DNA from: Beroe forskalii
Taxonomy: Eukaryota; Ctenophora; Nuda; Beroida; Beroidae
Length of the DNA stretch: 64,000 bases
Assembly: GCA_011033025.1 (NCBI GenBank)
Contig: WFMF01000130.1
Location: 363,982-427,981 of the forward strand
Reading direction: 5' to 3'
Shown here piece after piece: positions 1 through 64,000 of this stretch (position 1 is the stretch's first letter; every line of letters starts with the position of its first letter). The notes under the pieces are model-generated. The model saw nothing but the letters and a program-made list of their open reading frames with translations, was not told where the DNA came from and searched no databases. The translations under genes were made by a program, and so were the position numbers.

Positions 1-410
1 CAGTGCTAACGCCTCTGTAAGGGGGATTGAATGTTAGAATGTCGTCCAGTGCTAACGCCTCTGTAAGGGGGATTGAATGTTAGAATGTCGTCCAGTGCTA
101 ACGCCTCTGTAAGGGGGATTGAATGTTAGAATGTCGTCCAGTGCTAACGCCTCTGTAAGGGGGATTGAATGTTAGAATGTCTTCCAGTGCTAACGCCTCT
201 GTAAGGGGGATTGAATGTTAGTATGTCGTCCAGTGCTAACGCCTCTGTAAGGGGGATTGAATGTTAGTATGTCGTCCAGTGCTAACGCCTCTGTAAGGGG
301 GATTGAATGTTAGAATGTCGTCCAATGCTAACGCCTCTGTAAGGGGGATTGAATGTTAGAATGTCGTCCAGTGCTAACGCCTCTGTAAGGAGTTTGCCAC
401 TTTGCCAGTT
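1..410 (-). repeat. 46 bp acceptor-module array, left-arm copy
   Basis: Nine tandem units of about 46 bp. Read on the minus strand each has a CTAAC branch-site-like motif, a C-rich run, TTACAG and the first bases of SLC12A9 exon 10. The partner array before the genuine exon 10 is at about 18290-19272. The left-arm exon 10 itself would lie off the window. Confidence 0.9.
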
Positions 411-1042
411 GAGCGTTAACATTCCAATTTCTCAATTTACAGATCGATGATAAAAACTTGAACAAGTTCGAGATATACGTACCTCAAGTCTCAATTTAAA
501 ACTGATTTATTTCATCTAAGATAGTAAGATTTGACTTTTACAATAAACTAGTAATAAAGAAACAAACGTTTGTCATTTCGGTTTTTTGGCCCTTTTTCCG
601 TAATAAATTGAAAGATTGAGGGCTCCTTGATTGTTGATGACATCACTACTCATACATGATACCATTGGCCCTTGAAGTGACTGTGAATTAAAAATTTCCC
701 AAGACATAAGTGAGTAGACCATATAAAATGCAACGTCACTTGTAGTGAGCATCAAAATAGTAGTACATATTACAACTGTACAAGACGTGTGCTGCGTAGT
801 GCTGTGTAGTGCGCACTGCGCACCAGTCACCACTTGAAATTAAAAGAAACTGGATCTGCTACAAGAGTTCATTCCCGCATCGCGGGGCCGATACATAGCA
901 AATTGATCATAACAGAGCTGAGTTGAAGGTAAAGTTGTAAACTTTTTCCTAACATAGTAATATTACAAATTATGCCTGAGAAACAGGGAATGAAATAAAA
1001 GATAAATGTACATGATGTATCGTACGGCCTACAAACACGCAC

Positions 1043-1172
1043 CTAAAATCCGACTTGCTCCGATGAAGGTACTGAGAGAAGCTGAGAAGGTTACACAGAG
1101 GGTCCCAGCAGTGGTGATACCAGGTACTGTACAGATGTGTTCCAGGAACAGGAAATCGTTTTGCAGCAACAA
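1043..1172 (-). CDS. Second copy of SLC12A9 exon 9
   Basis: 130 bp, the same length as exon 9 at 17529-17658, with an intact CAG acceptor and GT donor on the minus strand. It differs from its partner at three bases, all in third codon positions and all silent. It encodes the same membrane segment with the family motif GASRI near its end. No exons 1-6 are found on this strand upstream, so as arranged here it has no 5' half of its own. Confidence 0.85.
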
Positions 1173-1273
1173 CTGCGAGAAGAGGTGTCATAATCAGTCA
1201 GACAAGGGGCGTGGACTGTCGTGTCTGGTGAACGGGGTTATGTTTGAATGGTTACAAGGTTTACAAGGTTTAC

Positions 1274-1409
1274 AATCCAATGTCTTATCTATAGAGGTGT
1301 ATGAGTATACTACAAACATAACAAATACTGTACATCGATTTTCTAATTCAAGGATTGACATAAGAGGCGGAAGAGACTAAACTGTGAATCATCAGCGGTT
1401 ACCCTACAG
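1274..1409. repeat. Direct terminal repeat of the Penelope-like element, copy 1
   Basis: 136 bp that I read as identical to 5022-5157. Penelope-like elements are commonly flanked by such direct repeats, often called pseudo-LTRs. Identity of the two copies suggests the insertion or duplication is not very old, although the coding region is already broken. Confidence 0.85.
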
Positions 1410-2099
1410 TTGTAAGGTCTTCCTGCCATCTGCGATGTCGGTGTCCCATCAGCAGGTGACAAGGGAAACGGAGGGGTTTCGGCCCACGTACCCCTCACAG
1501 CTTACAACTGCAGGGCTGGGCCACCAGGACTCGGATTCTGAGCAACACAGTTTAGAGGGAAGGGGAGGAAAAGGAAAAGAGTTCAGTAGAGGCAAAAGAT
1601 CAATGAGTGTTAAATACGGGTGAAACATCTTAATGTTACTATCTAAAACCTGAAAGTGAAAGTTATTAAAATGAATGGGAGGTTACAGGCATCTGCCTGT
1701 CCAGCCCCACATTCAGTCCCAGGCTAATCATACAGTAAGTTGCTCAAGGTCAGCAACAAGCTGCACAACTATCCAGTACAGAATGTGAAGAACCTCGCGC
1801 ACCAATACCTAAACAAATTGATCTAAAATTGTACTGTTATCTAAAATTGCATATTTCTGAAAAACTAAGCTATTCTTATTAAGGCAACGTTTAATAATGT
1901 CTACAAGATTGGAGTTACTATATCCTCTTTCAATCAGTTTTTGGAAAACTTTTGAAGATTGAAGAGGAAAGTTTCTAATTCAGTACAAATGTTAGCATAC
2001 CTAAGGATTTGACTATAGAATACATTATGGCCTACTTCTAGAGGGATATTACTCTGTGGAAATGTTAAGGAAACTACAGAGAAATTAAAGTCATCGGTC

Positions 2100-3456
2100 T
2101 TGTTATATACAGACACAATAACGCCTTGGTTGGATAGAAATATTGAGGTCCAGGTAGTTCACGTTCTTGTTGTCATTACCTGACCTCTCCATTTCAAGAG
2201 AAGGATGATAGATTTGTTTGATTAGAGCTTCAAAGTTGAGATAATTAGTGGTGATAAGATCATCGACATAGCGTCGTGTTTTAGAAAGAATCTTAGCTAG
2301 GAAAACTTTTTAGACTTTAAAAGATTAAGCATGAAGTTAAACTCTCGTTTAGCGAGAGTGAGATCCGCGATGGGGAACTGGAATTTCCACCCATGGGGAT
2401 TCCTAAGACTTGGATAAAAACTTTACCTGCGAAAACTATATAAGTGTGATAGATGATAAAATGAACTGCTTCTTTGAGCTGATCTCTATCAAAACTGTGG
2501 TATCCGTCATAGATCTTCTTCGCGAAGAAACATTTATTTGTATCATATTTACAAATATTTATGTACTTGTTTCTTTCAGAGAAGATCAGATCTATAACTT
2601 CTCCAATCATATCATCAACTTCTTTAAGGTCTAAATTGGTATATAAAGTGGTAAAGTCATAAATTTGGAGATTAAATGCTTCACTGCCCTGCAGTGACTC
2701 AAAAACTGTGCAGAAGAATCTATGCTCCAGAACACATTGACACCACTGTTATTGTATATTGTCTGACAATACTTCTTGAAGTATTCTCGTAGGAGTTTAA
2801 GACTACAATTAACAAGGATGTTCAGCTGTTTAGTAGCACAGCTTCTCGCCCCAGCTATGAAGCGTGCTTTGTATGGGTTCTTGTGGAGTTTAGGATTCCA
2901 GAACAGCCGTGGTAGACACATGTTTTGGTCGTCGATGGTGATGGAGTACTTATCTCGTAGTGTCGAGGCAATTTGTTCGACATAGAAGTCAGGGTCGTTT
3001 GGGAGAGGAGTGTAGGTTTTGTTACCCGTACATTCTAGGGTATTAGTGTCAAAACCAAGTTCTTTGAAGAGTTATAACATAGAACTTCTTACAGATAAAA
3101 GCGAAGTTGTTAGATGCTTTATCAATAGTACAAATGATATAAAACTTCTGAAGACGTTTGAGTTCTTCCTTGACACCCTCTCTCTCAAGGACATTGTCTT
3201 CAGTTTGTTCAAAGACATGTGGATGGTTGTCTTTATAAAATCTAAGTCTATTATTAACGATATCCGACACTCTGCTATACCAAGAATCAAAAGCAGCGTT
3301 CTTCAAGTGGTACTTCTTACTTTTGCTCTTGATAAAGCTTGTCAAATCATCGTCAATACTAGCTTTGATCTCTGACACAGTCTGATGACAAGGAATTCTA
3401 AATTTACTACCGAAAGATAAAATATTTCTTAAATCTGGATCATTGGCAATACTCAA
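2100..3456 (-). pseudogene. Reverse transcriptase region of the Penelope-like element
   Basis: Minus-strand fragments carry hallmarks of Penelope-type reverse transcriptase: a TIDKASNN box near 3110, a PKLHKNPYKARFI box near 2870, an LGIPMGGNSS box near 2400, and the catalytic YVDD at 2259-2270 followed by the usual N-Y-L-D-L-type tail near 2120-2150. The parts are in the family order but not in one open frame. It would have copied the element RNA; this copy cannot. Confidence 0.8.
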
Positions 3457-3960
3457 GTCACCAGTAATAATATGCCCTAGTGGCTCATAATTATAAGATG
3501 ATAAACTACAGTTACATTGAGAATTTAGAATTGCTCGAACATCAGGAATGGTAAGATTTTAAGAATTTGCTGTAATTACAAACGGATAAACTAAGAGGTT
3601 TACTATAACGATAGTAAACGCGTAGAGGAGACTTCTCTTGTAGAGGAGGAGGAAAAGCTTGACAACAGATTTATCTGAGAAAATGGATTGAAATTTCAAA
3701 TTATCCATAAATTTACTATTAAATGATAAAACTAGGTGTTTCGTTCCTTGATCTTCTCAGCCTCATTCACTTTGAATTTCGGTGAGAATGTCCTACAAAA
3801 TGATTTACAGATATTGTACAAAATTCCAGAATTAACACTAGCTAAATTAAATAGGGAGTCTAAATCTGTTAAGGAATATGATCTCAGAGTTTTAAATAAA
3901 GAATGGTCAAAATTAGTAATAGAGTCTTTGAAAAGAACGAGATTATCTGCAACCTCTTCT

Positions 3961-4487
3961 TTACTCCCTATTCTTACAAGAGGCTCTTACTGCCTCTGCC
4001 ACGTTTATAACGTTTGATGAAACCATTAAAATAGTTGACAGTAATACCTTGTGATATACTGCCATATCCTTCTTTTTATCATTAAGGCCTAAGGGATAGG
4101 CTGTACCTAACCTGTCAATCCAGTAGTCCTCCAAACTACACAAATCATTCTTCACGTCGGTTGAAATGTCCTTATCAACGTAATCAATGATCTGGATAGT
4201 TGCTTCAGAAGCAATGACCAGGAAGGTTGAAATGCTCATAGATAAATGGAGGCATTATTCTTCACACCTGATCTGTGACCATTCATACGCTTGTGAAGTG
4301 GCTGACTGGTTTCACCAACATACTGTTTTTGACATGTGGAACAGGTAATCAGATAGATAACATTGCAATTTTTGCAGGAAATATTAAGACTATCATGACA
4401 GAATATAAACTTATTATTGAACGTACTACTATGGAAGGTTTTACTAGTGACAAAGGACTTGCAGGTTAGACATCCCTTACTGTTACA
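3961..4487 (-). pseudogene. GIY-YIG nuclease-like region of the Penelope-like element
   Basis: On the minus strand this encodes a GC-L-T-C cysteine cluster, then CNVIYLITC, then QYVGET and HKRMNGHR, and ends with WIDRLGTAYPLGLND. CNVIYLITC...YVGET is the GIY-YIG core, and the WI-LGT-YPLG-ND block is what joins this nuclease to the reverse transcriptase in permuted elements. Cysteines before and inside the core fit the zinc-binding variant described for Naiad/Chlamys elements. It lies upstream of the reverse transcriptase in reading order. Confidence 0.75.
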
Positions 4488-4499
4488 AGCTAGAAATGG

Positions 4500-5021
4500 G
4501 AAGAAGTTACGTTATTGATGCCTAACCACTTTGCAAGATTTTATGATAATACTTATTGCTTCGTTTAAGTATGTTATTACAACTCCCCTTGTCAGAAGTG
4601 ACCCTCCTATACACACCGACTCAAGGTATGTAAAGGGAGAGGGACCGGACATCACCTTATTGGTGTGGGGCTGCCACACTTAAGGCGGGCGGTAGATGAC
4701 ATGAATCTAAACAGATTCTCCCACCATCACACTACAGCCTGGCGGGGGGCCATACGGCCATAAGCCCACCTTATCACCGGATCACATAGTGCTGCTGCTT
4801 CTCGCGCCAGAGCATGGCGGGCAGCTCACGCCAAGAGAATGTATTTACATGACAAACGGATAAAGTTAATGCATCTGGAATAATCAATGAACAAGAAAAT
4901 CAAAGGGAATAGAGACCAAGATATAGTAATAATAGAGTATAAATTCATATTCAAGCTATCAATTCTGTGCCCAACGGGGCGGAGGAACCGGCCACCAGGA
5001 GAAACACCATGATATGGATCT
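4500..5021. other. 5' part of the Penelope-like element, no frame recognised
   Basis: Lies between the nuclease region and the second direct repeat. Moderately GC-rich with several short inverted repeats around 4640-4840, which fits an untranslated leader. I see no open frame of note. Confidence 0.45.
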
Positions 5022-5157
5022 AATCCAATGTCTTATCTATAGAGGTGTATGAGTATACTACAAACATAACAAATACTGTACATCGATTTTCTAATTCAAG
5101 GATTGACATAAGAGGCGGAAGAGACTAAACTGTGAATCATCAGCGGTTACCCTACAG
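5022..5157. repeat. Direct terminal repeat of the Penelope-like element, copy 2
   Basis: Same 136 bp as 1274-1409. Sequence beyond it (from 5158) is unrelated to the sequence beyond the other copy, so these are the limits of the repeated unit. Confidence 0.85.
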
Positions 5158-5454
5158 GTTTAAAGGTAAATATTGGGTAACTATCGTTGCCCGTCATATT
5201 TTACAAACAGCATAATTAAGAAAAAACAACAACAAACATTTTGCTTTATTTCAATTGAAATGTTACTAGTTCGAATCTCATACCTCGCATTGAATATGGC
5301 GACTTAAACCAGACAAAATCAATACATTCATTATACGCTTATTTGGCTCAGCGTTGTGTTCTTGCTTATTGCAGTAGGTACTCAATAGCTTGTTAACTGG
5401 CTCACTCATTTTATATTTTACGATATTATACAATATTGAGTTTCAATATGGTGT

Positions 5455-5785
5455 CTGCAGTGTACCTGACACCAGTCAGGACAACGTCAGACTGATGTCA
5501 GAGCTAATTGAGACAGGTGTCAGAGACAGTCAGACCGATGTCAGAGCTTTATCAGACTGGTTTCAGAACTAAATGATAAATCAGACTGGGGTCAGAGTTA
5601 ATTCAGGCTGGTGTCAGGGTTAAGTCAGAGTGGTGTCAGAGGTAAGTCAGACTAGTGTCAGCGCTTAGTCAGACTAGTGTCAGAGGTTTGTCAAACTGGT
5701 GTCAGAGCTAAGTCAGACTGGTGTCAGAGCCAAGTCACACTGGTGTCAGTGCTAAGTCACACTGGTGTCAGAGTTATGTAATGTT
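5455..5785. repeat. Minisatellite with CTGGTGTCAGA units
   Basis: About 14 imperfect units of roughly 21-23 bp around the core CTGGTGTCAGAG-TAAGTCAGA. It lies in the left-arm copy of intron 8 and has no partner in the right arm. The core is one half of the palindrome that builds the arrays at 37.3-38.8 kb and 50.2-50.9 kb. Confidence 0.8.
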
Positions 5786-5933
5786 AGTCACTGCAAGATC
5801 CAACTGGAGTCAGGGACCTCAGATCTTCAGATCGTTGGTTAGCATGAAAGTCATTACTCGTATGTGTAACGATCATTAATATCTTCAGATCTTAAATTTT
5901 TACAAATGATATCTTATTGCTTTGTAGTCTTAC

Positions 5934-6024
5934 CCTTGATGAGGTGAAGGCTATGAATATCACGAGAAACACGTATATGATGTAGCTGAAGGTACATGCA
6001 GCTATCGTACCCACAGGGATAGAC
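5934..6024 (-). CDS. Second copy of SLC12A9 exon 8
   Basis: 91 bp, identical base for base to exon 8 at 17248-17338, with an intact acceptor (CCATCCAG) and donor (GTAAGA). It encodes one membrane segment beginning SIPVGTIAA. It sits in correct order between the exon 7 and exon 9 copies on the minus strand. Confidence 0.88.
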
Positions 6025-6389
6025 CTGGATGGAAGCAGGATATAACATTCAAGTAAAACAATGCTAAATAATATCTGTAACGATACAACAGACACCCAGG
6101 ACCCTAAATCCTGTGAATAACTGTTTCTTTACTACCCTAAATCCTGTGAATAACTGTTTCTTTACTACTATCCCAAACATTTCCAGCTGTGCTTAGTTTT
6201 TTTCATGTGGTCCAGTAACTACTTACTATACACCACAGAGTAAAGTTTACAAATTGTACTACCGAAATATTTTAGTGCTAGATAAACAATACTTCATCCC
6301 TATTTCAACAGTCCAAATAGACTTCATCCATTCTTCTTCTAGTTGCAATGATAGCCACAACTCCACACCAAACTACCCCTCTTACTTAC

Positions 6390-6524
6390 TTGCTGGCGTT
6401 CTTGAGGTCTGCAGACATGTTCGAACCAGCAAAGACCCCCGTGTATCCGGTAAAGAGGACAGCAAACACCACCTGGAAGGATGTGCCTCGCATCGTGGTG
6501 TAGTCGATAGTGTAGTTCCTGTTC
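6390..6524 (-). CDS. Second copy of SLC12A9 exon 7
   Basis: 135 bp, same length as exon 7 at 16799-16933. Four base differences from the partner are all silent. Donor is GTAAGT here and GTGAGT in the partner. It encodes NYTIDYTT and [15 protein letters not shown], the conserved cotransporter segment. Confidence 0.87.
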
Positions 6525-7220
6525 CTGTGGGGGAAGTGGGAGTGAGGGGGGAGTTAGGGGGAGTGGGGGTCAGGGGGAATGGGAAGGAGTGGGAGTGAGG
6601 GGTAGTGGGAGTGAGGGGAAGTGGGAGTGAGGGGGAGTGGGAGTGAGGGAATGTGGGAGTGGGAGTGAGGGGGAGTGGAAAGGAGTGGGAGTGAGGGGTA
6701 GTGGGAGTGAGGGGAAGTGGGAGTGGGAGTGAGGGGGAGTGGGAAGGAGTGGGAGTGAGGGGTAGTGGGAGTGAGGGGAAGTGGGAGTGGGAGTGGGAAG
6801 GAGTGGGAGTGAGGGAAAGTGGGAGTGGGGGAGTGGGGAGGGGAGAGTGGTGTAGTCAATAGTGTAGTTCCTGTTCCTGTGAGGAAATGTGGGAGTTAGG
6901 GGGAGTAGAAGTAGGGACGGGACATTGGTGTAGTCGATACTTTATAGTTCCTGCTCCTGAGGAAAAGAAGAAGTGATAGGGAGTAAGGCGGAGTGAGGTA
7001 ATGTGGGTAATAGTGGGAAGGAGGGGAGTGGGGGGGTAGTGGGAGTGAGGAAGTGGGAGTGGGGTGAGGTGGGAGTGGGACAGGGGGGGAGTGGGAAGGG
7101 AGTGGGAGTGGGGAGGTGGGGTGGGGGTGGGAAGGAGTGGGAAGGAGTGGGAGTGAGGAAGTGGGAGTGGGGAGTGGGGAGGAGGTGGGGTGGTGTAGTC
7201 GATAGTGTGGTTCTAGACTA
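6525..7220 (-). repeat. Acceptor-containing array before the exon 7 copy
   Basis: GGGAGTG-rich tandem repeat on the plus strand, the mirror of the CCCACTC array at 15.4-16.8 kb. Within it, near 6850-6885, 6930-6965 and 7195-7230, short pieces matching the start of exon 7 with a CACAG acceptor (read on minus) recur. Confidence 0.8.
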
Positions 7221-7229
7221 TGTGAGGAA

Positions 7230-8930
7230 ATGTGGGAGTTAAATTATGTGGTGGTGGCTAATGGCATTTTAAGCAATTTTATTGTAATCAAAGTAAAATC
7301 AACCTAAAATCAAAACAAAAATAAAAATAAAACCAAAATGAAATGAAATAGAATGAAAATGAAATAAAAATGACATGAAAATTTTAAAAATCAAAATGAA
7401 AATCAAAATAAAATACAAGTGTAATTGTAACTTTGCAATGGTTACTGTGTTGATATCAAGGACTCTGTATGTTCCGTCTTGGTTATGATAATGACATACT
7501 GTATTTCAGGCAATAGCAAAAAGAAATATTAATCTAATCTAGATCACATCTGAGTTAACAGCTAGCATTAATGTCCCTTTGCATCAGCCTGTTTAATGAT
7601 AATGTTTCACTGTTATTGCTGTTATTTACTTACTTATAAGTGGGACTGCATCTGGGGTAAATGCTCAATTAGTGATCCCATTCATCAGCTGATAGTACCA
7701 CACTCACTTTGTTATAACGTCTACGATATTACTGTCGTGTAGGTGTGTTGGGAAATTGTCACACGATTATGCTGTGCCCACATGCATGGTACAGTCCTCA
7801 ATGGGCAGCCCTCAGTTACATTGTGTGAGGGCAATTAATACTACATAAATATAAGTCAGATACCTTCAAAGATTCACGAAGTAACATAATCATGATAGTA
7901 GGGGCATCTACCTAATCAAGTGAAGTTTAATCAAAGTACACTGTATCACTGACCTAGAGAAGTTTCTATAGGATCAGCTGATCTCTCACTTTGTGTATGT
8001 CCCCGCATAGCGTCCCTCTGTAAGGCATCTCTGTCTACTTTGTAATGTAACTACATGTTACTGCACACCTCATCAGTGTACTTCACTCATGCTCGAAGCA
8101 AGGTGCATGGAAAGTACACTAAATGACGGGGCAGGTGTTACAACACTCAAGTGTGTGTGATATAACACTGTTCTTTGATCATTAACCACACGGGGAACAC
8201 AGTAAATCCTGTTGAACGAGTGTATTTTGTTCAGGTCGTATCATATCTACATTTTGAGTGAGCTTGATATCTTTGCCGTATTCATAGATTTCTCATTTGA
8301 GGTCTCCTTAATTATTCACTCGGACTTTATTAACCTACGATCATTGGTTACCTATTATCATCACCGTTTTAATGATGTTATTTTTTCTCTATTGTGTCGG
8401 TAATATGTTATATAGTCTTCGAACTCTTACTTTCTCTCATGATAGTGATAATTCATTTCAAACTGATAATGCTTGTGGATGGTAGGTTACTGTTATTAAT
8501 TATAGCCCGAAGAATACATTCTTTACAATTCCACGTATTGTACCTATAATGAGTATTGAGTAATGCGTCATAAGCGTCTAGAGATCTTCAAGTAATGACC
8601 CATTTTCACTTGTCTGTGTAATAAATTCAGAATTAATTGTATTTTTGCTAATAAAATATTACAATGACCCAAACTAACTAGTTGAGCCTCTGAAGGGGCT
8701 GTACTTTCTTTTGTTAGGTAACTGCCCGTAATTCATAATAATATGTAGATTGTAGATGGTTAGTCGCGATGTAGTGTTTTAAATGCTATTGATAAACGTT
8801 TTTCTTGTGTTTTTAAAATTTTCACAAGTTTACAGTAGCATTGATTCGTTGAATAAATTCCATCTAGATTTGACCTATCATATTTCTGAACTTTGAATTA
8901 AATTCACAGCATAGCCGACGTACTGGTAAC
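7230..8930. other. Non-coding stretch, loop of the inverted duplication
   Basis: No gene, repeat family or RNA recognised. 7270-7420 is A-rich low complexity (AAAATAAAA / GAAAATGAAA runs). The rest is AT-rich unique-looking sequence upstream of SLC12A9 exon 1. Confidence 0.5.
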
Positions 8931-8979
8931 CAGTACAGCGTTCTATGTTAACTCAAGAACTTGAGACAATCTACTGAAG

Positions 8980-9118
8980 TACTGAGACACGGTCAGTGAG
9001 ACTCGCTCATTGAGACTCGCTCAGTGAGACACACTCATTGAGAGACGTGCCTATTTAAAGTGAGACAGTGAGACGCCTGCTTATCTAGAGTAAGACAGTG
9101 AGAGACCTGCAGGACAAC
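8980..9118 (+). promoter_or_regulatory. Putative promoter and 5' UTR of SLC12A9
   Basis: A TATTTAAA box at 9052-9059 precedes the chosen ATG at 9119. The stretch carries repeated GTGAGAC/CTCGCTCA words, including the palindrome CTCGCTCAGTGAG near 9018. TATA-to-ATG distance leaves room for a short leader. Placement is inferred from the exon 1 call; transcription start is not visible. Confidence 0.35.
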
Positions 9119-9224
9119 ATGGGAGATGCGAGGTCCCACAACTCCGTACAGAAACTCTGTACTCAAGTCAATGACATGCTCTTCCCAGAGCAGACCTACG
9201 AGTCTTTCTCCAGCAGACTCGAAG
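9119..9224 (+). CDS. SLC12A9: SLC12A9 exon 1 (start exon)
   Basis: ATG at 9119, 35 codons plus one base, beginning [13 protein letters not shown]. Cytosolic N terminus, not conserved in the family, so called from frame and phase. The donor GTTTAA is weak. Exon 2 variants starting GA, GT or GG all complete a glycine codon with the last base. Confidence 0.6.
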
Positions 9225-12200
9225 GTTTAAATTGATAAGGGTGCATCTTGGTTTGATTTGAAAAAGAAAAAGAGTGACAAATGCGTATGCATAAAAATTG
9301 CACGATCAATTTACTCCCTATTCCCTTTCCACAGGTCCTGCTCCCACAGACTCTAGGAAGCGTCTGGGCACCTTCCTGGGAGTGTTTGTTCCCTATTCCC
9401 ACTAACTCCCTATTCCTTTTCCACAGGGCCTGCTCCCACAGACTCTAGGAAGCGTCTGGGCACCTTCCTGGGAGTGTTTGTTCCCAATTCCCACTAAACT
9501 CCCTATTCCCTTTTCACAGGACCTGCTCCCACAGACTCTAGGAAGCGTCTGGGCACCTTCCTGGGAGTGTTTGTTCCCTGTTCCCACTAACTCCCTATTC
9601 CCTCTTCCCAGGACCTGCTCCCACAGACTCTAGGAAGCGTCTGGGCACCTTCCTGGGAGTGTTTGTTCCATGTTCCCACTAAACTCCCTATTCCCTTTCC
9701 ACAGGTCCTGCTCCCACAGACTCTAGGAAGCGTCTGGGTACCTTCCTAGGTGTGTTTGTTCCCTATTCCCACTAACTCCCTATTCCCTTTTCCACAGGTC
9801 CTGCTCCCACAGACTCTAGGAAGCGTCTGGGCACCTTCCTGGGAGTGTTTGTTCCCTATTCCCACTAACTCCCTATTCCTTTTCCACAGGGCCTGCTCCC
9901 ACAGACTCTAGGAAGCGCCTTGACACCTTCCTGGAAGTGTCTGTTCCCTATTCCCACTAACTCCCTATTCCCTTTTCACAGGACCTGCTCCCACAGACTC
10001 TAGAAAGCGTCTGGGCACCTTCCTGGGAGTGTTTGTTCCATGTTCCCACTAACTCCCTATTCCCTTTTCCCAGGTCCTGCTCCCACAGACTCTAGGAAGC
10101 GTCTGGGCACCTTCCTGGGAGTGTTTGTTCCATGTTCCCACTAACTCCCTATTCCCTTTCCCAGGACCTGCTCCCACAGACTCTAGGAAGCGTCTGGGCA
10201 CCTTCCTGGGAGTGTTTGTTCCATGTTCCCACTAACTCCCTATTCCCTTTTCCCAGGTCCTGCTCCCACAGACTCTAGGAAGCGTCTGGGCACCTTCCTG
10301 GGAGTGTTTGTTCCATGTTCCCACTAACTCCCTATTCCCTTTCCCAGGACCTGCTCCCACAGACTCTAGGAAGCGTCTGGGCACCTTCCTGGGAGTGTTT
10401 GTTCCCTATTCCCACTAACTCCCTATTCCCTTTCCACAGGTCCTGCTCCCACAGACTCTAGGAAGCGTCTGGGCACCTTCCTGTGAGTGTTTGTTCCCTA
10501 TTCCCACTAAACTCCCTATTCCCTCTTCCCAGGACCTGCTCCCACAGACTCTAGGAAGCGTCTGGGCACCTTCCTGGGAGTGTTTGTTCCCAATTCCCAC
10601 TAAACTCCCTATTCCCTTTTCACAGGACCTGCTCCCACAGACTCTAGGAAGCGTCTGGGCACCTTCCTGGGAGTGTTTGTTCCCTGTTCCCACTAACTCC
10701 CTATTCCCTCTTCCCAGGACCTGCTCCCACAGACTCTAGGAAGCGTCTGGGCACCTTCCTGGGAGTGTTTGTTCCATGTTCCCACTAAACTCCCTATTCC
10801 CTTTCCACAGGTCCTGCTCCCACAGACTCTAGGAAGCGTCTGGGCACCTTCCTGGGAGTGTTTGTTCCCTATTCCCACTAACTCCCTATTCCTTTTCCAC
10901 AGGGCCTGCTCCCACAGACTCTAGGAAGCGCCTTGACACCTTCCTGGAAGTGTCTGTTCCCTATTCCCACTAACTCCCTATTCCCTTTTCACAGGACCTG
11001 CTCCCACAGACTCTAGGAAGCGTCTGGGCACCTTCCTGGGAGTGTTTGTTCCCAATTCCCACTAAACTCCCTATTCCCTTTTCACAGGACCTGCTCCCAC
11101 AGACTCTAGGAAGCGTCTGGGCACCTTCCTGGGAGTGTTTGTTCCCTGTTCCCACTAACTCCCTATTCCCTCTTCCCAGGACCTGCTCCCACAGACTCTA
11201 GGAAGCGTCTGGGCACCTTCCTGGGAGTGTTTGTTCCATGTTCCCACTAAACTCCCTATTCCCTTTCCACAGGTCCTGCTCCCACAGACTCTAGGAAGCG
11301 TCTGGGCACCTTCCTGGAGTGTTTGTTCCCTATTCCCACTAACTCCTATTCCTTTCCACAGGGCCTGCTCCCACAGACTCTAGGAAGCGCCTTGACACCT
11401 TCCTGGAAGTGTCTGTTCCCTATTCCCACTAACTCCCTATTCCCTTTTCACAGGACCTGCTCCACAGACTCTAGGAAGCGTCTGGGCACCTTCCTGGGAG
11501 TGTTTGTTCCCTATTCCCACTAACTCCTATTCCCTTTCCACAGGTCCTGCTCCCACAGACTCTAGGAAGCGTCTGGGCACCTTCCTGTGAGTGTTTGTTC
11601 CCTATTCCCACTAAACTCCCTATTCCCTCTTCCCAGGACCTGCTCCCACAGACTCTAGGAAGCGTCTGGGCACCTTCCTGGGAGTGTTTGTTCCCAATTC
11701 CCACTAAACTCCCTATTCCCTTTTCACAGGACCTGCTCCCACAGACTCTAGGAAGCGTCTGGGCACCTTCCTGGGAGTGTTTGTTCCCTGTTCCCACTAA
11801 CTCCCTATTCTCTTCCCAGGACCTGCTCCCACAGACTCTAGGAAGCGTCTGGGCACCTTCCTGGGAGTGTTTTGTTCCATGTTCCCACTAAACTCCCTAT
11901 TCCCTTTCCACAGGTCCTGCTCCCACAGACTCTAGGAAGCGTCTGGGCACCTTCCTGGGAGTGTTTGTTCCTATTCCCACTAACTCCCTATTCCTTTTCC
12001 ACAGGGCCTGCTCCCACAGACTCTAGGAAGCGCCTTGACACCTTCCTGGAAGTGTCTGTTCCCTATTCCCACTAACTCCCTATTCCCTTTTCACAGGACC
12101 TGCTCCCACAGACTCTAGGAAGCGTCTGGGCACCTTCCTGGGAGTGTTTGTTCCATGTTCCCACTAACTCCCTATTCCCTTTTCCCAGGTCCTGCTCCCA

Positions 12201-15200
12201 CAGACTCTAGGAAGCGTCTGGGCACCTTCCTGGGAGTGTTTGTTCCCTATTCCCACTAAACTCCCTATTCCCTTTTCACAGGACCTGCTCCCACAGACTC
12301 TAGGAAGCGTCTGGGCACCTTCCTGGGAGTGTTTGTTCCATGTTCCCTCAGTATGTTCAGTGCTATCCTCTTCCTCCGTATGGGATACATCGTGGGATTC
12401 GTGAGTGTTGTTTTCATTGCGTATTCAGTGCTTCAGTGTTCCTTAAGTTTGCATATTATATTCAGTGTTCCGGTCGGTTTGCATATTATATTCAGTGTTC
12501 CGGTCGGTTGTCGATCGATTTTTGCGCTATCGATACATCTAATGAAATAAGCAGGCAATGAGTAGGATAGAATTTGTGTCAACTTCTATGAGAGTATTAT
12601 AAGGAAGTTGACAATTCATTGCATACACCAGACAAACCCATCATCTAAATCTAATCCCCAGGCCGGTGTAATAGAAGCGCTGTTCATGTTTACGATAGCC
12701 TTCTTCATCGTCATGGTAACGATCCTGTCAGTCAGTGCTATCTCCACTAACGGAGCTATAGAGGGGGGAGGAGCGTACTTCATGATCAGCCGCTCCATAG
12801 GTCCCGAGTTCGGGGGAGCTATGGGCATCATCTTCTTCTTCGCACAGCTATTCGCTTCCACGGTATTATTCATCTTATCACGCTTATCTCTTTTCTTGTT
12901 TTCAAGGTGTTTCTTATCATGATGATTTCATATCATGCTTAAGGGGGCAGGGGGGGGGTCTTTGGGGTGACGATGGCCAAAATGGAGTTTTTGGCTAGAG
13001 TAAAAAAACTTCACGGAATGAAAATTTGTTCCTAGCCTAAGTTATGCGATTTTGAAAATCGAATTTGCCTGTAATTACAGTAATACGAAATCAATCGATT
13101 TTTTCTTAAAATCTATCTCCTCCCATTTTTGGAGAATCGTCTTGAAACTTTCCAGATATGTTCTAGGGATTAAAATGAGATTTGTTTAGTAGATTTTTGA
13201 TTTAGGCCTCAGAACCGAAAATATTCGATTTTGAAATTTTGAGGTGCCAAATTTTGATGATTTTTGGCAGGTTCGAAATTTCAAAATCGAATATTTTCGG
13301 TTCTGAGGCCTAAATCAAAAATCTACTAAACAAATCTCTTCATTTTAATCCCTAGAACATATCTGGAAAGTTTCAGGACGATTCTCCAAAAAATGTAGGA
13401 GGAGATAGATTTTTAAGATCATTTTCGGCAAATCGCGATTGAATTTCGCGCGCGTACTGTAATTACAGGCAAATTCCGATTTTCAAAATCGCATAACTCA
13501 GGCTAGGAACAAGCTTTTTCACTCCGTGAAGTTTTTCTGGTAGCTACGATGCTCCTCTATCATTTCTAGTCAAAAACTCCATTTTGGCCATCGACACCCT
13601 GAAGACCCCCCCCTGCCCCCTTAAGCTTGTTGTTTCTGTTTGTCAATCCAAAGTTGAAACCCCACTTTAACACTGATCACCCCAATCAGTAACCTCGCCT
13701 CTTACCCCATTCCTCCACCAGGTGTATCTCCTGGGTCTGGTGGATGCCCTCGTGGACTCCTTCGGAAACGAGGGAGGCAACTTCGCCAAAGCTCTGCCTG
13801 AGGAAGGCTACTGGAAGACGTTGTACGGAACAGCGCTACTCTTCCTCATGCTATTCGTTGTTATCATCGGCGCAGAGGTGAGTGAACTTCAAGGAAAACA
13901 AGTGTTTGAGGTGTCTGTCTACTCGACATGATTCTGCCCTTCAGATCACTAACTCACTAATTACTGTTGACAATCTGTTAATCTTTAAAACTCATTCTAA
14001 CTTCGATCTAACTAAAATCTAAATAGCCCTTCAAAATTGTCCCCTTTCTCTTTTTCTCGTCCATAGTTTTTTTCCAAAATGTCCATACCAAATTCCATAC
14101 CTCACTCCTGTTTGTGTTTGCAGGTGTTCGCGAAGACTAACCTGATAATCTTCGTCATCGTGCTAATCACCCTCGTAGTGGACATTGTCAACTTCTTCGT
14201 CCAAGAGCCCATCACGGTGAGAACTGAGAAAATTGGGGTTTTTAGATTTGAGTCCATTTAAAAGTTTGAAATTCTGAAAAGGTTCAGAGATTCTGGACTA
14301 CCTAACACTTCAACAGATAAACAGGAAGCGAAGGACAAATCTCTGATCAGGTGTAGGAGCTCGTGTTCCGAGGTTATCTGCTGCCACTGGAGATTATGAT
14401 AGAGTGATAGGAACGAGTCCCATACAGCCATACTACACCTTTGGCTTGAATACCATACATAATATTATACACTTTTTACATTGTAGATATTCAAATTTCA
14501 CATCTATACAGACATACAATGGCGAGTGTTTACAGTGCAATGGAGCACTGTACACCACCAATACAGTGTCCTTTTCACTGCTATCCGTGTAGACTGTAGT
14601 GCTACATTGTGTAATTTCAGCATTCCACCACACTTGACATCTCCTCATCTTTTGTGTGCCAATTATAATATAGATTGAGTACAATACCTATTACCTAGAA
14701 TATATATTTTGAGTAATGAGCGGTAGAGTACAAAGGTATTGTATTGTAGGTTTGCAGCAATATTTACTTATTTACATTGCATCATGTCAGGGCGCTGGCG
14801 TGATCAATCAAAACTTTTCAAATGATCTCATTTTATCTAAACAACTTATATTCTATTGGATTCATAATATTCTCATGATTATTTAAACCTTACAAATATA
14901 CGTAGGATAAAGGAATTTTCCTTGATTTTAGATACTTTTGATGAGTCACATAGGTGACGAGATCACTGTTCAGCCTACATGCTTACACGTAGAAATGTTG
15001 TGAGCATGTAGGTTCCTACTACATGATGGACTCATGTCATCGTACTAGGTGTAGTAGCCTCATCAACATATGTGTAGCATACACTATCATAGGTCTACAC
15101 TCTTCAACAATAATAATACGATATCAAAATGTGTGAGTGTGGTGTTATGTCATCTGGACTTAAGCTTGTAAAGAATACGTACATGATCTTGTCATTTAAT

Positions 15201-18200
15201 CAGGAGAATAATCAATGTACGGTTGGGATAATAAGCTGATATTATTATCTTACACAATATTAATTGATGAATGTAGGTGAACTGGAGTTTGTTTCGTAAT
15301 GACCCCATTCCCTCATTCCTCAGGACCTTCACCCTCCGTCTGACAACACGCTACTCAACTCTACAGTAAACCTCACCTACACCAGTTGGAGTACCGACAC
15401 CTTCGATGAGAACAGGTAATAACTTGTGTGGAACAGGAACTACACTATCGACTACCACTATCCAGTGTCCCCAACTCCCCTCCTTCCCACTATTACCCAC
15501 ATTACCTCACTCCCCCTTGCTCCCTATCACTTCTTCTTTTCCTCAGGAGCAGGAACTACAAATTATCGTCTACACCAATGTCCCGTCCCGTCCCTACTCC
15601 CACATTACACTCCCACTCCCCCTCACTCCCACTCCTCTCCCCCTTCCCACTCCCTCTCACTCCCACTCCACTTCCTCTCCCCCTCCCCCTAAATCTCACT
15701 CCCTTTCACTCCCTTATTCCCTCACAGGAACAGGAACTACACTATCGACTACACCACTTCCTCTCCCCACTCCCCTCCCACTCCCACTCCCCTCACTCCC
15801 ACTACCCCTCCTTCCCACTCCCCTAACTCGCACTTCCCCTCACTCCCACTCCTTCCCACTCCCACTCCTTCCCACTCCCACTCCTTCCCACTCCCCCTCA
15901 CTCCCATTACCCCTCCTTCCCACTCCCCTAACTCCCACTTCCCCTCCTTCCCACTCCCACTCCTTCCCACTCCCACTCCTCCCCACTCCCCCTGACTCCC
16001 ACATTCCCTCACAGGAACAGGAACTACACTATCGACTACACCCACTCCCTCCCCCTCCCTGCCCCCCTCCCTCCCACCCCTCACCCCACTCCCCTCACCC
16101 CACCCCACATTCCCTCACTCCCACTCCCTACACTCCCACTCCCCCTCACCTCCTCCCCCCCACCCCACTCCCTCACTCCCTCCCCCATCACCCTCCCCCC
16201 ACTCCTCTCCCCCTCACTCCTCCCCCTCACCCCATTCCCCCTGACCCCCACTCCTCAGTCCTCTCCCCCTAACTCCCTCATTCCCTCACAGGAACAGGAA
16301 CTACACTATCGACTACACCACTCTCCCCTCCCAATCCCACTCACTCCCACTCCACCTCCTTCCCACTCCCACTCCTTCCCACTCCCCCTAACTCCCACAT
16401 TCCCTCACAGGAACAGGAACTACACTATCGACTTCACCAATCTCCCTCCCTGCTCCCCCTCTCTCCCACTCCCTCTCACTCCCACTCCCCCTCACTCCGA
16501 CTCCCTCTCACTCCCACTCCCCCTCCCCCCTAACTCCCCCTCCCCCTCACTCCTCTCCCCCTCACTCCCACTCCCTCTCACTCCTCTCCCCCTCACTCCT
16601 CTCCCCCTCACTCCTCTCCCCCTCACTCCTCTCCCCCTCACTCCCATTCCCCCTGACCCCCACTCCTCTCCCCCTAACTCCCTCATTCCCTCTCAGGAAC
16701 AGGAACTACACTATTGACTACACCACGATGCGAGGCACATCCTTCCACTCCCACTCCCCCTCCTTACCACTCCCCCTAACTCCCTTATTCCCACACAGGA
16801 ACAGGAACTACACTATCGACTACACCACGATGCGAGGCACATCCTTCCAGGTGGTGTTTGCTGTCCTCTTTACCGGATACACGGGGGTGTTCGCTGGTTC
16901 CAACATGTCTGCAGACCTCAAAAACGCCAGCAAGTGAGTAAAAGGGTTTTTTTGGTGTGGAGTTGTAGCCATCATTGCAACTAGAAGAAGAATGGATGAA
17001 GTCTATTTGGACTGTTGAAATAGGGATAAAGAATTGTTTATCTAGCACTAAAATATTTCAGTGGGCCCATTTCAGTAGTACAATGTGTACACTGTGTAAT
17101 CTTTAGTGAATCGTGTATTGGACTTGAAAAAAAAAACTAAGTACAGCTGGAAATGTTTGGGATAGTAGTAGAGAATCAGTAATTTCTTAATTTGCACGAT
17201 TTAGGGTGCATTGTTTTACTTGAATGTTATATCCTGCTTCCATCCAGGTCTATCCCTGTGGGTACGATAGCTGCATGTACCTTCAGCTACATCATATACG
17301 TGTTTCTCGTGATATTCATAGCCTTCACCTCATCAAGGGTAAGACTTTAAACTTTTAAAGGAATAAGATAGTATCGTTGGTAGAATTATAAGATCATAAG
17401 ATCTGAATATTCGTCCCACATATGACATGACTTTCATGAGGTCAAACTTAACCCTGTCACCTGCACCAGGCACTACTGACTACAGTCCACGCTACTCGTC
17501 TAACTGATTATGACAATTCTTTTCGCAGTTGTTGCTGCAAAACGATTTCCTGTTCCTGGAACACATCTGTACAGTACCTGGCATCACCACTGCTGGGACC
17601 CTCTGTGTTACCTTCTCCGCTTCTCTCAGTACCTTCATCGGAGCAAGTCGGATTTTAGGTGCGTGTTTGTAGGCCGTACGATACATCTATCATGTACATT
17701 TATCTTTTTATTTCATTCCCTGTTTCTCAGGCATAATTTGTAATATTACTATGTTAGGAAAAATTTTACAACTTTACCTTCAACTCAGCTCTGTTATGAT
17801 CAATTTGCTATGTATCGGCCCCGCGATGCGGGAATGAACTCTTGTAGCAGATCCAGTTTCTTTTAATTTCAAGTGGTGACTGGTGCGCAGTGCACTACAC
17901 AGCACTACGGCACACGTCTTGTACAGTTGTAATATGTACTACTATTTTGATGCTCACTACAAGTGACGTTGCATTTTATATGGTCTACTCACTTATGTCT
18001 TGGGAAATTTTTTAATTCACAGTCACTTCAAGGGCCAATGGTATCATGTATGAGTAGTGATGTCATCAACAATCAAGGAGCCCTCAATCTTTCAATTTAT
18101 TACGGAAAAAGGGCCAAAAAACCGAAATGACAAACGTTTGTTTCTTTATTACTAGTTTATTGTAAAAGTCAAATCTTACTATCTTAGATGAAATAAATCA

Positions 18201-21200
18201 GTTTTAAATTGAGACTTGAGGTACGTATATCTCGAACTTGTTCAAGTTTTTATCATCGATCTGTAAATTGAGAAATTGGAATGTTAACGCTCAACTGGCA
18301 AAGTGGCAAACTCCTTACAGAGGCGTTAGCACTGGACGACATTCTAACATTCAATCCCCCTTACAGAGGCGTTAGCACTGGACGACATTCTAACATTCAA
18401 TCCCCCTTACAGAGGCGTTAGCACTGGACGACATTCTAACATTCAATCCCCTTACAGAGGCGTTAGCACTGGACGACATTCTAACATTCAATCCCCCTTA
18501 CAGAGGCGTTAGCACTGGACGACATTCTAACATTCAATCCCCTTACAGAGGCGTTAGCACTGGACGACATTCTAACATTCAATCCCCCTTACAGAGGCGT
18601 TAGCACTGGACGACATTCTAACATTCAATCCCCCTTACAGAGGCGTTAGCACTGGACGACATTCTAACATTCAATCCCCCTTACAGAGGCGTTAGCACTG
18701 GACGACATTCTAACATTCAATCCCCTTACAGAGGCGTTAGCACTGGACGACATTCTAACATTCAATCCCCTTACAGAGGCGTTAGCACTGGACGACATAC
18801 TAACATTCAATCCCCCTTACAGAGGCGTTAGCACTGGACGACATTCTAACATTCAATCCCCCTTACAGAGGCGTTAGCACTGGACGACATACTAACATTC
18901 AGTCCCCCTTACAGAGGCGTTAGCACTGGACGACATTCTAACATTCAATCCCCCTTACAGAGGCGTTAGCACTGGACGACATTCTAACATTCAATCCCCC
19001 TTACAGAGGCGTTAGCACTGGACGACATTCTAACATTCAATCCCCTTACAGAGGCGTTAGCACTGGACGACATACTAACATTCAATCCCCCTTGTTAGCA
19101 CTGGACGACATTCTAACATTCAATCCCCCTTACAGAGGCGTTAGCACTGGACGACATTCTAACATTCAATCCCCCTTACAGAGGCGTTAGCACTGGACGA
19201 CATTCTAACATTCAATCCCCTTACAGAGGCGTTAGCACTGGACGACATTCTAACATTCAATCCCCCTTACAGAGGCGTTAGCACTGGACGACATTCTGGG
19301 ACAGCTGTTAGTGTTGGTGAAGAAGGGCAGGTCCAGACAAGGGAACCCCTGGGTGGCAGTCGTCGTGTCGTGGATCTTCATTCAGGTATTTTACGTTGTA
19401 GGATGTAGGTTGCTTTCAAGTATTGTAGGTTGCCTCCATAATTAAAGCAATGTTGGGAGGATGCCACCTGATTTATTATATTGTGTCTATTGCTTTTAAG
19501 CCATATTTGTTGCAATAATAGTGACAAGTCTGACGATGCCTAAAAGCATTAATTATAGGAGGATGAATAGGAGTATAGTAGTCTCACGACAAGTTTTTAC
19601 CGATTTAAAGGGTAGTACTATATGCGTAGAGTCGTGTTCTACACGCGTTTTATATCATGTGTTTGTTATGTTTTATATCATGTGTTTGTTATAAATACAC
19701 ATCTACGCGACCTTTGCTTTTGCGTTACAAAAATGTGCATATCTCCGAGGTTTTTTGAGCAAACTTGATGAAACTTTCAGGATATCTAGAGCTTTATAAA
19801 AGAAACATCTCAGTGAAGTTTAGATTTATTTTTGAGCTCCAGAAGCGGAGTTATGACCGAAAAGCCAGTTGTTAAGCGGTAACTTTAAAACAAAACACCG
19901 GTTTATTTATCATATCTCAATTTCTGAGGGTTAGAAATGTTAGCTACTCCAGGAATGTATTGGTCATATCTTGCCCGTAATATCCTGAAAATTTGATCAA
20001 AATTGCTCAAAAAACGGCTGAGTTATGCGCTTTTTTGTTATGTCTAAACAAGCATTTTGCTTATTACCATATAAGGTAATGTGTGCTTGTTGTGTACAGG
20101 GTGTGTCTTGTATACACCGTTCGACTACTATAGTACTTTAGAGGCTCAAACTCACCGCAGAAATATGATTTAGAGCACTCGGCTCAGCTTCGCTTCGCCT
20201 CGCACTCTAAATTATTTAAATGTCTCCAGCTGCGCTGTCGACATTTAAATATTATATAGAGCCCTGCTCTCGCAGGGCTCTATATTGTCTGCGTGTTCGT
20301 CTTACGCCTCTAAAGTACATATAGGAGCTGTCTAGACTAGTCTTTATAAAGAGGAATTCTGTAGATTCCAGTTGCTACAGACAGCAATGTTCATTCCTCA
20401 TGATATCTTTTATGAAGGGACAGACAATGTGTAAACCACACACAGTCACATACATACCTGTAGTACAAAGTGGTGTGCAGTGTACTTAGCTTACACACAG
20501 GCACATTCCTCTAGATAGTAGACAGTGGTGTGTATTGTGTAGTGTACACAGTAACACATAGTACATACCTTCTGTACACAGTGGTGTGTATACCTTCTAC
20601 ATGGTGCACTTTAGTCGTTACTCCTTGACACACACACACTTATTGCTGAGGCGTGGTGGTAGCGAGGTTTTCATGTTGATTATACTACGCAATGATATGA
20701 TCACTCATCACTGGTTTATTATTAGAAGCAAAGTACTAAAGGTCCACTGGTTTAGTGAAGGAATTGGTCAGAGATTTAGAAATGGATTGTGGCCAATGAA
20801 AAATCGGCTTTCAGTGAGGAATGTAGGAATTTGATAAATCATCTCAGACATAATCTTAATATTGTGTCTAACAGTCATAATAAGATAATAGATTGATCTG
20901 TACCTACAACAAGGATTTTCACTGGGTTCACCAGGTTAATTAGGCGCATACCCAATCAATAACCAAGTACCTACTGTTGTGACAAATATTCTGCCAATCA
21001 GCTGTTACTGAGCTGGTGTTTTTAATCGTGATTCAAAAAGTGATGATGAATTTTGACCGGAACAAAAAAATTACACCTGTGTTGAGTCAAAATGTATAGA
21101 TGTTGCAGCTGTATTACTCAATTTTAGATTTGCGCACACTAGAGAGAATTTAGATTTTAATCAGCTAATTCCAAGTATTAGAATAGTCTCATGTTTCCGA

Positions 21201-24200
21201 TTGAAGTGTACCGTCTCCTTTAACAGCCCCTGAAGCCCTGAGAATCTATCACTCACTTGTTGCAATCCACAATGTCTGATGGGCACACATTGCGCAGTGT
21301 GCACTTTATTCATCCTAAAAAGTAGAGAATTATCTAGAATGTTGCACAACACCTATTTCACAAGTAACAGCTTGAGGGCTGTCCAGGATGATTATTATCT
21401 TAATATGATCCTGAAACACACAGACATTAACCTTAATCAGAGATGCAGGCTAGAAACTAAGCTGTACGGCGCAGCTTAGGTAGATTCTCCTCTAAAATGT
21501 GCCATTAAGTGTACTTTTATACCGCGTAAATTGTTGGCGGATTCCTCAGAAATTAAGGGAGTCTAGTCAGAAAAATTGACGTATCATTGAATTTGAATTT
21601 CAAGCAAATCCCATGAGTTCAATCTTGAACGTTCCAAACTGAGCTTCGCAACATACCTTGACTAAATACCCCTCAGGCGCTACTGTTTGTCGGATCCCTT
21701 AACTTGATCGCCCCCTTTGTGACCACCTTCTCTCTTCTGACGTACGCCGTGGTGAACATGGCGTGTCTTGCCCTCGACCTGGCAGGAGCCCCCAACTTCA
21801 GACCTACTTTCTGCTACTTCAACAAGTACTCTTCCCTGGTAAGTTAACGAGAATTTGAGTGCGGATCATTTCCTTGTGAGGTTGTGTTTAGTAAGTAAGT
21901 AGGCAAGGAATCATTCAATGAATAATGGCAGCCGGGAGATATGCGTCTGCTGGTATCAAGCATCTACTTTATTAAAAGCCTCGACTTAGTAAGTCAGTAA
22001 CTTACTAACTTTATAACCTGCTGACTTTGTAGCTTACGATCTTTGTAACTTACTGACTTATTAACTTACTGACTTAATAGATAAGTAACTAGTTAAGTAG
22101 TTATGTAACTTGCTGCCACTTCAGATCGGGTTCGTGTCGAGTATCGTGATGGCTTTCATTGTGAACCCAGTGTATGCCAGCACCTCCTTCGCTATCTCCG
22201 TAATGCTCTTCATCTTCATCATGTTCCGCACTCCAGGGTCCTCCTGGGGCTACATCAGCCAGGCCCTCATCTTCCATCAGGTTAGTGGGGCTACACCAGC
22301 CAGGCCCTCATCTTCCATCAGGTTAGTGGGGCTACACCAGCCAGGCCCTCATCTTCCATCAGGTTAGTGGGGCTACACCAGCCAGGCCCTCATCTTCCAT
22401 CAGGTTAGTGGGGCCACCAGCCAGGCCCTCATCTTCCATCAGGTTAGTGGGGGCTACATCAGCCAGGCCCTCATCTTCCATCAGGTTAGTGGGGCTACAT
22501 CAGCCAGGCCCTCATCTTCCATCAGGTTAGTGGGGCTACACCAGCCAGGCCCTCATCATCCTTCCATCAGGTTAGGTAGGGGGCTACATCAGCCAGGCCC
22601 TCATCTTCCATCAGGTTAGTGGGGCTACACCAGCCAGGCCCTCATCTTCCATCAGGTTAGTGGGGCTACATCAGCCAGGCCCTCATCTTCAATCAGGTTA
22701 GTGGGGCTACACCAGCCAGGCCCTCATCTTCCATCAGGTTAGTGGGGCTACATCAGCCAGGCCCTCATCTTCCATCAGGTTAGTGGGGCTACATCAGCCA
22801 GGCCCTCATCTTCCATCAGGTTAGTGGGGCTACATCAGCCAGGCCCTCATCTTCCATCAGGTTAGTGGGGCTGTCAGCCAGGCCCTCATCTTCCATCAGG
22901 TTAGTTGGGCTTCATCAGCCAGGCCCTCATCTTCCATCAGGTTAGTGGGGCTACATCAGCCAGGCCCTCATCTTCCATCAGGTTAGTGGGGCTACATCAG
23001 CCAGGCCCTCGTCTTCCATCAGGTTAGTCCTACTTCTTATACCCCCCTCCTATACATAACCGCTTTTATACATAGGCCCCTATGAACAGATTAAGGGATT
23101 CCCTTTATTTACTTATTTAAGGAAAAGCCTCCACAAAGCCCTCCTCCCCCACCCTCACTCACACCCCAATTAAAACCCTCCTCCCCTCGGCCCTCACCCT
23201 CACTCACACCCCAATTAAAACCCTCCTCCCCTCACCCTATCTCTCTCAGGTCAGAAAGTACCTGCTGATGCTGGACTCCCGGAAGGACCACGTAAAGTTC
23301 TGGAGACCCAGTATCCTGTACATCTGCAAGAACCCCAGGTCATGCATCCCTGCGCTGTCCTTCCTCAATGACATGAAGAAGGGAGGGTTGTATGTTATCG
23401 GGACAAACATCTGTGGGGACATCAGTGAAACAGGTATAATATTCCTTTCTCCCATCTAGATATCTACTCACTTTTTAAATCATCTTAAAAACTGTGATTT
23501 TACATTATTTGTAAGATGCCTAACAAATACAATGTTCTCCACCAAAAACAAATTTGAACTACCAACGCGATATATACTGTTTTCGTCTTTTCATGTGCAA
23601 ATCTGAAAAAATCGTTTATTTCACAGGATTTGTTAAGAAGATAGAAGAGTGGAATCAGGCTTGGTTGAGCTTGGTTCACATGCTCGAGATTAAAGCTTTT
23701 GTGGAAACAACTGTTGATCAGAATATCAGAAATGGTGCCCTCAACTTAATCATGGTAAGCGTGATGACCCGAATCAATGATTAAATGATTGATTAAAAAG
23801 TGTGATAGTTAAGTTTTAAGTTAAAAATTTTCATAAGAAGTCCGAACAGGTGTACCATTATCACTCTGTAAGAGAACCTTCTGTTTTACGTTATATCGAA
23901 TTACAGATTCACAGTCCCTTGGGGATTATCAATAAGGTGTTTTCAACAAGTGAAAAACTTATGATCTTAATATCACTTGGCGAAGTGGTTAGGGAAGGAA
24001 GGGCTGGTCAGTGGTCATCACTACTTCAATGGTCAATGAAGGCGTGGTGAGAGTTGGTTGACAGATAAATTGCAAGTTTTGAATTAACAATCGTTCATCC
24101 CGCAGTATTCTCATCTTCGTCGTGTGGCTTGCATTACGTCTGCTTGATATCAGTCATCTTATTCTATTCAGAGGCCTTTGATTACGCCAAAACGCCTACT

Positions 24201-26555
24201 TTTAGGTTGCACTGAAACCCCATCCGTATCATGATATTATCCTTGACATCAGTGACGTAGCCAGAGTGTATGTAGACTATGCATTGTATGCCCTCAAAAA
24301 GTACCTTGGATAGTCTAAAGTTTTGAGAAAATATCTAATCATAGCTGATTAGGCTTAATTTGCCAGTCAACTGTAAAAATCTGCATACCTTCCTTGGAAA
24401 TATTTTGCATGCCCTGTTATCAGGTTTACTGCCCTATCAGCGCAGAACCGGTTCTTTCGAATGCCCACTGACCCCTGCTCTTGTAACGGCTACCCCTTTC
24501 ACCAGATTTCAGAACACAGTAATAGTCGTTCATGAAATTGCCTCAGAAAATCTAAAAAGTGTTTATTCAAAAAATTTTTGATGAAAATGATTGAAAATTT
24601 GAAATCGATGTCTTCTTTCTTCTTCGTTGAGCAAATTCCCCATAAGTCATCGTCTTGTAAACTCTGAGGGTCGCTGGTCGTCTGGATCTTGTGGACTCCT
24701 GAAATGAAATTGGTACCATTCAAGATTTGGATTTGTACCCATTTTGTTCCAATACACGATATGTCATTATTTTGTACCTATTTTGTTCCAACTTTTAGTA
24801 TGTCATCACTTTGTACACATTTTGTTCCAATCTACAGTATGTCATCATTTTGTACCCAATTTGTCATCATTTTGTACCCATTTTGATTTTTGTTCCAATT
24901 TACGATATGTCATCATTCAAGATTTGATTGTAAAGAAAATTTATGATATGGAACATTACGCGGTCACACAAATAAACAGTCGGTGTCGTAACGCGCGATG
25001 ACTCATTTTGGGATACATGCAAGTTTTACGCGCGCGCTCAAGCCTCGCGTGGCGCGCGCGTTTGTTACGCAAATAATTTATTTTACCTTGCTGAGGCTAT
25101 CTGCCGTAGCGAGCCTGTGTCCAAGTGGGAACTGGAGTAATAACAGCCTTCTTTCTCCACTTCACTAAGACTCCCCCTTCAAATATTCCTCCTTATTTGA
25201 TGCATGCCTACTTTACCCCATCAATCTTTCGACATCTCCTTTACCCCATCGGTTAAGCCCCTCACCTCTTACTGCTACAACCCTTTCACTATACTCACTG
25301 AGTAAAAATTCGGTTCTCGACTATGGGTGCGGTTTTTCGCCACAGAAATCTGTTGCTGCACTATGGCCCTACCCAAATACGTAACGTTGATATATTTGTC
25401 ACTTTGCTGCGATCCTACATTATGTTGTAGTTAAGAATTATCACTTCAGTTTTCATACTTGCAAAGCTCCTTCATGAGACACTGATCGAAATTCAGAATA
25501 TCCTCTGACACAATTGGACTTGGGGAAAACTCTGTGTAAATATGCATTATTATTTGGTTCTAGTACACTCTCTGGAATGCATTCACTATACTCACTGAGA
25601 ATCTCAGACCATTCAAGGCCACCATCTACGTTCAATGTCTTCTACTTGTCAAAAACACAAGGAAACATTTCCATTAGACAGAGGGTATAAATGCAACTTA
25701 TGTCGTAGTACTTATGATGGTGACTAAGTGCCTAACCATGGTGAACTCAGTGTAGATCCTTGCTGTACGGCATGTTAAACAAGGAATCAAAACTGAGGGG
25801 CTCCGTACAGGTCATTGCTATTGCAACGATGTGATTATACAGCCAATATTTAGACTACACCCTCTACAACACTTTTTTCTCCTCATCCTACACCATATCA
25901 ATCTTTCTAAATCTTATTGTCCCCCTGACAGGACCTTCCTTCAAGAACCTCACCCCTTTGTCCTACAGACAGCAGGTCTGGGCGGCATGACTCCGAACAC
26001 AGTTGTCATTGGGTTCTACGACTCAGCGGAGAGCACGGATTTCCTGAATTCTCCGGACGGGATTCCTTCCCGGAAGCAGTCCTTCATGAGGCTGCGGAGA
26101 ACCACCACGACTGTAGAGCGAGGAAGCGTTGACAAGTGAGTGGTATTACTGTGTGATGTTCAAATATCTCGGACCTATAACCTATATAGAGGTGCGTGAT
26201 CCTGTTAGAAATATGGAAATATGAAAACTGATCATGCTCGATTTTGCGAATTAAATTTGAACCGTTATTTATTACTAGATTCAAGACAACAATTTTAAGA
26301 TTGTTTTTGGCATTTCATCGCCTTGGACATTTCATTCCGTGATTTTCGTGCTCGTCTGATTCCCATGACCATAACAAACTCTTCCTTTCAGTTTCCCTGA
26401 GATCATGCCCCACGGTCGACAACCCCGGATTGACGTGAACAGTTACATTGGAGTGATGCGGGATGCTATGGCGCTCCGTAAAAACCTGTGCATTCTCCGA
26501 CACTTCCACAAACTCAAGCGTCCCGGGCCCGGGATGTCTCACTCGCAGTTTGTAG
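9119..26555 (+). CDS. SLC12A9: SLC12A9-type cation-chloride cotransporter, 16 exons, 3' end not found
   Basis: Integral membrane protein of the SLC12 family (SLC12A9, also called CIP1), whose relatives couple chloride transport to sodium or potassium; for SLC12A9 itself the transported ion is not settled. Sixteen exons join in frame with matching phases into about 732 codons. Diagnostic stretches: [13 protein letters not shown] then [12 protein letters not shown] (membrane segment 1), [18 protein letters not shown] ([10 protein letters not shown] is typical of A9), [84 protein letters not shown] and [16 protein letters not shown]. Order and spacing match the human protein (about 914 residues); about 180 C-terminal residues are missing. 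Two NxT/S sites lie in the exon 6 loop. Start chosen because exon 1 ends in phase 1, as exon 2 requires. The gene is unusual for splice-junction arrays at exons 2, 7, 10, 12 and 16. Confidence 0.93.
9308..12281 (+). repeat. 92 bp array of exon 2 acceptor modules (32 copies before the genuine one)
   Basis: Units of about 92 bp, each with CACTAACTCCCTATTCC (branch-site-like CTAAC), a pyrimidine tract, CACAG or CCCAG, and about 60 bases matching the start of SLC12A9 exon 2 ([19 protein letters not shown]). First acceptor is at 9334, and the genuine exon starts at 12282. Unit variants G(A/T/G)CCTGC are silent in the exon frame. A block at 10415-10990 recurs almost unchanged at about 11518-12096, so there is a higher-order repeat. 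Long open frames here are an array by-product. Confidence 0.95.
12282..12400 (+). CDS. SLC12A9: SLC12A9 exon 2
   Basis: 119 bp, ends in phase 0 before GTGAGT. Encodes [19 protein letters not shown], then [17 protein letters not shown], the first membrane segment. It is the 3'-most copy of the array and the only one that reads on past FVP into the protein. Confidence 0.93.
12662..12862 (+). CDS. SLC12A9: SLC12A9 exon 3
   Basis: 201 bp, phase 0 to 0. Encodes membrane segment 2 and the signature [18 protein letters not shown] followed by [13 protein letters not shown]. The [10 protein letters not shown] form separates A9 from the NKCC and KCC branches. Acceptor CCCCAG, donor GTATTA. Confidence 0.95.
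12943..13620. mobile_element. Palindromic TTAA-flanked element (piggyBac-type MITE?)
   Basis: 678 bp, almost a full palindrome: arms of about 310-350 bp meeting near 13260. Tips are GGGGGCAGG and CCTGCCCCC, each flanked by TTAA (12939-12942 and 13621-13624). TTAA target duplication is the mark of piggyBac-type insertion; no transposase is present. It lies in SLC12A9 intron 3. Confidence 0.75.
13722..13877 (+). CDS. SLC12A9: SLC12A9 exon 4
   Basis: 156 bp, phase 0 to 0, donor GTGAGT. Encodes [15 protein letters not shown] and, after an extracellular stretch, membrane segment [19 protein letters not shown]. Aligns to the LLGLVES-LDVFG region of the human protein. Confidence 0.92.
14124..14216 (+). 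CDS. SLC12A9: SLC12A9 exon 5
   Basis: 93 bp, phase 0 to 0. Encodes [19 protein letters not shown] and NFFVQEPIT, one membrane segment. Acceptor TTTGCAG, donor GTGAGA. Confidence 0.9.
14230..15323. other. Intron 5, no further feature
   Basis: AT-rich intron sequence. A short inverted repeat (CCTACATGCTTACAC against GTGAGCATGTAGG, near 14968-15012) is the only structure I note. Confidence 0.5.
15324..15415 (+). CDS. SLC12A9: SLC12A9 exon 6
   Basis: 92 bp, ends in phase 2 (AG). Encodes a large extracellular loop starting [18 protein letters not shown], with N-glycosylation sites NST and NLT. The human protein also has a glycosylated loop here. Confidence 0.88.
15416..16798 (+). repeat. CT-rich array with repeated exon 7 acceptors
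   Basis: CCCACTC/CCCCTCA low-complexity tandem DNA in which an acceptor plus the first 30 or so bases of exon 7 recurs: exon-like starts at 15547 (diverged), 15728, 16015, 16290, 16411 and 16697 before the genuine 16799. Several are preceded by CCCTAACTCCCTCATTCC, with a CTAAC branch-site-like motif. The proline/serine-rich open frames here are by-products. Confidence 0.9.
16799..16933 (+). CDS. SLC12A9: SLC12A9 exon 7
   Basis: 135 bp, enters with one base to finish an Arg codon and leaves in phase 2. Encodes [18 protein letters not shown] and [17 protein letters not shown], the core segment shared across SLC12 proteins. A near-identical second copy lies at 6390-6524. Confidence 0.94.
17248..17338 (+). 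CDS. SLC12A9: SLC12A9 exon 8
   Basis: 91 bp, phase 2 to 0. Encodes [19 protein letters not shown] and a membrane segment ending AFTSSR. Human counterpart begins AIPLGTI. Identical second copy at 5934-6024. Confidence 0.94.
17529..17658 (+). CDS. SLC12A9: SLC12A9 exon 9
   Basis: 130 bp, phase 0 to 1. Encodes [18 protein letters not shown], then a membrane segment and [10 protein letters not shown]. Acceptor TTTCGCAG, donor GTGCGT. Second copy at 1043-1172. Confidence 0.92.
18290..19272 (+). repeat. 46 bp array of exon 10 acceptor modules
   Basis: 21 units before the genuine acceptor at 19271-19272. Each unit reads CTAACATTCAATCCCC, TTACAG, then AGGCGTTAGCACTGGACG of exon 10. CTAAC sits about 20 bases before the AG, where a branch site should be. 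One unit near 19090 has lost its AG. Matches the array at 1-410 in inverse. Confidence 0.95.
19273..19385 (+). CDS. SLC12A9: SLC12A9 exon 10
   Basis: 113 bp, phase 1 to 0. With the last base of exon 9 it reads [11 protein letters not shown] and [15 protein letters not shown]; human has HALARDDLFG and GNPW. It is the array copy nearest the coding sequence. Confidence 0.93.
19386..21676. other. Intron 10, holds transposon-like DNA
   Basis: No coding exon found. 19690-20100 has the run-on style of the palindromic elements elsewhere (for example CATATCTC and GAGTTATG-CGCTTTTT), but I see no matching arm. 20133-20318 is a structured hairpin cluster (separate entry). 20400-20620 is CACA/GTGT-rich. 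20880-21670 shows nothing I can name. Confidence 0.5.
20133..20318. repeat. Hairpin cluster closed by a 13 bp outer stem
   Basis: GTACTTTAGAGGC (20133-20145) pairs with 20306-20318. Inside lie three successive stem-loops: TTTAGAG / CTCTAAA (20169-20211), an 11 bp stem at 20214-20224 with 20240-20250, and a perfect 14 bp stem at 20254-20267 with 20272-20285 around a TCTC loop. Drawn out it is a cloverleaf. No coding. Confidence 0.75.
21677..21838 (+). CDS. SLC12A9: SLC12A9 exon 11
   Basis: 162 bp, phase 0 to 0, donor GTAAGT. Encodes a membrane segment, [17 protein letters not shown] and [17 protein letters not shown] is identical in the human protein. Confidence 0.95.
22125..22280 (+). CDS. 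SLC12A9: SLC12A9 exon 12
   Basis: 156 bp, phase 0 to 0. Encodes the last membrane segments and [14 protein letters not shown]; human has SSWGYVSQALLFHQ. Its final 35 bases and donor are the seed of the array that follows. Confidence 0.95.
22247..23027 (+). repeat. 41 bp array of exon 12 donor modules
   Basis: 19 copies, including the genuine one, of GGGGCTAC-TCAGCC...CATCAG followed by GTTAGT. Each repeats the last 35 or so exon bases with the donor. The genuine site (22280/22281) is the 5'-most copy. Junctions between units fall in a GGGG run shared by the exon and the intron start. A few units vary (ACACC/ACATC, GTTAGGTAG near 22571). Confidence 0.95.
23250..23433 (+). CDS. SLC12A9: SLC12A9 exon 13
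   Basis: 184 bp, phase 0 to 1. Start of the cytosolic C-terminal domain: [20 protein letters not shown], then KKGGLYVIG. Human has [20 protein letters not shown]. The intron end before it carries a duplicated C-rich tract. Confidence 0.95.
23627..23754 (+). CDS. SLC12A9: SLC12A9 exon 14
   Basis: 128 bp, phase 1 to 0. Encodes [19 protein letters not shown] and NGALNLIM, matching AWLSLVDRAQVKAFVDLTL of the human protein. Donor GTAAGC. Confidence 0.94.
23755..25968. other. Intron 14, no gene recognised
   Basis: 24725-24920 is an irregular tandem repeat of TTTTGTTCCAA / ATGTCATCATTTTGTACC, about 36-40 bp per unit. 25025-25070 is a CGCGCG-rich palindromic patch. Otherwise plain intron sequence. 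Confidence 0.5.
25969..26135 (+). CDS. SLC12A9: SLC12A9 exon 15
   Basis: 167 bp, phase 0 to 2. Encodes [20 protein letters not shown]; human has ISGLGGMKPNTLVLGFYDD. Followed by a variable serine/arginine-rich stretch. Confidence 0.94.
26392..26555 (+). CDS. SLC12A9: SLC12A9 exon 16 (last exon found)
   Basis: 164 bp, phase 2 to 1. Encodes [35 protein letters not shown] and ends MSHSQFV. Corresponds to the DYVATVADALKMNKNVVLAR region of the human protein. The donor GTTAGT is intact, so more exons are expected, but I find no match to the DVWPLNLL region onward in this window. Confidence 0.9.
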
Positions 26556-28795
26556 GTTAGTTTAGATTGGGGTTCGGACACTACGGCACAGGACTCTACG
26601 GCACTGGACCCTACGGCACAGGACACTACGGCACAGGACTCTTGGGCACACTTTTCAGTTTTGGGGGGACGCTGCGGCACACTTTGGTTTTTGGGTGGAC
26701 TCTGCGGCACACTCTAAGGCACGGTTGCAGTTAGGGTAACGGAGTAGGGGACATTGTCCCCTATACCTAATCAGAGGTCAGGAACACACGGTAGATACTG
26801 CTTGTTAGCCGACCTTATTAGGAGGAGTTGTCTCCCTTGAGAGAGAGTTATGAGGCTGACTTAGCAGAGATGGAAGAAACAGTAAAAGCCGTTTTCACAG
26901 CAGAAACCATCCTCACAACATCGGAAATAACCAAGCTCCTCAAAAAGCAGGATTCGAACAACAACCTCTCCACTGGCAGAAGCAAGAGACTGGTGGCCGC
27001 CGGGGCCTACATTATGGCGGGAGCGGCCCTCGGAACTGCTGTGGTGGCCTTGAGGATGTCTACAGCTAACAAGGTGGAAATAGACAAGATGAACGAATTC
27101 ATAACACAGCACGAGGCAGGCATTTCAAATATGCAACTTAAATTATGGGAACAATCTGAAAAAATGGACGTTGTGGTGAACACTCAGAAGGACATATTAG
27201 GGATAACAAAGCAATTATCCATGAACATAGAGACCATTAGGAAACAGATAGGCTGCCTGCATAAGTACATCCAACTCGCGACTTGGAAGGACAATCTCAT
27301 TAAAGAACTAACCCACGTCCTACAATACCCCCTAAGAGGATTGCGAGCTGGTAGACTAACACCAACCCTTATATCACCAACCGCCCTGAAAACATTCCTA
27401 ACATCACAAACCACACTTTCTTCAAGATTACTGCTGGAACACCCTTATCTACTGTACCAAACGGCAAACGCATACATGATAGCTGCTGACTTCAAAAGTT
27501 ACAATTCACATTTCTACTGTAATTACATATCCTAAATTTTCTACTAAGTCCATTTATCCTTTCTACCACACACAGCAGATAGGCTTCGTATCCCAGGTTA
27601 AGAATCCCCAGTCATATAAGGAAACGTGTGTCTCCCTGTTAATGCCAAATAGAGTCGTAATGTCTCAAGGAACACTATTTGGTGTTGATGGTGAGTCACA
27701 CTGCCCACAGTATGGGAATTTATTTATTTGTAACTCACACACGTTTAAATTAGTTCCCATGAATAAGTGAGTAAGTGCCTTAAATTGAACGCTACTGACA
27801 ATAATGACACTGTATGTCCTCTGACAAAATGCTCTAACGCTGGTCCAAATGCATACCTCAACACTCCCGAAGGAGTCCTACTTCGAACCAACCTATCGAC
27901 CATAACTGTCATAAAAAACGAAAACCCTAAAAATCATAAAATGGGAAAAGCAATAGAGCTTAAAACACAAGGTACTAGATTTGTTAGGTGGCATCAGGAT
28001 GTTAAAGCAATAAAAATTGGACACAGTGTCATCTACTCCCCACAAATAACGTCGCCTTATTCCACAATCATAATTAAAACTAAACCGGTTGAGCTCCTTA
28101 CCTTGGATATGAAATCACTCTTCGATATTTCGTCACTAAGCAGCGCACAAATTGATAGATTAATAGAAAACCATAGGCAGCGACTTGATTTGATAGAAAG
28201 AACGTTCGCACCGTCGCTTACTAAGATTAGGGAGTGGGCATCCGATAAATTCAGCTTACGTCTGTGGCTCAAAATTACTCTCGGCCTCATATCCCTTTGC
28301 ATAATAGTGATTGTCATTATCTATGCAATGTCATCGTTGAAATTTATTCGAAACCACTGCAAGAAAGCACCTATTTATGAAACACTGCATTTATTGGAAA
28401 ATGAAATTATATCCATTTATTTATCTGAGATCAGTTATCCACCTATATCTGCTTATCATTGGGTAATGAGGTTCACGACTAAGTCGTTGTTAACAGGAGA
28501 TATTCCTTTAATTAGTGGTGCCTGAATTGTATTTGCCGCTGAGTCCCCTACTCCATTACCCTAACTGCAACCGTGCCTTACTGCCTTAGAGTGTGCCGCA
28601 GAGTCCACACTAAAACAAAAGTGTGCCGCAGCGTCCCCCCAAAACTGAAAAGTGTGCCCACGAGTCCTGTGCCGTAGTGTCCTGTGCCGTAGAGTCCAGT
28701 GCCGTAGAGTCCTGTGCCGTAGTGTCCTATAGATTGTCTCACTCGCAGTTTGTAGGTTAGTTAATGGCGTCTCACTCGCAGTTTGTAGGTTAGTT
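26536..28795 (+). repeat. Exon 16 donor module, three copies split by an insertion
   Basis: GTCTCACTCGCAGTTTGTAG plus GTTAGTT occurs at 26536-26562 (genuine junction), about 28737-28763 and about 28769-28795. The TIR element 26576-28727 lies between copies one and two, so it landed in an existing or forming donor array. Confidence 0.85.
26576..28727 (+). mobile_element. TIR element carrying an envelope-like fossil gene
   Basis: About 2.15 kb with inverted terminal repeats of about 180 bp (26576-26752 and 28542-28727) made of TACGGCAC-AGGACTC words. TAGATTG on both flanks may be a target duplication. The plus-strand interior looks like a class I (baculovirus F / errantivirus Env-type) glycoprotein. 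It has a basic cleavage-like site followed by a Gly/Ala-rich fusion-peptide-like stretch and heptad-like helices in the first part, a Cys-rich middle and a membrane anchor near the end. It is broken, with about two breaks. No capsid, polymerase or integrase is seen. Sequence still reads well, so the insertion looks fairly young. It could be a reduced Polinton-like relative or a gene captured by a DNA transposon. Confidence 0.65.
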
Positions 28796-29160
28796 GAGGT
28801 TAAGTTTAATCTCACCACCTGATGACTCGACTAATCAGCGTATCTCATGATTTCAGTGTTCTGATTGGGCATTCCTCAACGTACTGTGGGTAATAACACA
28901 GAACCGTCGAAAAATATATTTTCGCAGCCGGAAAAAAATTCCCCCGTGTATGATGATTTGATGTTACACTTGCGCTGCATGTGTAGCTTTCTGTGTGTAC
29001 TGTGTGTGTATGTCTGTATGTGTAGCTTTCTGTGTGTGTATGTCATTGTCTGTATGTGTAGCTGCTGTGTGTACTGTGTGCGTTGTCTCATGCGGGCTGT
29101 GCTTTTTTGTGTATTGACTATTGCTGTCCCTAGCACTCATGACAATATCTATGAAATATT
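28796..29160. other. Short spacer with TGTGTG-rich patch
   Basis: 28975-29075 is GTGTGTA/TGTAGCT low complexity. No exon recognised. Confidence 0.5.
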
Positions 29161-30305
29161 TTTTCCAAAAACCAAAATGGATTTGGTTGTGTTGGGCGCG
29201 GCGTTTTTGCTGAAAAAACAATGATATAATAAAAAACGCGACGGTTTAAACGGCCGCACTGTTACTTCAAATGCTCATCTTTGTTTAAAAGCAACAAAAA
29301 ACACTACGAAGTGACGTTGCGGCCGTTTAAACCGTCGCGTTTTTTATTATATCATTGGTTTTTCAGCAAAAACGCCGCGCCCAACACAACCAAATCCATT
29401 TTGGTTTTTGGAAAAAATATCACCCTTTTTCAGTGCTAATTTGAAGCACTGAAACTCCAATGAATGCTAAGTATAGGTTTGCAAATGCGAAGAAAGCAAC
29501 TGTGGTAACGTATGTGAATTTTTGATTACCGCATACCACTGATGACGTCATTGATACGTCATAATATCGTAGCAACCACATGAGACCAATTTTACAGCAT
29601 ACTTCAGGGACTATGACCGACAACATAACTAAAGATTAAGTCCAGGGAAGGCCCCATTCTTTCTCCACCAGCTTCAGCGTTTTTGTGGCGTCAAATCACT
29701 TGTACAAAATTCGCGTTACCTAGCATTACTAATGACGTCATAATTACGTCATAGAATTAGATAAGCTATCTGAGACCCATTCATTAACACAATTGGGACT
29801 ATGACCGACAACATATCCAAAGATGAAGTTCTTGGGTGATCCCGTTTTCTCTCCGCAAGCTGCACCGTTTTTGCCTTTTTTGGAATTTTTTCGTGTCAAA
29901 GTGTTTCAAACAAACACAAATATCTCAATAATCCCAGGGAGCCCAGAACTTTTCGACCACATTTTTGGAAAATACATTGATGTTCCTTTCTTCGCTAGGA
30001 GGAGCATTTTTTCGTATCTCGAAAGCTTCACACCAAAAAACTGCGTTGAAAAACGCCTATTTTCGGGTAATCGAAATTTGAAATTCTTGGTTTTGTGACG
30101 TCATTATGACGTCATTATGGTGACGTAAAATAGTTTTTAAGATGACTTTTAGCAAGTTCTATCTTTCTTCTTTCCAACGCTGGGTCGATGAGCTCTGTAT
30201 CTTGCATGGTTCTCGAGATATCGCCCTTTGAAGAGGGTATACTTTTCGCCTAAAAATGTTCTCTATTGATATGTATATACCTATATATATAGCTATATAT
30301 ATATA

Positions 30306-33300
30306 GGATAGCCAAAAACAATTGAAAATTGTTTGGGTTTCGCAGCCACTCCAGTACCAAAAATTATACGATTAAAAATTTTGATATGACTTTTAATCGC
30401 AGCCCGTCCGTGGCGGCGTGCTTTGGTAACGAAAAAATATCTTGGTCACGCATATGATGTGAACTTATTGAATTGTACACTCGTGAAAACTTTTCACTTC
30501 TTTTTTGTCGAACATCTTCACAATCGTGATGCTGTCACTGCAACCTGCCAACCATAATAAGTGGAACGGCGTGTTTCCTACCGGCTTAAAATCATACATT
30601 ATCAAAGTAGTGGACTCATGTTTTAAATTTTTATGACCCTCAAAGTCGCTGCAAATTGGCGATTTAAATCATCAAATAGGGATGAACTTACGATTAATTT
30701 TAGCATGCTCTCAAGCCCTTTCACGTGAAATCAGACTTAATAGAATGCTAAAAATTATAGGTACTTGCTTTACGCGTTAACTCACGCTTCATTAGATAAT
30801 TGAAACAGGTATGATTCAAACGGCAGTGCGATGTTGAATGTTAAGTTCTGCTCATTTCTTAGTAACCAAAGCCTCAAAGCACACCGCCACGGACGGGCTG
30901 CGATTAAAAGTCATATCAAAATTTTTAATCGTATAATTTTTGGTACTGGAGTGGCTGCGAAACCCAAACAATTTTCAATGGGGGTGGCAAGTTATGGGAG
31001 CCCCTGTATCCGTTTTGGATACACGGACTTCTCCTAAACCTGGTATACATCATAACAGAGTTAACCATACCCAGGCTCGCCCTACACTTGGGCTAACCTC
31101 TAATCACGGGCTCCCCTATACACCCGCTCGCCTTAATCTTGGGCCACCCACTTCCCTTGGTCTCACCCCTAAACAAGGGATCGCCCATACCAGACTCGCC
31201 CTTATCCTGGGCTATACCGCATATGGCTCCCCCCTAACTTGGGCTTCTGGAATGCCTTGGGCTAACCCCCAAACACGGGATCAACCATACCACACCAACC
31301 CTTATCCTGGGCTATACCGCATGTGGCTCCACCCTACCTTGGGCTCCCCCTCGCTTTAAATATGGGCTCCCCTCCGTTATATTGGGCCACTCCATTCACT
31401 CACCCCATGCCCTCCCCCCCCTAGTTTGGGCTCCCCCATGATCAAAAGCTGGACTACCCCCGTATCAACTCGGGCTCCCTCATGATAACTCGGGCTACCC
31501 CCATAAAAACTCGGGCTACCCCTATACTAACTCGGGCTACCCCTATACTAACTCGGGCTCCCCCCCCCCCATGATTACTCGGGCTCTCCCCCATGTTATC
31601 TCGTGCTCCCCCCGTATTAACTTTGGCTCCCCCATACTATTTGGCTCCCCCATACCAACTTGGGCTCCCCCATATTAACTTGGGCTCTCCCGTACTATCT
31701 GGGGCTCCCCCAAACCAACTCGGGCTCCCCCATACCAACTTGGGCTCCCCCGTACTAACTTGGGCTCCCCCTTACTAACTTGGGCTCCCCTGTACTAACT
31801 TGGGCTTCCCCGTTCTATCTGGGCTCCCCGTACTAACTTGGGCTCCCTCGTACTAACTTGGGCTCCCCCGTACTATGTGGGCTCCCCCATACTAACTTGG
31901 GCTCCCCGCATTATCTGGGCTCCCCCGCACTAACTGGGCTCCCCCATACCAACTTGGGCTCCCCCCTACTAACTTGTGCTCCCCCGTACTAACTTGGGCT
32001 CCCCCGTACTAACTTGGGCTTCCCCGTTCTATCTGGGCTCCCCGTACTAACTTGGGCTCCCTCGTACTAACTTGGGCTCCCCCGTACTATGTGGGCTCCC
32101 CCATACTAACTTGGGCTCCCCGCATTATCTGGGCTCCCCCGCACTAACTGGGCTCCCCCATACCAACTTGGGCTCCCCCCTACTAACTTGTGCTCCCCCG
32201 TACTAACTTGGGCTCCCCCGTACTAACTTGGGCTCCCCACACTATTTGGGCTCCCCCGTACTAACCTGGGCTCCCCCACACTATTTTGGCTCCCCCATGC
32301 CAACTTGGGCTCCCCCATAATATCTGGGCTCCCCCTACTATCTGAGCTCCCCCGTGCTAACCTGGGCTCCCCATACCAACTTGGGCTCCCCTCACATACT
32401 AAAAATTTTGCGGGGGCTCCGCCTCCCTTACGCCTGCCAGGGGTTTTACCCCTGGACCTCAAATTATTGGGTTCGCTTCGCTCGCCCAGCCCCTCCCCAA
32501 ACTCGTAAATGCGTATTACCGCCCAATGAAAATGTGAAGGGAGATATTATAATGTACTGTGTAGGTACTTGTGTACAAGAGGTCGACTGCATGTTACAGA
32601 TATCACATTAAGATGGAGATAAATAACGGTTTTATCATCCGGATTGTATGCATTAATCAGTGCAATTAACAATGAGGCCGCAGGCCGAATTGTTAATTGA
32701 CACGATTAATGCATTAAATTCGGATGATAGACACTATTTAACCATGACCCAAACGCTAAGATGGACCAAAACCACAAGATTTAGATGTTGGTTTTTCGGG
32801 GGAAAGGTTAAATAGATCATCCTTGACCCTATATATCAGATTTTCATATCTCTACAGTGAAGGTTTTAGGATTGGCAGCCATGGGGGAGCCCAAGTTGGT
32901 ATGGGGGAGCCCAGTTAGTGCGGGGGAGCCCAGATAGTGCGGGGGAGCCCAGATAGTACGGGGGAGCCCAGATAGTAATGGGGAGCCTGTTAGTAATGGG
33001 GAGCCCAAGTTAGTACGGGGAGCCCAGATAGTACGGGGAGCCCTGATAGCAATGGGGAGCCCAGATAGTACGGGGAGCCCAAGTTGGTATGGGGAGCCTG
33101 TTAGTACGGGGAGCCTGAGTTGGTTTGGGGGAGCCAAATAGTGGGGAGAGCCAAAGTTAATACGGGGGAGCCCGAGATAACATGGGGGAGAGGCCGAGTA
33201 ATAATGAGGGGGGGGAGCCCGAGTTATCAAGGGGAGCCCAAGTTATCATGGGGAGCCCGAGTTAATATTGGGGGAGCCCGAGTTAATACTGGGAGGAGCC

Positions 33301-34068
33301 CGAGTTAGTATTATAGGGCAGCCCTGAGTTTTTGGTGAGGGGTAGCCTGAGTTATCATGAGGGAGCCTGAGTTGATAGCGGGGTAGTCAGGCTTTTGATC
33401 ATGGGGAGCCCAAACTAGGGGAGAGGGCATGGGTGAGTGAATGGGGGTGGCCCAATATAACGGAGGGGAGCCCATATTTAAAGCGAGGGGGGAGCCCAAG
33501 GTAGGGTGGAGCCATGAGCCATATAGCCCAGGATAAGGGGTTGGTCTGGTATGGTGGATCCCGTGTTTAGAGGTTAGCCCAAGGCATTACAGAAGCCCAA
33601 GGTGGGGGTGGAGCCATATGCAGTATAGCCCAGATAAGGGTTGGTCTGGTATGGTGATCCCGTGTTTGGGGGTTAGCCCAAGGCATTTCAGAAGCCCAAG
33701 GTAGGGTGGAGCCACATGCGGTATAGCCCAGGATAAGGGGTTGGTCTGGTATGGTTGATCCCGTGTTTGGGGTTAGCCCAAGGCATTCCAGAAGCCCAAG
33801 TTAGGGGAGCCATATGCGGTATAGCCCAGGATAAGGGCGAGTCTGGTATGGGCGATCCCTTGTTTAGGGGTGAGACCAAGGGAAGTGGGTAAGCCCAAGA
33901 TTAAGGGGAGCGTGTAGGGGAGCCCGTGATTAGAGGTTAGCCCAAGTGTAGGGCGAGCCTGGGTATGGTTAACTCTGTTATGATGTATACCAAGATTAAG
34001 GGGAGGCATTTTGGCTCCCCCATTGTCCGGTATACCAAACTTGCCACCCCCATTGTTTTTGGCTATCC
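30306..34068. mobile_element. Foldback element built of GGCTCCCCC repeats
   Basis: Ends GGATAGCC (30306-30313) and GGCTATCC (34061-34068). The left half is CTTGGGCTCCCCCATACTAA-type units of about 20 bp (31380-32400), and the right half is the inverse GGGGGAGCCCAAGTTAGTA units (32880-33330). Outside both is a matching unique segment (31040-31110 against 33905-33995). The middle, about 32400-32880, is unique apart from an AATTAACAATGAGGCC palindrome near 32665-32710. Long repeat-built arms are typical of foldback transposons. Confidence 0.8.
30322..30978. mobile_element. Small TIR element inside the foldback tip
   Basis: 657 bp with inverted ends of about 103 bp: TTGAAAATTGTTTGGG at the left and CCCAAACAATTTTCAA at the right. 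It splits the CCAAAAACAAT...GGGGGTGGCAAG tip of the foldback, which is uninterrupted at the other end (34041-34068). It is therefore the youngest of the nested insertions. No coding. Confidence 0.8.
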
Positions 34069-34084
34069 ATATCACTCTTTTTTG

Positions 34085-34615
34085 GCATAAAACTTACGCT
34101 ATCAGTTCAAGTAAATGATGCCGCTGGAATTAAGCCGCTATCATTCTTACTTTTTGAGTTATAGGCGATAATTACTTTAATTGGCCAATTAACTAATCAA
34201 GCGGTTAGTAACTGGTACTCATATGAATCGAATAAATCATAATTTCGGCTTAAATTAATGATGCCGTTGAATTGAGACGCTATCATTTTTACTTGAGATA
34301 TGAGCGATAATTACTTTAATTGGCCAATTAACTAATTAAGCATTTGGCAACCGGTACTTAAATGAAACAAATAAATTGTAGTTTCGACGTAAGTTAATAA
34401 TGCCGTTAGAATTAGGACGCTATCATTTTACTTTTTGAGTTATACGATAATTGCTTTAATTGGCCAATTAACTAATTAAGCGGTTGGCAACTGGTACCTA
34501 AATGAAACGAATAAATCATAGTTTCGACGTAAGTTAATAATTCCGTTGGAATTAAGACGTTATCATTTTTACTTTTTGAGATATACGCGATAATTACTTT
34601 AATTGGCCACCAACC
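34085..34615. repeat. Tandem repeat, about 130-140 bp, four units
   Basis: Units carry TTAATTGGCCAATTAACTAA, a 20-base near-palindrome, then GGTAC, GAAACGAATAAATCATAG and GACGCTATCATTTTTAC. They lie between the foldback and the inner TIR arm. No frame. Confidence 0.8.
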
Positions 34616-35159
34616 ACTAAGGAATTGTCATTTAAAATTTCGAATAGCCTAATGCACGCACATCATTCTGCCGTTGAGATTATAATTCTATCTTTTATAG
34701 TTCTCGAGAACACTCAAACACAATTTTCATCATCGAGTCGTAGTCCATGTTCTAATTTTTGGCGAAATGGCCTTTTTTTGATAATTTATTGTGAGAAAAC
34801 GACTGGTTCGATTTTCATGAAATTTTCAGGGTTTGTTATTCGTGTCGAGACTATGTCTGCAAATTTTCGACAAAAAAAGATCAAATTAACAGGTTGAAAG
34901 CGCGACTCGAAAATCGCGATTTTCGCACCACTGTATTTTTTATAATATAATAGGCGCTGGCAAACGTATTTTTCAATACTTGAAAACGGTTCCTCTACCA
35001 CTTTTAGCACTTCATGCGGGCACTGGCTTGTTTGAGTAGCTGGCCAGCAGTCCGGCCCTTCGGGCCGGACTGCTGGCTCACTGGCTGCCCTCGGCCCTTC
35101 GCCGAGGGCATCTGCCCTCGGAGGGAGGGACTTTTCCGTGGCTGCGGGCGCTTGCCAGC
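34616..35159. other. Spacer with strong GC hairpins
   Basis: 35045-35080 contains GTCCGGCCC-TTC-GGGCCGGAC extended to a stem of about 16 bp (GCCAGCAG...CTGCTGGC). 35090-35110 has CCCTCGGC / GCCGAGGG. Loops are TTC or similar, as in the hairpins at 39.9-40.2 kb. No gene. Confidence 0.55.
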
Positions 35160-35950
35160 GCCCTGATATGGCCGTAACCCATTTTAACAAGAACATCCTC
35201 GATTTTGGCAATATTCAAGTTGTAATAACTCGGCCATTTTTAATCCAATCGATCTGAAATTTTGACAGTTGCACCTTTGACCTCTAAAGATGCGATGTTC
35301 AAATTTTGGTGCGATTTTGGCCGCGGGAACTTACTCAAATTTTAACGTGAAATATGGCCAATCCATGAAAACATATAGTTGGGGGCTAAGCAAGCAAAGT
35401 TGGTGAAAACTTGTCCTCATGGTCTTCGGACACTTCAGTTGCACGGATGTTTCCGAGGCCCTTTCGCCTCGGAGGCTCGTTTAACGTTTGAACTGCCGGG
35501 GAGACGATTGCCTCGGACCCCCTCGGGTCCTTAGCCAGTCGGCCCGAGCAAAAAGTTGGCGTTGCATTGAAGCCACTGGCTCCCTTCGGGCCTGGTGAGT
35601 ACTCAGCCTCGGCCCGAGTAAAGTTGTGAAGTTGTCACGAGTCCACCTCGGCCCCTCGCCTGGTGAGCGTCAGGCCTCGGCCCGAGCAAAGTTGGTTCTC
35701 CGAAAAAACGCCGCGGGGGCTTGCCAGCCCCCTGATAGCACAGGAGGTAGGTATGACGTGTGAGTGTATGTCTACACTTTTCAGGGTATACACTGATAGC
35801 ACTGTAAACAACATCAGGACTTCTAGACATTGTATTGAGCAGGAGCATCATATCCATGTATAGTCAAGTGAAAATAGGAATAAATTCTGTGTTGGTCCAG
35901 TGGACTGTTTTTATTGCTAAAATTCCAATGATTTAATTTAACATTAACAG

Positions 35951-36061
35951 GGCTATCAATGTCGCCTGTGCAGCCGTCAAGTCTGTCTCTCTCAATGTAA
36001 GAATGAAATTGAAGTTGCTCCGTGGGCAGATAATGTACCTAAAAATGAGGAATTATTATAA
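35951..36061 (+). CDS. Cys-rich C-terminal exon-like frame, unassigned
   Basis: After a good acceptor (AACATTAACAG), 36 codons run to TAA: GYQCRLCSRQVCLSQCKNEI and an acidic tail. The C-x2-C-x5-C-x3-C pattern recalls the zinc-binding tail of some transposases such as piggyBac, but nothing upstream supports that. It lies in the centre of the large TIR element, so it may be the remnant of its gene. Function unknown. Confidence 0.25.
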   Translation, partial: GYQCRLCSRQVCLSQCKNEIEVAPWADNVPKNEELL

Positions 36062-36179
36062 TCTCATTCAAAAACCCACAGGGCCCAGACCCTACACTAC
36101 CCAATATAAACTCTTTTAGACGTTTGGCCGATTCCACCCAAAACGAAAACACATCGAGGGCGGACCTCCATGCCTTCCC

Positions 36180-36530
36180 GCTGGGGGGTTCCCTTTACAT
36201 GGTGGGGAGTTAACCAAAAAGAGCAACCAGTCCCCTACTGAAATGGGTTTTAAAAGTGTGATTTTTAAAAATTAAAAACACCAAACTTTCAACCAGTCCC
36301 CACTAAATGGGGTTAAAAAGTATGGCGTAGTTAAAGGGAACACCAAACTTAGCAACCAGTCCCTCTACTGAAATGGGTTAGTAAACGTGTGATGTAGTCA
36401 GTAGTTAAGGCAACACCAAACTTAGCAACCAGTCCTACTGAAATGGGTTAGTAAACGTGTGATGTAGTTAGTAGTTAAGGCAACACCAAACCTAGCAACC
36501 AGTCCCTCTACTGAAATGGGTAGGTCAAGG
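36180..36530. repeat. Tandem repeat of about 75 bp
   Basis: Four to five units with AGCAACCAGTCC-CTACTGAAATGGGTTAGTAA and ACGTGTGATGTAGTTAGTAG. Later units are closer to each other than the first ones. Confidence 0.75.
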
Positions 36531-36608
36531 TTGTTAGATACGTATTTTTAAAAGTACGGCAAAAATACGATTCTGAAAATTGCTGTATTTGTTGGAAGTG
36601 CGATAGTC

Positions 36609-36967
36609 CAGGATGTTAAATACGTGAAAAAATCGCCAAAAAGTACTACGTATTGGTCTCTGAAGAAAAATACGCGTATTTTTCTCACAATACGTGGCTT
36701 AGAAATCTCATCACGGAGTCTGAATAGTATAGGGGTTGTTAAATACGTGAAAAAGTACCCGCGCATGCGCTACCAAATACAATAAAACGATGGTATCGTA
36801 AACATTTAGAGTGCGCGCACGACCTATAAGTATATGTGACAATAGTGCTTATTCCAAATTCAAGAAAAATTTCAAAATTTATGGCGAATAAAGTACGGCA
36901 GTTTCTGCCAAAAAATACGTATTGTATTTTTTGCCGTATTTAAAAAAATATTTATTTAACATCCTTG
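36609..36967. mobile_element. MITE with 9 bp target duplication, copy A
   Basis: 359 bp, ends CAGGATGTTAAATA and TATTTAACATCCTTG, flanked by GCGATAGTC on both sides (36600-36608 and 36968-36976). The inside is rich in AATACGTATT and CGCGCATGCGC words. A second copy is at 53574-53916. Fragments of the family sit on both sides (36530-36600, 37085-37170). A 9 bp duplication is typical of Mutator-type elements. Confidence 0.8.
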
Positions 36968-37319
36968 GCGATAGTCAGTCAAAAAAGATTGTTAAACTTT
37001 CATGATTGCCATGTGTGCAAAAACATCGGACGCACACTAATTGTTGATGATATCAAATTTATATTCAGTAGCGCACTGCGCGCGACGCGCGTACTTTTTC
37101 ACGTATTTAACAACCGTTATTCAGAACTGGTGTTCACAGAACGCGTATTTTTCTCAAAGAGCCAATACTTCGGTTGAAGTAAACGTGCAATGTAGTTCCT
37201 TAGTTTGTAGGTGAGTACAGTAAGAGAAATTTTTATAGTACAATTGAAGCATTGGATGTGTTTTACAAATGAAATCAATATACATCAAGGAAGAAAATAA
37301 ATGATGTTATCATTGGCGG

Positions 37320-38760
37320 GATTGCCTGACACCAGTGTCAGCGTGCCTTGACACCAGTGTCAGTGTATGCCTTGACACCAGTCAGCGAATGCCGCTTTAC
37401 CAGTGTCATGCCTGAATACCAGTGTCAGCGTATGCCTTGACACCAGTGTCAGCGTATGCCTTGACACCAGTGTCGCCGAATGCCTTGACACCAGTGTCAG
37501 CGAATGCCTTGACACCAGTGTCAAAACATGCCTTGACACCAGTATCAGAGTATTCCTTGAGGACTTGACACCAGTGTCATGTTATGCCTTGACACCAGTG
37601 TCAACGAATGCCTTGACACCAGTGTCAGCGTATGCCTTGACACCAGTGTCAGCGAATGCCTTGACACCAGTGTCAGCGTATGCCTTGGCACTTGTGTTAG
37701 CGTATGCCTTGACACCAGTGTCTGCGTATGCCTTGACACCAGTGTCAGCGGATGCCTTGACATCAGTGGCAACGTATACCTTGAAATCAGTGTAAGCGTA
37801 TGCCTTGACACCAGTGTCAGCATATGCCTTGACATCAGTGTCAGCGTATGCCTTGACAACAGTGTCAGCGTATGCCTTGACACCAGTGTCAGCGTATGCC
37901 TTGACACCAGTTTCAGCGAATGCCGTAACACCAGTGTCAGCGTATGCCTTGATACAAGTGTCAGCGTATGCCTTGACACCAGTGTCAGCGAATGCCTTGA
38001 CACCAGTGTCAGCGAATGCCTTGACACCAGTGTCAGCGAATGCCGTGACACCAGTGTCAGCGTATGCCTTGTTGCCTTGAAATCAGTGTCAGCGTATGCC
38101 TTGACATCAGTGTCAACGTATGCCTTGACACCGGTGTCAGCCTATGCCTTGACATCAGTGTTAGTGTGTATGCATTGACACCATTGTCAACGTACCTATG
38201 CCGTGACATCAGTGTTAACGTATGCCTTGACACCACTGTCAGCGTATGCCTTGACACCAGTGTCAACGTATGCCTTGACATCAGTGTCAGCGTATGCCTT
38301 GACACCAGTATCAGCGTATGCCTTGAGCCCTTGACACCAGTGTCAGCGAATGTCTTGACACCAGTGTCAGCGAATGCCGTGACACCAGTGTCAGCGTATG
38401 CCCTGACACCAGTGTCAGCGTATGCCTTGACATCAGTGTCTATGTATGCCTTGACACTGGTGTCAGCCTATGCCTTGACATCAGTGTTAGTGTGTATGCA
38501 TTGACACCATTGTCAACGTACCTATTCCGTGACATCAGTTTTAACGTATGCCTTGACACCAGTATCAGCGTATGCCTCGCCATCAGTGTCAGTGTATTCC
38601 TTGCCATCTGTGTCAACGTAAGCTATGACATCAGTGGCAACGTATGCCTTGAAATCAGTGTAAGCGTATGCCTTGACACCAGTGTCAGCATATGCCTTGA
38701 CATCAGTGTCAGCGTATGCATTGACACCAGTATCAGCGTATGATTTGACATCGGTGCCAG
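37320..38760. repeat. 24 bp minisatellite with palindromic core
   Basis: About 60 units of TTGACACCAGTGTCAGCGTA-TGCC. Each contains TGACAC-CA-GTGTCA, a 6+2+6 palindrome. Single-base variants (CATCAG, GTGTTAG) are scattered, and a block near 38060-38180 recurs near 38390-38510. Open frames on both strands follow from the unit length being a multiple of three and are not genes. Confidence 0.95.
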
Positions 38761-39240
38761 CCAATTATGGGTACCTTTCTGAACCACCAGTTACACCAAC
38801 CAATTATGGGTACCTTTCTGAACCGCCAGTTGCGCCGACTAATTATGGGTCCTTTTTGAGCTACCAGTAACACCAACCAATTATGGGTACCTTTCTGAAC
38901 AGCCAGTTACACCTACTAATTAAATTATGGGTAGCTTTCTGCACCACCAGTGACGCCAAATCAATTATGGGCACCTTTCTATGAATTCTGAACCACCAGT
39001 TACAATAAATAGTTATGGGTGCCTTTCTTAACAACCCGTTACACCTACCTATTATTGGTAACTTTCTGAACCACCAGGTACACCAACCAATTATGGGCAC
39101 CTTTTTGAACCACCAGTTGCACCAACCATTTATGGGTACCTTTCTGAACCACCAGTTACGCCCAACCAATTATGGGTACCTTTGTGAAATTCCAGTAATG
39201 CCAATACCCCTATAGCTCTATAGGTACCTTTTTGAACCTT
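38760..39240. repeat. Minisatellite of ATTATGGGTACCTTTCTGAA units
   Basis: About 12 units of roughly 38-42 bp, AATTATGGGTACCTTTCTGA then ACCACCAGTTACACCAACC, directly following the previous array. No sign of protein selection. Confidence 0.85.
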
Positions 39241-39811
39241 CCTGATGCCTAATCTCAGTTCCCACTTTAGGTATTTAAGGTACACAATTATGCCCACTTA
39301 AACTCAACTTACGTGCATAGTCCATACCAATATAGGTACCTTTTTGAAATTAAAATTGTACCGATACCCACCTCTTCAAGAATCTTCAGCATTTCTGCGT
39401 TTCAAACAAACGCGTAGATTCAATAAAGCCATCAATGAGGATGCTTGTAATTCCAATGATGATTGATGAATCACTGAATCAGGTCTAATAATCATGTGCG
39501 CATATTTATTCCTCCAACTCACGGATTTGAAAATTTTATTTCCAGGATACAGGAAAATTTTGGTACCTTTCCTGATTCGCCCTGTTATTCACAGTCATGA
39601 TATTCATCAGGACTTACAATTTCATTCTTTTATCACGGCCCCTATAAAACATCATATTTTATTATGGTAGCTGAAATAGTGAAATACTGAAAAGGTGAAA
39701 TGAGTAGCTATGCCCTCTGTCCGTGGCCGCTCTTAGTCTAACATTTAACTTTTATTAGACGAACACCGGACCCTGAACAAGGGTTGTGGGGTCTCATATT
39801 AGAAGAAGCAG

Positions 39812-39865
39812 TTTCCGGGCACTTTCCAGAAATTACAGAAGTTATATTGTAAACCTGGACCTGCT
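39812..39865. repeat. Fragment of a dispersed repeat, broken by the inner TIR arm
   Basis: TTTCCGGGCACTTTCCAGAA and the following 34 bases up to CTGGACCTGCTAT also occur at about 44574-44630. There they continue GCACATAT, while here they run into CAGGGGGCTGG. The change marks an edge of the inverted element at 39866. Confidence 0.7.
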
Positions 39866-39899
39866 ATCAGGGGGCTGGCAAGCCCCCGCGGCGTTTTTT

Positions 39900-40200
39900 C
39901 GGAGAACCAACTTTGCTCGGGCCGAAGGCCCGAGCGCTCACCCGAGGCCCCGAAGGGGCCGAGGGTGAGCTCGTGACGGCGTCACAACTTTGCTCGGGCC
40001 GAAGGCCCGAGTGCTCACCCGAGGCCCCGAAGGGGCCGAGGGTGAGCTCGTTACGGCGCCCACTTTTGCTCGGGCCGAAGGCCCGAGCGCGAGCCCGAGG
40101 ACCCGAAGGGTCCGAGGGCGAGCTCGTTATACGGCAGTTCAAACGTTAAACGAGCCTCCGAGGGCCCGAAGGGCCCTCGGAGGCGAGTCGGTTGCGGCTG
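39900..40200. repeat. GC-rich hairpin array with GAA loops
   Basis: Three units of about 75-77 bp, each with GCTCGGGCC-GAA-GGCCCGAGC and a second hairpin GGCCCC-GAA-GGGGCC (third unit GGACCC-GAA-GGGTCC). A larger stem follows, CCTCCGAGGGCCC-GAA-GGGCCCTCGGAGG at about 40154-40182. Decayed counterparts lie in the left arm at 35440-35700. No gene. Confidence 0.85.
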
Positions 40201-41651
40201 AGTGTCCGAAGGCCATGAGGACAAGTTTTTGCAACTTTGCTTGCCAGCCCCCAACTATATGTTTTCATGGATTGGCCATATTTCACGTTAAAATTTGAGT
40301 AAGTTCCCGTGGCCGAAATCGCACCAAAGTTTGAGCATCGCATGTTTAGAGGTCAAAGGTGCAACTGTCAAAATTTCAGATTGATTGGATTAAAAATGGC
40401 CGAGTTATTACAACTTGAATATTGCCAAAATCGAGGGTGTTCTTGTTAAAATGGGTTACGACCATATATATATATATAGCTATATATATAGGTATATACA
40501 TATCAATAGAGAACATTTTTAGGCGAAAAGTATACCCTCTTTAAACGGCAATATCTCGAGAACCATGCAAGATACAGAGCTCATCGACCCAGCGTTGGAA
40601 AGAAGAAAGATAGAACTTGCTCTAAGTCATCTTTAAAATTATTTTACGTCACCATAATGACGTCATAATGACGTCACAAAACCAAGAATTTCAAATTTCG
40701 ATTACCCAAAAATAGGCGTTTTTCAACGCAATTTTTTGGTATGAAGCTTTCGAGATACGAAAAAATGCTCCTCCTAGCGAAGAAAGTAAATTTAATGTAT
40801 TTTCCAAAAATGTGGTCGAAAAGTTCTGGGCTCCCTGGGATTATTGAGATATTTGTGTTTGTTTGAAACACTTTGACACGAAAAAATTCCAAAAAAAGGC
40901 AAAAACGGTGCAGCTTGCGGAGAGAAAACGGGATCACCCAAGAACTTCATCTTTGGATATGTTGTCGGTCATAGTCCCAATTGTGTTAATGAATGGGTCT
41001 CAGATAGCTTATCTAATTTTATGACGTAATTATGACGTCATTAGTAATGCTAGGTAACGCGAATTTTGTACAAGTGATTTGACGCCACAAAAACGCTGAA
41101 GCTGGTGGAGAAAGAATGGGGCCTTCCCTGGACTTAGTCTTTACTTATGTTGACGGTCATAGTCCCAAGTATGCTGTAAAATTGGTATCATGTGGTTGCT
41201 ACGATATTATGACGTATCAATGACGTCATCAGTGGTATGCGGTAATCAAAAATTCACATACGTTACAACAGTTGCTTTCTTCGCATTTGCAAACCTATAC
41301 TTAGCATTCATTGGAGTTTCAGTGCTTCAAATTAGCACTGAAAAAGGGTGATATTTTTTCCAAAAACCAAAATGGATTTGGTTGTGTTGGGCGCGGCGTT
41401 TTTGCTGAAAAACCAATGATATAATAAAAAAAACGCGACGGTTTAAACGGCCGCACCGTCACTTCAAATGCTCAGCTTTGTTTTGAAGCAACAAAAAACG
41501 TTGCGGCCGTTTAAACCGTCGCGTTTTTTTTTTATTATATCATTGGTTTTTCAGCAAAAACGCCGCGCCCAACACAACCAAATCCATTTTGGTTTTTGGA
41601 ATACACAATATAATGTTCAATTACTCACTGGCATTTGTGGTTGAGACTTAC

Positions 41652-41799
41652 CTTTCATTTGGCTGAGAAGCAAAGTATCAACAATAGCAGAAAGGAGTTG
41701 CTTGCTTTCGGTGTCGTAAGTCAAGCCTTGTGCGAGACTTGAGATACTACCTTCAAAGTTCCTCAAGTGTTGCAGCGCTAAGCCTTTCCGTAGGTAACC
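41652..41799 (-). CDS. TTC28: TTC28-like exon 3
   Basis: 148 bp, phase 0 to 1. Acceptor CAACAG and donor GTAAGT on the minus strand. Encodes GYLRKGLALQHLRNFEGSIS and the DTESKQLLSAIVDTLLL helix. Confidence 0.8.
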
Positions 41800-44700
41800 C
41801 TGTTGTAAAGAGATGGAGTTGTAAGGGATATAACTGATACGAGAGAAATGTAATCAGAAGCTTTCAAAAATCTTGTGATTATGTCGTAATTATGTTTTTA
41901 AGATGTTAATCAGGAGGTCCCAATGATCCAATGATAGTCTCACATCAGGAGCGTAGCCAGGGGGAAGGAGACACAGACAACCGCCTCCCCCTTTTCGGAC
42001 AGAGATTGAGAAACTTTTGTAATGATTGGAGCTCGGAGCCAAGCAAAATAAGACATTCAGCAGGTTTTAAATGATACTCGCCGCCCCCTTCCTAAAAACC
42101 TGACTACGTCTGTGTCTCACATCAGTATGTGAAGCAAACAGGTGCGGAGCTCTCAGCTACTATAGAACCATCTGACGTTTTCATCCGGGTCTATAATATA
42201 TAAGACACTTGCCTGATCGGGTCCATATTGGTTGAGACCCTCGCTCTACGGGTTCGGGGCAAAAGCGGATGCATCCCTCGGGCTAACGCCCTATGAAAGT
42301 ATCCCAAAATGGACCTGATAGGCGCCTGTCTATGTATTTTATAATTAATGATCGATCTCTAAAAGCTGATAAAACAGGGAATTTCGAACCTTTTAGAGTA
42401 AAATTAAGACAAGAATTGCGCTCGTTGTCTTTAACTTTGGCTTCAATTTCCCTCTCCCATTATTAAACAGTTATTGATTCATGAATCAGTAAAGGTTGTG
42501 GGTCTGGGTGAACGAAATTTGAAAAATAATTAATTTCCATTTTTGAACATCACAATGAACAGAACATTGAACCGAATACTTGGCCAAAACACAAATTTAG
42601 ACCACCACCGTCCACCTATTTCGAATTTGACAGCTCGGATAAAGGTAGTATACACACAACCCAACTCATCATGATCTCTGCTAACCCTCTTCATTGCCTT
42701 TTTGTAAAACAAAAAGGCGATTAGGAGAGGGAAAAATATGAAACAAGGAAAAAGAGACGAAGTGTCATGGCATCTGAATCAGTGATATAAATCTCTCTGC
42801 TTTGCAGTTCACACCTTGCTCCAGGTAGGTTGCAGTGAGATAGCATTCTCCGCATCACTGAGAGACGCCTTGAAATCGTTAGCTAGGAGGTAGGCAGCAC
42901 TGCGATTACTATAAACCAAAGCATTGTGAGGCTCGTATCTCAAACCCTCTGAGTACAGTTCGATAGCCTCATCAACCAGTCCTTCTTCGCATGCCTGGAA
43001 GAGAAATTTGGTGATTAGCTGCAGCCAGGTGGAGCAAGTTGACGTAAATCCCCTGGAAAGAATTCCCTGGGAAATTCTCACGTAAAAACTCCTCCCAGAC
43101 AAGACTCCTCCCACCCCACTAAACAACAGTCATTCTTAAGTTCTTATAATGATGGTTAGGGTAATGGTAAGAAGGGAGGGAGTGGGGGTTCACCTCTCAT
43201 ATTTGGCCAGGGCGTGTACCAACGTTTTGACGGTGGTCTTGAGTCCATAGGTCCAACAATGCCCATGTGAGGCCTTGGGGCAAAAATGGTTTCCTAAAAT
43301 CGAAATTTTACCAGGAGATAGAGCTTAGCTATTGCTGGTATTCATTTTGTCTCGACGAGCTGACCATTTAAGTTTACTTCTTTGTCAAAATTGGATAAAA
43401 AATGACAAAACTATAGCCATGTGAAGCGTGGGGGCCAGAGTGGTAGTTGGCCATCATGGTCACATTTTTAGTGATGTGACTTTCAAACTGGTTTAGCCCA
43501 TCATTTAGGTCAAAAATCAAAATTGAAGGGCAAACCAATTTATTAGTGAATTGGACCTCATTTGTCCATTTAAGCCTTTAGATTGCTCATATTTTTATAT
43601 CTTAGTTTGCAATTTTGCTCAAATGGCACAACTGCAGATATAATGAGGGGTGACTAGAGGTTCTGATGGTCTGATGGTAATAACTGCAAATTCCCTGAGA
43701 AAACTGCAAAATTTCTCAGACTGCAGAGCAATTTTCATGGATGATGCATGGAATTAAAAATATATATTTCCCAATAATTCTGACATGAATTTTATTTTGT
43801 TTTATCAGATTAGTTTGTTATCAAGTTATAAGTTAACAAGAATTGCGCCCGTTACCCATTTGCGGGCGCTTAATTTCCCTCCCCCGAGCTTGAAGAAAAT
43901 ATTAATAGAAACGCGCAATTCTAAATGCATGTGGGACATGGGCAGCTTCGATCCACGTTGATGAGCTTTTTAACAACGCAATTGAATTAATGAATTACTT
44001 CACGAAGTTATTTATTTCATAAACTCCGTAGTTTGCCATGGTTTTCACGCAAGCAACTATTACTATAGCATTGATGATTCAATTTCATGTCGACGGACGT
44101 TGCCCGTCTATTTCTTCTGACTGGATGGCTATCAAAAGTGACGTCCAAATGTGGAACGTTGCGGCGCGCGTGGGTAGGGTAACATCCTACGAATTTCATG
44201 ATATACAATTTCATGATACAGTAATTTGTTTTTCCACCTTAAATTGTTCAAAATTGCTAAAATTTCAAACATTGGTAAAGTGTTGACTCGGTGCTTGAAT
44301 TTTCTCTAAAATTTGATAGGCTAACTAAAGCTTATTATGAGCGTGCCACGCATGATGTTGAGCCGCAGCGCCGCGCACAAAACTGTTCGATATGTACATC
44401 CATCCTGATCTTGCGGAGTGAATTGCGCGCAACTGTGCGAGCAATTAAGGTTTAGGTTGCTACGCGACTCCACCTGATGGTACCATTGTTGACGAAATCT
44501 CCCTCAAATATGTGGATATCTCCCTCAAATTTGTGGACATCTCCCTCAAATTTTGTGGACATATCTCCCTCGGACTTTCCGGGCACTTTCCAGAAATTAC
44601 AGTAGTTGTATTGCAAATCTGGACCTGCTATGCACATATCCTATTTCTCACCTTCCCAAACACGATCTCTGCTAACCCTCTCATTTGCCTTTTTGTATTC

Positions 44701-45537
44701 ACAAAAAGGCCAATGGGGAGGGAAAAAATATGCAGTTTTTCGATTGCCATATCATTCAAGAAGGCCATTCAATGAAGTAATGGCTCAAATTGCAATTTGC
44801 TTCTTCATCATCACAAGAAAATCTGCTTTTTCAAGCATTTCTGGTGTCTTGGGTTTCTCAGTAGAAATTATTGTTCCAATAATTTTACATTTTGGGAACC
44901 TCTGGAGCTCTGGCAAGTGGTGACTGTGCCCCCCACCCCACTTATTCAGTATCAATAGGTATAAATTTTAAATGTAAATTTTATTAAAATTAATTGCAAA
45001 CAATGAAATTTTAACCTGCACAAATATCAGTTACATGCAATTTCTAAATGTTTGGAACCTCTGGCTTCTGGGAGCTGTGCCCCCAGATCAGCAGATCCCT
45101 GCCCTTTTTCTGAACACTCCACTTAATTTGCTGCTGGCTTGCATGAAGGAGGTGGTGCAAAGCCCTTTGGAGTGTGCTACAATGAAACCAAACTGCAACC
45201 AAACCTATTCAATTTTCTTGTTTTCCTCAATTTAAATACATTTTTCTTACTTCATAATGATAATACATAGGTAGGTTTTAAACTTAACAGTAGAGTTTGA
45301 TTTTGTGAAAGTGACTGAGTTCGAAGGAAACAAGGCAGAGCAAATCATAAAACTATAAAAACAATAATTTTCAGCAATTTATAGTAGAGGGCAACTTAAT
45401 TTTTGTACATACTTATTTTTGTGAAATTTACAAAAATTACATCCCCCCTGGCCCCTATAGTAGCACAATTTAGAATAGAGATAAACAATAACCTGGTTGG
45501 CTCTCATCATGATGTCAATAAGAGCATTATTAGTCAT
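41652..45537 (-). CDS. TTC28: TTC28-like TPR protein, first three exons
   Basis: Minus-strand gene start. Three exons join in phase into about 124 codons: MTNNALIDIMMRANQ, then ACEEGLVDEAIELYSEGL and YSNRSAAYLLANDFKASLSD with SLQPTWSK, then GYLRKGLALQHLRNFEGSI and TYDTESKQLLSAIVD. These are the first TPR units of TTC28, a large TPR scaffold reported in cell division; human has YSNRSAAY, NPKWPKAYFRQGVALQYLGR and DPKSLQLLVGMVEA in the same order. Exon 3 ends in phase 1 with a good donor, so much more should follow. Downstream lies the palindromic nest 29.2-41.6 kb and no further exon is found. Another short TPR co-chaperone is possible. Confidence 0.75.
42815..42994 (-). CDS. TTC28: TTC28-like exon 2
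   Basis: 180 bp, phase 0 to 0, acceptor TTCCAG and donor GTGTGA. One full TPR repeat with YSNRSAAYLL and SLQPTWSK. The consensus Trp/Leu/Gly-Tyr-Ala-Phe-Ala-Pro spacing of TPR helices is kept. Confidence 0.88.
44741..45480. other. Intron 1 of the TTC28-like gene, AT-rich
   Basis: Nothing recognised apart from two related phrases, TTTGGGAACCTCTGGAGCTCTGG near 44890 and TTTGGAACCTCTGGCTTCTGG near 45050 in shortened form (GGAACCTCTGG), each followed by a TGTGCCCCC run. They may be a diverged duplication. Confidence 0.4.
45493..45537 (-). CDS. TTC28: TTC28-like exon 1 (start)
   Basis: 45 bp, ATG at 45537, ends CAG before GTTATT. Encodes MTNNALIDIMMRANQ; the NQ-ACEEG join resembles SNQACHDGDF in human TTC28. 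Short, so called mainly from phase and this join. Confidence 0.6.
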
Positions 45538-47946
45538 TCTTACTCCAGAGAAGCCGTCTGTAATGGTGAACTCCTACTCTGTCATTTCTTATACCTCGAA
45601 ATTGGAAACATTGCTGAATTTTCACTATTCTGAATGAAAGATAGAACTTAGGGAGCAGGTTAGGGAGCAATCAATCACCAAATAAGTGGTGATGAAAATC
45701 AATAGAGATTGAAAGGGTTCATAATAACTTCATAAATAGCACAGCAACAGCAATTCATGAATTTGGGTGTCCTGATCTCAAAATTCAAAAGTTTACAAGT
45801 TAAGATCACCTTTCCTTAGATAGGTTTCCTAATAATCTAATAATGACACATGGAATTTGCCCTGAAAACAGTATGACACATTGGTACTTAACAGCAGAGA
45901 GTCTCAGATCAATTTTATCTGGCACCAGATACTGTACACTGTTATACCGATGTGGAATTGCAGGCATACGAGTTGCACATGGATACCCACAATCTGGTCA
46001 TAATGCTACATGATGTGTTATTTAGTATGAAACTTTGCATGCTTGATTGAGAGTTTCCCATCTTATATAAAAGTAATGTCACGTGAATAATGTTTGTATG
46101 TGCCACCATACACAATTAAATTTGAGCTTGCCTAGAAAATATCAAAGAAACGAAGGTGTAGGCAGATATAACACCGTCACACGGTCTTGATAATTTATCG
46201 TTTTAAAATGATATTATACGGAACTTGAACTTACCTTATATAATCACAGTATCCTATCAAAATGTTTCAAAGAGGTTGGTCAATCAAAGTTTGAACATTT
46301 ATAGCATTTAAAATACATAGAAACGATGTGTGAAGTGATCTATTTCAGATAGAACCCGCGTCGCGGCCCGCGGGTTCTATCTGATAGAAAGATACGAGTA
46401 CTTTAGAACACTGCCGTGAATGACTCCGTCATAATAGTGCTCACGGACATAATTTTCACAGACATTAATATTTGAATGCTGAGATACTCAGCGTGACTGT
46501 AATGTCCGTGATAATTGTGTCCGATAAGGTAGTTGTGTTCTATACAAATTAACCTTTTTTTTTCGTATAGAACTAGAAGAGTAGAAACGTGCTGGGCACT
46601 ATCCGTGCACAGTTTACGTGCACACTGTGCACAGTTTACGTGCGGTTTTTGCTTGAAATAGGTATCCCGCGTTGATGTAACTTATATTAATATGATACTG
46701 CATACAAGTGAATATTTCTTGTGGATTATGGATGATTTATGAATGAGTCTTATAGTCAGTGTCCCATAATGGAAAAAGCTTAACTTTCTGGAATTTTTCA
46801 TTTTATGCTTATTAAGTCGACACATTAATTATTTTTCTTTGCCAAGACTGCTTCTTTTTGCCGAGAATAAGATTCAATCAATGTTTGCGATTAGATAGAT
46901 CATCGATGGATGTAAAACAAAACAGGGATAATAGCTGACTGTAATTCCTGTGTGTGCTATTTTACACCATGAATACAGATGTCAATTTATCAAAATTGAT
47001 TTCCATTTCATTTCTGCATGTCGATATGAAATTTTTACAAGATGGTAGGTAACTTATTCTATATAAATAATTATATCCTTATTTTGAAGTAACTTTTTTT
47101 CTCTCAAAAAAGACTTCCATAAAAGATTGAACGCATTACAATGCCATTTATGATTTACGGATATTGTAACCAATAATCAGGGAAATACTCTTGGAATTCT
47201 ATAAGAAAACAAAAAAAACACTGTCTTCTAAAATCATCTGGATATTTATTGTACCTCATAGGTCTGATATGGCCCTTAGATTACATTCCATTTCCCGCGC
47301 CTGCAAGTGGAAACGCTGATGATTTTGGTTACTTTGCAAGGTTCACGATCACATATCACGTGTCAGTCTTGGACGGGTTTTCAAGTGATTAATTACGATA
47401 CTAACCAATAGATTTCATATATACTTGCGGAGTGCTTAAACTACAAACAGGAACTAGCCGAAACAACAGAACAACCCGAAACCACCCCGAATCAAGCCGA
47501 AAAACTTCCCGAATCAAGCCGAAACAATCAATTCGGGGAGGTTTTGGGTTGGTTCCTACTTGTAGTATATTAATATAGACAACTTTCACTTACGTGACGG
47601 GTTTGAAATCGCCCGAAAGTTGACACGTCATATGTGACCGCCGAATAGCCCCAGTTTAGTATAAGTAGTGGCGTTTGAAACCTAGTTCCACTCAGAGAAA
47701 ATGGACTATAGTTTATGCTGTGATATCCATGAAATTTATTTTATCAATATCATCGTTTGTCTTTTCTTCAATATTCCTCGTTATTGGACATTTGGTCGGA
47801 CAATATATATATGGACACAATAAATGTGGGCGCTTGGAGTTGGAGGAATCTATCTAAAATTATTGCAATTGTGCCTCAAATTCCTTATGAACCCAATCTA
47901 GGATTGAATTTATAAATACACCAAAACCTTAAGATATTTAAGACGG
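45538..47946. other. Intergenic stretch
   Basis: Between the divergent starts of the TTC28-like gene and the gene at 49.4 kb. Contains a hairpin at 46346-46383 and a TTTACGTGC-CACTGTGCACAG doublet near 46600-46640. No coding exon recognised. Confidence 0.45.
46346..46383. repeat. Perfect 15 bp hairpin
   Basis: CAGATAGAACCCGCG (46346-46360) pairs with 46369-46383 over an 8-base loop. Around it, CACGGACATAATT-TCACAGACATTA and TAATGTCCGTGATAATTGTG form a second, looser inverted pair. Confidence 0.75.
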
Positions 47947-47958
47947 TACCCTGCTTTT

Positions 47959-48205
47959 GGTCAGTCTCCCATATAAACGGGAGCCTTCATTATCTATGAC
48001 TATGACGTCACTCAGAAAAATATAATTAAGCGCACCTAGCGCTTTAAGCAGTAAGGTTAGGGTTCTGGTTAGGGTCACGATTTGTTAGGTTTAGGATAAG
48101 GTTTAAGATTAGGGTTTTGGTTAGGGCAATAGTTAGGTTTAGGATACAGAAAAATTGACGTTTAGATCTGTGACGTCACTCAGCTAGCCGTTTATATGGA
48201 AGACA
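47959..48205. mobile_element. MITE with TTAGGG-like core, copy 1
   Basis: 247 bp flanked by TACCCTGCTTTT on both sides (47947-47958 and 48206-48217). Inverted tips CCCATATAAACGG / CCGTTTATATGG. The middle is GGTTAGGGTT-type degenerate telomere-like repeats (48050-48150), with TGACGTCACTCAG near each end. A diverged second copy is at about 49708-49965. Confidence 0.8.
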
Positions 48206-48569
48206 TACCCTGCTTTTTTTGACTTAACCCATATTTTTGGATTTCAAGGTTGCCTGCTAATGAGGCAATGAATTTTGAAAGTTTGCCTTTGTCCGACCAA
48301 ATTATGCTCGATGAAGTTTTATTATTCTGTGTTATTAACAAATTATGGAAAAATAAAACCATCAAAGTTTTAAGAGACCATTAATCGAACTCAGTTTTGA
48401 TGAATTGAATGATCGATCAAAAACATAAACACTTAAATCTGAGATAGAATATAGTGTAAAATTACTTTTTAAAAGAGTCACTTGGTATCACTTTAATATT
48501 TCAAATGATTTCCTTTTCAGATTAAAGATAAAATGAAGTTAAGTTTACTAGTCGGTTCCCGTCCTACGG

Positions 48570-49230
48570 ACGGCGAATGATGGCAGCCGCATGAGTTAAC
48601 GGCCACATGTCCCTTTGACAGTGATTTGACCGAGCAAGTTTGAGGGGAAATTGAAACTTTAATTTCTGCAAAAAGCTTCCCACGCCCCAACGGTAACCCA
48701 ATATTGCCGACAATTTCCTCAAAACCTTTACTCATCATAAGCGACTCATAGCGAAGGAATTTTGACAAAAATTCGAAAATCTATTTTTCCGAAAAAGGGC
48801 GTGGCCTCCCACGCCCCTTTTTTTAGGTTGACCCAATAATTCGGACAAAATTCTCAAAACTTTTATTCATCATAAGCAACTTGATGGCGAAGGAATTTTG
48901 AAAAATTCGAAAGTTTAATTTTTGCGAAAAAAGGGCCTGGCCTCCCACGCTCCTCAGAGTGACCCAATAATTCGGACAAAATTCTCAAAATTTTTATTCA
49001 TCATAAGCAGCTCAATGGCGAAGGAATTTTGAAAAAATTCGAAAGTTTAATTTTGAAAAAAGGGCGTGGCCCCCACGCCCCCTCAGGGTGACCCAATAAT
49101 AATTCGGACAAAATTCTCAAAATTTTTATTCATCATAAGCAACTCGATGGCGGAAGAATTTTGGGAAAATTCGAAACTTTAATTTTGCGAAAAAAGGGCG
49201 TGGCCCACCACGCCCTCAGGGTGGCCGAAA
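48570..49230. repeat. Tandem repeat of about 125 bp, four to five units
   Basis: Units contain TGACCCAATAATTCGGACAA, ATTCATCATAAGCAACTCGA and GAAAAAAGGGCGTGGCC-CCCACGCCC. The last part is a GGGCGTGG / CCACGCCC inverted repeat. First unit is the most diverged. An AAATAAAT/ATATAT microsatellite follows at 49306-49335. Confidence 0.8.
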
Positions 49231-49437
49231 AATCTCGTATTATTTTTCTGATTTATTATAAAGTTTTTGCAACACGATGAAAAAAGAATTTCGTTGCCTA
49301 CTTGAAAATAAATAAATAAATAAATATATATATATTAACAACACGCATTATATATAGTAAGATATATCGTATTTCCCCCGAAGTCCGACTTCTGAGTTAA
49401 ACGTTGACGTACTGAATGACGTACTGAATGTGATCTC

Positions 49438-49518
49438 ATGGAATTGGAAGAGTGGGAGAACAAGGCTGAAGATGTTGGGAAGTCATCGCTGCTTCCCAGA
49501 TCCAATCGTTTACCGTAT
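49438..49518 (+). CDS. Membrane-protein gene, exon 1
   Basis: 81 bp, phase 0, donor GTAAGT. Acidic N terminus MELEEWENKAED and a RSNRLPY end. Start supported by the upstream in-frame TGA. Confidence 0.5.
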
Positions 49519-51993
49519 GTAAGTGATTTCATAGATGAAATGAGAAAATTTAAATGGATTATTTCAAATATCTCTACCTATCGATGTAAATCTGACAACA
49601 TACTGATCTGGTATATCTATTTCAGGTGAGCTTCTTCACTGATGAGAACAACATGCAGAACGAGGAATTGGTGAGTCATTAAAATTAAATATTGAAATGT
49701 ATTCATCTTCAGGCTAGTGTCCCATATAATTTGAGAACCTTCATTATCTATGATAATGATGACACTCGAAAAAATATAGTTAAACGCATCTAGTGCTATA
49801 AGGTTTAGGGTTAAGATCGGGTTAGGGCCAGGATTTGTTGGGTTTATGGTAAGGATTAAGGTTAGGGTTATGGTTGGGGTTTAGGTTTAGGGTCAGGATA
49901 CAAAAAGGTCGAGGTTTTGGTCTGTGACGTCACTCAGGCAGAGCTATATGGTACACATAGTCATACCCATATTGAATTTGAGCCGCATGCTCCCCGGTAA
50001 CTTCCCATCTGCACTGCCTCTTCGTGCCCCCGCTCCTCTTATAGCGTTTATGTAGCTCTACATATAGAAGGGGCAGGTCTGTGGTACGTCAGGGTAGAAG
50101 GGGCAGGTCTGTGGTACGTCAGAGAAACTGCCACCGTTTCTCCAGTTGTAGAACGTGTTTATATTCATGGAGCAAGTTAAAACGTTCAATGATACGATAA
50201 AGTTTAAAATTTTTGTTTGGCAGCTGCTTCCACTGACACCAGTGTCAGCTACTTCCCTAACACCAGTGTCAGCTGCTTCCCCTGACACCAGTGTCAGCTG
50301 CTTCCCTGACACCAGTGTCAGCTGCTTCCCCTGACACCAGTGTCAGCTGCTTCCCCTGACACCAGTGTCAGCTGCTTCCCCTGACACCAGTGTCAGCTGC
50401 TTCCCTGACACCAGTGTCAGCTGCTTCCCTGACACCAGTGTCAGCTGCTTCCCTGACACCAGTGTCAGCTGCTTCCCCTGACACCAGTGTCAGCTGCTTC
50501 CCTGGCACCAGTGTCAGCTGCTTCCCTGACACCAATGCCAGCTGCTTTCCCTGACACCAGTGTCAGCTGCTCCCACTGAAACAAGTGCCAGCTGCTTCCC
50601 CTGACACCAATGCCAGCTGCTTTCCCTGACACCAGTGTCAGCTGCTTCCACTAAAACAACTGCCAGCCGATTCCCCTGACACCAGTTTCAGCTGCTTTCC
50701 CTGACACCAGTGCCAGCTGATTCCCCTGACACCAGTGCCAGCTGCTTTCCCTGACACCAGTTTCAGCTGCTTTCCCTGACACCAGTGCCAGCTGATTCCC
50801 CTGACACCAGTTTCAGCTGTTTCCCCTGACACCAGTGTCAGCTGTGTACCCTCGATAACATGGTGTCAGTTTTCAGTTCTGGGCAGTTTTACTCCTACAG
50901 CGTACATTGAATGATAACCACAAAGATAACCATAAAGCAACCATTTAAAAGTTTATGTATCCGAATTTTAATTAGATTTGAAGTGTATAATATTTTGTGG
51001 TTTTGAATTCCATTTGCCTTCATTATTATTTGAAATATTCGTTGCTTTTGCTTGTGTTACCAGTGATACCAGTCTACTTTTTGAAGAAGTTTTGTGGATG
51101 TTTGAAAGTGAAAGCAGCTACGCATTTGACAGTTTGGCCCCTCAGAAAACACGTTAGTTGTCCAGACGAACCAAACCCTCGGCTGTAGCCTCTCCAAGGG
51201 GAGGTCAGCCAGGGGAATACTGTCATACGACATACCTGAAATTCACTTGACAAGGAGACAAGCTGGCATGCACTGGTGTTTGAATCTAGCACGAGCTGAA
51301 GTTGAAACTGACCCAATAAATTTGAATTGCACAACACTGGCACATGGAATACTTGCACTTCCACCCTCCCCCCTCACCTGACACCCTCTCCCCCAGTGAC
51401 ACCCTCAATTGCTCTTTCTACACTCGGTGCCATTCTACACCTGACACCTCTCCCTTGCAGTAACACCCTCACCTGACATCCTCTCCCCTCAGTGACACTC
51501 TCACCTGACACACTCTCCCCCCTCAGTGACACCCTAACCTGACACCCTCTCCCCTCTCACTTGACACCCTCACTTGACACCCTCAGCTGACACCGTCTCC
51601 CCCTCAGTGACACCCTCACCTGACACCCTCCCCCCTCAGTTACACCCTCACCTGACACCCTCCCCTCTCAGTGACACCCTCACCTGACACCCTCTCCCCC
51701 TCAATGACACCCTCTCCCTCCTCAGTGACACCCTCACATGACACCCTCCCCCCTCACCTGACACCTTCTCCCCCTCAGTGACACCCTCTCCTGACACCCT
51801 CTCCCCCCTCACTTGACACCCCTCCCCAGTGACAGATGTCCTGCTCGGCGGACTGATTGTGGTAACAGTGGTGGTGTTGGCGTGCCTTGTGTACTCGAAG
51901 AAACCACCCCGTTCCATAACTGAGACGGAAGAGGATCAGATACTGTCACATCACAACGAAGTCAAGACACTCGTCTCTCTCTGGAAAGATTAA
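49438..51993 (+). CDS. Small single-pass membrane protein, function unknown (one exon unresolved)
   Basis: Proposed exons: 49438-49518, 49626-49670, 51064-51152 and 51830-51993. The first starts at ATG with an in-frame stop upstream and reads MELEEWENKAEDVGKSSLLP. The last two join in phase through a Leu codon and read LLFEEVLWMFESESSYAFDS, then one membrane segment (LLGGLIVVTVVVLACLVY), a basic KKPPR stop-transfer and an acidic tail ending VSLWKD. Exon 2 ends in phase 0 but 51064 needs phase 2, so a small exon between them is missing from this model, or the first two exons belong to another transcript. The probable topology puts the short tail in the cytosol. I do not recognise the family. 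Confidence 0.55.
49626..49670 (+). CDS. Membrane-protein gene, exon 2
   Basis: 45 bp, phase 0 to 0, acceptor TTTCAG, donor GTGAGT. Encodes VSFFTDENNMQNEEL. Confidence 0.5.
49708..49965. mobile_element. MITE with TTAGGG-like core, copy 2
   Basis: Diverged copy of 47959-48205: GTCCCATATAA...GAACCTTCATTATCTATGA, then TTAGGGTTA-like repeats, then TCTGTGACGTCACTCAG. Lies in the intron after exon 2. Tips are less clear, so limits are approximate. Confidence 0.7.
50060..50125. repeat. Two-copy tandem duplication
   Basis: GTAGAAGGGGCAGGTCTGTG followed by GTACGTCAG occurs twice in succession. The second part of each unit (GTG/GTACGT) resembles a splice donor, but no exon frame can be tied to it. Confidence 0.5.
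50225..50870. repeat. 28 bp minisatellite with TGACAC-CA-GTGTCA core
   Basis: About 22 units of CTGCTTCCCCTGACACCAGT-GTCAG. Same palindromic core as 37.3-38.8 kb in a different frame of flanking bases. Each unit also reads as a pyrimidine run, CTGAC and CAG, which loosely resembles the acceptor of the next exon at 51064 (CTTGTGTTACCAG/TG). The palindrome decays in the last third (GTGCCAG). Confidence 0.9.
51064..51152 (+). CDS. Membrane-protein gene, penultimate exon
   Basis: 89 bp, acceptor TTACCAG, donor GTTAGT, enters in phase 2 and leaves in phase 1. Encodes DTSLLFEEVLWMFESESSYA and FDSLAPQKT. Confidence 0.6.
51370..51829 (+). repeat. Acceptor-module array before the last exon
   Basis: About 20 irregular units of CCTGACACCCTCTCCCCC-TCAG/TGACACCC. 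Each has a CTGAC branch-site-like motif, a C/T tract and CAG followed by TGACA. The genuine acceptor at 51828-51829 is CCCTCCCCAG/TGACAGATG, the 3'-most copy. Confidence 0.85.
51830..51993 (+). CDS. Membrane-protein gene, last exon
   Basis: 164 bp, phase 1 in, TAA at 51991-51993. Encodes the membrane segment GGLIVVTVVVLACLVYSKK and the tail SITETEEDQILSHHNEVK. Confidence 0.75.
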
Positions 51994-52029
51994 TCTCATC
52001 ACTTCCCTAAGACATAATCCCAAGCACTC

Positions 52030-52705
52030 AAGTTAGAGGGATCTCTCTGAACATAGGGATATCCTCGACTTCAAACTCAAATCATTGGGAGATATGTTCG
52101 ACTTCAAACCCAAAACATTGGGGATATCCTCGACTTCAAAGTCAAATCATTGGGTGATATCCTCGACTTCAAACTCAAATCATTGGGAGATATGTTCGAC
52201 TTCAAACCCAAAACATTGGGGATTTGATTGACTTCAAACCCAAAACATTGGGGATTTGATTGACTTCAAACCCAAAACATTGGGGATATGTTCGACTTCA
52301 AACCCAAAACATTTGGGATATGTTCGACTTCAAACTCAAATCATTGGGAGATATGTTCGACTTCAAACCCAAAACATTGGGGATATGTTCGACTTCAAAC
52401 CCAAAACATTGGGGATATGTTCGACTTCGAACCCAAAACATTGGGGATATGTTCGACTTCAAACCCAAAACATTGGGGATATGTTTGCCTTCAAGCCCAA
52501 AACATTGGGAATTTGATTGACTTCAAATCCAAAACATCGGGGATTTGATTGACTTCGAACCCAAAACATTTGGGATGTGTTCGACTTCGAACCGTAAACA
52601 TTGATATTGGGGATATGTTCGACTTAGAACCCAAAACATTGGGAATTTGTTGGACTTCAAATCCAAAACATTGGGGATTTGATTGACTTCCAAATCCAAA
52701 ACATG
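52030..52705. repeat. 32 bp minisatellite just after the stop codon
   Basis: About 20 units of TTCGACTTCAAACCCAAAAC-ATTGGGGATATG, starting some 40 bases after the stop, so probably within or next to the 3' UTR. Variants TTGATTGACTTC and CTCAAATCATTGGGAG form sub-blocks. All three frames stay open, an array effect. Confidence 0.9.
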
Positions 52706-52719
52706 TATAAAGACATGCC

Positions 52720-53560
52720 TATTGTCCGGGCGTGGACTTCATAAGCTGTCAAGATAAAATAGCGGATTATTTGTGATTAAATGGAGGTAGGATTTTAAAG
52801 TGTTAAAAGACACTGACATAATCATTTGAGATGCATAGCCTAATAAGATCATTTTAAAGCACCTAGCAATATTTGAGAGGTGTAGTCTGATTAGATGATT
52901 TAAAAGCATGACGTAGGGTTATTTAGATGCCACCCTGTCTGTGATTGGGATGAGCCACTTCCCGGGCAGTTTAAGGAGGGTCACACCAGCGCAATCATTT
53001 GCAATAGTAACTATGATTGTTGGTGTATCAGTATTGCCAGTATTGCCTCGTTGTAGTACTATGGCACACGGTGATTGTATTTGTAGCAATGGACACTCTA
53101 CACCACTTCCGTTACCTCTCAATCTAATGCATGGTAATTCAGTTTCCCTTTCTGCGTCATCACTCGTCATAGCTTCTCGTCCGGCTATGGGCTACCTGTG
53201 TTGCTGTTCAGGTCATATTGAACTTGAAATTGGAGTACATTAGTGTCCGTCATCAATTCGCCATTCTATGCCCTTATAGTGACGTCATCGATTCCTCATT
53301 CTAAACCCTGATAATGACGCCAACAATCATCAATCACCACTGTAGTGTACAAAGGTGGCGTCGATGGAGCAGTCAATGACCAATCAATCAATGAAACAAT
53401 TATAGAACTCTGACGTTTTCATACGGATCTATAATATGCAGACACTTGCCTGATCGGGTCCATATTGGTTTAGACCCTCGCCCTGCGGGCTCGGGCCAAA
53501 ACCCACACATGTCCATAAACTCATGGCTCCCTCTCTGGCTACCTGTATAATTGCTGTAAC
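52720..53560. other. Intergenic stretch
   Basis: 53408-53510 is a copy of the dispersed repeat at 42165-42270 (GATCGGGTCCATATTGGTT and AGACCCTCGC). No gene recognised; an open frame at 52919-53243 shows no family features. Confidence 0.5.
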
Positions 53561-53573
53561 TCTCTTCAAAACC

Positions 53574-53916
53574 GGGATGTTAAATACGTGAAAAAATCGC
53601 CAAAAAGTATTGGCCTTTGAAGAAAAATACGCGTATTTTTCTCACAATACGTGACTTGAAAATAACAACACGGATTCTGAATAGGGGTTGTTAAATACGT
53701 GAAAAAGTACGCGCGCATGCGCTACCGAATATAGTAAAACGATTGTATCGTTAACATTTCGAGTGCGCGCGCGACCAATACATTCAGTCAGTGCCGTTTA
53801 TTCGAAGTTTGAGCAAAATTTTAAAATTGTAGCCGAAAAAGTACGGCAGTTTCTGCCAAAAAATACGTATTGTACTTTTTGACGTATTTTTAAAAAATAC
53901 GTATTTAACAACATTG
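53574..53916. mobile_element. MITE with 9-10 bp target duplication, copy B
   Basis: 343 bp, same family as 36609-36967: GGGATGTTAAATACGTGAAA at the left, ACGTATTTAACAACATTG at the right. Flanked by CTTCAAAACC on both sides (53564-53573 and 53917-53926). Confidence 0.85.
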
Positions 53917-54599
53917 CTTCAAAACCACTGCAGTGATTCACTTAGGCTCGCAGTTCAGTGTCACTTCGTTTCTGAATACGGTGGTATTTTGCCATAGTGA
54001 TTGAATTTGGATAAAAGGAGCCAATCGCTTTCTTTGAGCTTTTACTCTTAGTGTGTTGGTTCTCCATGATCATGATGCGTCATTATAGAAAATAATTTGT
54101 GATGTAAAATTTCTGATGATGCTTAGTTTTTGTATTTTCTACGATTTTTTCTTAAATTTCAATGCGATATATTACTTAGCTTTTAATGGTTATGATTATC
54201 GTTATGCCCAATGGAGACAAGTAATAGGTGGTTAATGGTTATTCATGCAAGTGGCCTTGCATGTTGCGAAGCAGCCATCATTAGGCCCCATCAAGCTGTT
54301 ACCATTTTGATTCAGATTTCACATTCGCTAGTTTTAAGAAAACCCCGGCCGTTCGTAGCTCAGACGGTCCCATTTCATCACGGGACACCATGATAAAGTG
54401 ACATCCAACACTACCCAATTTGACACGTGACAATAAAACCAACTGTGAAATTGAGGCAGTGAAACCCTTGAATTCTGTGATTGCACATGACGACCTGTGA
54501 ATATCTTTCTGTCTCTCCCGATCCCTGTTTAGAATTAAAATCTTTCTTTGGCATTTCCATGGCCGTAATTATCGCATCAACTGTACTGATAGTGATACC

Positions 54600-54860
54600 A
54601 CTGTTAACTGATTGTTCACCCATTATTGTTTACTGATTGATCAGTGTTCACCGATGTATGTTTACGGATTGTTCACCCATAATTGTTTACATACTGTTTA
54701 TTCATCACTGTTCACAGATTTTTTTACCCATCACTGTTTACATATTTTTCATCCATCACTGTTCACTGATCTTTTAGTGTTCACCCTCATTTTTACAGAT
54801 TATTCACCCATCACTGTTCACAGATTGTTTACCCATCATTGTTTACCTCGTTTATTGATG
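54600..54860. repeat. Minisatellite of TTCACCCATCACTGTT units
   Basis: About ten imperfect units of roughly 25 bp (TTTACCCATCACTGTTCACA-GATTG). Upstream of the gene at 55.5 kb. The open frame across it is an array effect. Confidence 0.75.
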
Positions 54861-54899
54861 TCACTTGCCTCACTACAAAAGTGCACTTTACATCGGTAC

Positions 54900-55499
54900 A
54901 CATATCAAATCATTCGTAGCTTGACTCCCTATTATGCTCCTTAGTCATTTTTCACTCATTTAGAGTTACTAATTTTAGAGTCGCTGTTAGTAAGATGGGT
55001 CTACAAGATTGGTTCAACACCCATGTTTTATTCCAAACACGCACAGATTCTTTGAATTTTCTAAATATCACTGATGAAGGCTTCAGGTGTCAAAAAATAT
55101 ATCAAGCATTACTGATATGAACTAGAAATTATGCATCACTTTGTCATTGTTGTTATTTTCAAATTTTGATTTGGGAATAATAATTTAGTTCATCTGAGTA
55201 AGATAGTATTTTTTATTTCGATAACATTTTCCGAGAAAAATAAACATTTTATGTGAAATAAGTTGCGATTTTCGAAATATTTTTGTATATTTTGTGCATC
55301 TCAGTTATATCAGATAAAGGTGGTGAAATAAAATACACAAAATAACTTAATTTACATCACCACCTTTGGCCTTGGGATCAGATAGTCACGCTATAAGTCG
55401 AGAGAGTAGACTAGAGTAGACTATTTATTTTCACTGCGTATTTTTAAATGAAAGTTCGATTTGAATTTCGCTTTTGCATCGTATTTGGTATTTGTAATC
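54900..55499. other. Upstream region of the 163-residue gene
   Basis: AT-rich. An inverted pair AAAGGTGGTGA / TCACCACCTTT (about 55317-55377) is the only structure I note. No TATA box that I would defend. Confidence 0.4.
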
Positions 55500-55598
55500 A
55501 TGACCTCTCCCCATCCTTCTAGAGGGGAGCCCCTGAGCACTAGTGGGGAGAGAATGAGGTTACTCCAAGGGAGCAGCAGTCGCAGTACTCTCTATCAG
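55500..55598 (+). CDS. 163-residue gene, exon 1
   Basis: 99 bp from ATG, ends CTCTATCAG before GTTAGT, phase 0. Serine/arginine-rich N terminus. Confidence 0.65.
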
Positions 55599-58500
55599 GT
55601 TAGTCTGGGGGCTCTTATATTTTCTTTTGCATGAACTGTTTCTGGCCCTTTGACAGTAAGTGTACCAGTTGCCATGCCAATAATTTTCGTGAATTCAAAG
55701 TTTTTTTCTGTTCACCCGCAGATTTTTTTACTTTTTCTTCTTTTTGATATCTCATATTTTGGCCTCGAATTCAATGGAAACATATTTGCATTGCAGAACT
55801 GATATTCTGCGAGTTAGCAGTCTATCTCCAGTAAGTTTGCTGTCAGCTCTGGGTCATTAACATTAGACAAGTTATAATTCTGTAAATCATTCTAATAGAA
55901 TATTTACAAAGATTGAGCTTCAATATAAGCGTCAGCATTGTATGCTATTTAATTATTATTTTCTGACGGCCTCTCCAGGATCTAGAGACAATGCAACATA
56001 TAATTGTACGGTGATGAAACCCATTAGAGCCCCTTACATAATGAAATAAATGACTTACCCAGCTCCATTTGAGAAGCATATATATTCGCTATTATGTAAG
56101 CAAACTCCCTAAAGCATAACACCGCCAATTTGAACTTATATGGAGAATGTGATACATGGGGAGAGACCAGCTTTTAGCTCCAATCCTCTCCTGTCCAATC
56201 AGCTTTTAGCTCCAATCTACTCCCGTCCAATCAGCTTAGGGGAGCGCCTCCTTTGTATATCCCTCGAGCTGAGGTCTGACGGTGCAGACTTGCTGCTTCT
56301 GCCTTCGGATGCTTGTTTGGTTGTGCGTTTGTCATGTTGTTTGTGCGTTTGTTAGTTTTTGCGTCTGTTTTTTGGTTCGTTTGTTTATTTTTGTTTGTTT
56401 GTTTGCCATATTGTTTGTTTGTGCGTTTGTTCGTGTATATATTTGTGCTTCTTTTTGTTTGTTCATATTGTTTGTTTGTGTTTTTGTCATTTGTGTTTGT
56501 CATATTCTATGGTTGTGTTTTTGTCATATTGTTTGTTTGTCAGTTTGTTAGTTTTTGTGTTTTTGCGTCTGTTTGTATGAGAGAGATGTTCTCCAAATAC
56601 AAAGAGAGTCATATAATGGCCCTCTGAGTGTCGTCAGACCGGTCTTTTGCTGCTTTACTGACCATTTCATGCTGTTTACTGCGTTACTCATCGTAAATTA
56701 TGCGGTTCTTCTTGCTTAAACTTTTTCGGCGTTTATAATGACTCAATGTTTATGTAAAAGAGCGTTGTTTTTCGACATGGAATATGTAACAAATACTTTA
56801 AACTCCCGCGGTGACCAAAGTCAATAACGACCTCTTTTATTCGTGTGCAAAGATGTTTTTTTGTTGAATCCAGCTCGAGATGCGCCTGCTCGATGCCACT
56901 CTTCCATTGGAGATGTCCTGTGTAGTATTGTAGTGCATAATATGTGCCCTAGTGCCTTCTGCTGATGCCTGATGTATTGTACGTACTTATGCATGTCATT
57001 TTCGTGGTTTTGAGCGTATACTACGCCACTTAAAAGCTTAAATAACTTCATAATCACGGCAGTTAATTCGTGTGAACATGAGTCTGTACAGTTGAGTCTG
57101 TATAGTGTATAGACATGGGGAGCATTTCAGCATTGCCTGTATATAATATCTGTACAGTTCTGTATAGTTCTTGAGTTCTGTATAGCTCTGTACCAGTACA
57201 GTTCTGTACAGTTCACTGTTAATTCCAGGCTTAAGTCCTCATGTAGAAGCTTGCCTTGCTGTGGGAAGGTGGGATACCTAGAGTATACACACAGCTATAC
57301 ACAGGAATGTTATACAATCATTATCGTGTTTTGTGTTGTTTGGTCATTGTTTATCCCTCCCAGTTCGATGTGATACTAGCATATCTCTTCAATTTCTTGT
57401 GTGTTTTCATTGTTTGCCTCAACTACTGTTGTAAATATGTAAGCTGAAGCTTGTTGTAAATATGTAAGCTGAAGCTTGTGTTGGGATATATTAGGCTAGT
57501 GGCTACAACTCCTAGACAGGACCATTGACTTACCTAAGTACCTAAGTAGCATGTTAGAGCACTCCCGGTCTACCTCTTAATTTCTCGAGTTATAATCACG
57601 CGCATTAGATAATCAGACTGCAAGAATTTAGCGCAGAATTTAGAGCCGATGGTTTGAGTTTAGAGTAGTTAGTTAGTGCTTAGTTCATGGGTTTAATCTG
57701 TTAATGTGTTAGCTGTCGTTTGTCAAAAGAGATGTAGGTATCTGCTATATCTTGTCCAGACTCTCAGTTTGTCTTAACATGTGAAACCTCCAAGGACTGC
57801 TTCACTGCTTGAACAAATATTCCGACAACTAGTCGATTTCGGGCAGCTAATTTCGTTATGAGCTTATCGTCACGTAAACATAAATACCCGCCACAAAACA
57901 TAACCAAAATAGCAAAATAAGCCTGCCAAAGTGAAAAGGCTCCAGAATACTATGTTTCTCAGTATTTCTTTATCTCTTCCAATTCGTCATTAGTAAATAT
58001 CTAATTATTGTAATAAATTTTGTTAGATAAATATAGTCATGATTATGTGCCATTTTTGCGCTTCGAATTTCGCTTTCTTCTAAAATTCTGATGTGCTGAG
58101 AATTTATAGTCCCGTTTTATTCCTTTACTCTTCAATTTTCTCGGCACCAATACACCAATATAGCAGCAGCTTATGCTGTGGTTGTTTTCTATGAGCTGAT
58201 GTACATTTGCCCACAAATGCAATCGGCCGATAACTTTGGTGTGTACATCCCAAATGAGATTAGTGCGGTACATATGTTGAAAGTGACGCATATATTCGTA
58301 TATATGTTTGTATTTATCTCTCCCTTTTTACACAAAATCGAGAACTGGATTCCACTTGTAGTTGTCTCAAGTTTCCATGCACTGTTGTATAGATGATTTG
58401 ACTTTCGAAGCATTTTGTAAAGTTTGTAGATGATAACGTAAAACTCACACCATTTTTACCCTTAAGTGGCCTGGTACTCACTTTTTCTACCCTTTAGTGG

Positions 58501-59993
58501 CCTGGTACTCACCATTTCCACCCTTTAGTGGCCTGGTACTCACCATTTCTACCCTTTAGTGTCCTGTTACTCACCATTTCTACCCTTTAGTGGCCTGGTA
58601 CTCACCATTTCTACCCTTTAGTGGCCTGGTACTCACCATTTCCACCCTTTAGTGGCCTGGTACTCACCATTTCTACCCTTTAGTGGCCTGGTACTCACCA
58701 TTTCCACCCTTTAGTGGCCTGGTACTCACCATTTCTACCCTTTAGTGGCCTGGTACTCACCATTTCTACCCTTTAGTGGCCTGGTACTCACCATTTCCAC
58801 CCTTTAGTGGCCTGGTACTCACCATTTCTACCCTTTAGTGGCCTGGTCCTCACCATTTCTACCCTTTAGTGGCCTAATACTCACCATTTCTACCCTTTAG
58901 TGGCCTGGTACTCACCATTTCTACCCTTAAGTGGCTTGGTACTCAACATTTCTACCCTTTAGTGGCCTGGTACTCACCATTTCTACCCTTTAGTGGCCAG
59001 GTACTCACTATTTCTTGCCTTTAGTGGCCTGGTACTCACCATTTCTACCCTTTAGTGGCCTGGTAGACACTCAATGACGTTGTTACAGGCGGACCTTCTC
59101 GAGAGTGAGGAACAACAGTTCAGAATCTGGGTGAGTAATGAATAGATTTAATTTGAAATTTTCTCCCACGTCTATTCCTCGGGCTGAGAATGAAATCACC
59201 TGTCAGTTGCTAATTTCAAGATTCAAAGCCTAAACTTCGGTTAAAATCCACCTTCCCCGACATCAGCAACAAGACCTGGAAGAGATACGAGTGCTCCTCT
59301 GCGAGATAAGGAGGAAGCAGGCTTCCAATCGGAGCCTACTGGACTCCTACAAGTGTGCTGATTGGGACCTCTCGCCTGTTTACGAGCGAGCGAAGCAGTG
59401 GCGGAGAGAAACTACCCACGATCAGAGCGAGGAATACATCCCTCCTGCCCCAAACAGTGTCTCAGGTGGGTTTTAGCAAAAACTGTAGGAACCAAGGCCC
59501 ATCACTGAATTAGTCCTTTTCTCATATATATCAAATTCAATGTAACGTTTAGTTCCAATGCTGAAAGATTGGAATTACTGGTGTGATTATCCAAAGTGTG
59601 ATTTTCCTTCAGTTTCAGAGAAAAGTTTCCTAGATGAGCTGGAAGAATCAGGATTCTCTATGGAATCTGTGAGTGTAACATTCACTTTCCAGGTTCTTGC
59701 TCCAGTTCTACCTTAAATTCAAATAGGAGTCCATAATCCATATGCTTTATTGGAAAAATCCTATTTATGCAAACCGCCGATAAGCGCCGATTCGGTGCCT
59801 ATAATTTTTCATAGGCGCCGATTCGGCGTTAATTTTCGTCACCACTTATATTCGCCGAAAATGAATATTTTACAATTCATTGGCAACCTGGTTTCAGTTC
59901 GATGAGAGTGCTGGTCCCACCTGTACTGAGGAGGAAACATCCAGAGACTCGGCTGTTTCAGAGAGTAAAGCTGAGGTGTCGGAGGTCAGGTGA
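55500..59993 (+). CDS. Small acidic coiled-coil-like protein, five exons, unknown function
   Basis: Complete gene of 163 codons: exons 55500-55598, 59089-59130, 59267-59465, 59613-59668 and 59898-59993 with TGA at 59991. All phases agree and all sites are GT-AG. The protein starts MTSPHPSRGEPLSTSGERMR, has a charged, probably helical centre (ADLLESEEQQFRIWQQDLEE then LLCEIRRKQASNRSLLDSYK), a Trp-rich patch (CADWDLSPVYERAKQWRRE), and an acidic Ser/Glu-rich C terminus (EKSFLDELEESGFSMES, ...SKAEVSEVR). No signal peptide or membrane segment. AATAAA at 60293-60298 is a plausible polyadenylation signal. I do not recognise the family. Confidence 0.75.
55599..58440. other. Intron 1 of the 163-residue gene
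   Basis: 56160-56235 duplicates GTCCAATCAGCTT-AGCTCCAATC. 56300-56575 is TTTGTTTGTTTGTG low complexity, whose long open frames are meaningless. 57070-57225 repeats CTGTACAGTTCTGTATAG. 57425-57480 repeats TGTAAATATGTAAGCTGAAG twice. No exon recognised. Confidence 0.5.
58445..59065 (+). repeat. 31 bp minisatellite, acceptor-like units
   Basis: 20 units of CTCACCATTTCTACCCTTTA-GTGGCCTGGTA. Each has CTCAC, a pyrimidine run and TTTAG, so it resembles a 3' splice site. It ends 23 bases before the genuine acceptor of exon 2 (GTTACAG at 59082-59088), which is not itself a unit. Confidence 0.9.
59089..59130 (+). CDS. 163-residue gene, exon 2
   Basis: 42 bp, phase 0 to 0, encodes ADLLESEEQQFRIW, donor GTGAGT. 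Confidence 0.65.
59267..59465 (+). CDS. 163-residue gene, exon 3
   Basis: 199 bp, phase 0 to 1. Encodes QQDLEEIRVLLCEIRRKQAS and the Trp-rich patch, ending PPAPNSVS. Confidence 0.78.
59613..59668 (+). CDS. 163-residue gene, exon 4
   Basis: 56 bp, phase 1 to 0, encodes SEKSFLDELEESGFSMES, donor GTGAGT. Confidence 0.72.
59898..59993 (+). CDS. 163-residue gene, exon 5
   Basis: 96 bp with stop TGA. Acceptor TTTCAG. Encodes FDESAGPTCTEEETSRDSAV and SESKAEVSEVR. Confidence 0.75.
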   Translation, partial: FDESAGPTCTEEETSRDSAVSESKAEVSEVR

Positions 59994-60292
59994 TGAGGTC
60001 TCATAACGATCCTACAGATTGCAGGGATAACAAGTGCCAACTGCCACTTAAAGTACTGCCTGAGTCTACGAAGTGGGTGTGAGTTTGGGGACAGTTCTAC
60101 TTCTGTAACTGTATAAGAATTAGACCTGATTGAAGCATGGTGGGGAGTCTGCGGTGATATTATCGGTTAATGTTAGTAAGGAGATGGAATGGGAAACATA
60201 GGTAGGGTTAGACAAGACCAATTTATATGGTTTTACGTTGGTAAGCATGAAAAGCTTCATGGATGATGCAGAATGGACATATTATTTTAAAC

Positions 60293-60298
60293 AATAAA
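60293..60298 (+). terminator. Polyadenylation signal AATAAA
   Basis: AATAAA 300 bases after the stop of the 163-residue gene, in an AT-rich context. Likely end of that transcript. Confidence 0.55.
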
Positions 60299-60619
60299 CT
60301 TAATTTCTTATAAATTATTGTGATGATCATTGAATTTTGTGAATTGTTGCCGTAAAGATGAATTAAATAATTATTTGTACTTTTGGTTTTATCTATAATA
60401 TGATTTTACAAATTCTAAACCCAGAAACTTCGCCTTTTGAGGACAGCAAAAAAATTGTTAAAAATTTAGCTGATTTTGATATTCTTAGCTAAAAATATTT
60501 TCAGAATGAGATTTATTATATGCAAAGGTAATGCTTGAGTTCATTTCAACTTTGAAATTTGAAGTTAAATTTGATTTTCTTAAAATTCAAAACACTTGTT
60601 TTGATTATCATCATCTTAT

Positions 60620-62390
60620 CAAGCATTTCTTCTGAGAAGTGTGTGCTTCTTTTGAGAAGCGTGTGCTTCTTTTGAGAAGCGTATGCTTCTTTTAAGAAGC
60701 GTATGCTTCTTTTGAGAAGCGTATGCTTCTTCTGAGAAGCGTATGCTTCTTCTGAGAAGCGTATGCTTCTTCTGAGAAGCGTATGCTTCTTCTGAGAAGC
60801 GTGTGCTTCTTCTGAGAAGCACATGCTTCTTCAGAATCAGAGAAGCACATGCTTCTTCAGAATCAGAGAAGCTCATGCTTCTTCTGAGAAGCACATGCTT
60901 CTTCAGAGAAACACATGCTTCTACTGAGAAGCACATGCTTCTTTAGAGAAACACATGCTTCTACTGAGAAGCACATGCTTTTTCTGAGAAGTGCGTGCTC
61001 TTCTAAGAACCGTGTGCTTCTTTAGAGAAGCGCGTACTCCTTCAGAGAAGCATATGCTTCTTAAGAGAAGCGTGATCTTCTGAGAAGTGTGTGCTTTTTA
61101 GAAGTGTGTGCTTCTGAGAAGCGTGTGCTTCTCTAAGAAGCTAGTGCTTCTCTAAAAAGCTAGTGCTTCTCTAAAAAGCGTATGCTTTTTCAGAGAAGTG
61201 TGCTTCTTTTGAGAAGCGTACGCTTCTTTTGAGAAGCGTACGCTTCTTTTGAGAAGCGTGTGCTTCTTTTGAGAAGCGTGTGCTTCTTTTGAGAAGCGTG
61301 TGCTTTTGAGAAGTGTGTGCTTCAGTGAAGCGTGTGCTTCTCTAAGAAGCTAGTGCTTCTCTAAAAAGCGTGTGCTTCTTCAGAGAAGTGTGCTTCTTTT
61401 GAGAAGCGTGTGCTTCTTTTGAGAAGCGCCTGCTTCTTTTGAGAAGTGTGTTCTTTTGAGAAGCGTGTTCTTCTTTTAAATTTGAGAAGCGTGTGCTTCT
61501 TTTGAGAAGCGTGTGCTTCTTTTGAGAAGCGTATGCTTCTTTTGAGAAGCGTATGCTTCTTTTGAGAAGCGTGTGCTTCTTTTGAGAAGCGTATGCTTCT
61601 TTTGAGAAGCGTGTGCTTCTTTTGAGAAGCGTGTGCTTCTTTTGAGAAGCGTGTGCTTCTTTTGAGAAGCGTGTGCTTTTGAGAAGCGTGTGCTTCTTTT
61701 GAGAAGCGTGTGCTTCTTTTTGTGCTTCTTTTGAGAAGCGTGTGCTTCTTTTGAAGCGTGCTTCTTTTGAGAAGCGTGTGCTTCTTTTGAGAAGCGTGTG
61801 CTTCTTTTGAGAAGCTTGTGCTTCTTTTGAGAAGCTTGTGCTTCTTTTGAGAAGCGTGTGCTTCTTTTGAGAAGCGTGTGCTTCTTTTGAGAAGCGTGTG
61901 CTTCTTTTGAGAAGCGTGTGCTTCTTTTGAGAAGCGTGTGCTTCTTTTGAGAAGCGTGTGCTTCTTTTGAGAAGCACGTGCTTCTTTTGAGAAGCATGTG
62001 CTTCTTTTGAGGAGCATGTGCTTCTTTTGAGAAGCACGTGCTTCTTTTGAGAAGCACGTGCTTCTTTTGAGAAGCATGTGCTTCTTTTGAGAAGCGTGTG
62101 CTTTTGACTTTTAGAAGCGTGTGCTTCTTATGAGAAGCATGTGCTTCTTTTTAGAAACATTTGCTTCTTTTCAGAAGCGTATGTTTCTTTTTAGAAGCGT
62201 GTGCTTCTTTTTAGAAGCGTGCGCTCATTTTAGAAGCATGTGCTTCTTTTTAGAAGCGTGTGCTTCTTTTTAGAAGCGTGTACTTCTTTTTAGAAGCGTG
62301 TACTTCTTTTTAGAAGCGTGTGCTTCTATTTAGGAGCGTGTGCTCCTTCAGAGAAGGGTGTGCTTCTTTTCAGAAGAGTGTGCTTCTTTT
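60620..62390. repeat. 20 bp hairpin-unit satellite, about 85 units
   Basis: Unit AGAAGC-GTGT-GCTTCT-TTTG: a 6 bp stem with a four-base loop. Stems are strongly kept while loops vary (GTGT, GTAT, ACAT, ACGT, CTAG). Sub-blocks differ in the spacer: TTCTGAG at the left, TTTTGAG in the middle, TTTTTAG at 62100-62330. The 200-residue frames on the minus strand cycle through all three frames of the unit and are not genes. Confidence 0.95.
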
Positions 62391-62400
62391 CCATTTTCAG

Positions 62401-62455
62401 AATTGTCTGACGTTGACACTGACAGACCCTCTCGAGAATCAGCCCGGCGCTTTGT
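62401..62455 (+). CDS. Possible exon after the hairpin satellite
   Basis: After CTTTTCCATTTTCAG, a frame reads LSDVDTDRPSRESARRF. The composition looks protein-like, but no donor is clear before the GC hairpins start. It may belong to a gene continuing to the right. Confidence 0.3.
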
Positions 62456-62592
62456 TGCCAGGCGTTGCCTGGCCCTCTCGCGCGCGCGAAGCGCGCGCGC
62501 CCCGACTCGCAGAGTCGGGACGGGGGCCAGGGAAAAAAGTTGCTAGCAATAGGGATGAGGGGGACGCTTCTGTCCCCCTCATCCCTATTGCG
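62455..62592. repeat. Cluster of GC-rich hairpins
   Basis: In order: CCAGGCGTTGCCTGG, CGCGCGCG-AAG-CGCGCGCG, CCCGACTC-GCA-GAGTCGGG, and a perfect 20 bp stem at 62546-62565 with 62572-62591 over GCTTCT. Resembles the structured cluster in intron 10. Probably a small transposon. Confidence 0.75.
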
Positions 62593-62973
62593 CCGCGCAT
62601 CACTTTAAAATAGTCATCTACGACAAAATCCAACGCGATAATGGAAACACAACATTTAGTGTACTCTGACGGCCATATTTGATTGTGTCTGTTATTTTTG
62701 CAGTAATGTCTGTAAAACAATGAATATAGTGTGTTTTATTACGTGTTGTGAAACCTGGCAATTGACATGAGTGGCTTAGTATCTGTAATTTATTGATTGT
62801 TATATACCTACAAAATTCCATATCTTCAATCTGCATCTTGAATATGAATCTTTCGTATTAATACATCGACTTGTAAGCTTAGCTTCGAACAATCAATTGT
62901 GATAGCGTAATAATTAATTGATTTTAATTCTTTTGTTACCTTTAAACTCATCTTTGCTATGATTTTTTGCTAG

Positions 62974-63023
62974 GATGCCCAAAGTTCAACCGAAGTTCCA
63001 CTTCCAGTTCGGCATATTCTGCT
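62974..63023 (+). CDS. Possible 50 bp exon
   Basis: Acceptor TTTTGCTAG and donor GTGAGT enclose 50 bases open in all frames; one reads CPKFNRSSTSSSAYSA. Called only from splice sites, and the gene is unknown. Confidence 0.3.
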
Positions 63024-63064
63024 GTGAGTAATCGTAATGTACCCTTAAATTTGGGCTATATACT

Positions 63065-63445
63065 GGGTGAACTGCAGTTCATATGAAGTCGCCGCGCACT
63101 TCATATGAATTCATATGAATTCATATGAGTTCATTTGAATGCGTTTACCAGTTCAATAAATTTTTATATGAATGAACTTCATATGAACTTCATATGAATT
63201 CATATGAACTTCATATGAACTCCACCAACTTCATATGAACTTCATATGAATTCATATGAATTCAATAAACACGGATGAACTAGTTCACCAAAATTTAGTG
63301 AACTGAGATGCATATGAACTCATATGAACTCATATGCATTCCAGTTCGCCTTGAATTCATATGAACTAGGAAGTTCATCTCGCGGACTCCAGTTCAACGC
63401 AGTTCAACGCAGTTCAACGGAGTTCAACGCAGTTCAACGGAGTTC
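63065..63445. repeat. Palindromic CATATGAA array
   Basis: Irregular run of TTCATATGAA and GTTCATATGAAC palindromes, then AGTTCAACGC repeats (63390-63450). Low complexity, no frame. Confidence 0.8.
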
Positions 63446-63499
63446 AACGAATTCATCTCGAAGTTCATCTAGAAGGTCAAAATGATAATTTAACAGATA

Positions 63500-64000
63500 T
63501 TTCGGGGATGGATCAAAACATGGATCAGCGACGCCACGAGAGCCGCACCGCAGTGCCGCGGTGACGCCAGGGCAGTGCCATGGTGAAGCCACGAGGACTC
63601 CACTACTGGGCAACGATGAAGCCACAAGGGCGCCACGGTGACATCATGGCAGTCATGGCAGTGCCACTGTGAAGCCATGGCGTCTTCATGGCTTCGTCGT
63701 GTCGTCTCGTGGCTTACACCATGGCACTGCCCTGGCGTCGATGTGGCGCACTGGCGCTACCATGGGGCCCTCTTGGCGTTGCTGCTCTGATCTATGCCCG
63801 ATAAGTCTCTTATTCCGGTTGACTGCTGAGCGACGTCACCTATTGAAAGGCTTTTTTCAATTTTAAAGAGGCTGTTAAACTTCACCAAATTAGCTGCATA
63901 TTGATCCATTTCACTAAAAGGGCTTCCAAAATCAAAGTCTTGAGCTCTTCCATAAACGATTTTTCGTACTCTTGTTAAGTGTACAGTCACGTGACAACTA
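63500..64000. other. End of window, inverted repeat and an unassigned frame
   Basis: GCCAGGGCAGTGCCATGGTG (from 63568) is inverse to CACCATGGCACTGCCCTGGC around 63716-63736, with CCACGAG/CTCGTGG continuing the arms. On the minus strand 63990-63757 is open and reads RKIVYGRAQDFDFGSPFSEM; I cannot assign it. Confidence 0.4.

Follow-up and report, generated by a model that had tools for sequence, protein, structure and literature searches.

In the ctenophore Beroe forskalii, tandem arrays lie against several splice junctions of a single gene and repeat the junction itself, raising the question of what kind of structure this is, how it arises and how the exon border is maintained within it. The window considered here is a stretch of 64,000 nucleotides (363982-427981) at the end of contig C171, in an assembly of 216 Mb; positions are given within this window, and negative positions lie upstream of it.

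Arrays at the splice junctions of SLC12A9

The gene is SLC12A9 (copy A), located by open frame and homology at 9119..26555 on the plus strand. Its 16 exons were picked by eye: exons 1-6 lie at 9119-9224, 12282-12400, 12662-12862, 13722-13877, 14124-14216 and 15324-15415, exons 7-12 at 16799-16933, 17248-17338, 17529-17658, 19273-19385, 21677-21838 and 22125-22280, and exons 13-16 at 23250-23433, 23627-23754, 25969-26135 and 26392-26555. Spliced together, they keep one reading frame open for 732 aa, every border being AG/GT, and the product is 78% identical to both the Mnemiopsis leidyi (P0001) and the Bolinopsis microptera (P0002) protein of SLC12A9 type at 95% query coverage, the next-best match being Asterias (48%); identity to Branchiostoma is 46%. 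The C-terminal exons, from about residue 722 of P0001 onward, were not found by tblastn over 264 kb; either intron 16 runs on beyond the contig and has further genes within it, or this copy is truncated.

The initial annotation had described arrays at the acceptors of exons 2, 7 and 10 and the donors of exons 12 and 16, and all five are borne out by TRF and by listing of the copies, as are the unit lengths of 92, 46 and 41 bp, which belong to exons 2, 10 and 12. All lie on the plus strand, and in each the unit spans the exon-intron boundary, so that both boundary types carry arrays. The exon 2 array (9313..12347) holds 33.0 copies of 92 bp by TRF, the last of which forms the exon edge. The exon 7 array (15431..16838) consists of eight exon-7 starts (15431-16799) with CTCCCACT-rich spacers, the genuine copy being that at 16799. 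At exon 10 (18313..19297), 21.7 copies of 46 bp are found by TRF and 22 by pattern, with the genuine AG at 19272, and at exon 12 (22245..23028) there are 19.0 copies of 41 bp, with the genuine donor after 22280. At exon 16 (26536..28805) the array amounts to three copies, each about 33 bp long, which an insertion at 26570-28729 interrupts. This insertion has inverted ends bearing tandem repeats, the 7-bp direct repeat TAGATTG occurs at 26563 and 28730, and an ORF within it (26822-27532) gives a weak match, below the curated cut-off, to the viral fusion glycoprotein family PF00523 (E = 6.4e-5).

The splice sites are retained throughout most of the arrays: AG is kept in 33/33 copies at exon 2, in 21/22 at exon 10 (it is lost from one truncated copy near 19090) and in all but the first of the eight at exon 7, and GTTAG is kept in 19/19 copies at exon 12, where the unit reads CATCAG followed directly by GTTAGT, placing AG against GT. 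The way in which units meet differs from the earlier description, in which they joined at short shared runs. The two flanks of the exon 12 unit have one base in common and not the GGGG proposed, the internal joins at exon 10 contain about 13 bases that are not present outside the array, and four extra bases (ACTA) occur at the unit join at exon 2; on the listed copies, clean microhomology joins are rejected at these three exons. The CTAAC branch-like motif, previously read as a part of the repeated module, is created at exons 2 and 10 where units join.

Which copy serves as the splice site was judged from the reading frame and from related proteins. With the exon-edge copy in place, the alignment to Mnemiopsis and Bolinopsis runs without a break over the borders of exons 7, 10 and 12, and this homology marks that copy as the genuine one at all three, as had been claimed. 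Exon 2 begins with a stretch that is poorly aligned to the ctenophore proteins, so that the choice at this exon rests on the open frame. Use of a decoy copy would bring an early stop in 32/32 cases at exon 2, in 20/20 at exon 10 and in 17/17 examined (of 18) at exon 12. Exon 7 has seven decoys, one of them without AG; five of the six with AG lead to an early stop, and the sixth, at 16697, keeps the frame open with an in-frame extension of 102 nt. That last decoy, together with the retention of sites in nearly all copies and the joining of AG to GT in the exon 12 unit, could be taken to mean that the extra sites are functional, either in alternative or stepwise splicing or in control of expression through poison splicing. 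Against this stand the early stops from nearly all decoys and a copy number that varies freely between gene copies, and homogenised arrays would keep their sites intact anyway; a function of this kind is accordingly considered very unlikely.

A local-copy measure (30-mer centred on the junction, at most 5 mismatches, within 3 kb) gave at least one copy at 5/31 SLC12A9 junctions, with 31 copies at the exon 2 acceptor, 5 at that of exon 7, 20 at that of exon 10, 16 at the exon 12 donor and 1 at the exon 16 donor. By the same measure, 13/248 positions in exon interiors have local copies, as do 783/2119 intron positions, nearly all of them in introns 1, 6, 9 and 12, which are the carriers of the four large junction arrays. 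The share of positions with copies reaches 94% in intron 1, 62% in intron 6 and 78% in intron 12.

The arrays might be nothing but a by-product of minisatellites that occur everywhere outside exons, some of them lying on junctions by chance, with no directed process or survival advantage. Consistent with this, 755/3191 positions (24%) in the rest of the window also have local copies. It fits less well with the placement of the arrays within the gene: when units were dropped at random in the gene body, with junction arrays compressed to one unit and all-exon placements excluded, 0.87 arrays were expected to cross a junction, and 4/9 do so (P = 0.005, exon 16 not counted). All four arrays of at least 200 bp cross a junction (P = 4e-4). 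Both values are post hoc, the arrays themselves having been the reason for choosing the window.

Other arrays of the window lie outside SLC12A9. A plus-strand CTGAC...CTCAG array, found by TRF at 51362..51827, precedes an exon-like ORF at 51829-51993, which the initial annotation had taken for the last exon of a gene at 49-52 kb. The array and the ORF exist; the gene model is not confirmed, in that the candidate exons do not, by reading, follow one another directly in phase, and a homologue search with the 96-aa model found none. Two otherwise unrelated-looking arrays (37323-38761 and 50221-50844) share the palindrome TGACACCAGTGTCA, with 24 and 13 exact copies, respectively, and a third (5486-5773) has a related GTGTCA core without the full palindrome. 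A long inverted repeat at 30900-34050 bears GGGCTCCCCC-type tandem arrays in its arms (31467-32391 and 32883-33312).

A second gene copy and the turnover of array units

A partial second copy of SLC12A9 (copy B) lies upstream of copy A. Its first six exons run in direct orientation, from -11205 to -7287, and an inverted segment from -4628 to 6524 carries exons 12-7. Exons 1-6 and 10-12 are all located upstream of the window; within it, on the minus strand, are exon 9 (1043-1172), exon 8 (5934-6024) and exon 7 (6390-6524), together with the exon 10 array, which occupies 1..390 and continues to -420 (17.7 copies), and the exon 7 array (6525..7189), which is present and broken up by the inversion. 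Exon 13 has one match only in the whole genome. Exons of the two copies are 96-100% identical; among aligned intron bases identity is 82-93% in introns 2, 4, 5 and 7, and 99.7-99.9% in intron 11 as well as the initial part of intron 9. Intron 8 of copy B (1173-5933) is 4.8 kb long, compared with 190 bp in copy A; within it a stretch of 134 bp recurs exactly and in direct orientation, at 1276 and 5024, which suggests a mobile element.

The arrays of the two copies differ in length, with 33.0 copies in A and 13.0 in B at exon 2, 21.7 and 17.7 at exon 10, and 19.0 and 10.7 at exon 12. Unit types common to A and B are found in the exon 10 and exon 12 arrays. At exon 2, no unit type was common to the two among the units compared (32 of A and 7 of B, only part of B's 13 having passed the pattern), and the string of copy A units contains repeated blocks (BCD). 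Copy B may be another haplotype rather than a paralogue, since heterozygosity can be very high in ctenophores and include many noncoding indels, as described for Hormiphora (PMC8527503). Elsewhere in the assembly, seven contigs (C202, C225, C236, C239, C558, C672 and C695) each carry a conserved coding motif twice, 4-21 kb apart; these pairs resemble copies A and B and represent either genes duplicated locally or haplotypes assembled next to each other.

As A and B could be haplotypes placed next to each other, and as runs of 100 N interrupt the sequence at -110295 and -16893, it could be asked whether the arrays are an artefact of assembly. This is highly improbable: arrays are found at the same junctions in both copies and in unrelated genes on other contigs, and their units have diverged into distinct types.

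Junction arrays in other genes and in genome-wide searches

With the 200 kb upstream added to the window, 264 kb were covered. They contain 71 distinct arrays, many of them far from known exons, and the flanks of these arrays were ranked by codon score. One upstream gene on the minus strand, present in two copies, has an exon encoding a C2 domain (PF00168, E = 5.4e-7 and 4.3e-6) that is preceded by an acceptor array of 41-bp units spanning the exon-intron boundary, with about 140 copies in the first gene copy and 80 in the second. A donor array lies on the exon two before the C2 exon, only about 4-7 exonic bases being included in its unit, and the three exons are, by reading, compatible in phase. 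Other coding sequences on the contig are free of such structures: the LysRS, ZIP, MFS and TPR ORFs, taken as stop-to-stop stretches plus 60 bp and not as exact exons, have zero local copies, and the TNFAIP8-like ORF has a single isolated match and no array.

A search of the genome for places encoding conserved motifs (6 myosin, 5 kinase, 44 homeobox-like and 35 GTPase-like) returned 90, among which there were 0 pairs within 300 bp, and an array overlapping the myosin motif exon was absent in 4/6 loci. In SLC12A9, 212/2197 exon bases lie within local repeats; if all genes were alike, 8-9 of the 90 places would be expected in repeats, so that SLC12A9 is unusually rich.

Motif patterns were then counted over the genome against their reversed forms as controls. 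Three TTYCAGG acceptor motifs spaced 27-57 bp gave 2676 matches, clumped in arrays, compared with 628 for the control; corrected by the ratio of single motifs outside arrays (72 vs 35 in 274 kb), this leaves a net acceptor excess of about 2-fold. The corresponding donor pattern gave 1446 matches vs 581, and array-masked single donor motifs stand at 8 vs 1 in 274 kb, which removes any net excess; the donor matches listed come mostly from one contig, C54, and for both reasons the donor triple was discarded as proof of enrichment.

The acceptor matches listed form 11 clusters on contigs C1, C2 and C10, of which seven (L034 to L040) were read at their exon-side ends; the other four were two clusters with a single match each, an array of 14 bp and a cluster that was not tandem. 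In 6/7 of these motif-chosen arrays, the array ends at a coding-looking exon with its last AG as the acceptor; the seventh, L040, runs past the end of the stretch read. The L037 exon carries on a PDZ domain from residue 1 onward (E = 1.5e-7, which passes the cut-off), its best match in PDB being an InaD-like protein (6e-9), and the exon at L038 looks PAP2-like, with a value of 2.6e-4 that falls short of the curated threshold. The 156-nt exons of the paralogues L035 and L036 differ at four sites, all synonymous third positions, and counting these two loci once leaves 5/6 arrays ending at an exon. The exons at L034 and L039 are open frames for which Pfam and PDB searches gave no match. Units at L035-L039 span the exon-intron boundary, those at L034 share only 4-5 bases with the exon, and across the six loci 30/30 decoy AGs stop the frame earlier than the genuine AG. 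A hand estimate puts the probability of finding at least 5 of 6 at exons at about 6e-5 if 10% of motifs are true acceptors and about 0.01 at 30%, the share being assumed.

Unit lengths across SLC12A9, the C2 gene and L034-L039 are 92, 46, 41, 33, 41, 41, 31, 44, 41, 38 and 35 bp. One of them, 33 bp at exon 16, is divisible by three, in a sample too small for a firm statement. A 45-bp array at L029:4488-4818 (ATGGGCGGAATGAGCAATATGCC...) is possibly a coding repeat.

The recurrence of one architecture, anticipated in the initial annotation, is upheld by the SLC12A9 junctions, the C2 gene and the sampled array ends. A genome-wide excess, which had been put forward as a check, is suggested for acceptors, with no net excess for donors and none at the 90 conserved places or the five other genes of the contig. 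From the six acceptor arrays on C1 and C2 (about 3.8 Mb), a rough hand extrapolation gives a genome with perhaps hundreds of junction arrays. Chance placement of minisatellites is served by the many arrays far from exons, the flat donor count and the empty conserved places, and is opposed by the array ends at exons and the acceptor excess; as the whole account it is possible but doubtful. It predicts an anatomy identical to that of seeding at junctions, from which it differs just in rate.

Probable mirage minisatellites in a new host

The initial annotation knew of no named class for these arrays, yet the same structure has been described in amphioxus as mirages, and related human cases are known. 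As described in two reports (PMC3087553, PMC3902484), amphioxus mirages are tandem arrays whose unit spans an exon-intron boundary, 5' or 3', with units of 10 to 160 bp and a copy number that varies among haplotypes; Adh is among the genes concerned, and RT-PCR suggests regular splicing. By comparison with these descriptions, the ctenophore arrays likewise have the genuine copy at the exon and the rest in the intron, their copies carry AG or GT, their copy number differs between gene copies, and their units (31-92 bp) fall within the same range. They differ in their host, in having more copies (up to about 140), in affecting several junctions per gene and in showing signs of genome-wide spread. 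The named cases found in this literature are all from cephalochordates, and host range lies outside the definition as published. No earlier report of mirage-type arrays in ctenophores was found among the titles and opening lines of abstracts of open-licence papers, and the same material yielded no paper suggesting such arrays beyond the amphioxus and human cases. On this coverage, the ctenophore is a new host for mirage-type arrays.

In human genes within segmental duplications, tandem repeats at exon-intron boundaries and new introns have been reported (PMC2812944). These too are boundary minisatellites that change gene structure in recent gene copies, but they are often exonic and lengthen the exon or make introns, whereas in the ctenophore exon length is unchanged and the intron grows. 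The gain of introns through tandem duplication of exon sequence that contains AG/GT (Rogers 1989; Zhuo 2007; Gao and Lynch 2009, as cited in the literature) likewise involves duplication together with splice signals; in the ctenophore, by contrast, an existing intron is lengthened and no new intron was seen. Block duplication, homogenisation and length variation are properties of ordinary intronic minisatellites, from which the present arrays differ in that the unit contains coding sequence and a splice site. The amphioxus authors propose that duplicated exon ends become introns (PMC3087553), and the arrays could on that route be intermediates of intron birth or growth, introns 1, 6 and 12 being largely array. 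This origin is regarded as unlikely.

The arrays are probably mirage-type minisatellites that were seeded across junctions and expanded into introns, and that are tolerated because splicing uses the exon-edge copy. The anatomy itself shows tandem duplication of a segment crossing the splice junction. The first duplication may have occurred by slippage or end joining, sometimes with a short filler, as indicated by the extra bases at the exon 2 and exon 10 joins and by an overlap of no more than one base at exon 12. Growth by slippage or unequal exchange, including that of multi-unit blocks, would account for the unit types and copy numbers. By geometry, one end copy stays attached to the exon, and removal of the intron would take the rest. 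The spliceosome presumably selects the exon-edge copy through exon definition, and decoy use would be avoided or cleared by mRNA decay, as is expected when decoys nearly always give an early stop. The selected exon-edge copy may further act as an intact master unit from which an array can regrow; with this unit under selection, junction arrays may persist where others decay. Counted against seeding at junctions are the open exon 7 decoy, the post hoc character of the placement test in SLC12A9, the absence of junction arrays from most of the genes looked at, the few exonic bases in the units of L034 and of the C2 donor array, and the fact that use of the exon-edge copy is a prediction from sequence.

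That minisatellites throughout this genome preferentially arise or find refuge at splice junctions, independently of amphioxus, is a broader proposition that is advanced tentatively, at somewhat less than even confidence. If true, junction-crossing duplication would be a general and recurrent route of intron lengthening and exon-border turnover, with the exon-edge copy as a permanent master template. Until now mirages have counted as an oddity of a small number of genes in amphioxus, and the ctenophore represents a very distant animal lineage. With several unrelated ctenophore genes carrying them, the question of whether junctions are hot spots or refuges becomes testable, as do the growth or origin of introns by arrays and the means by which splicing chooses among dozens of near-identical sites.
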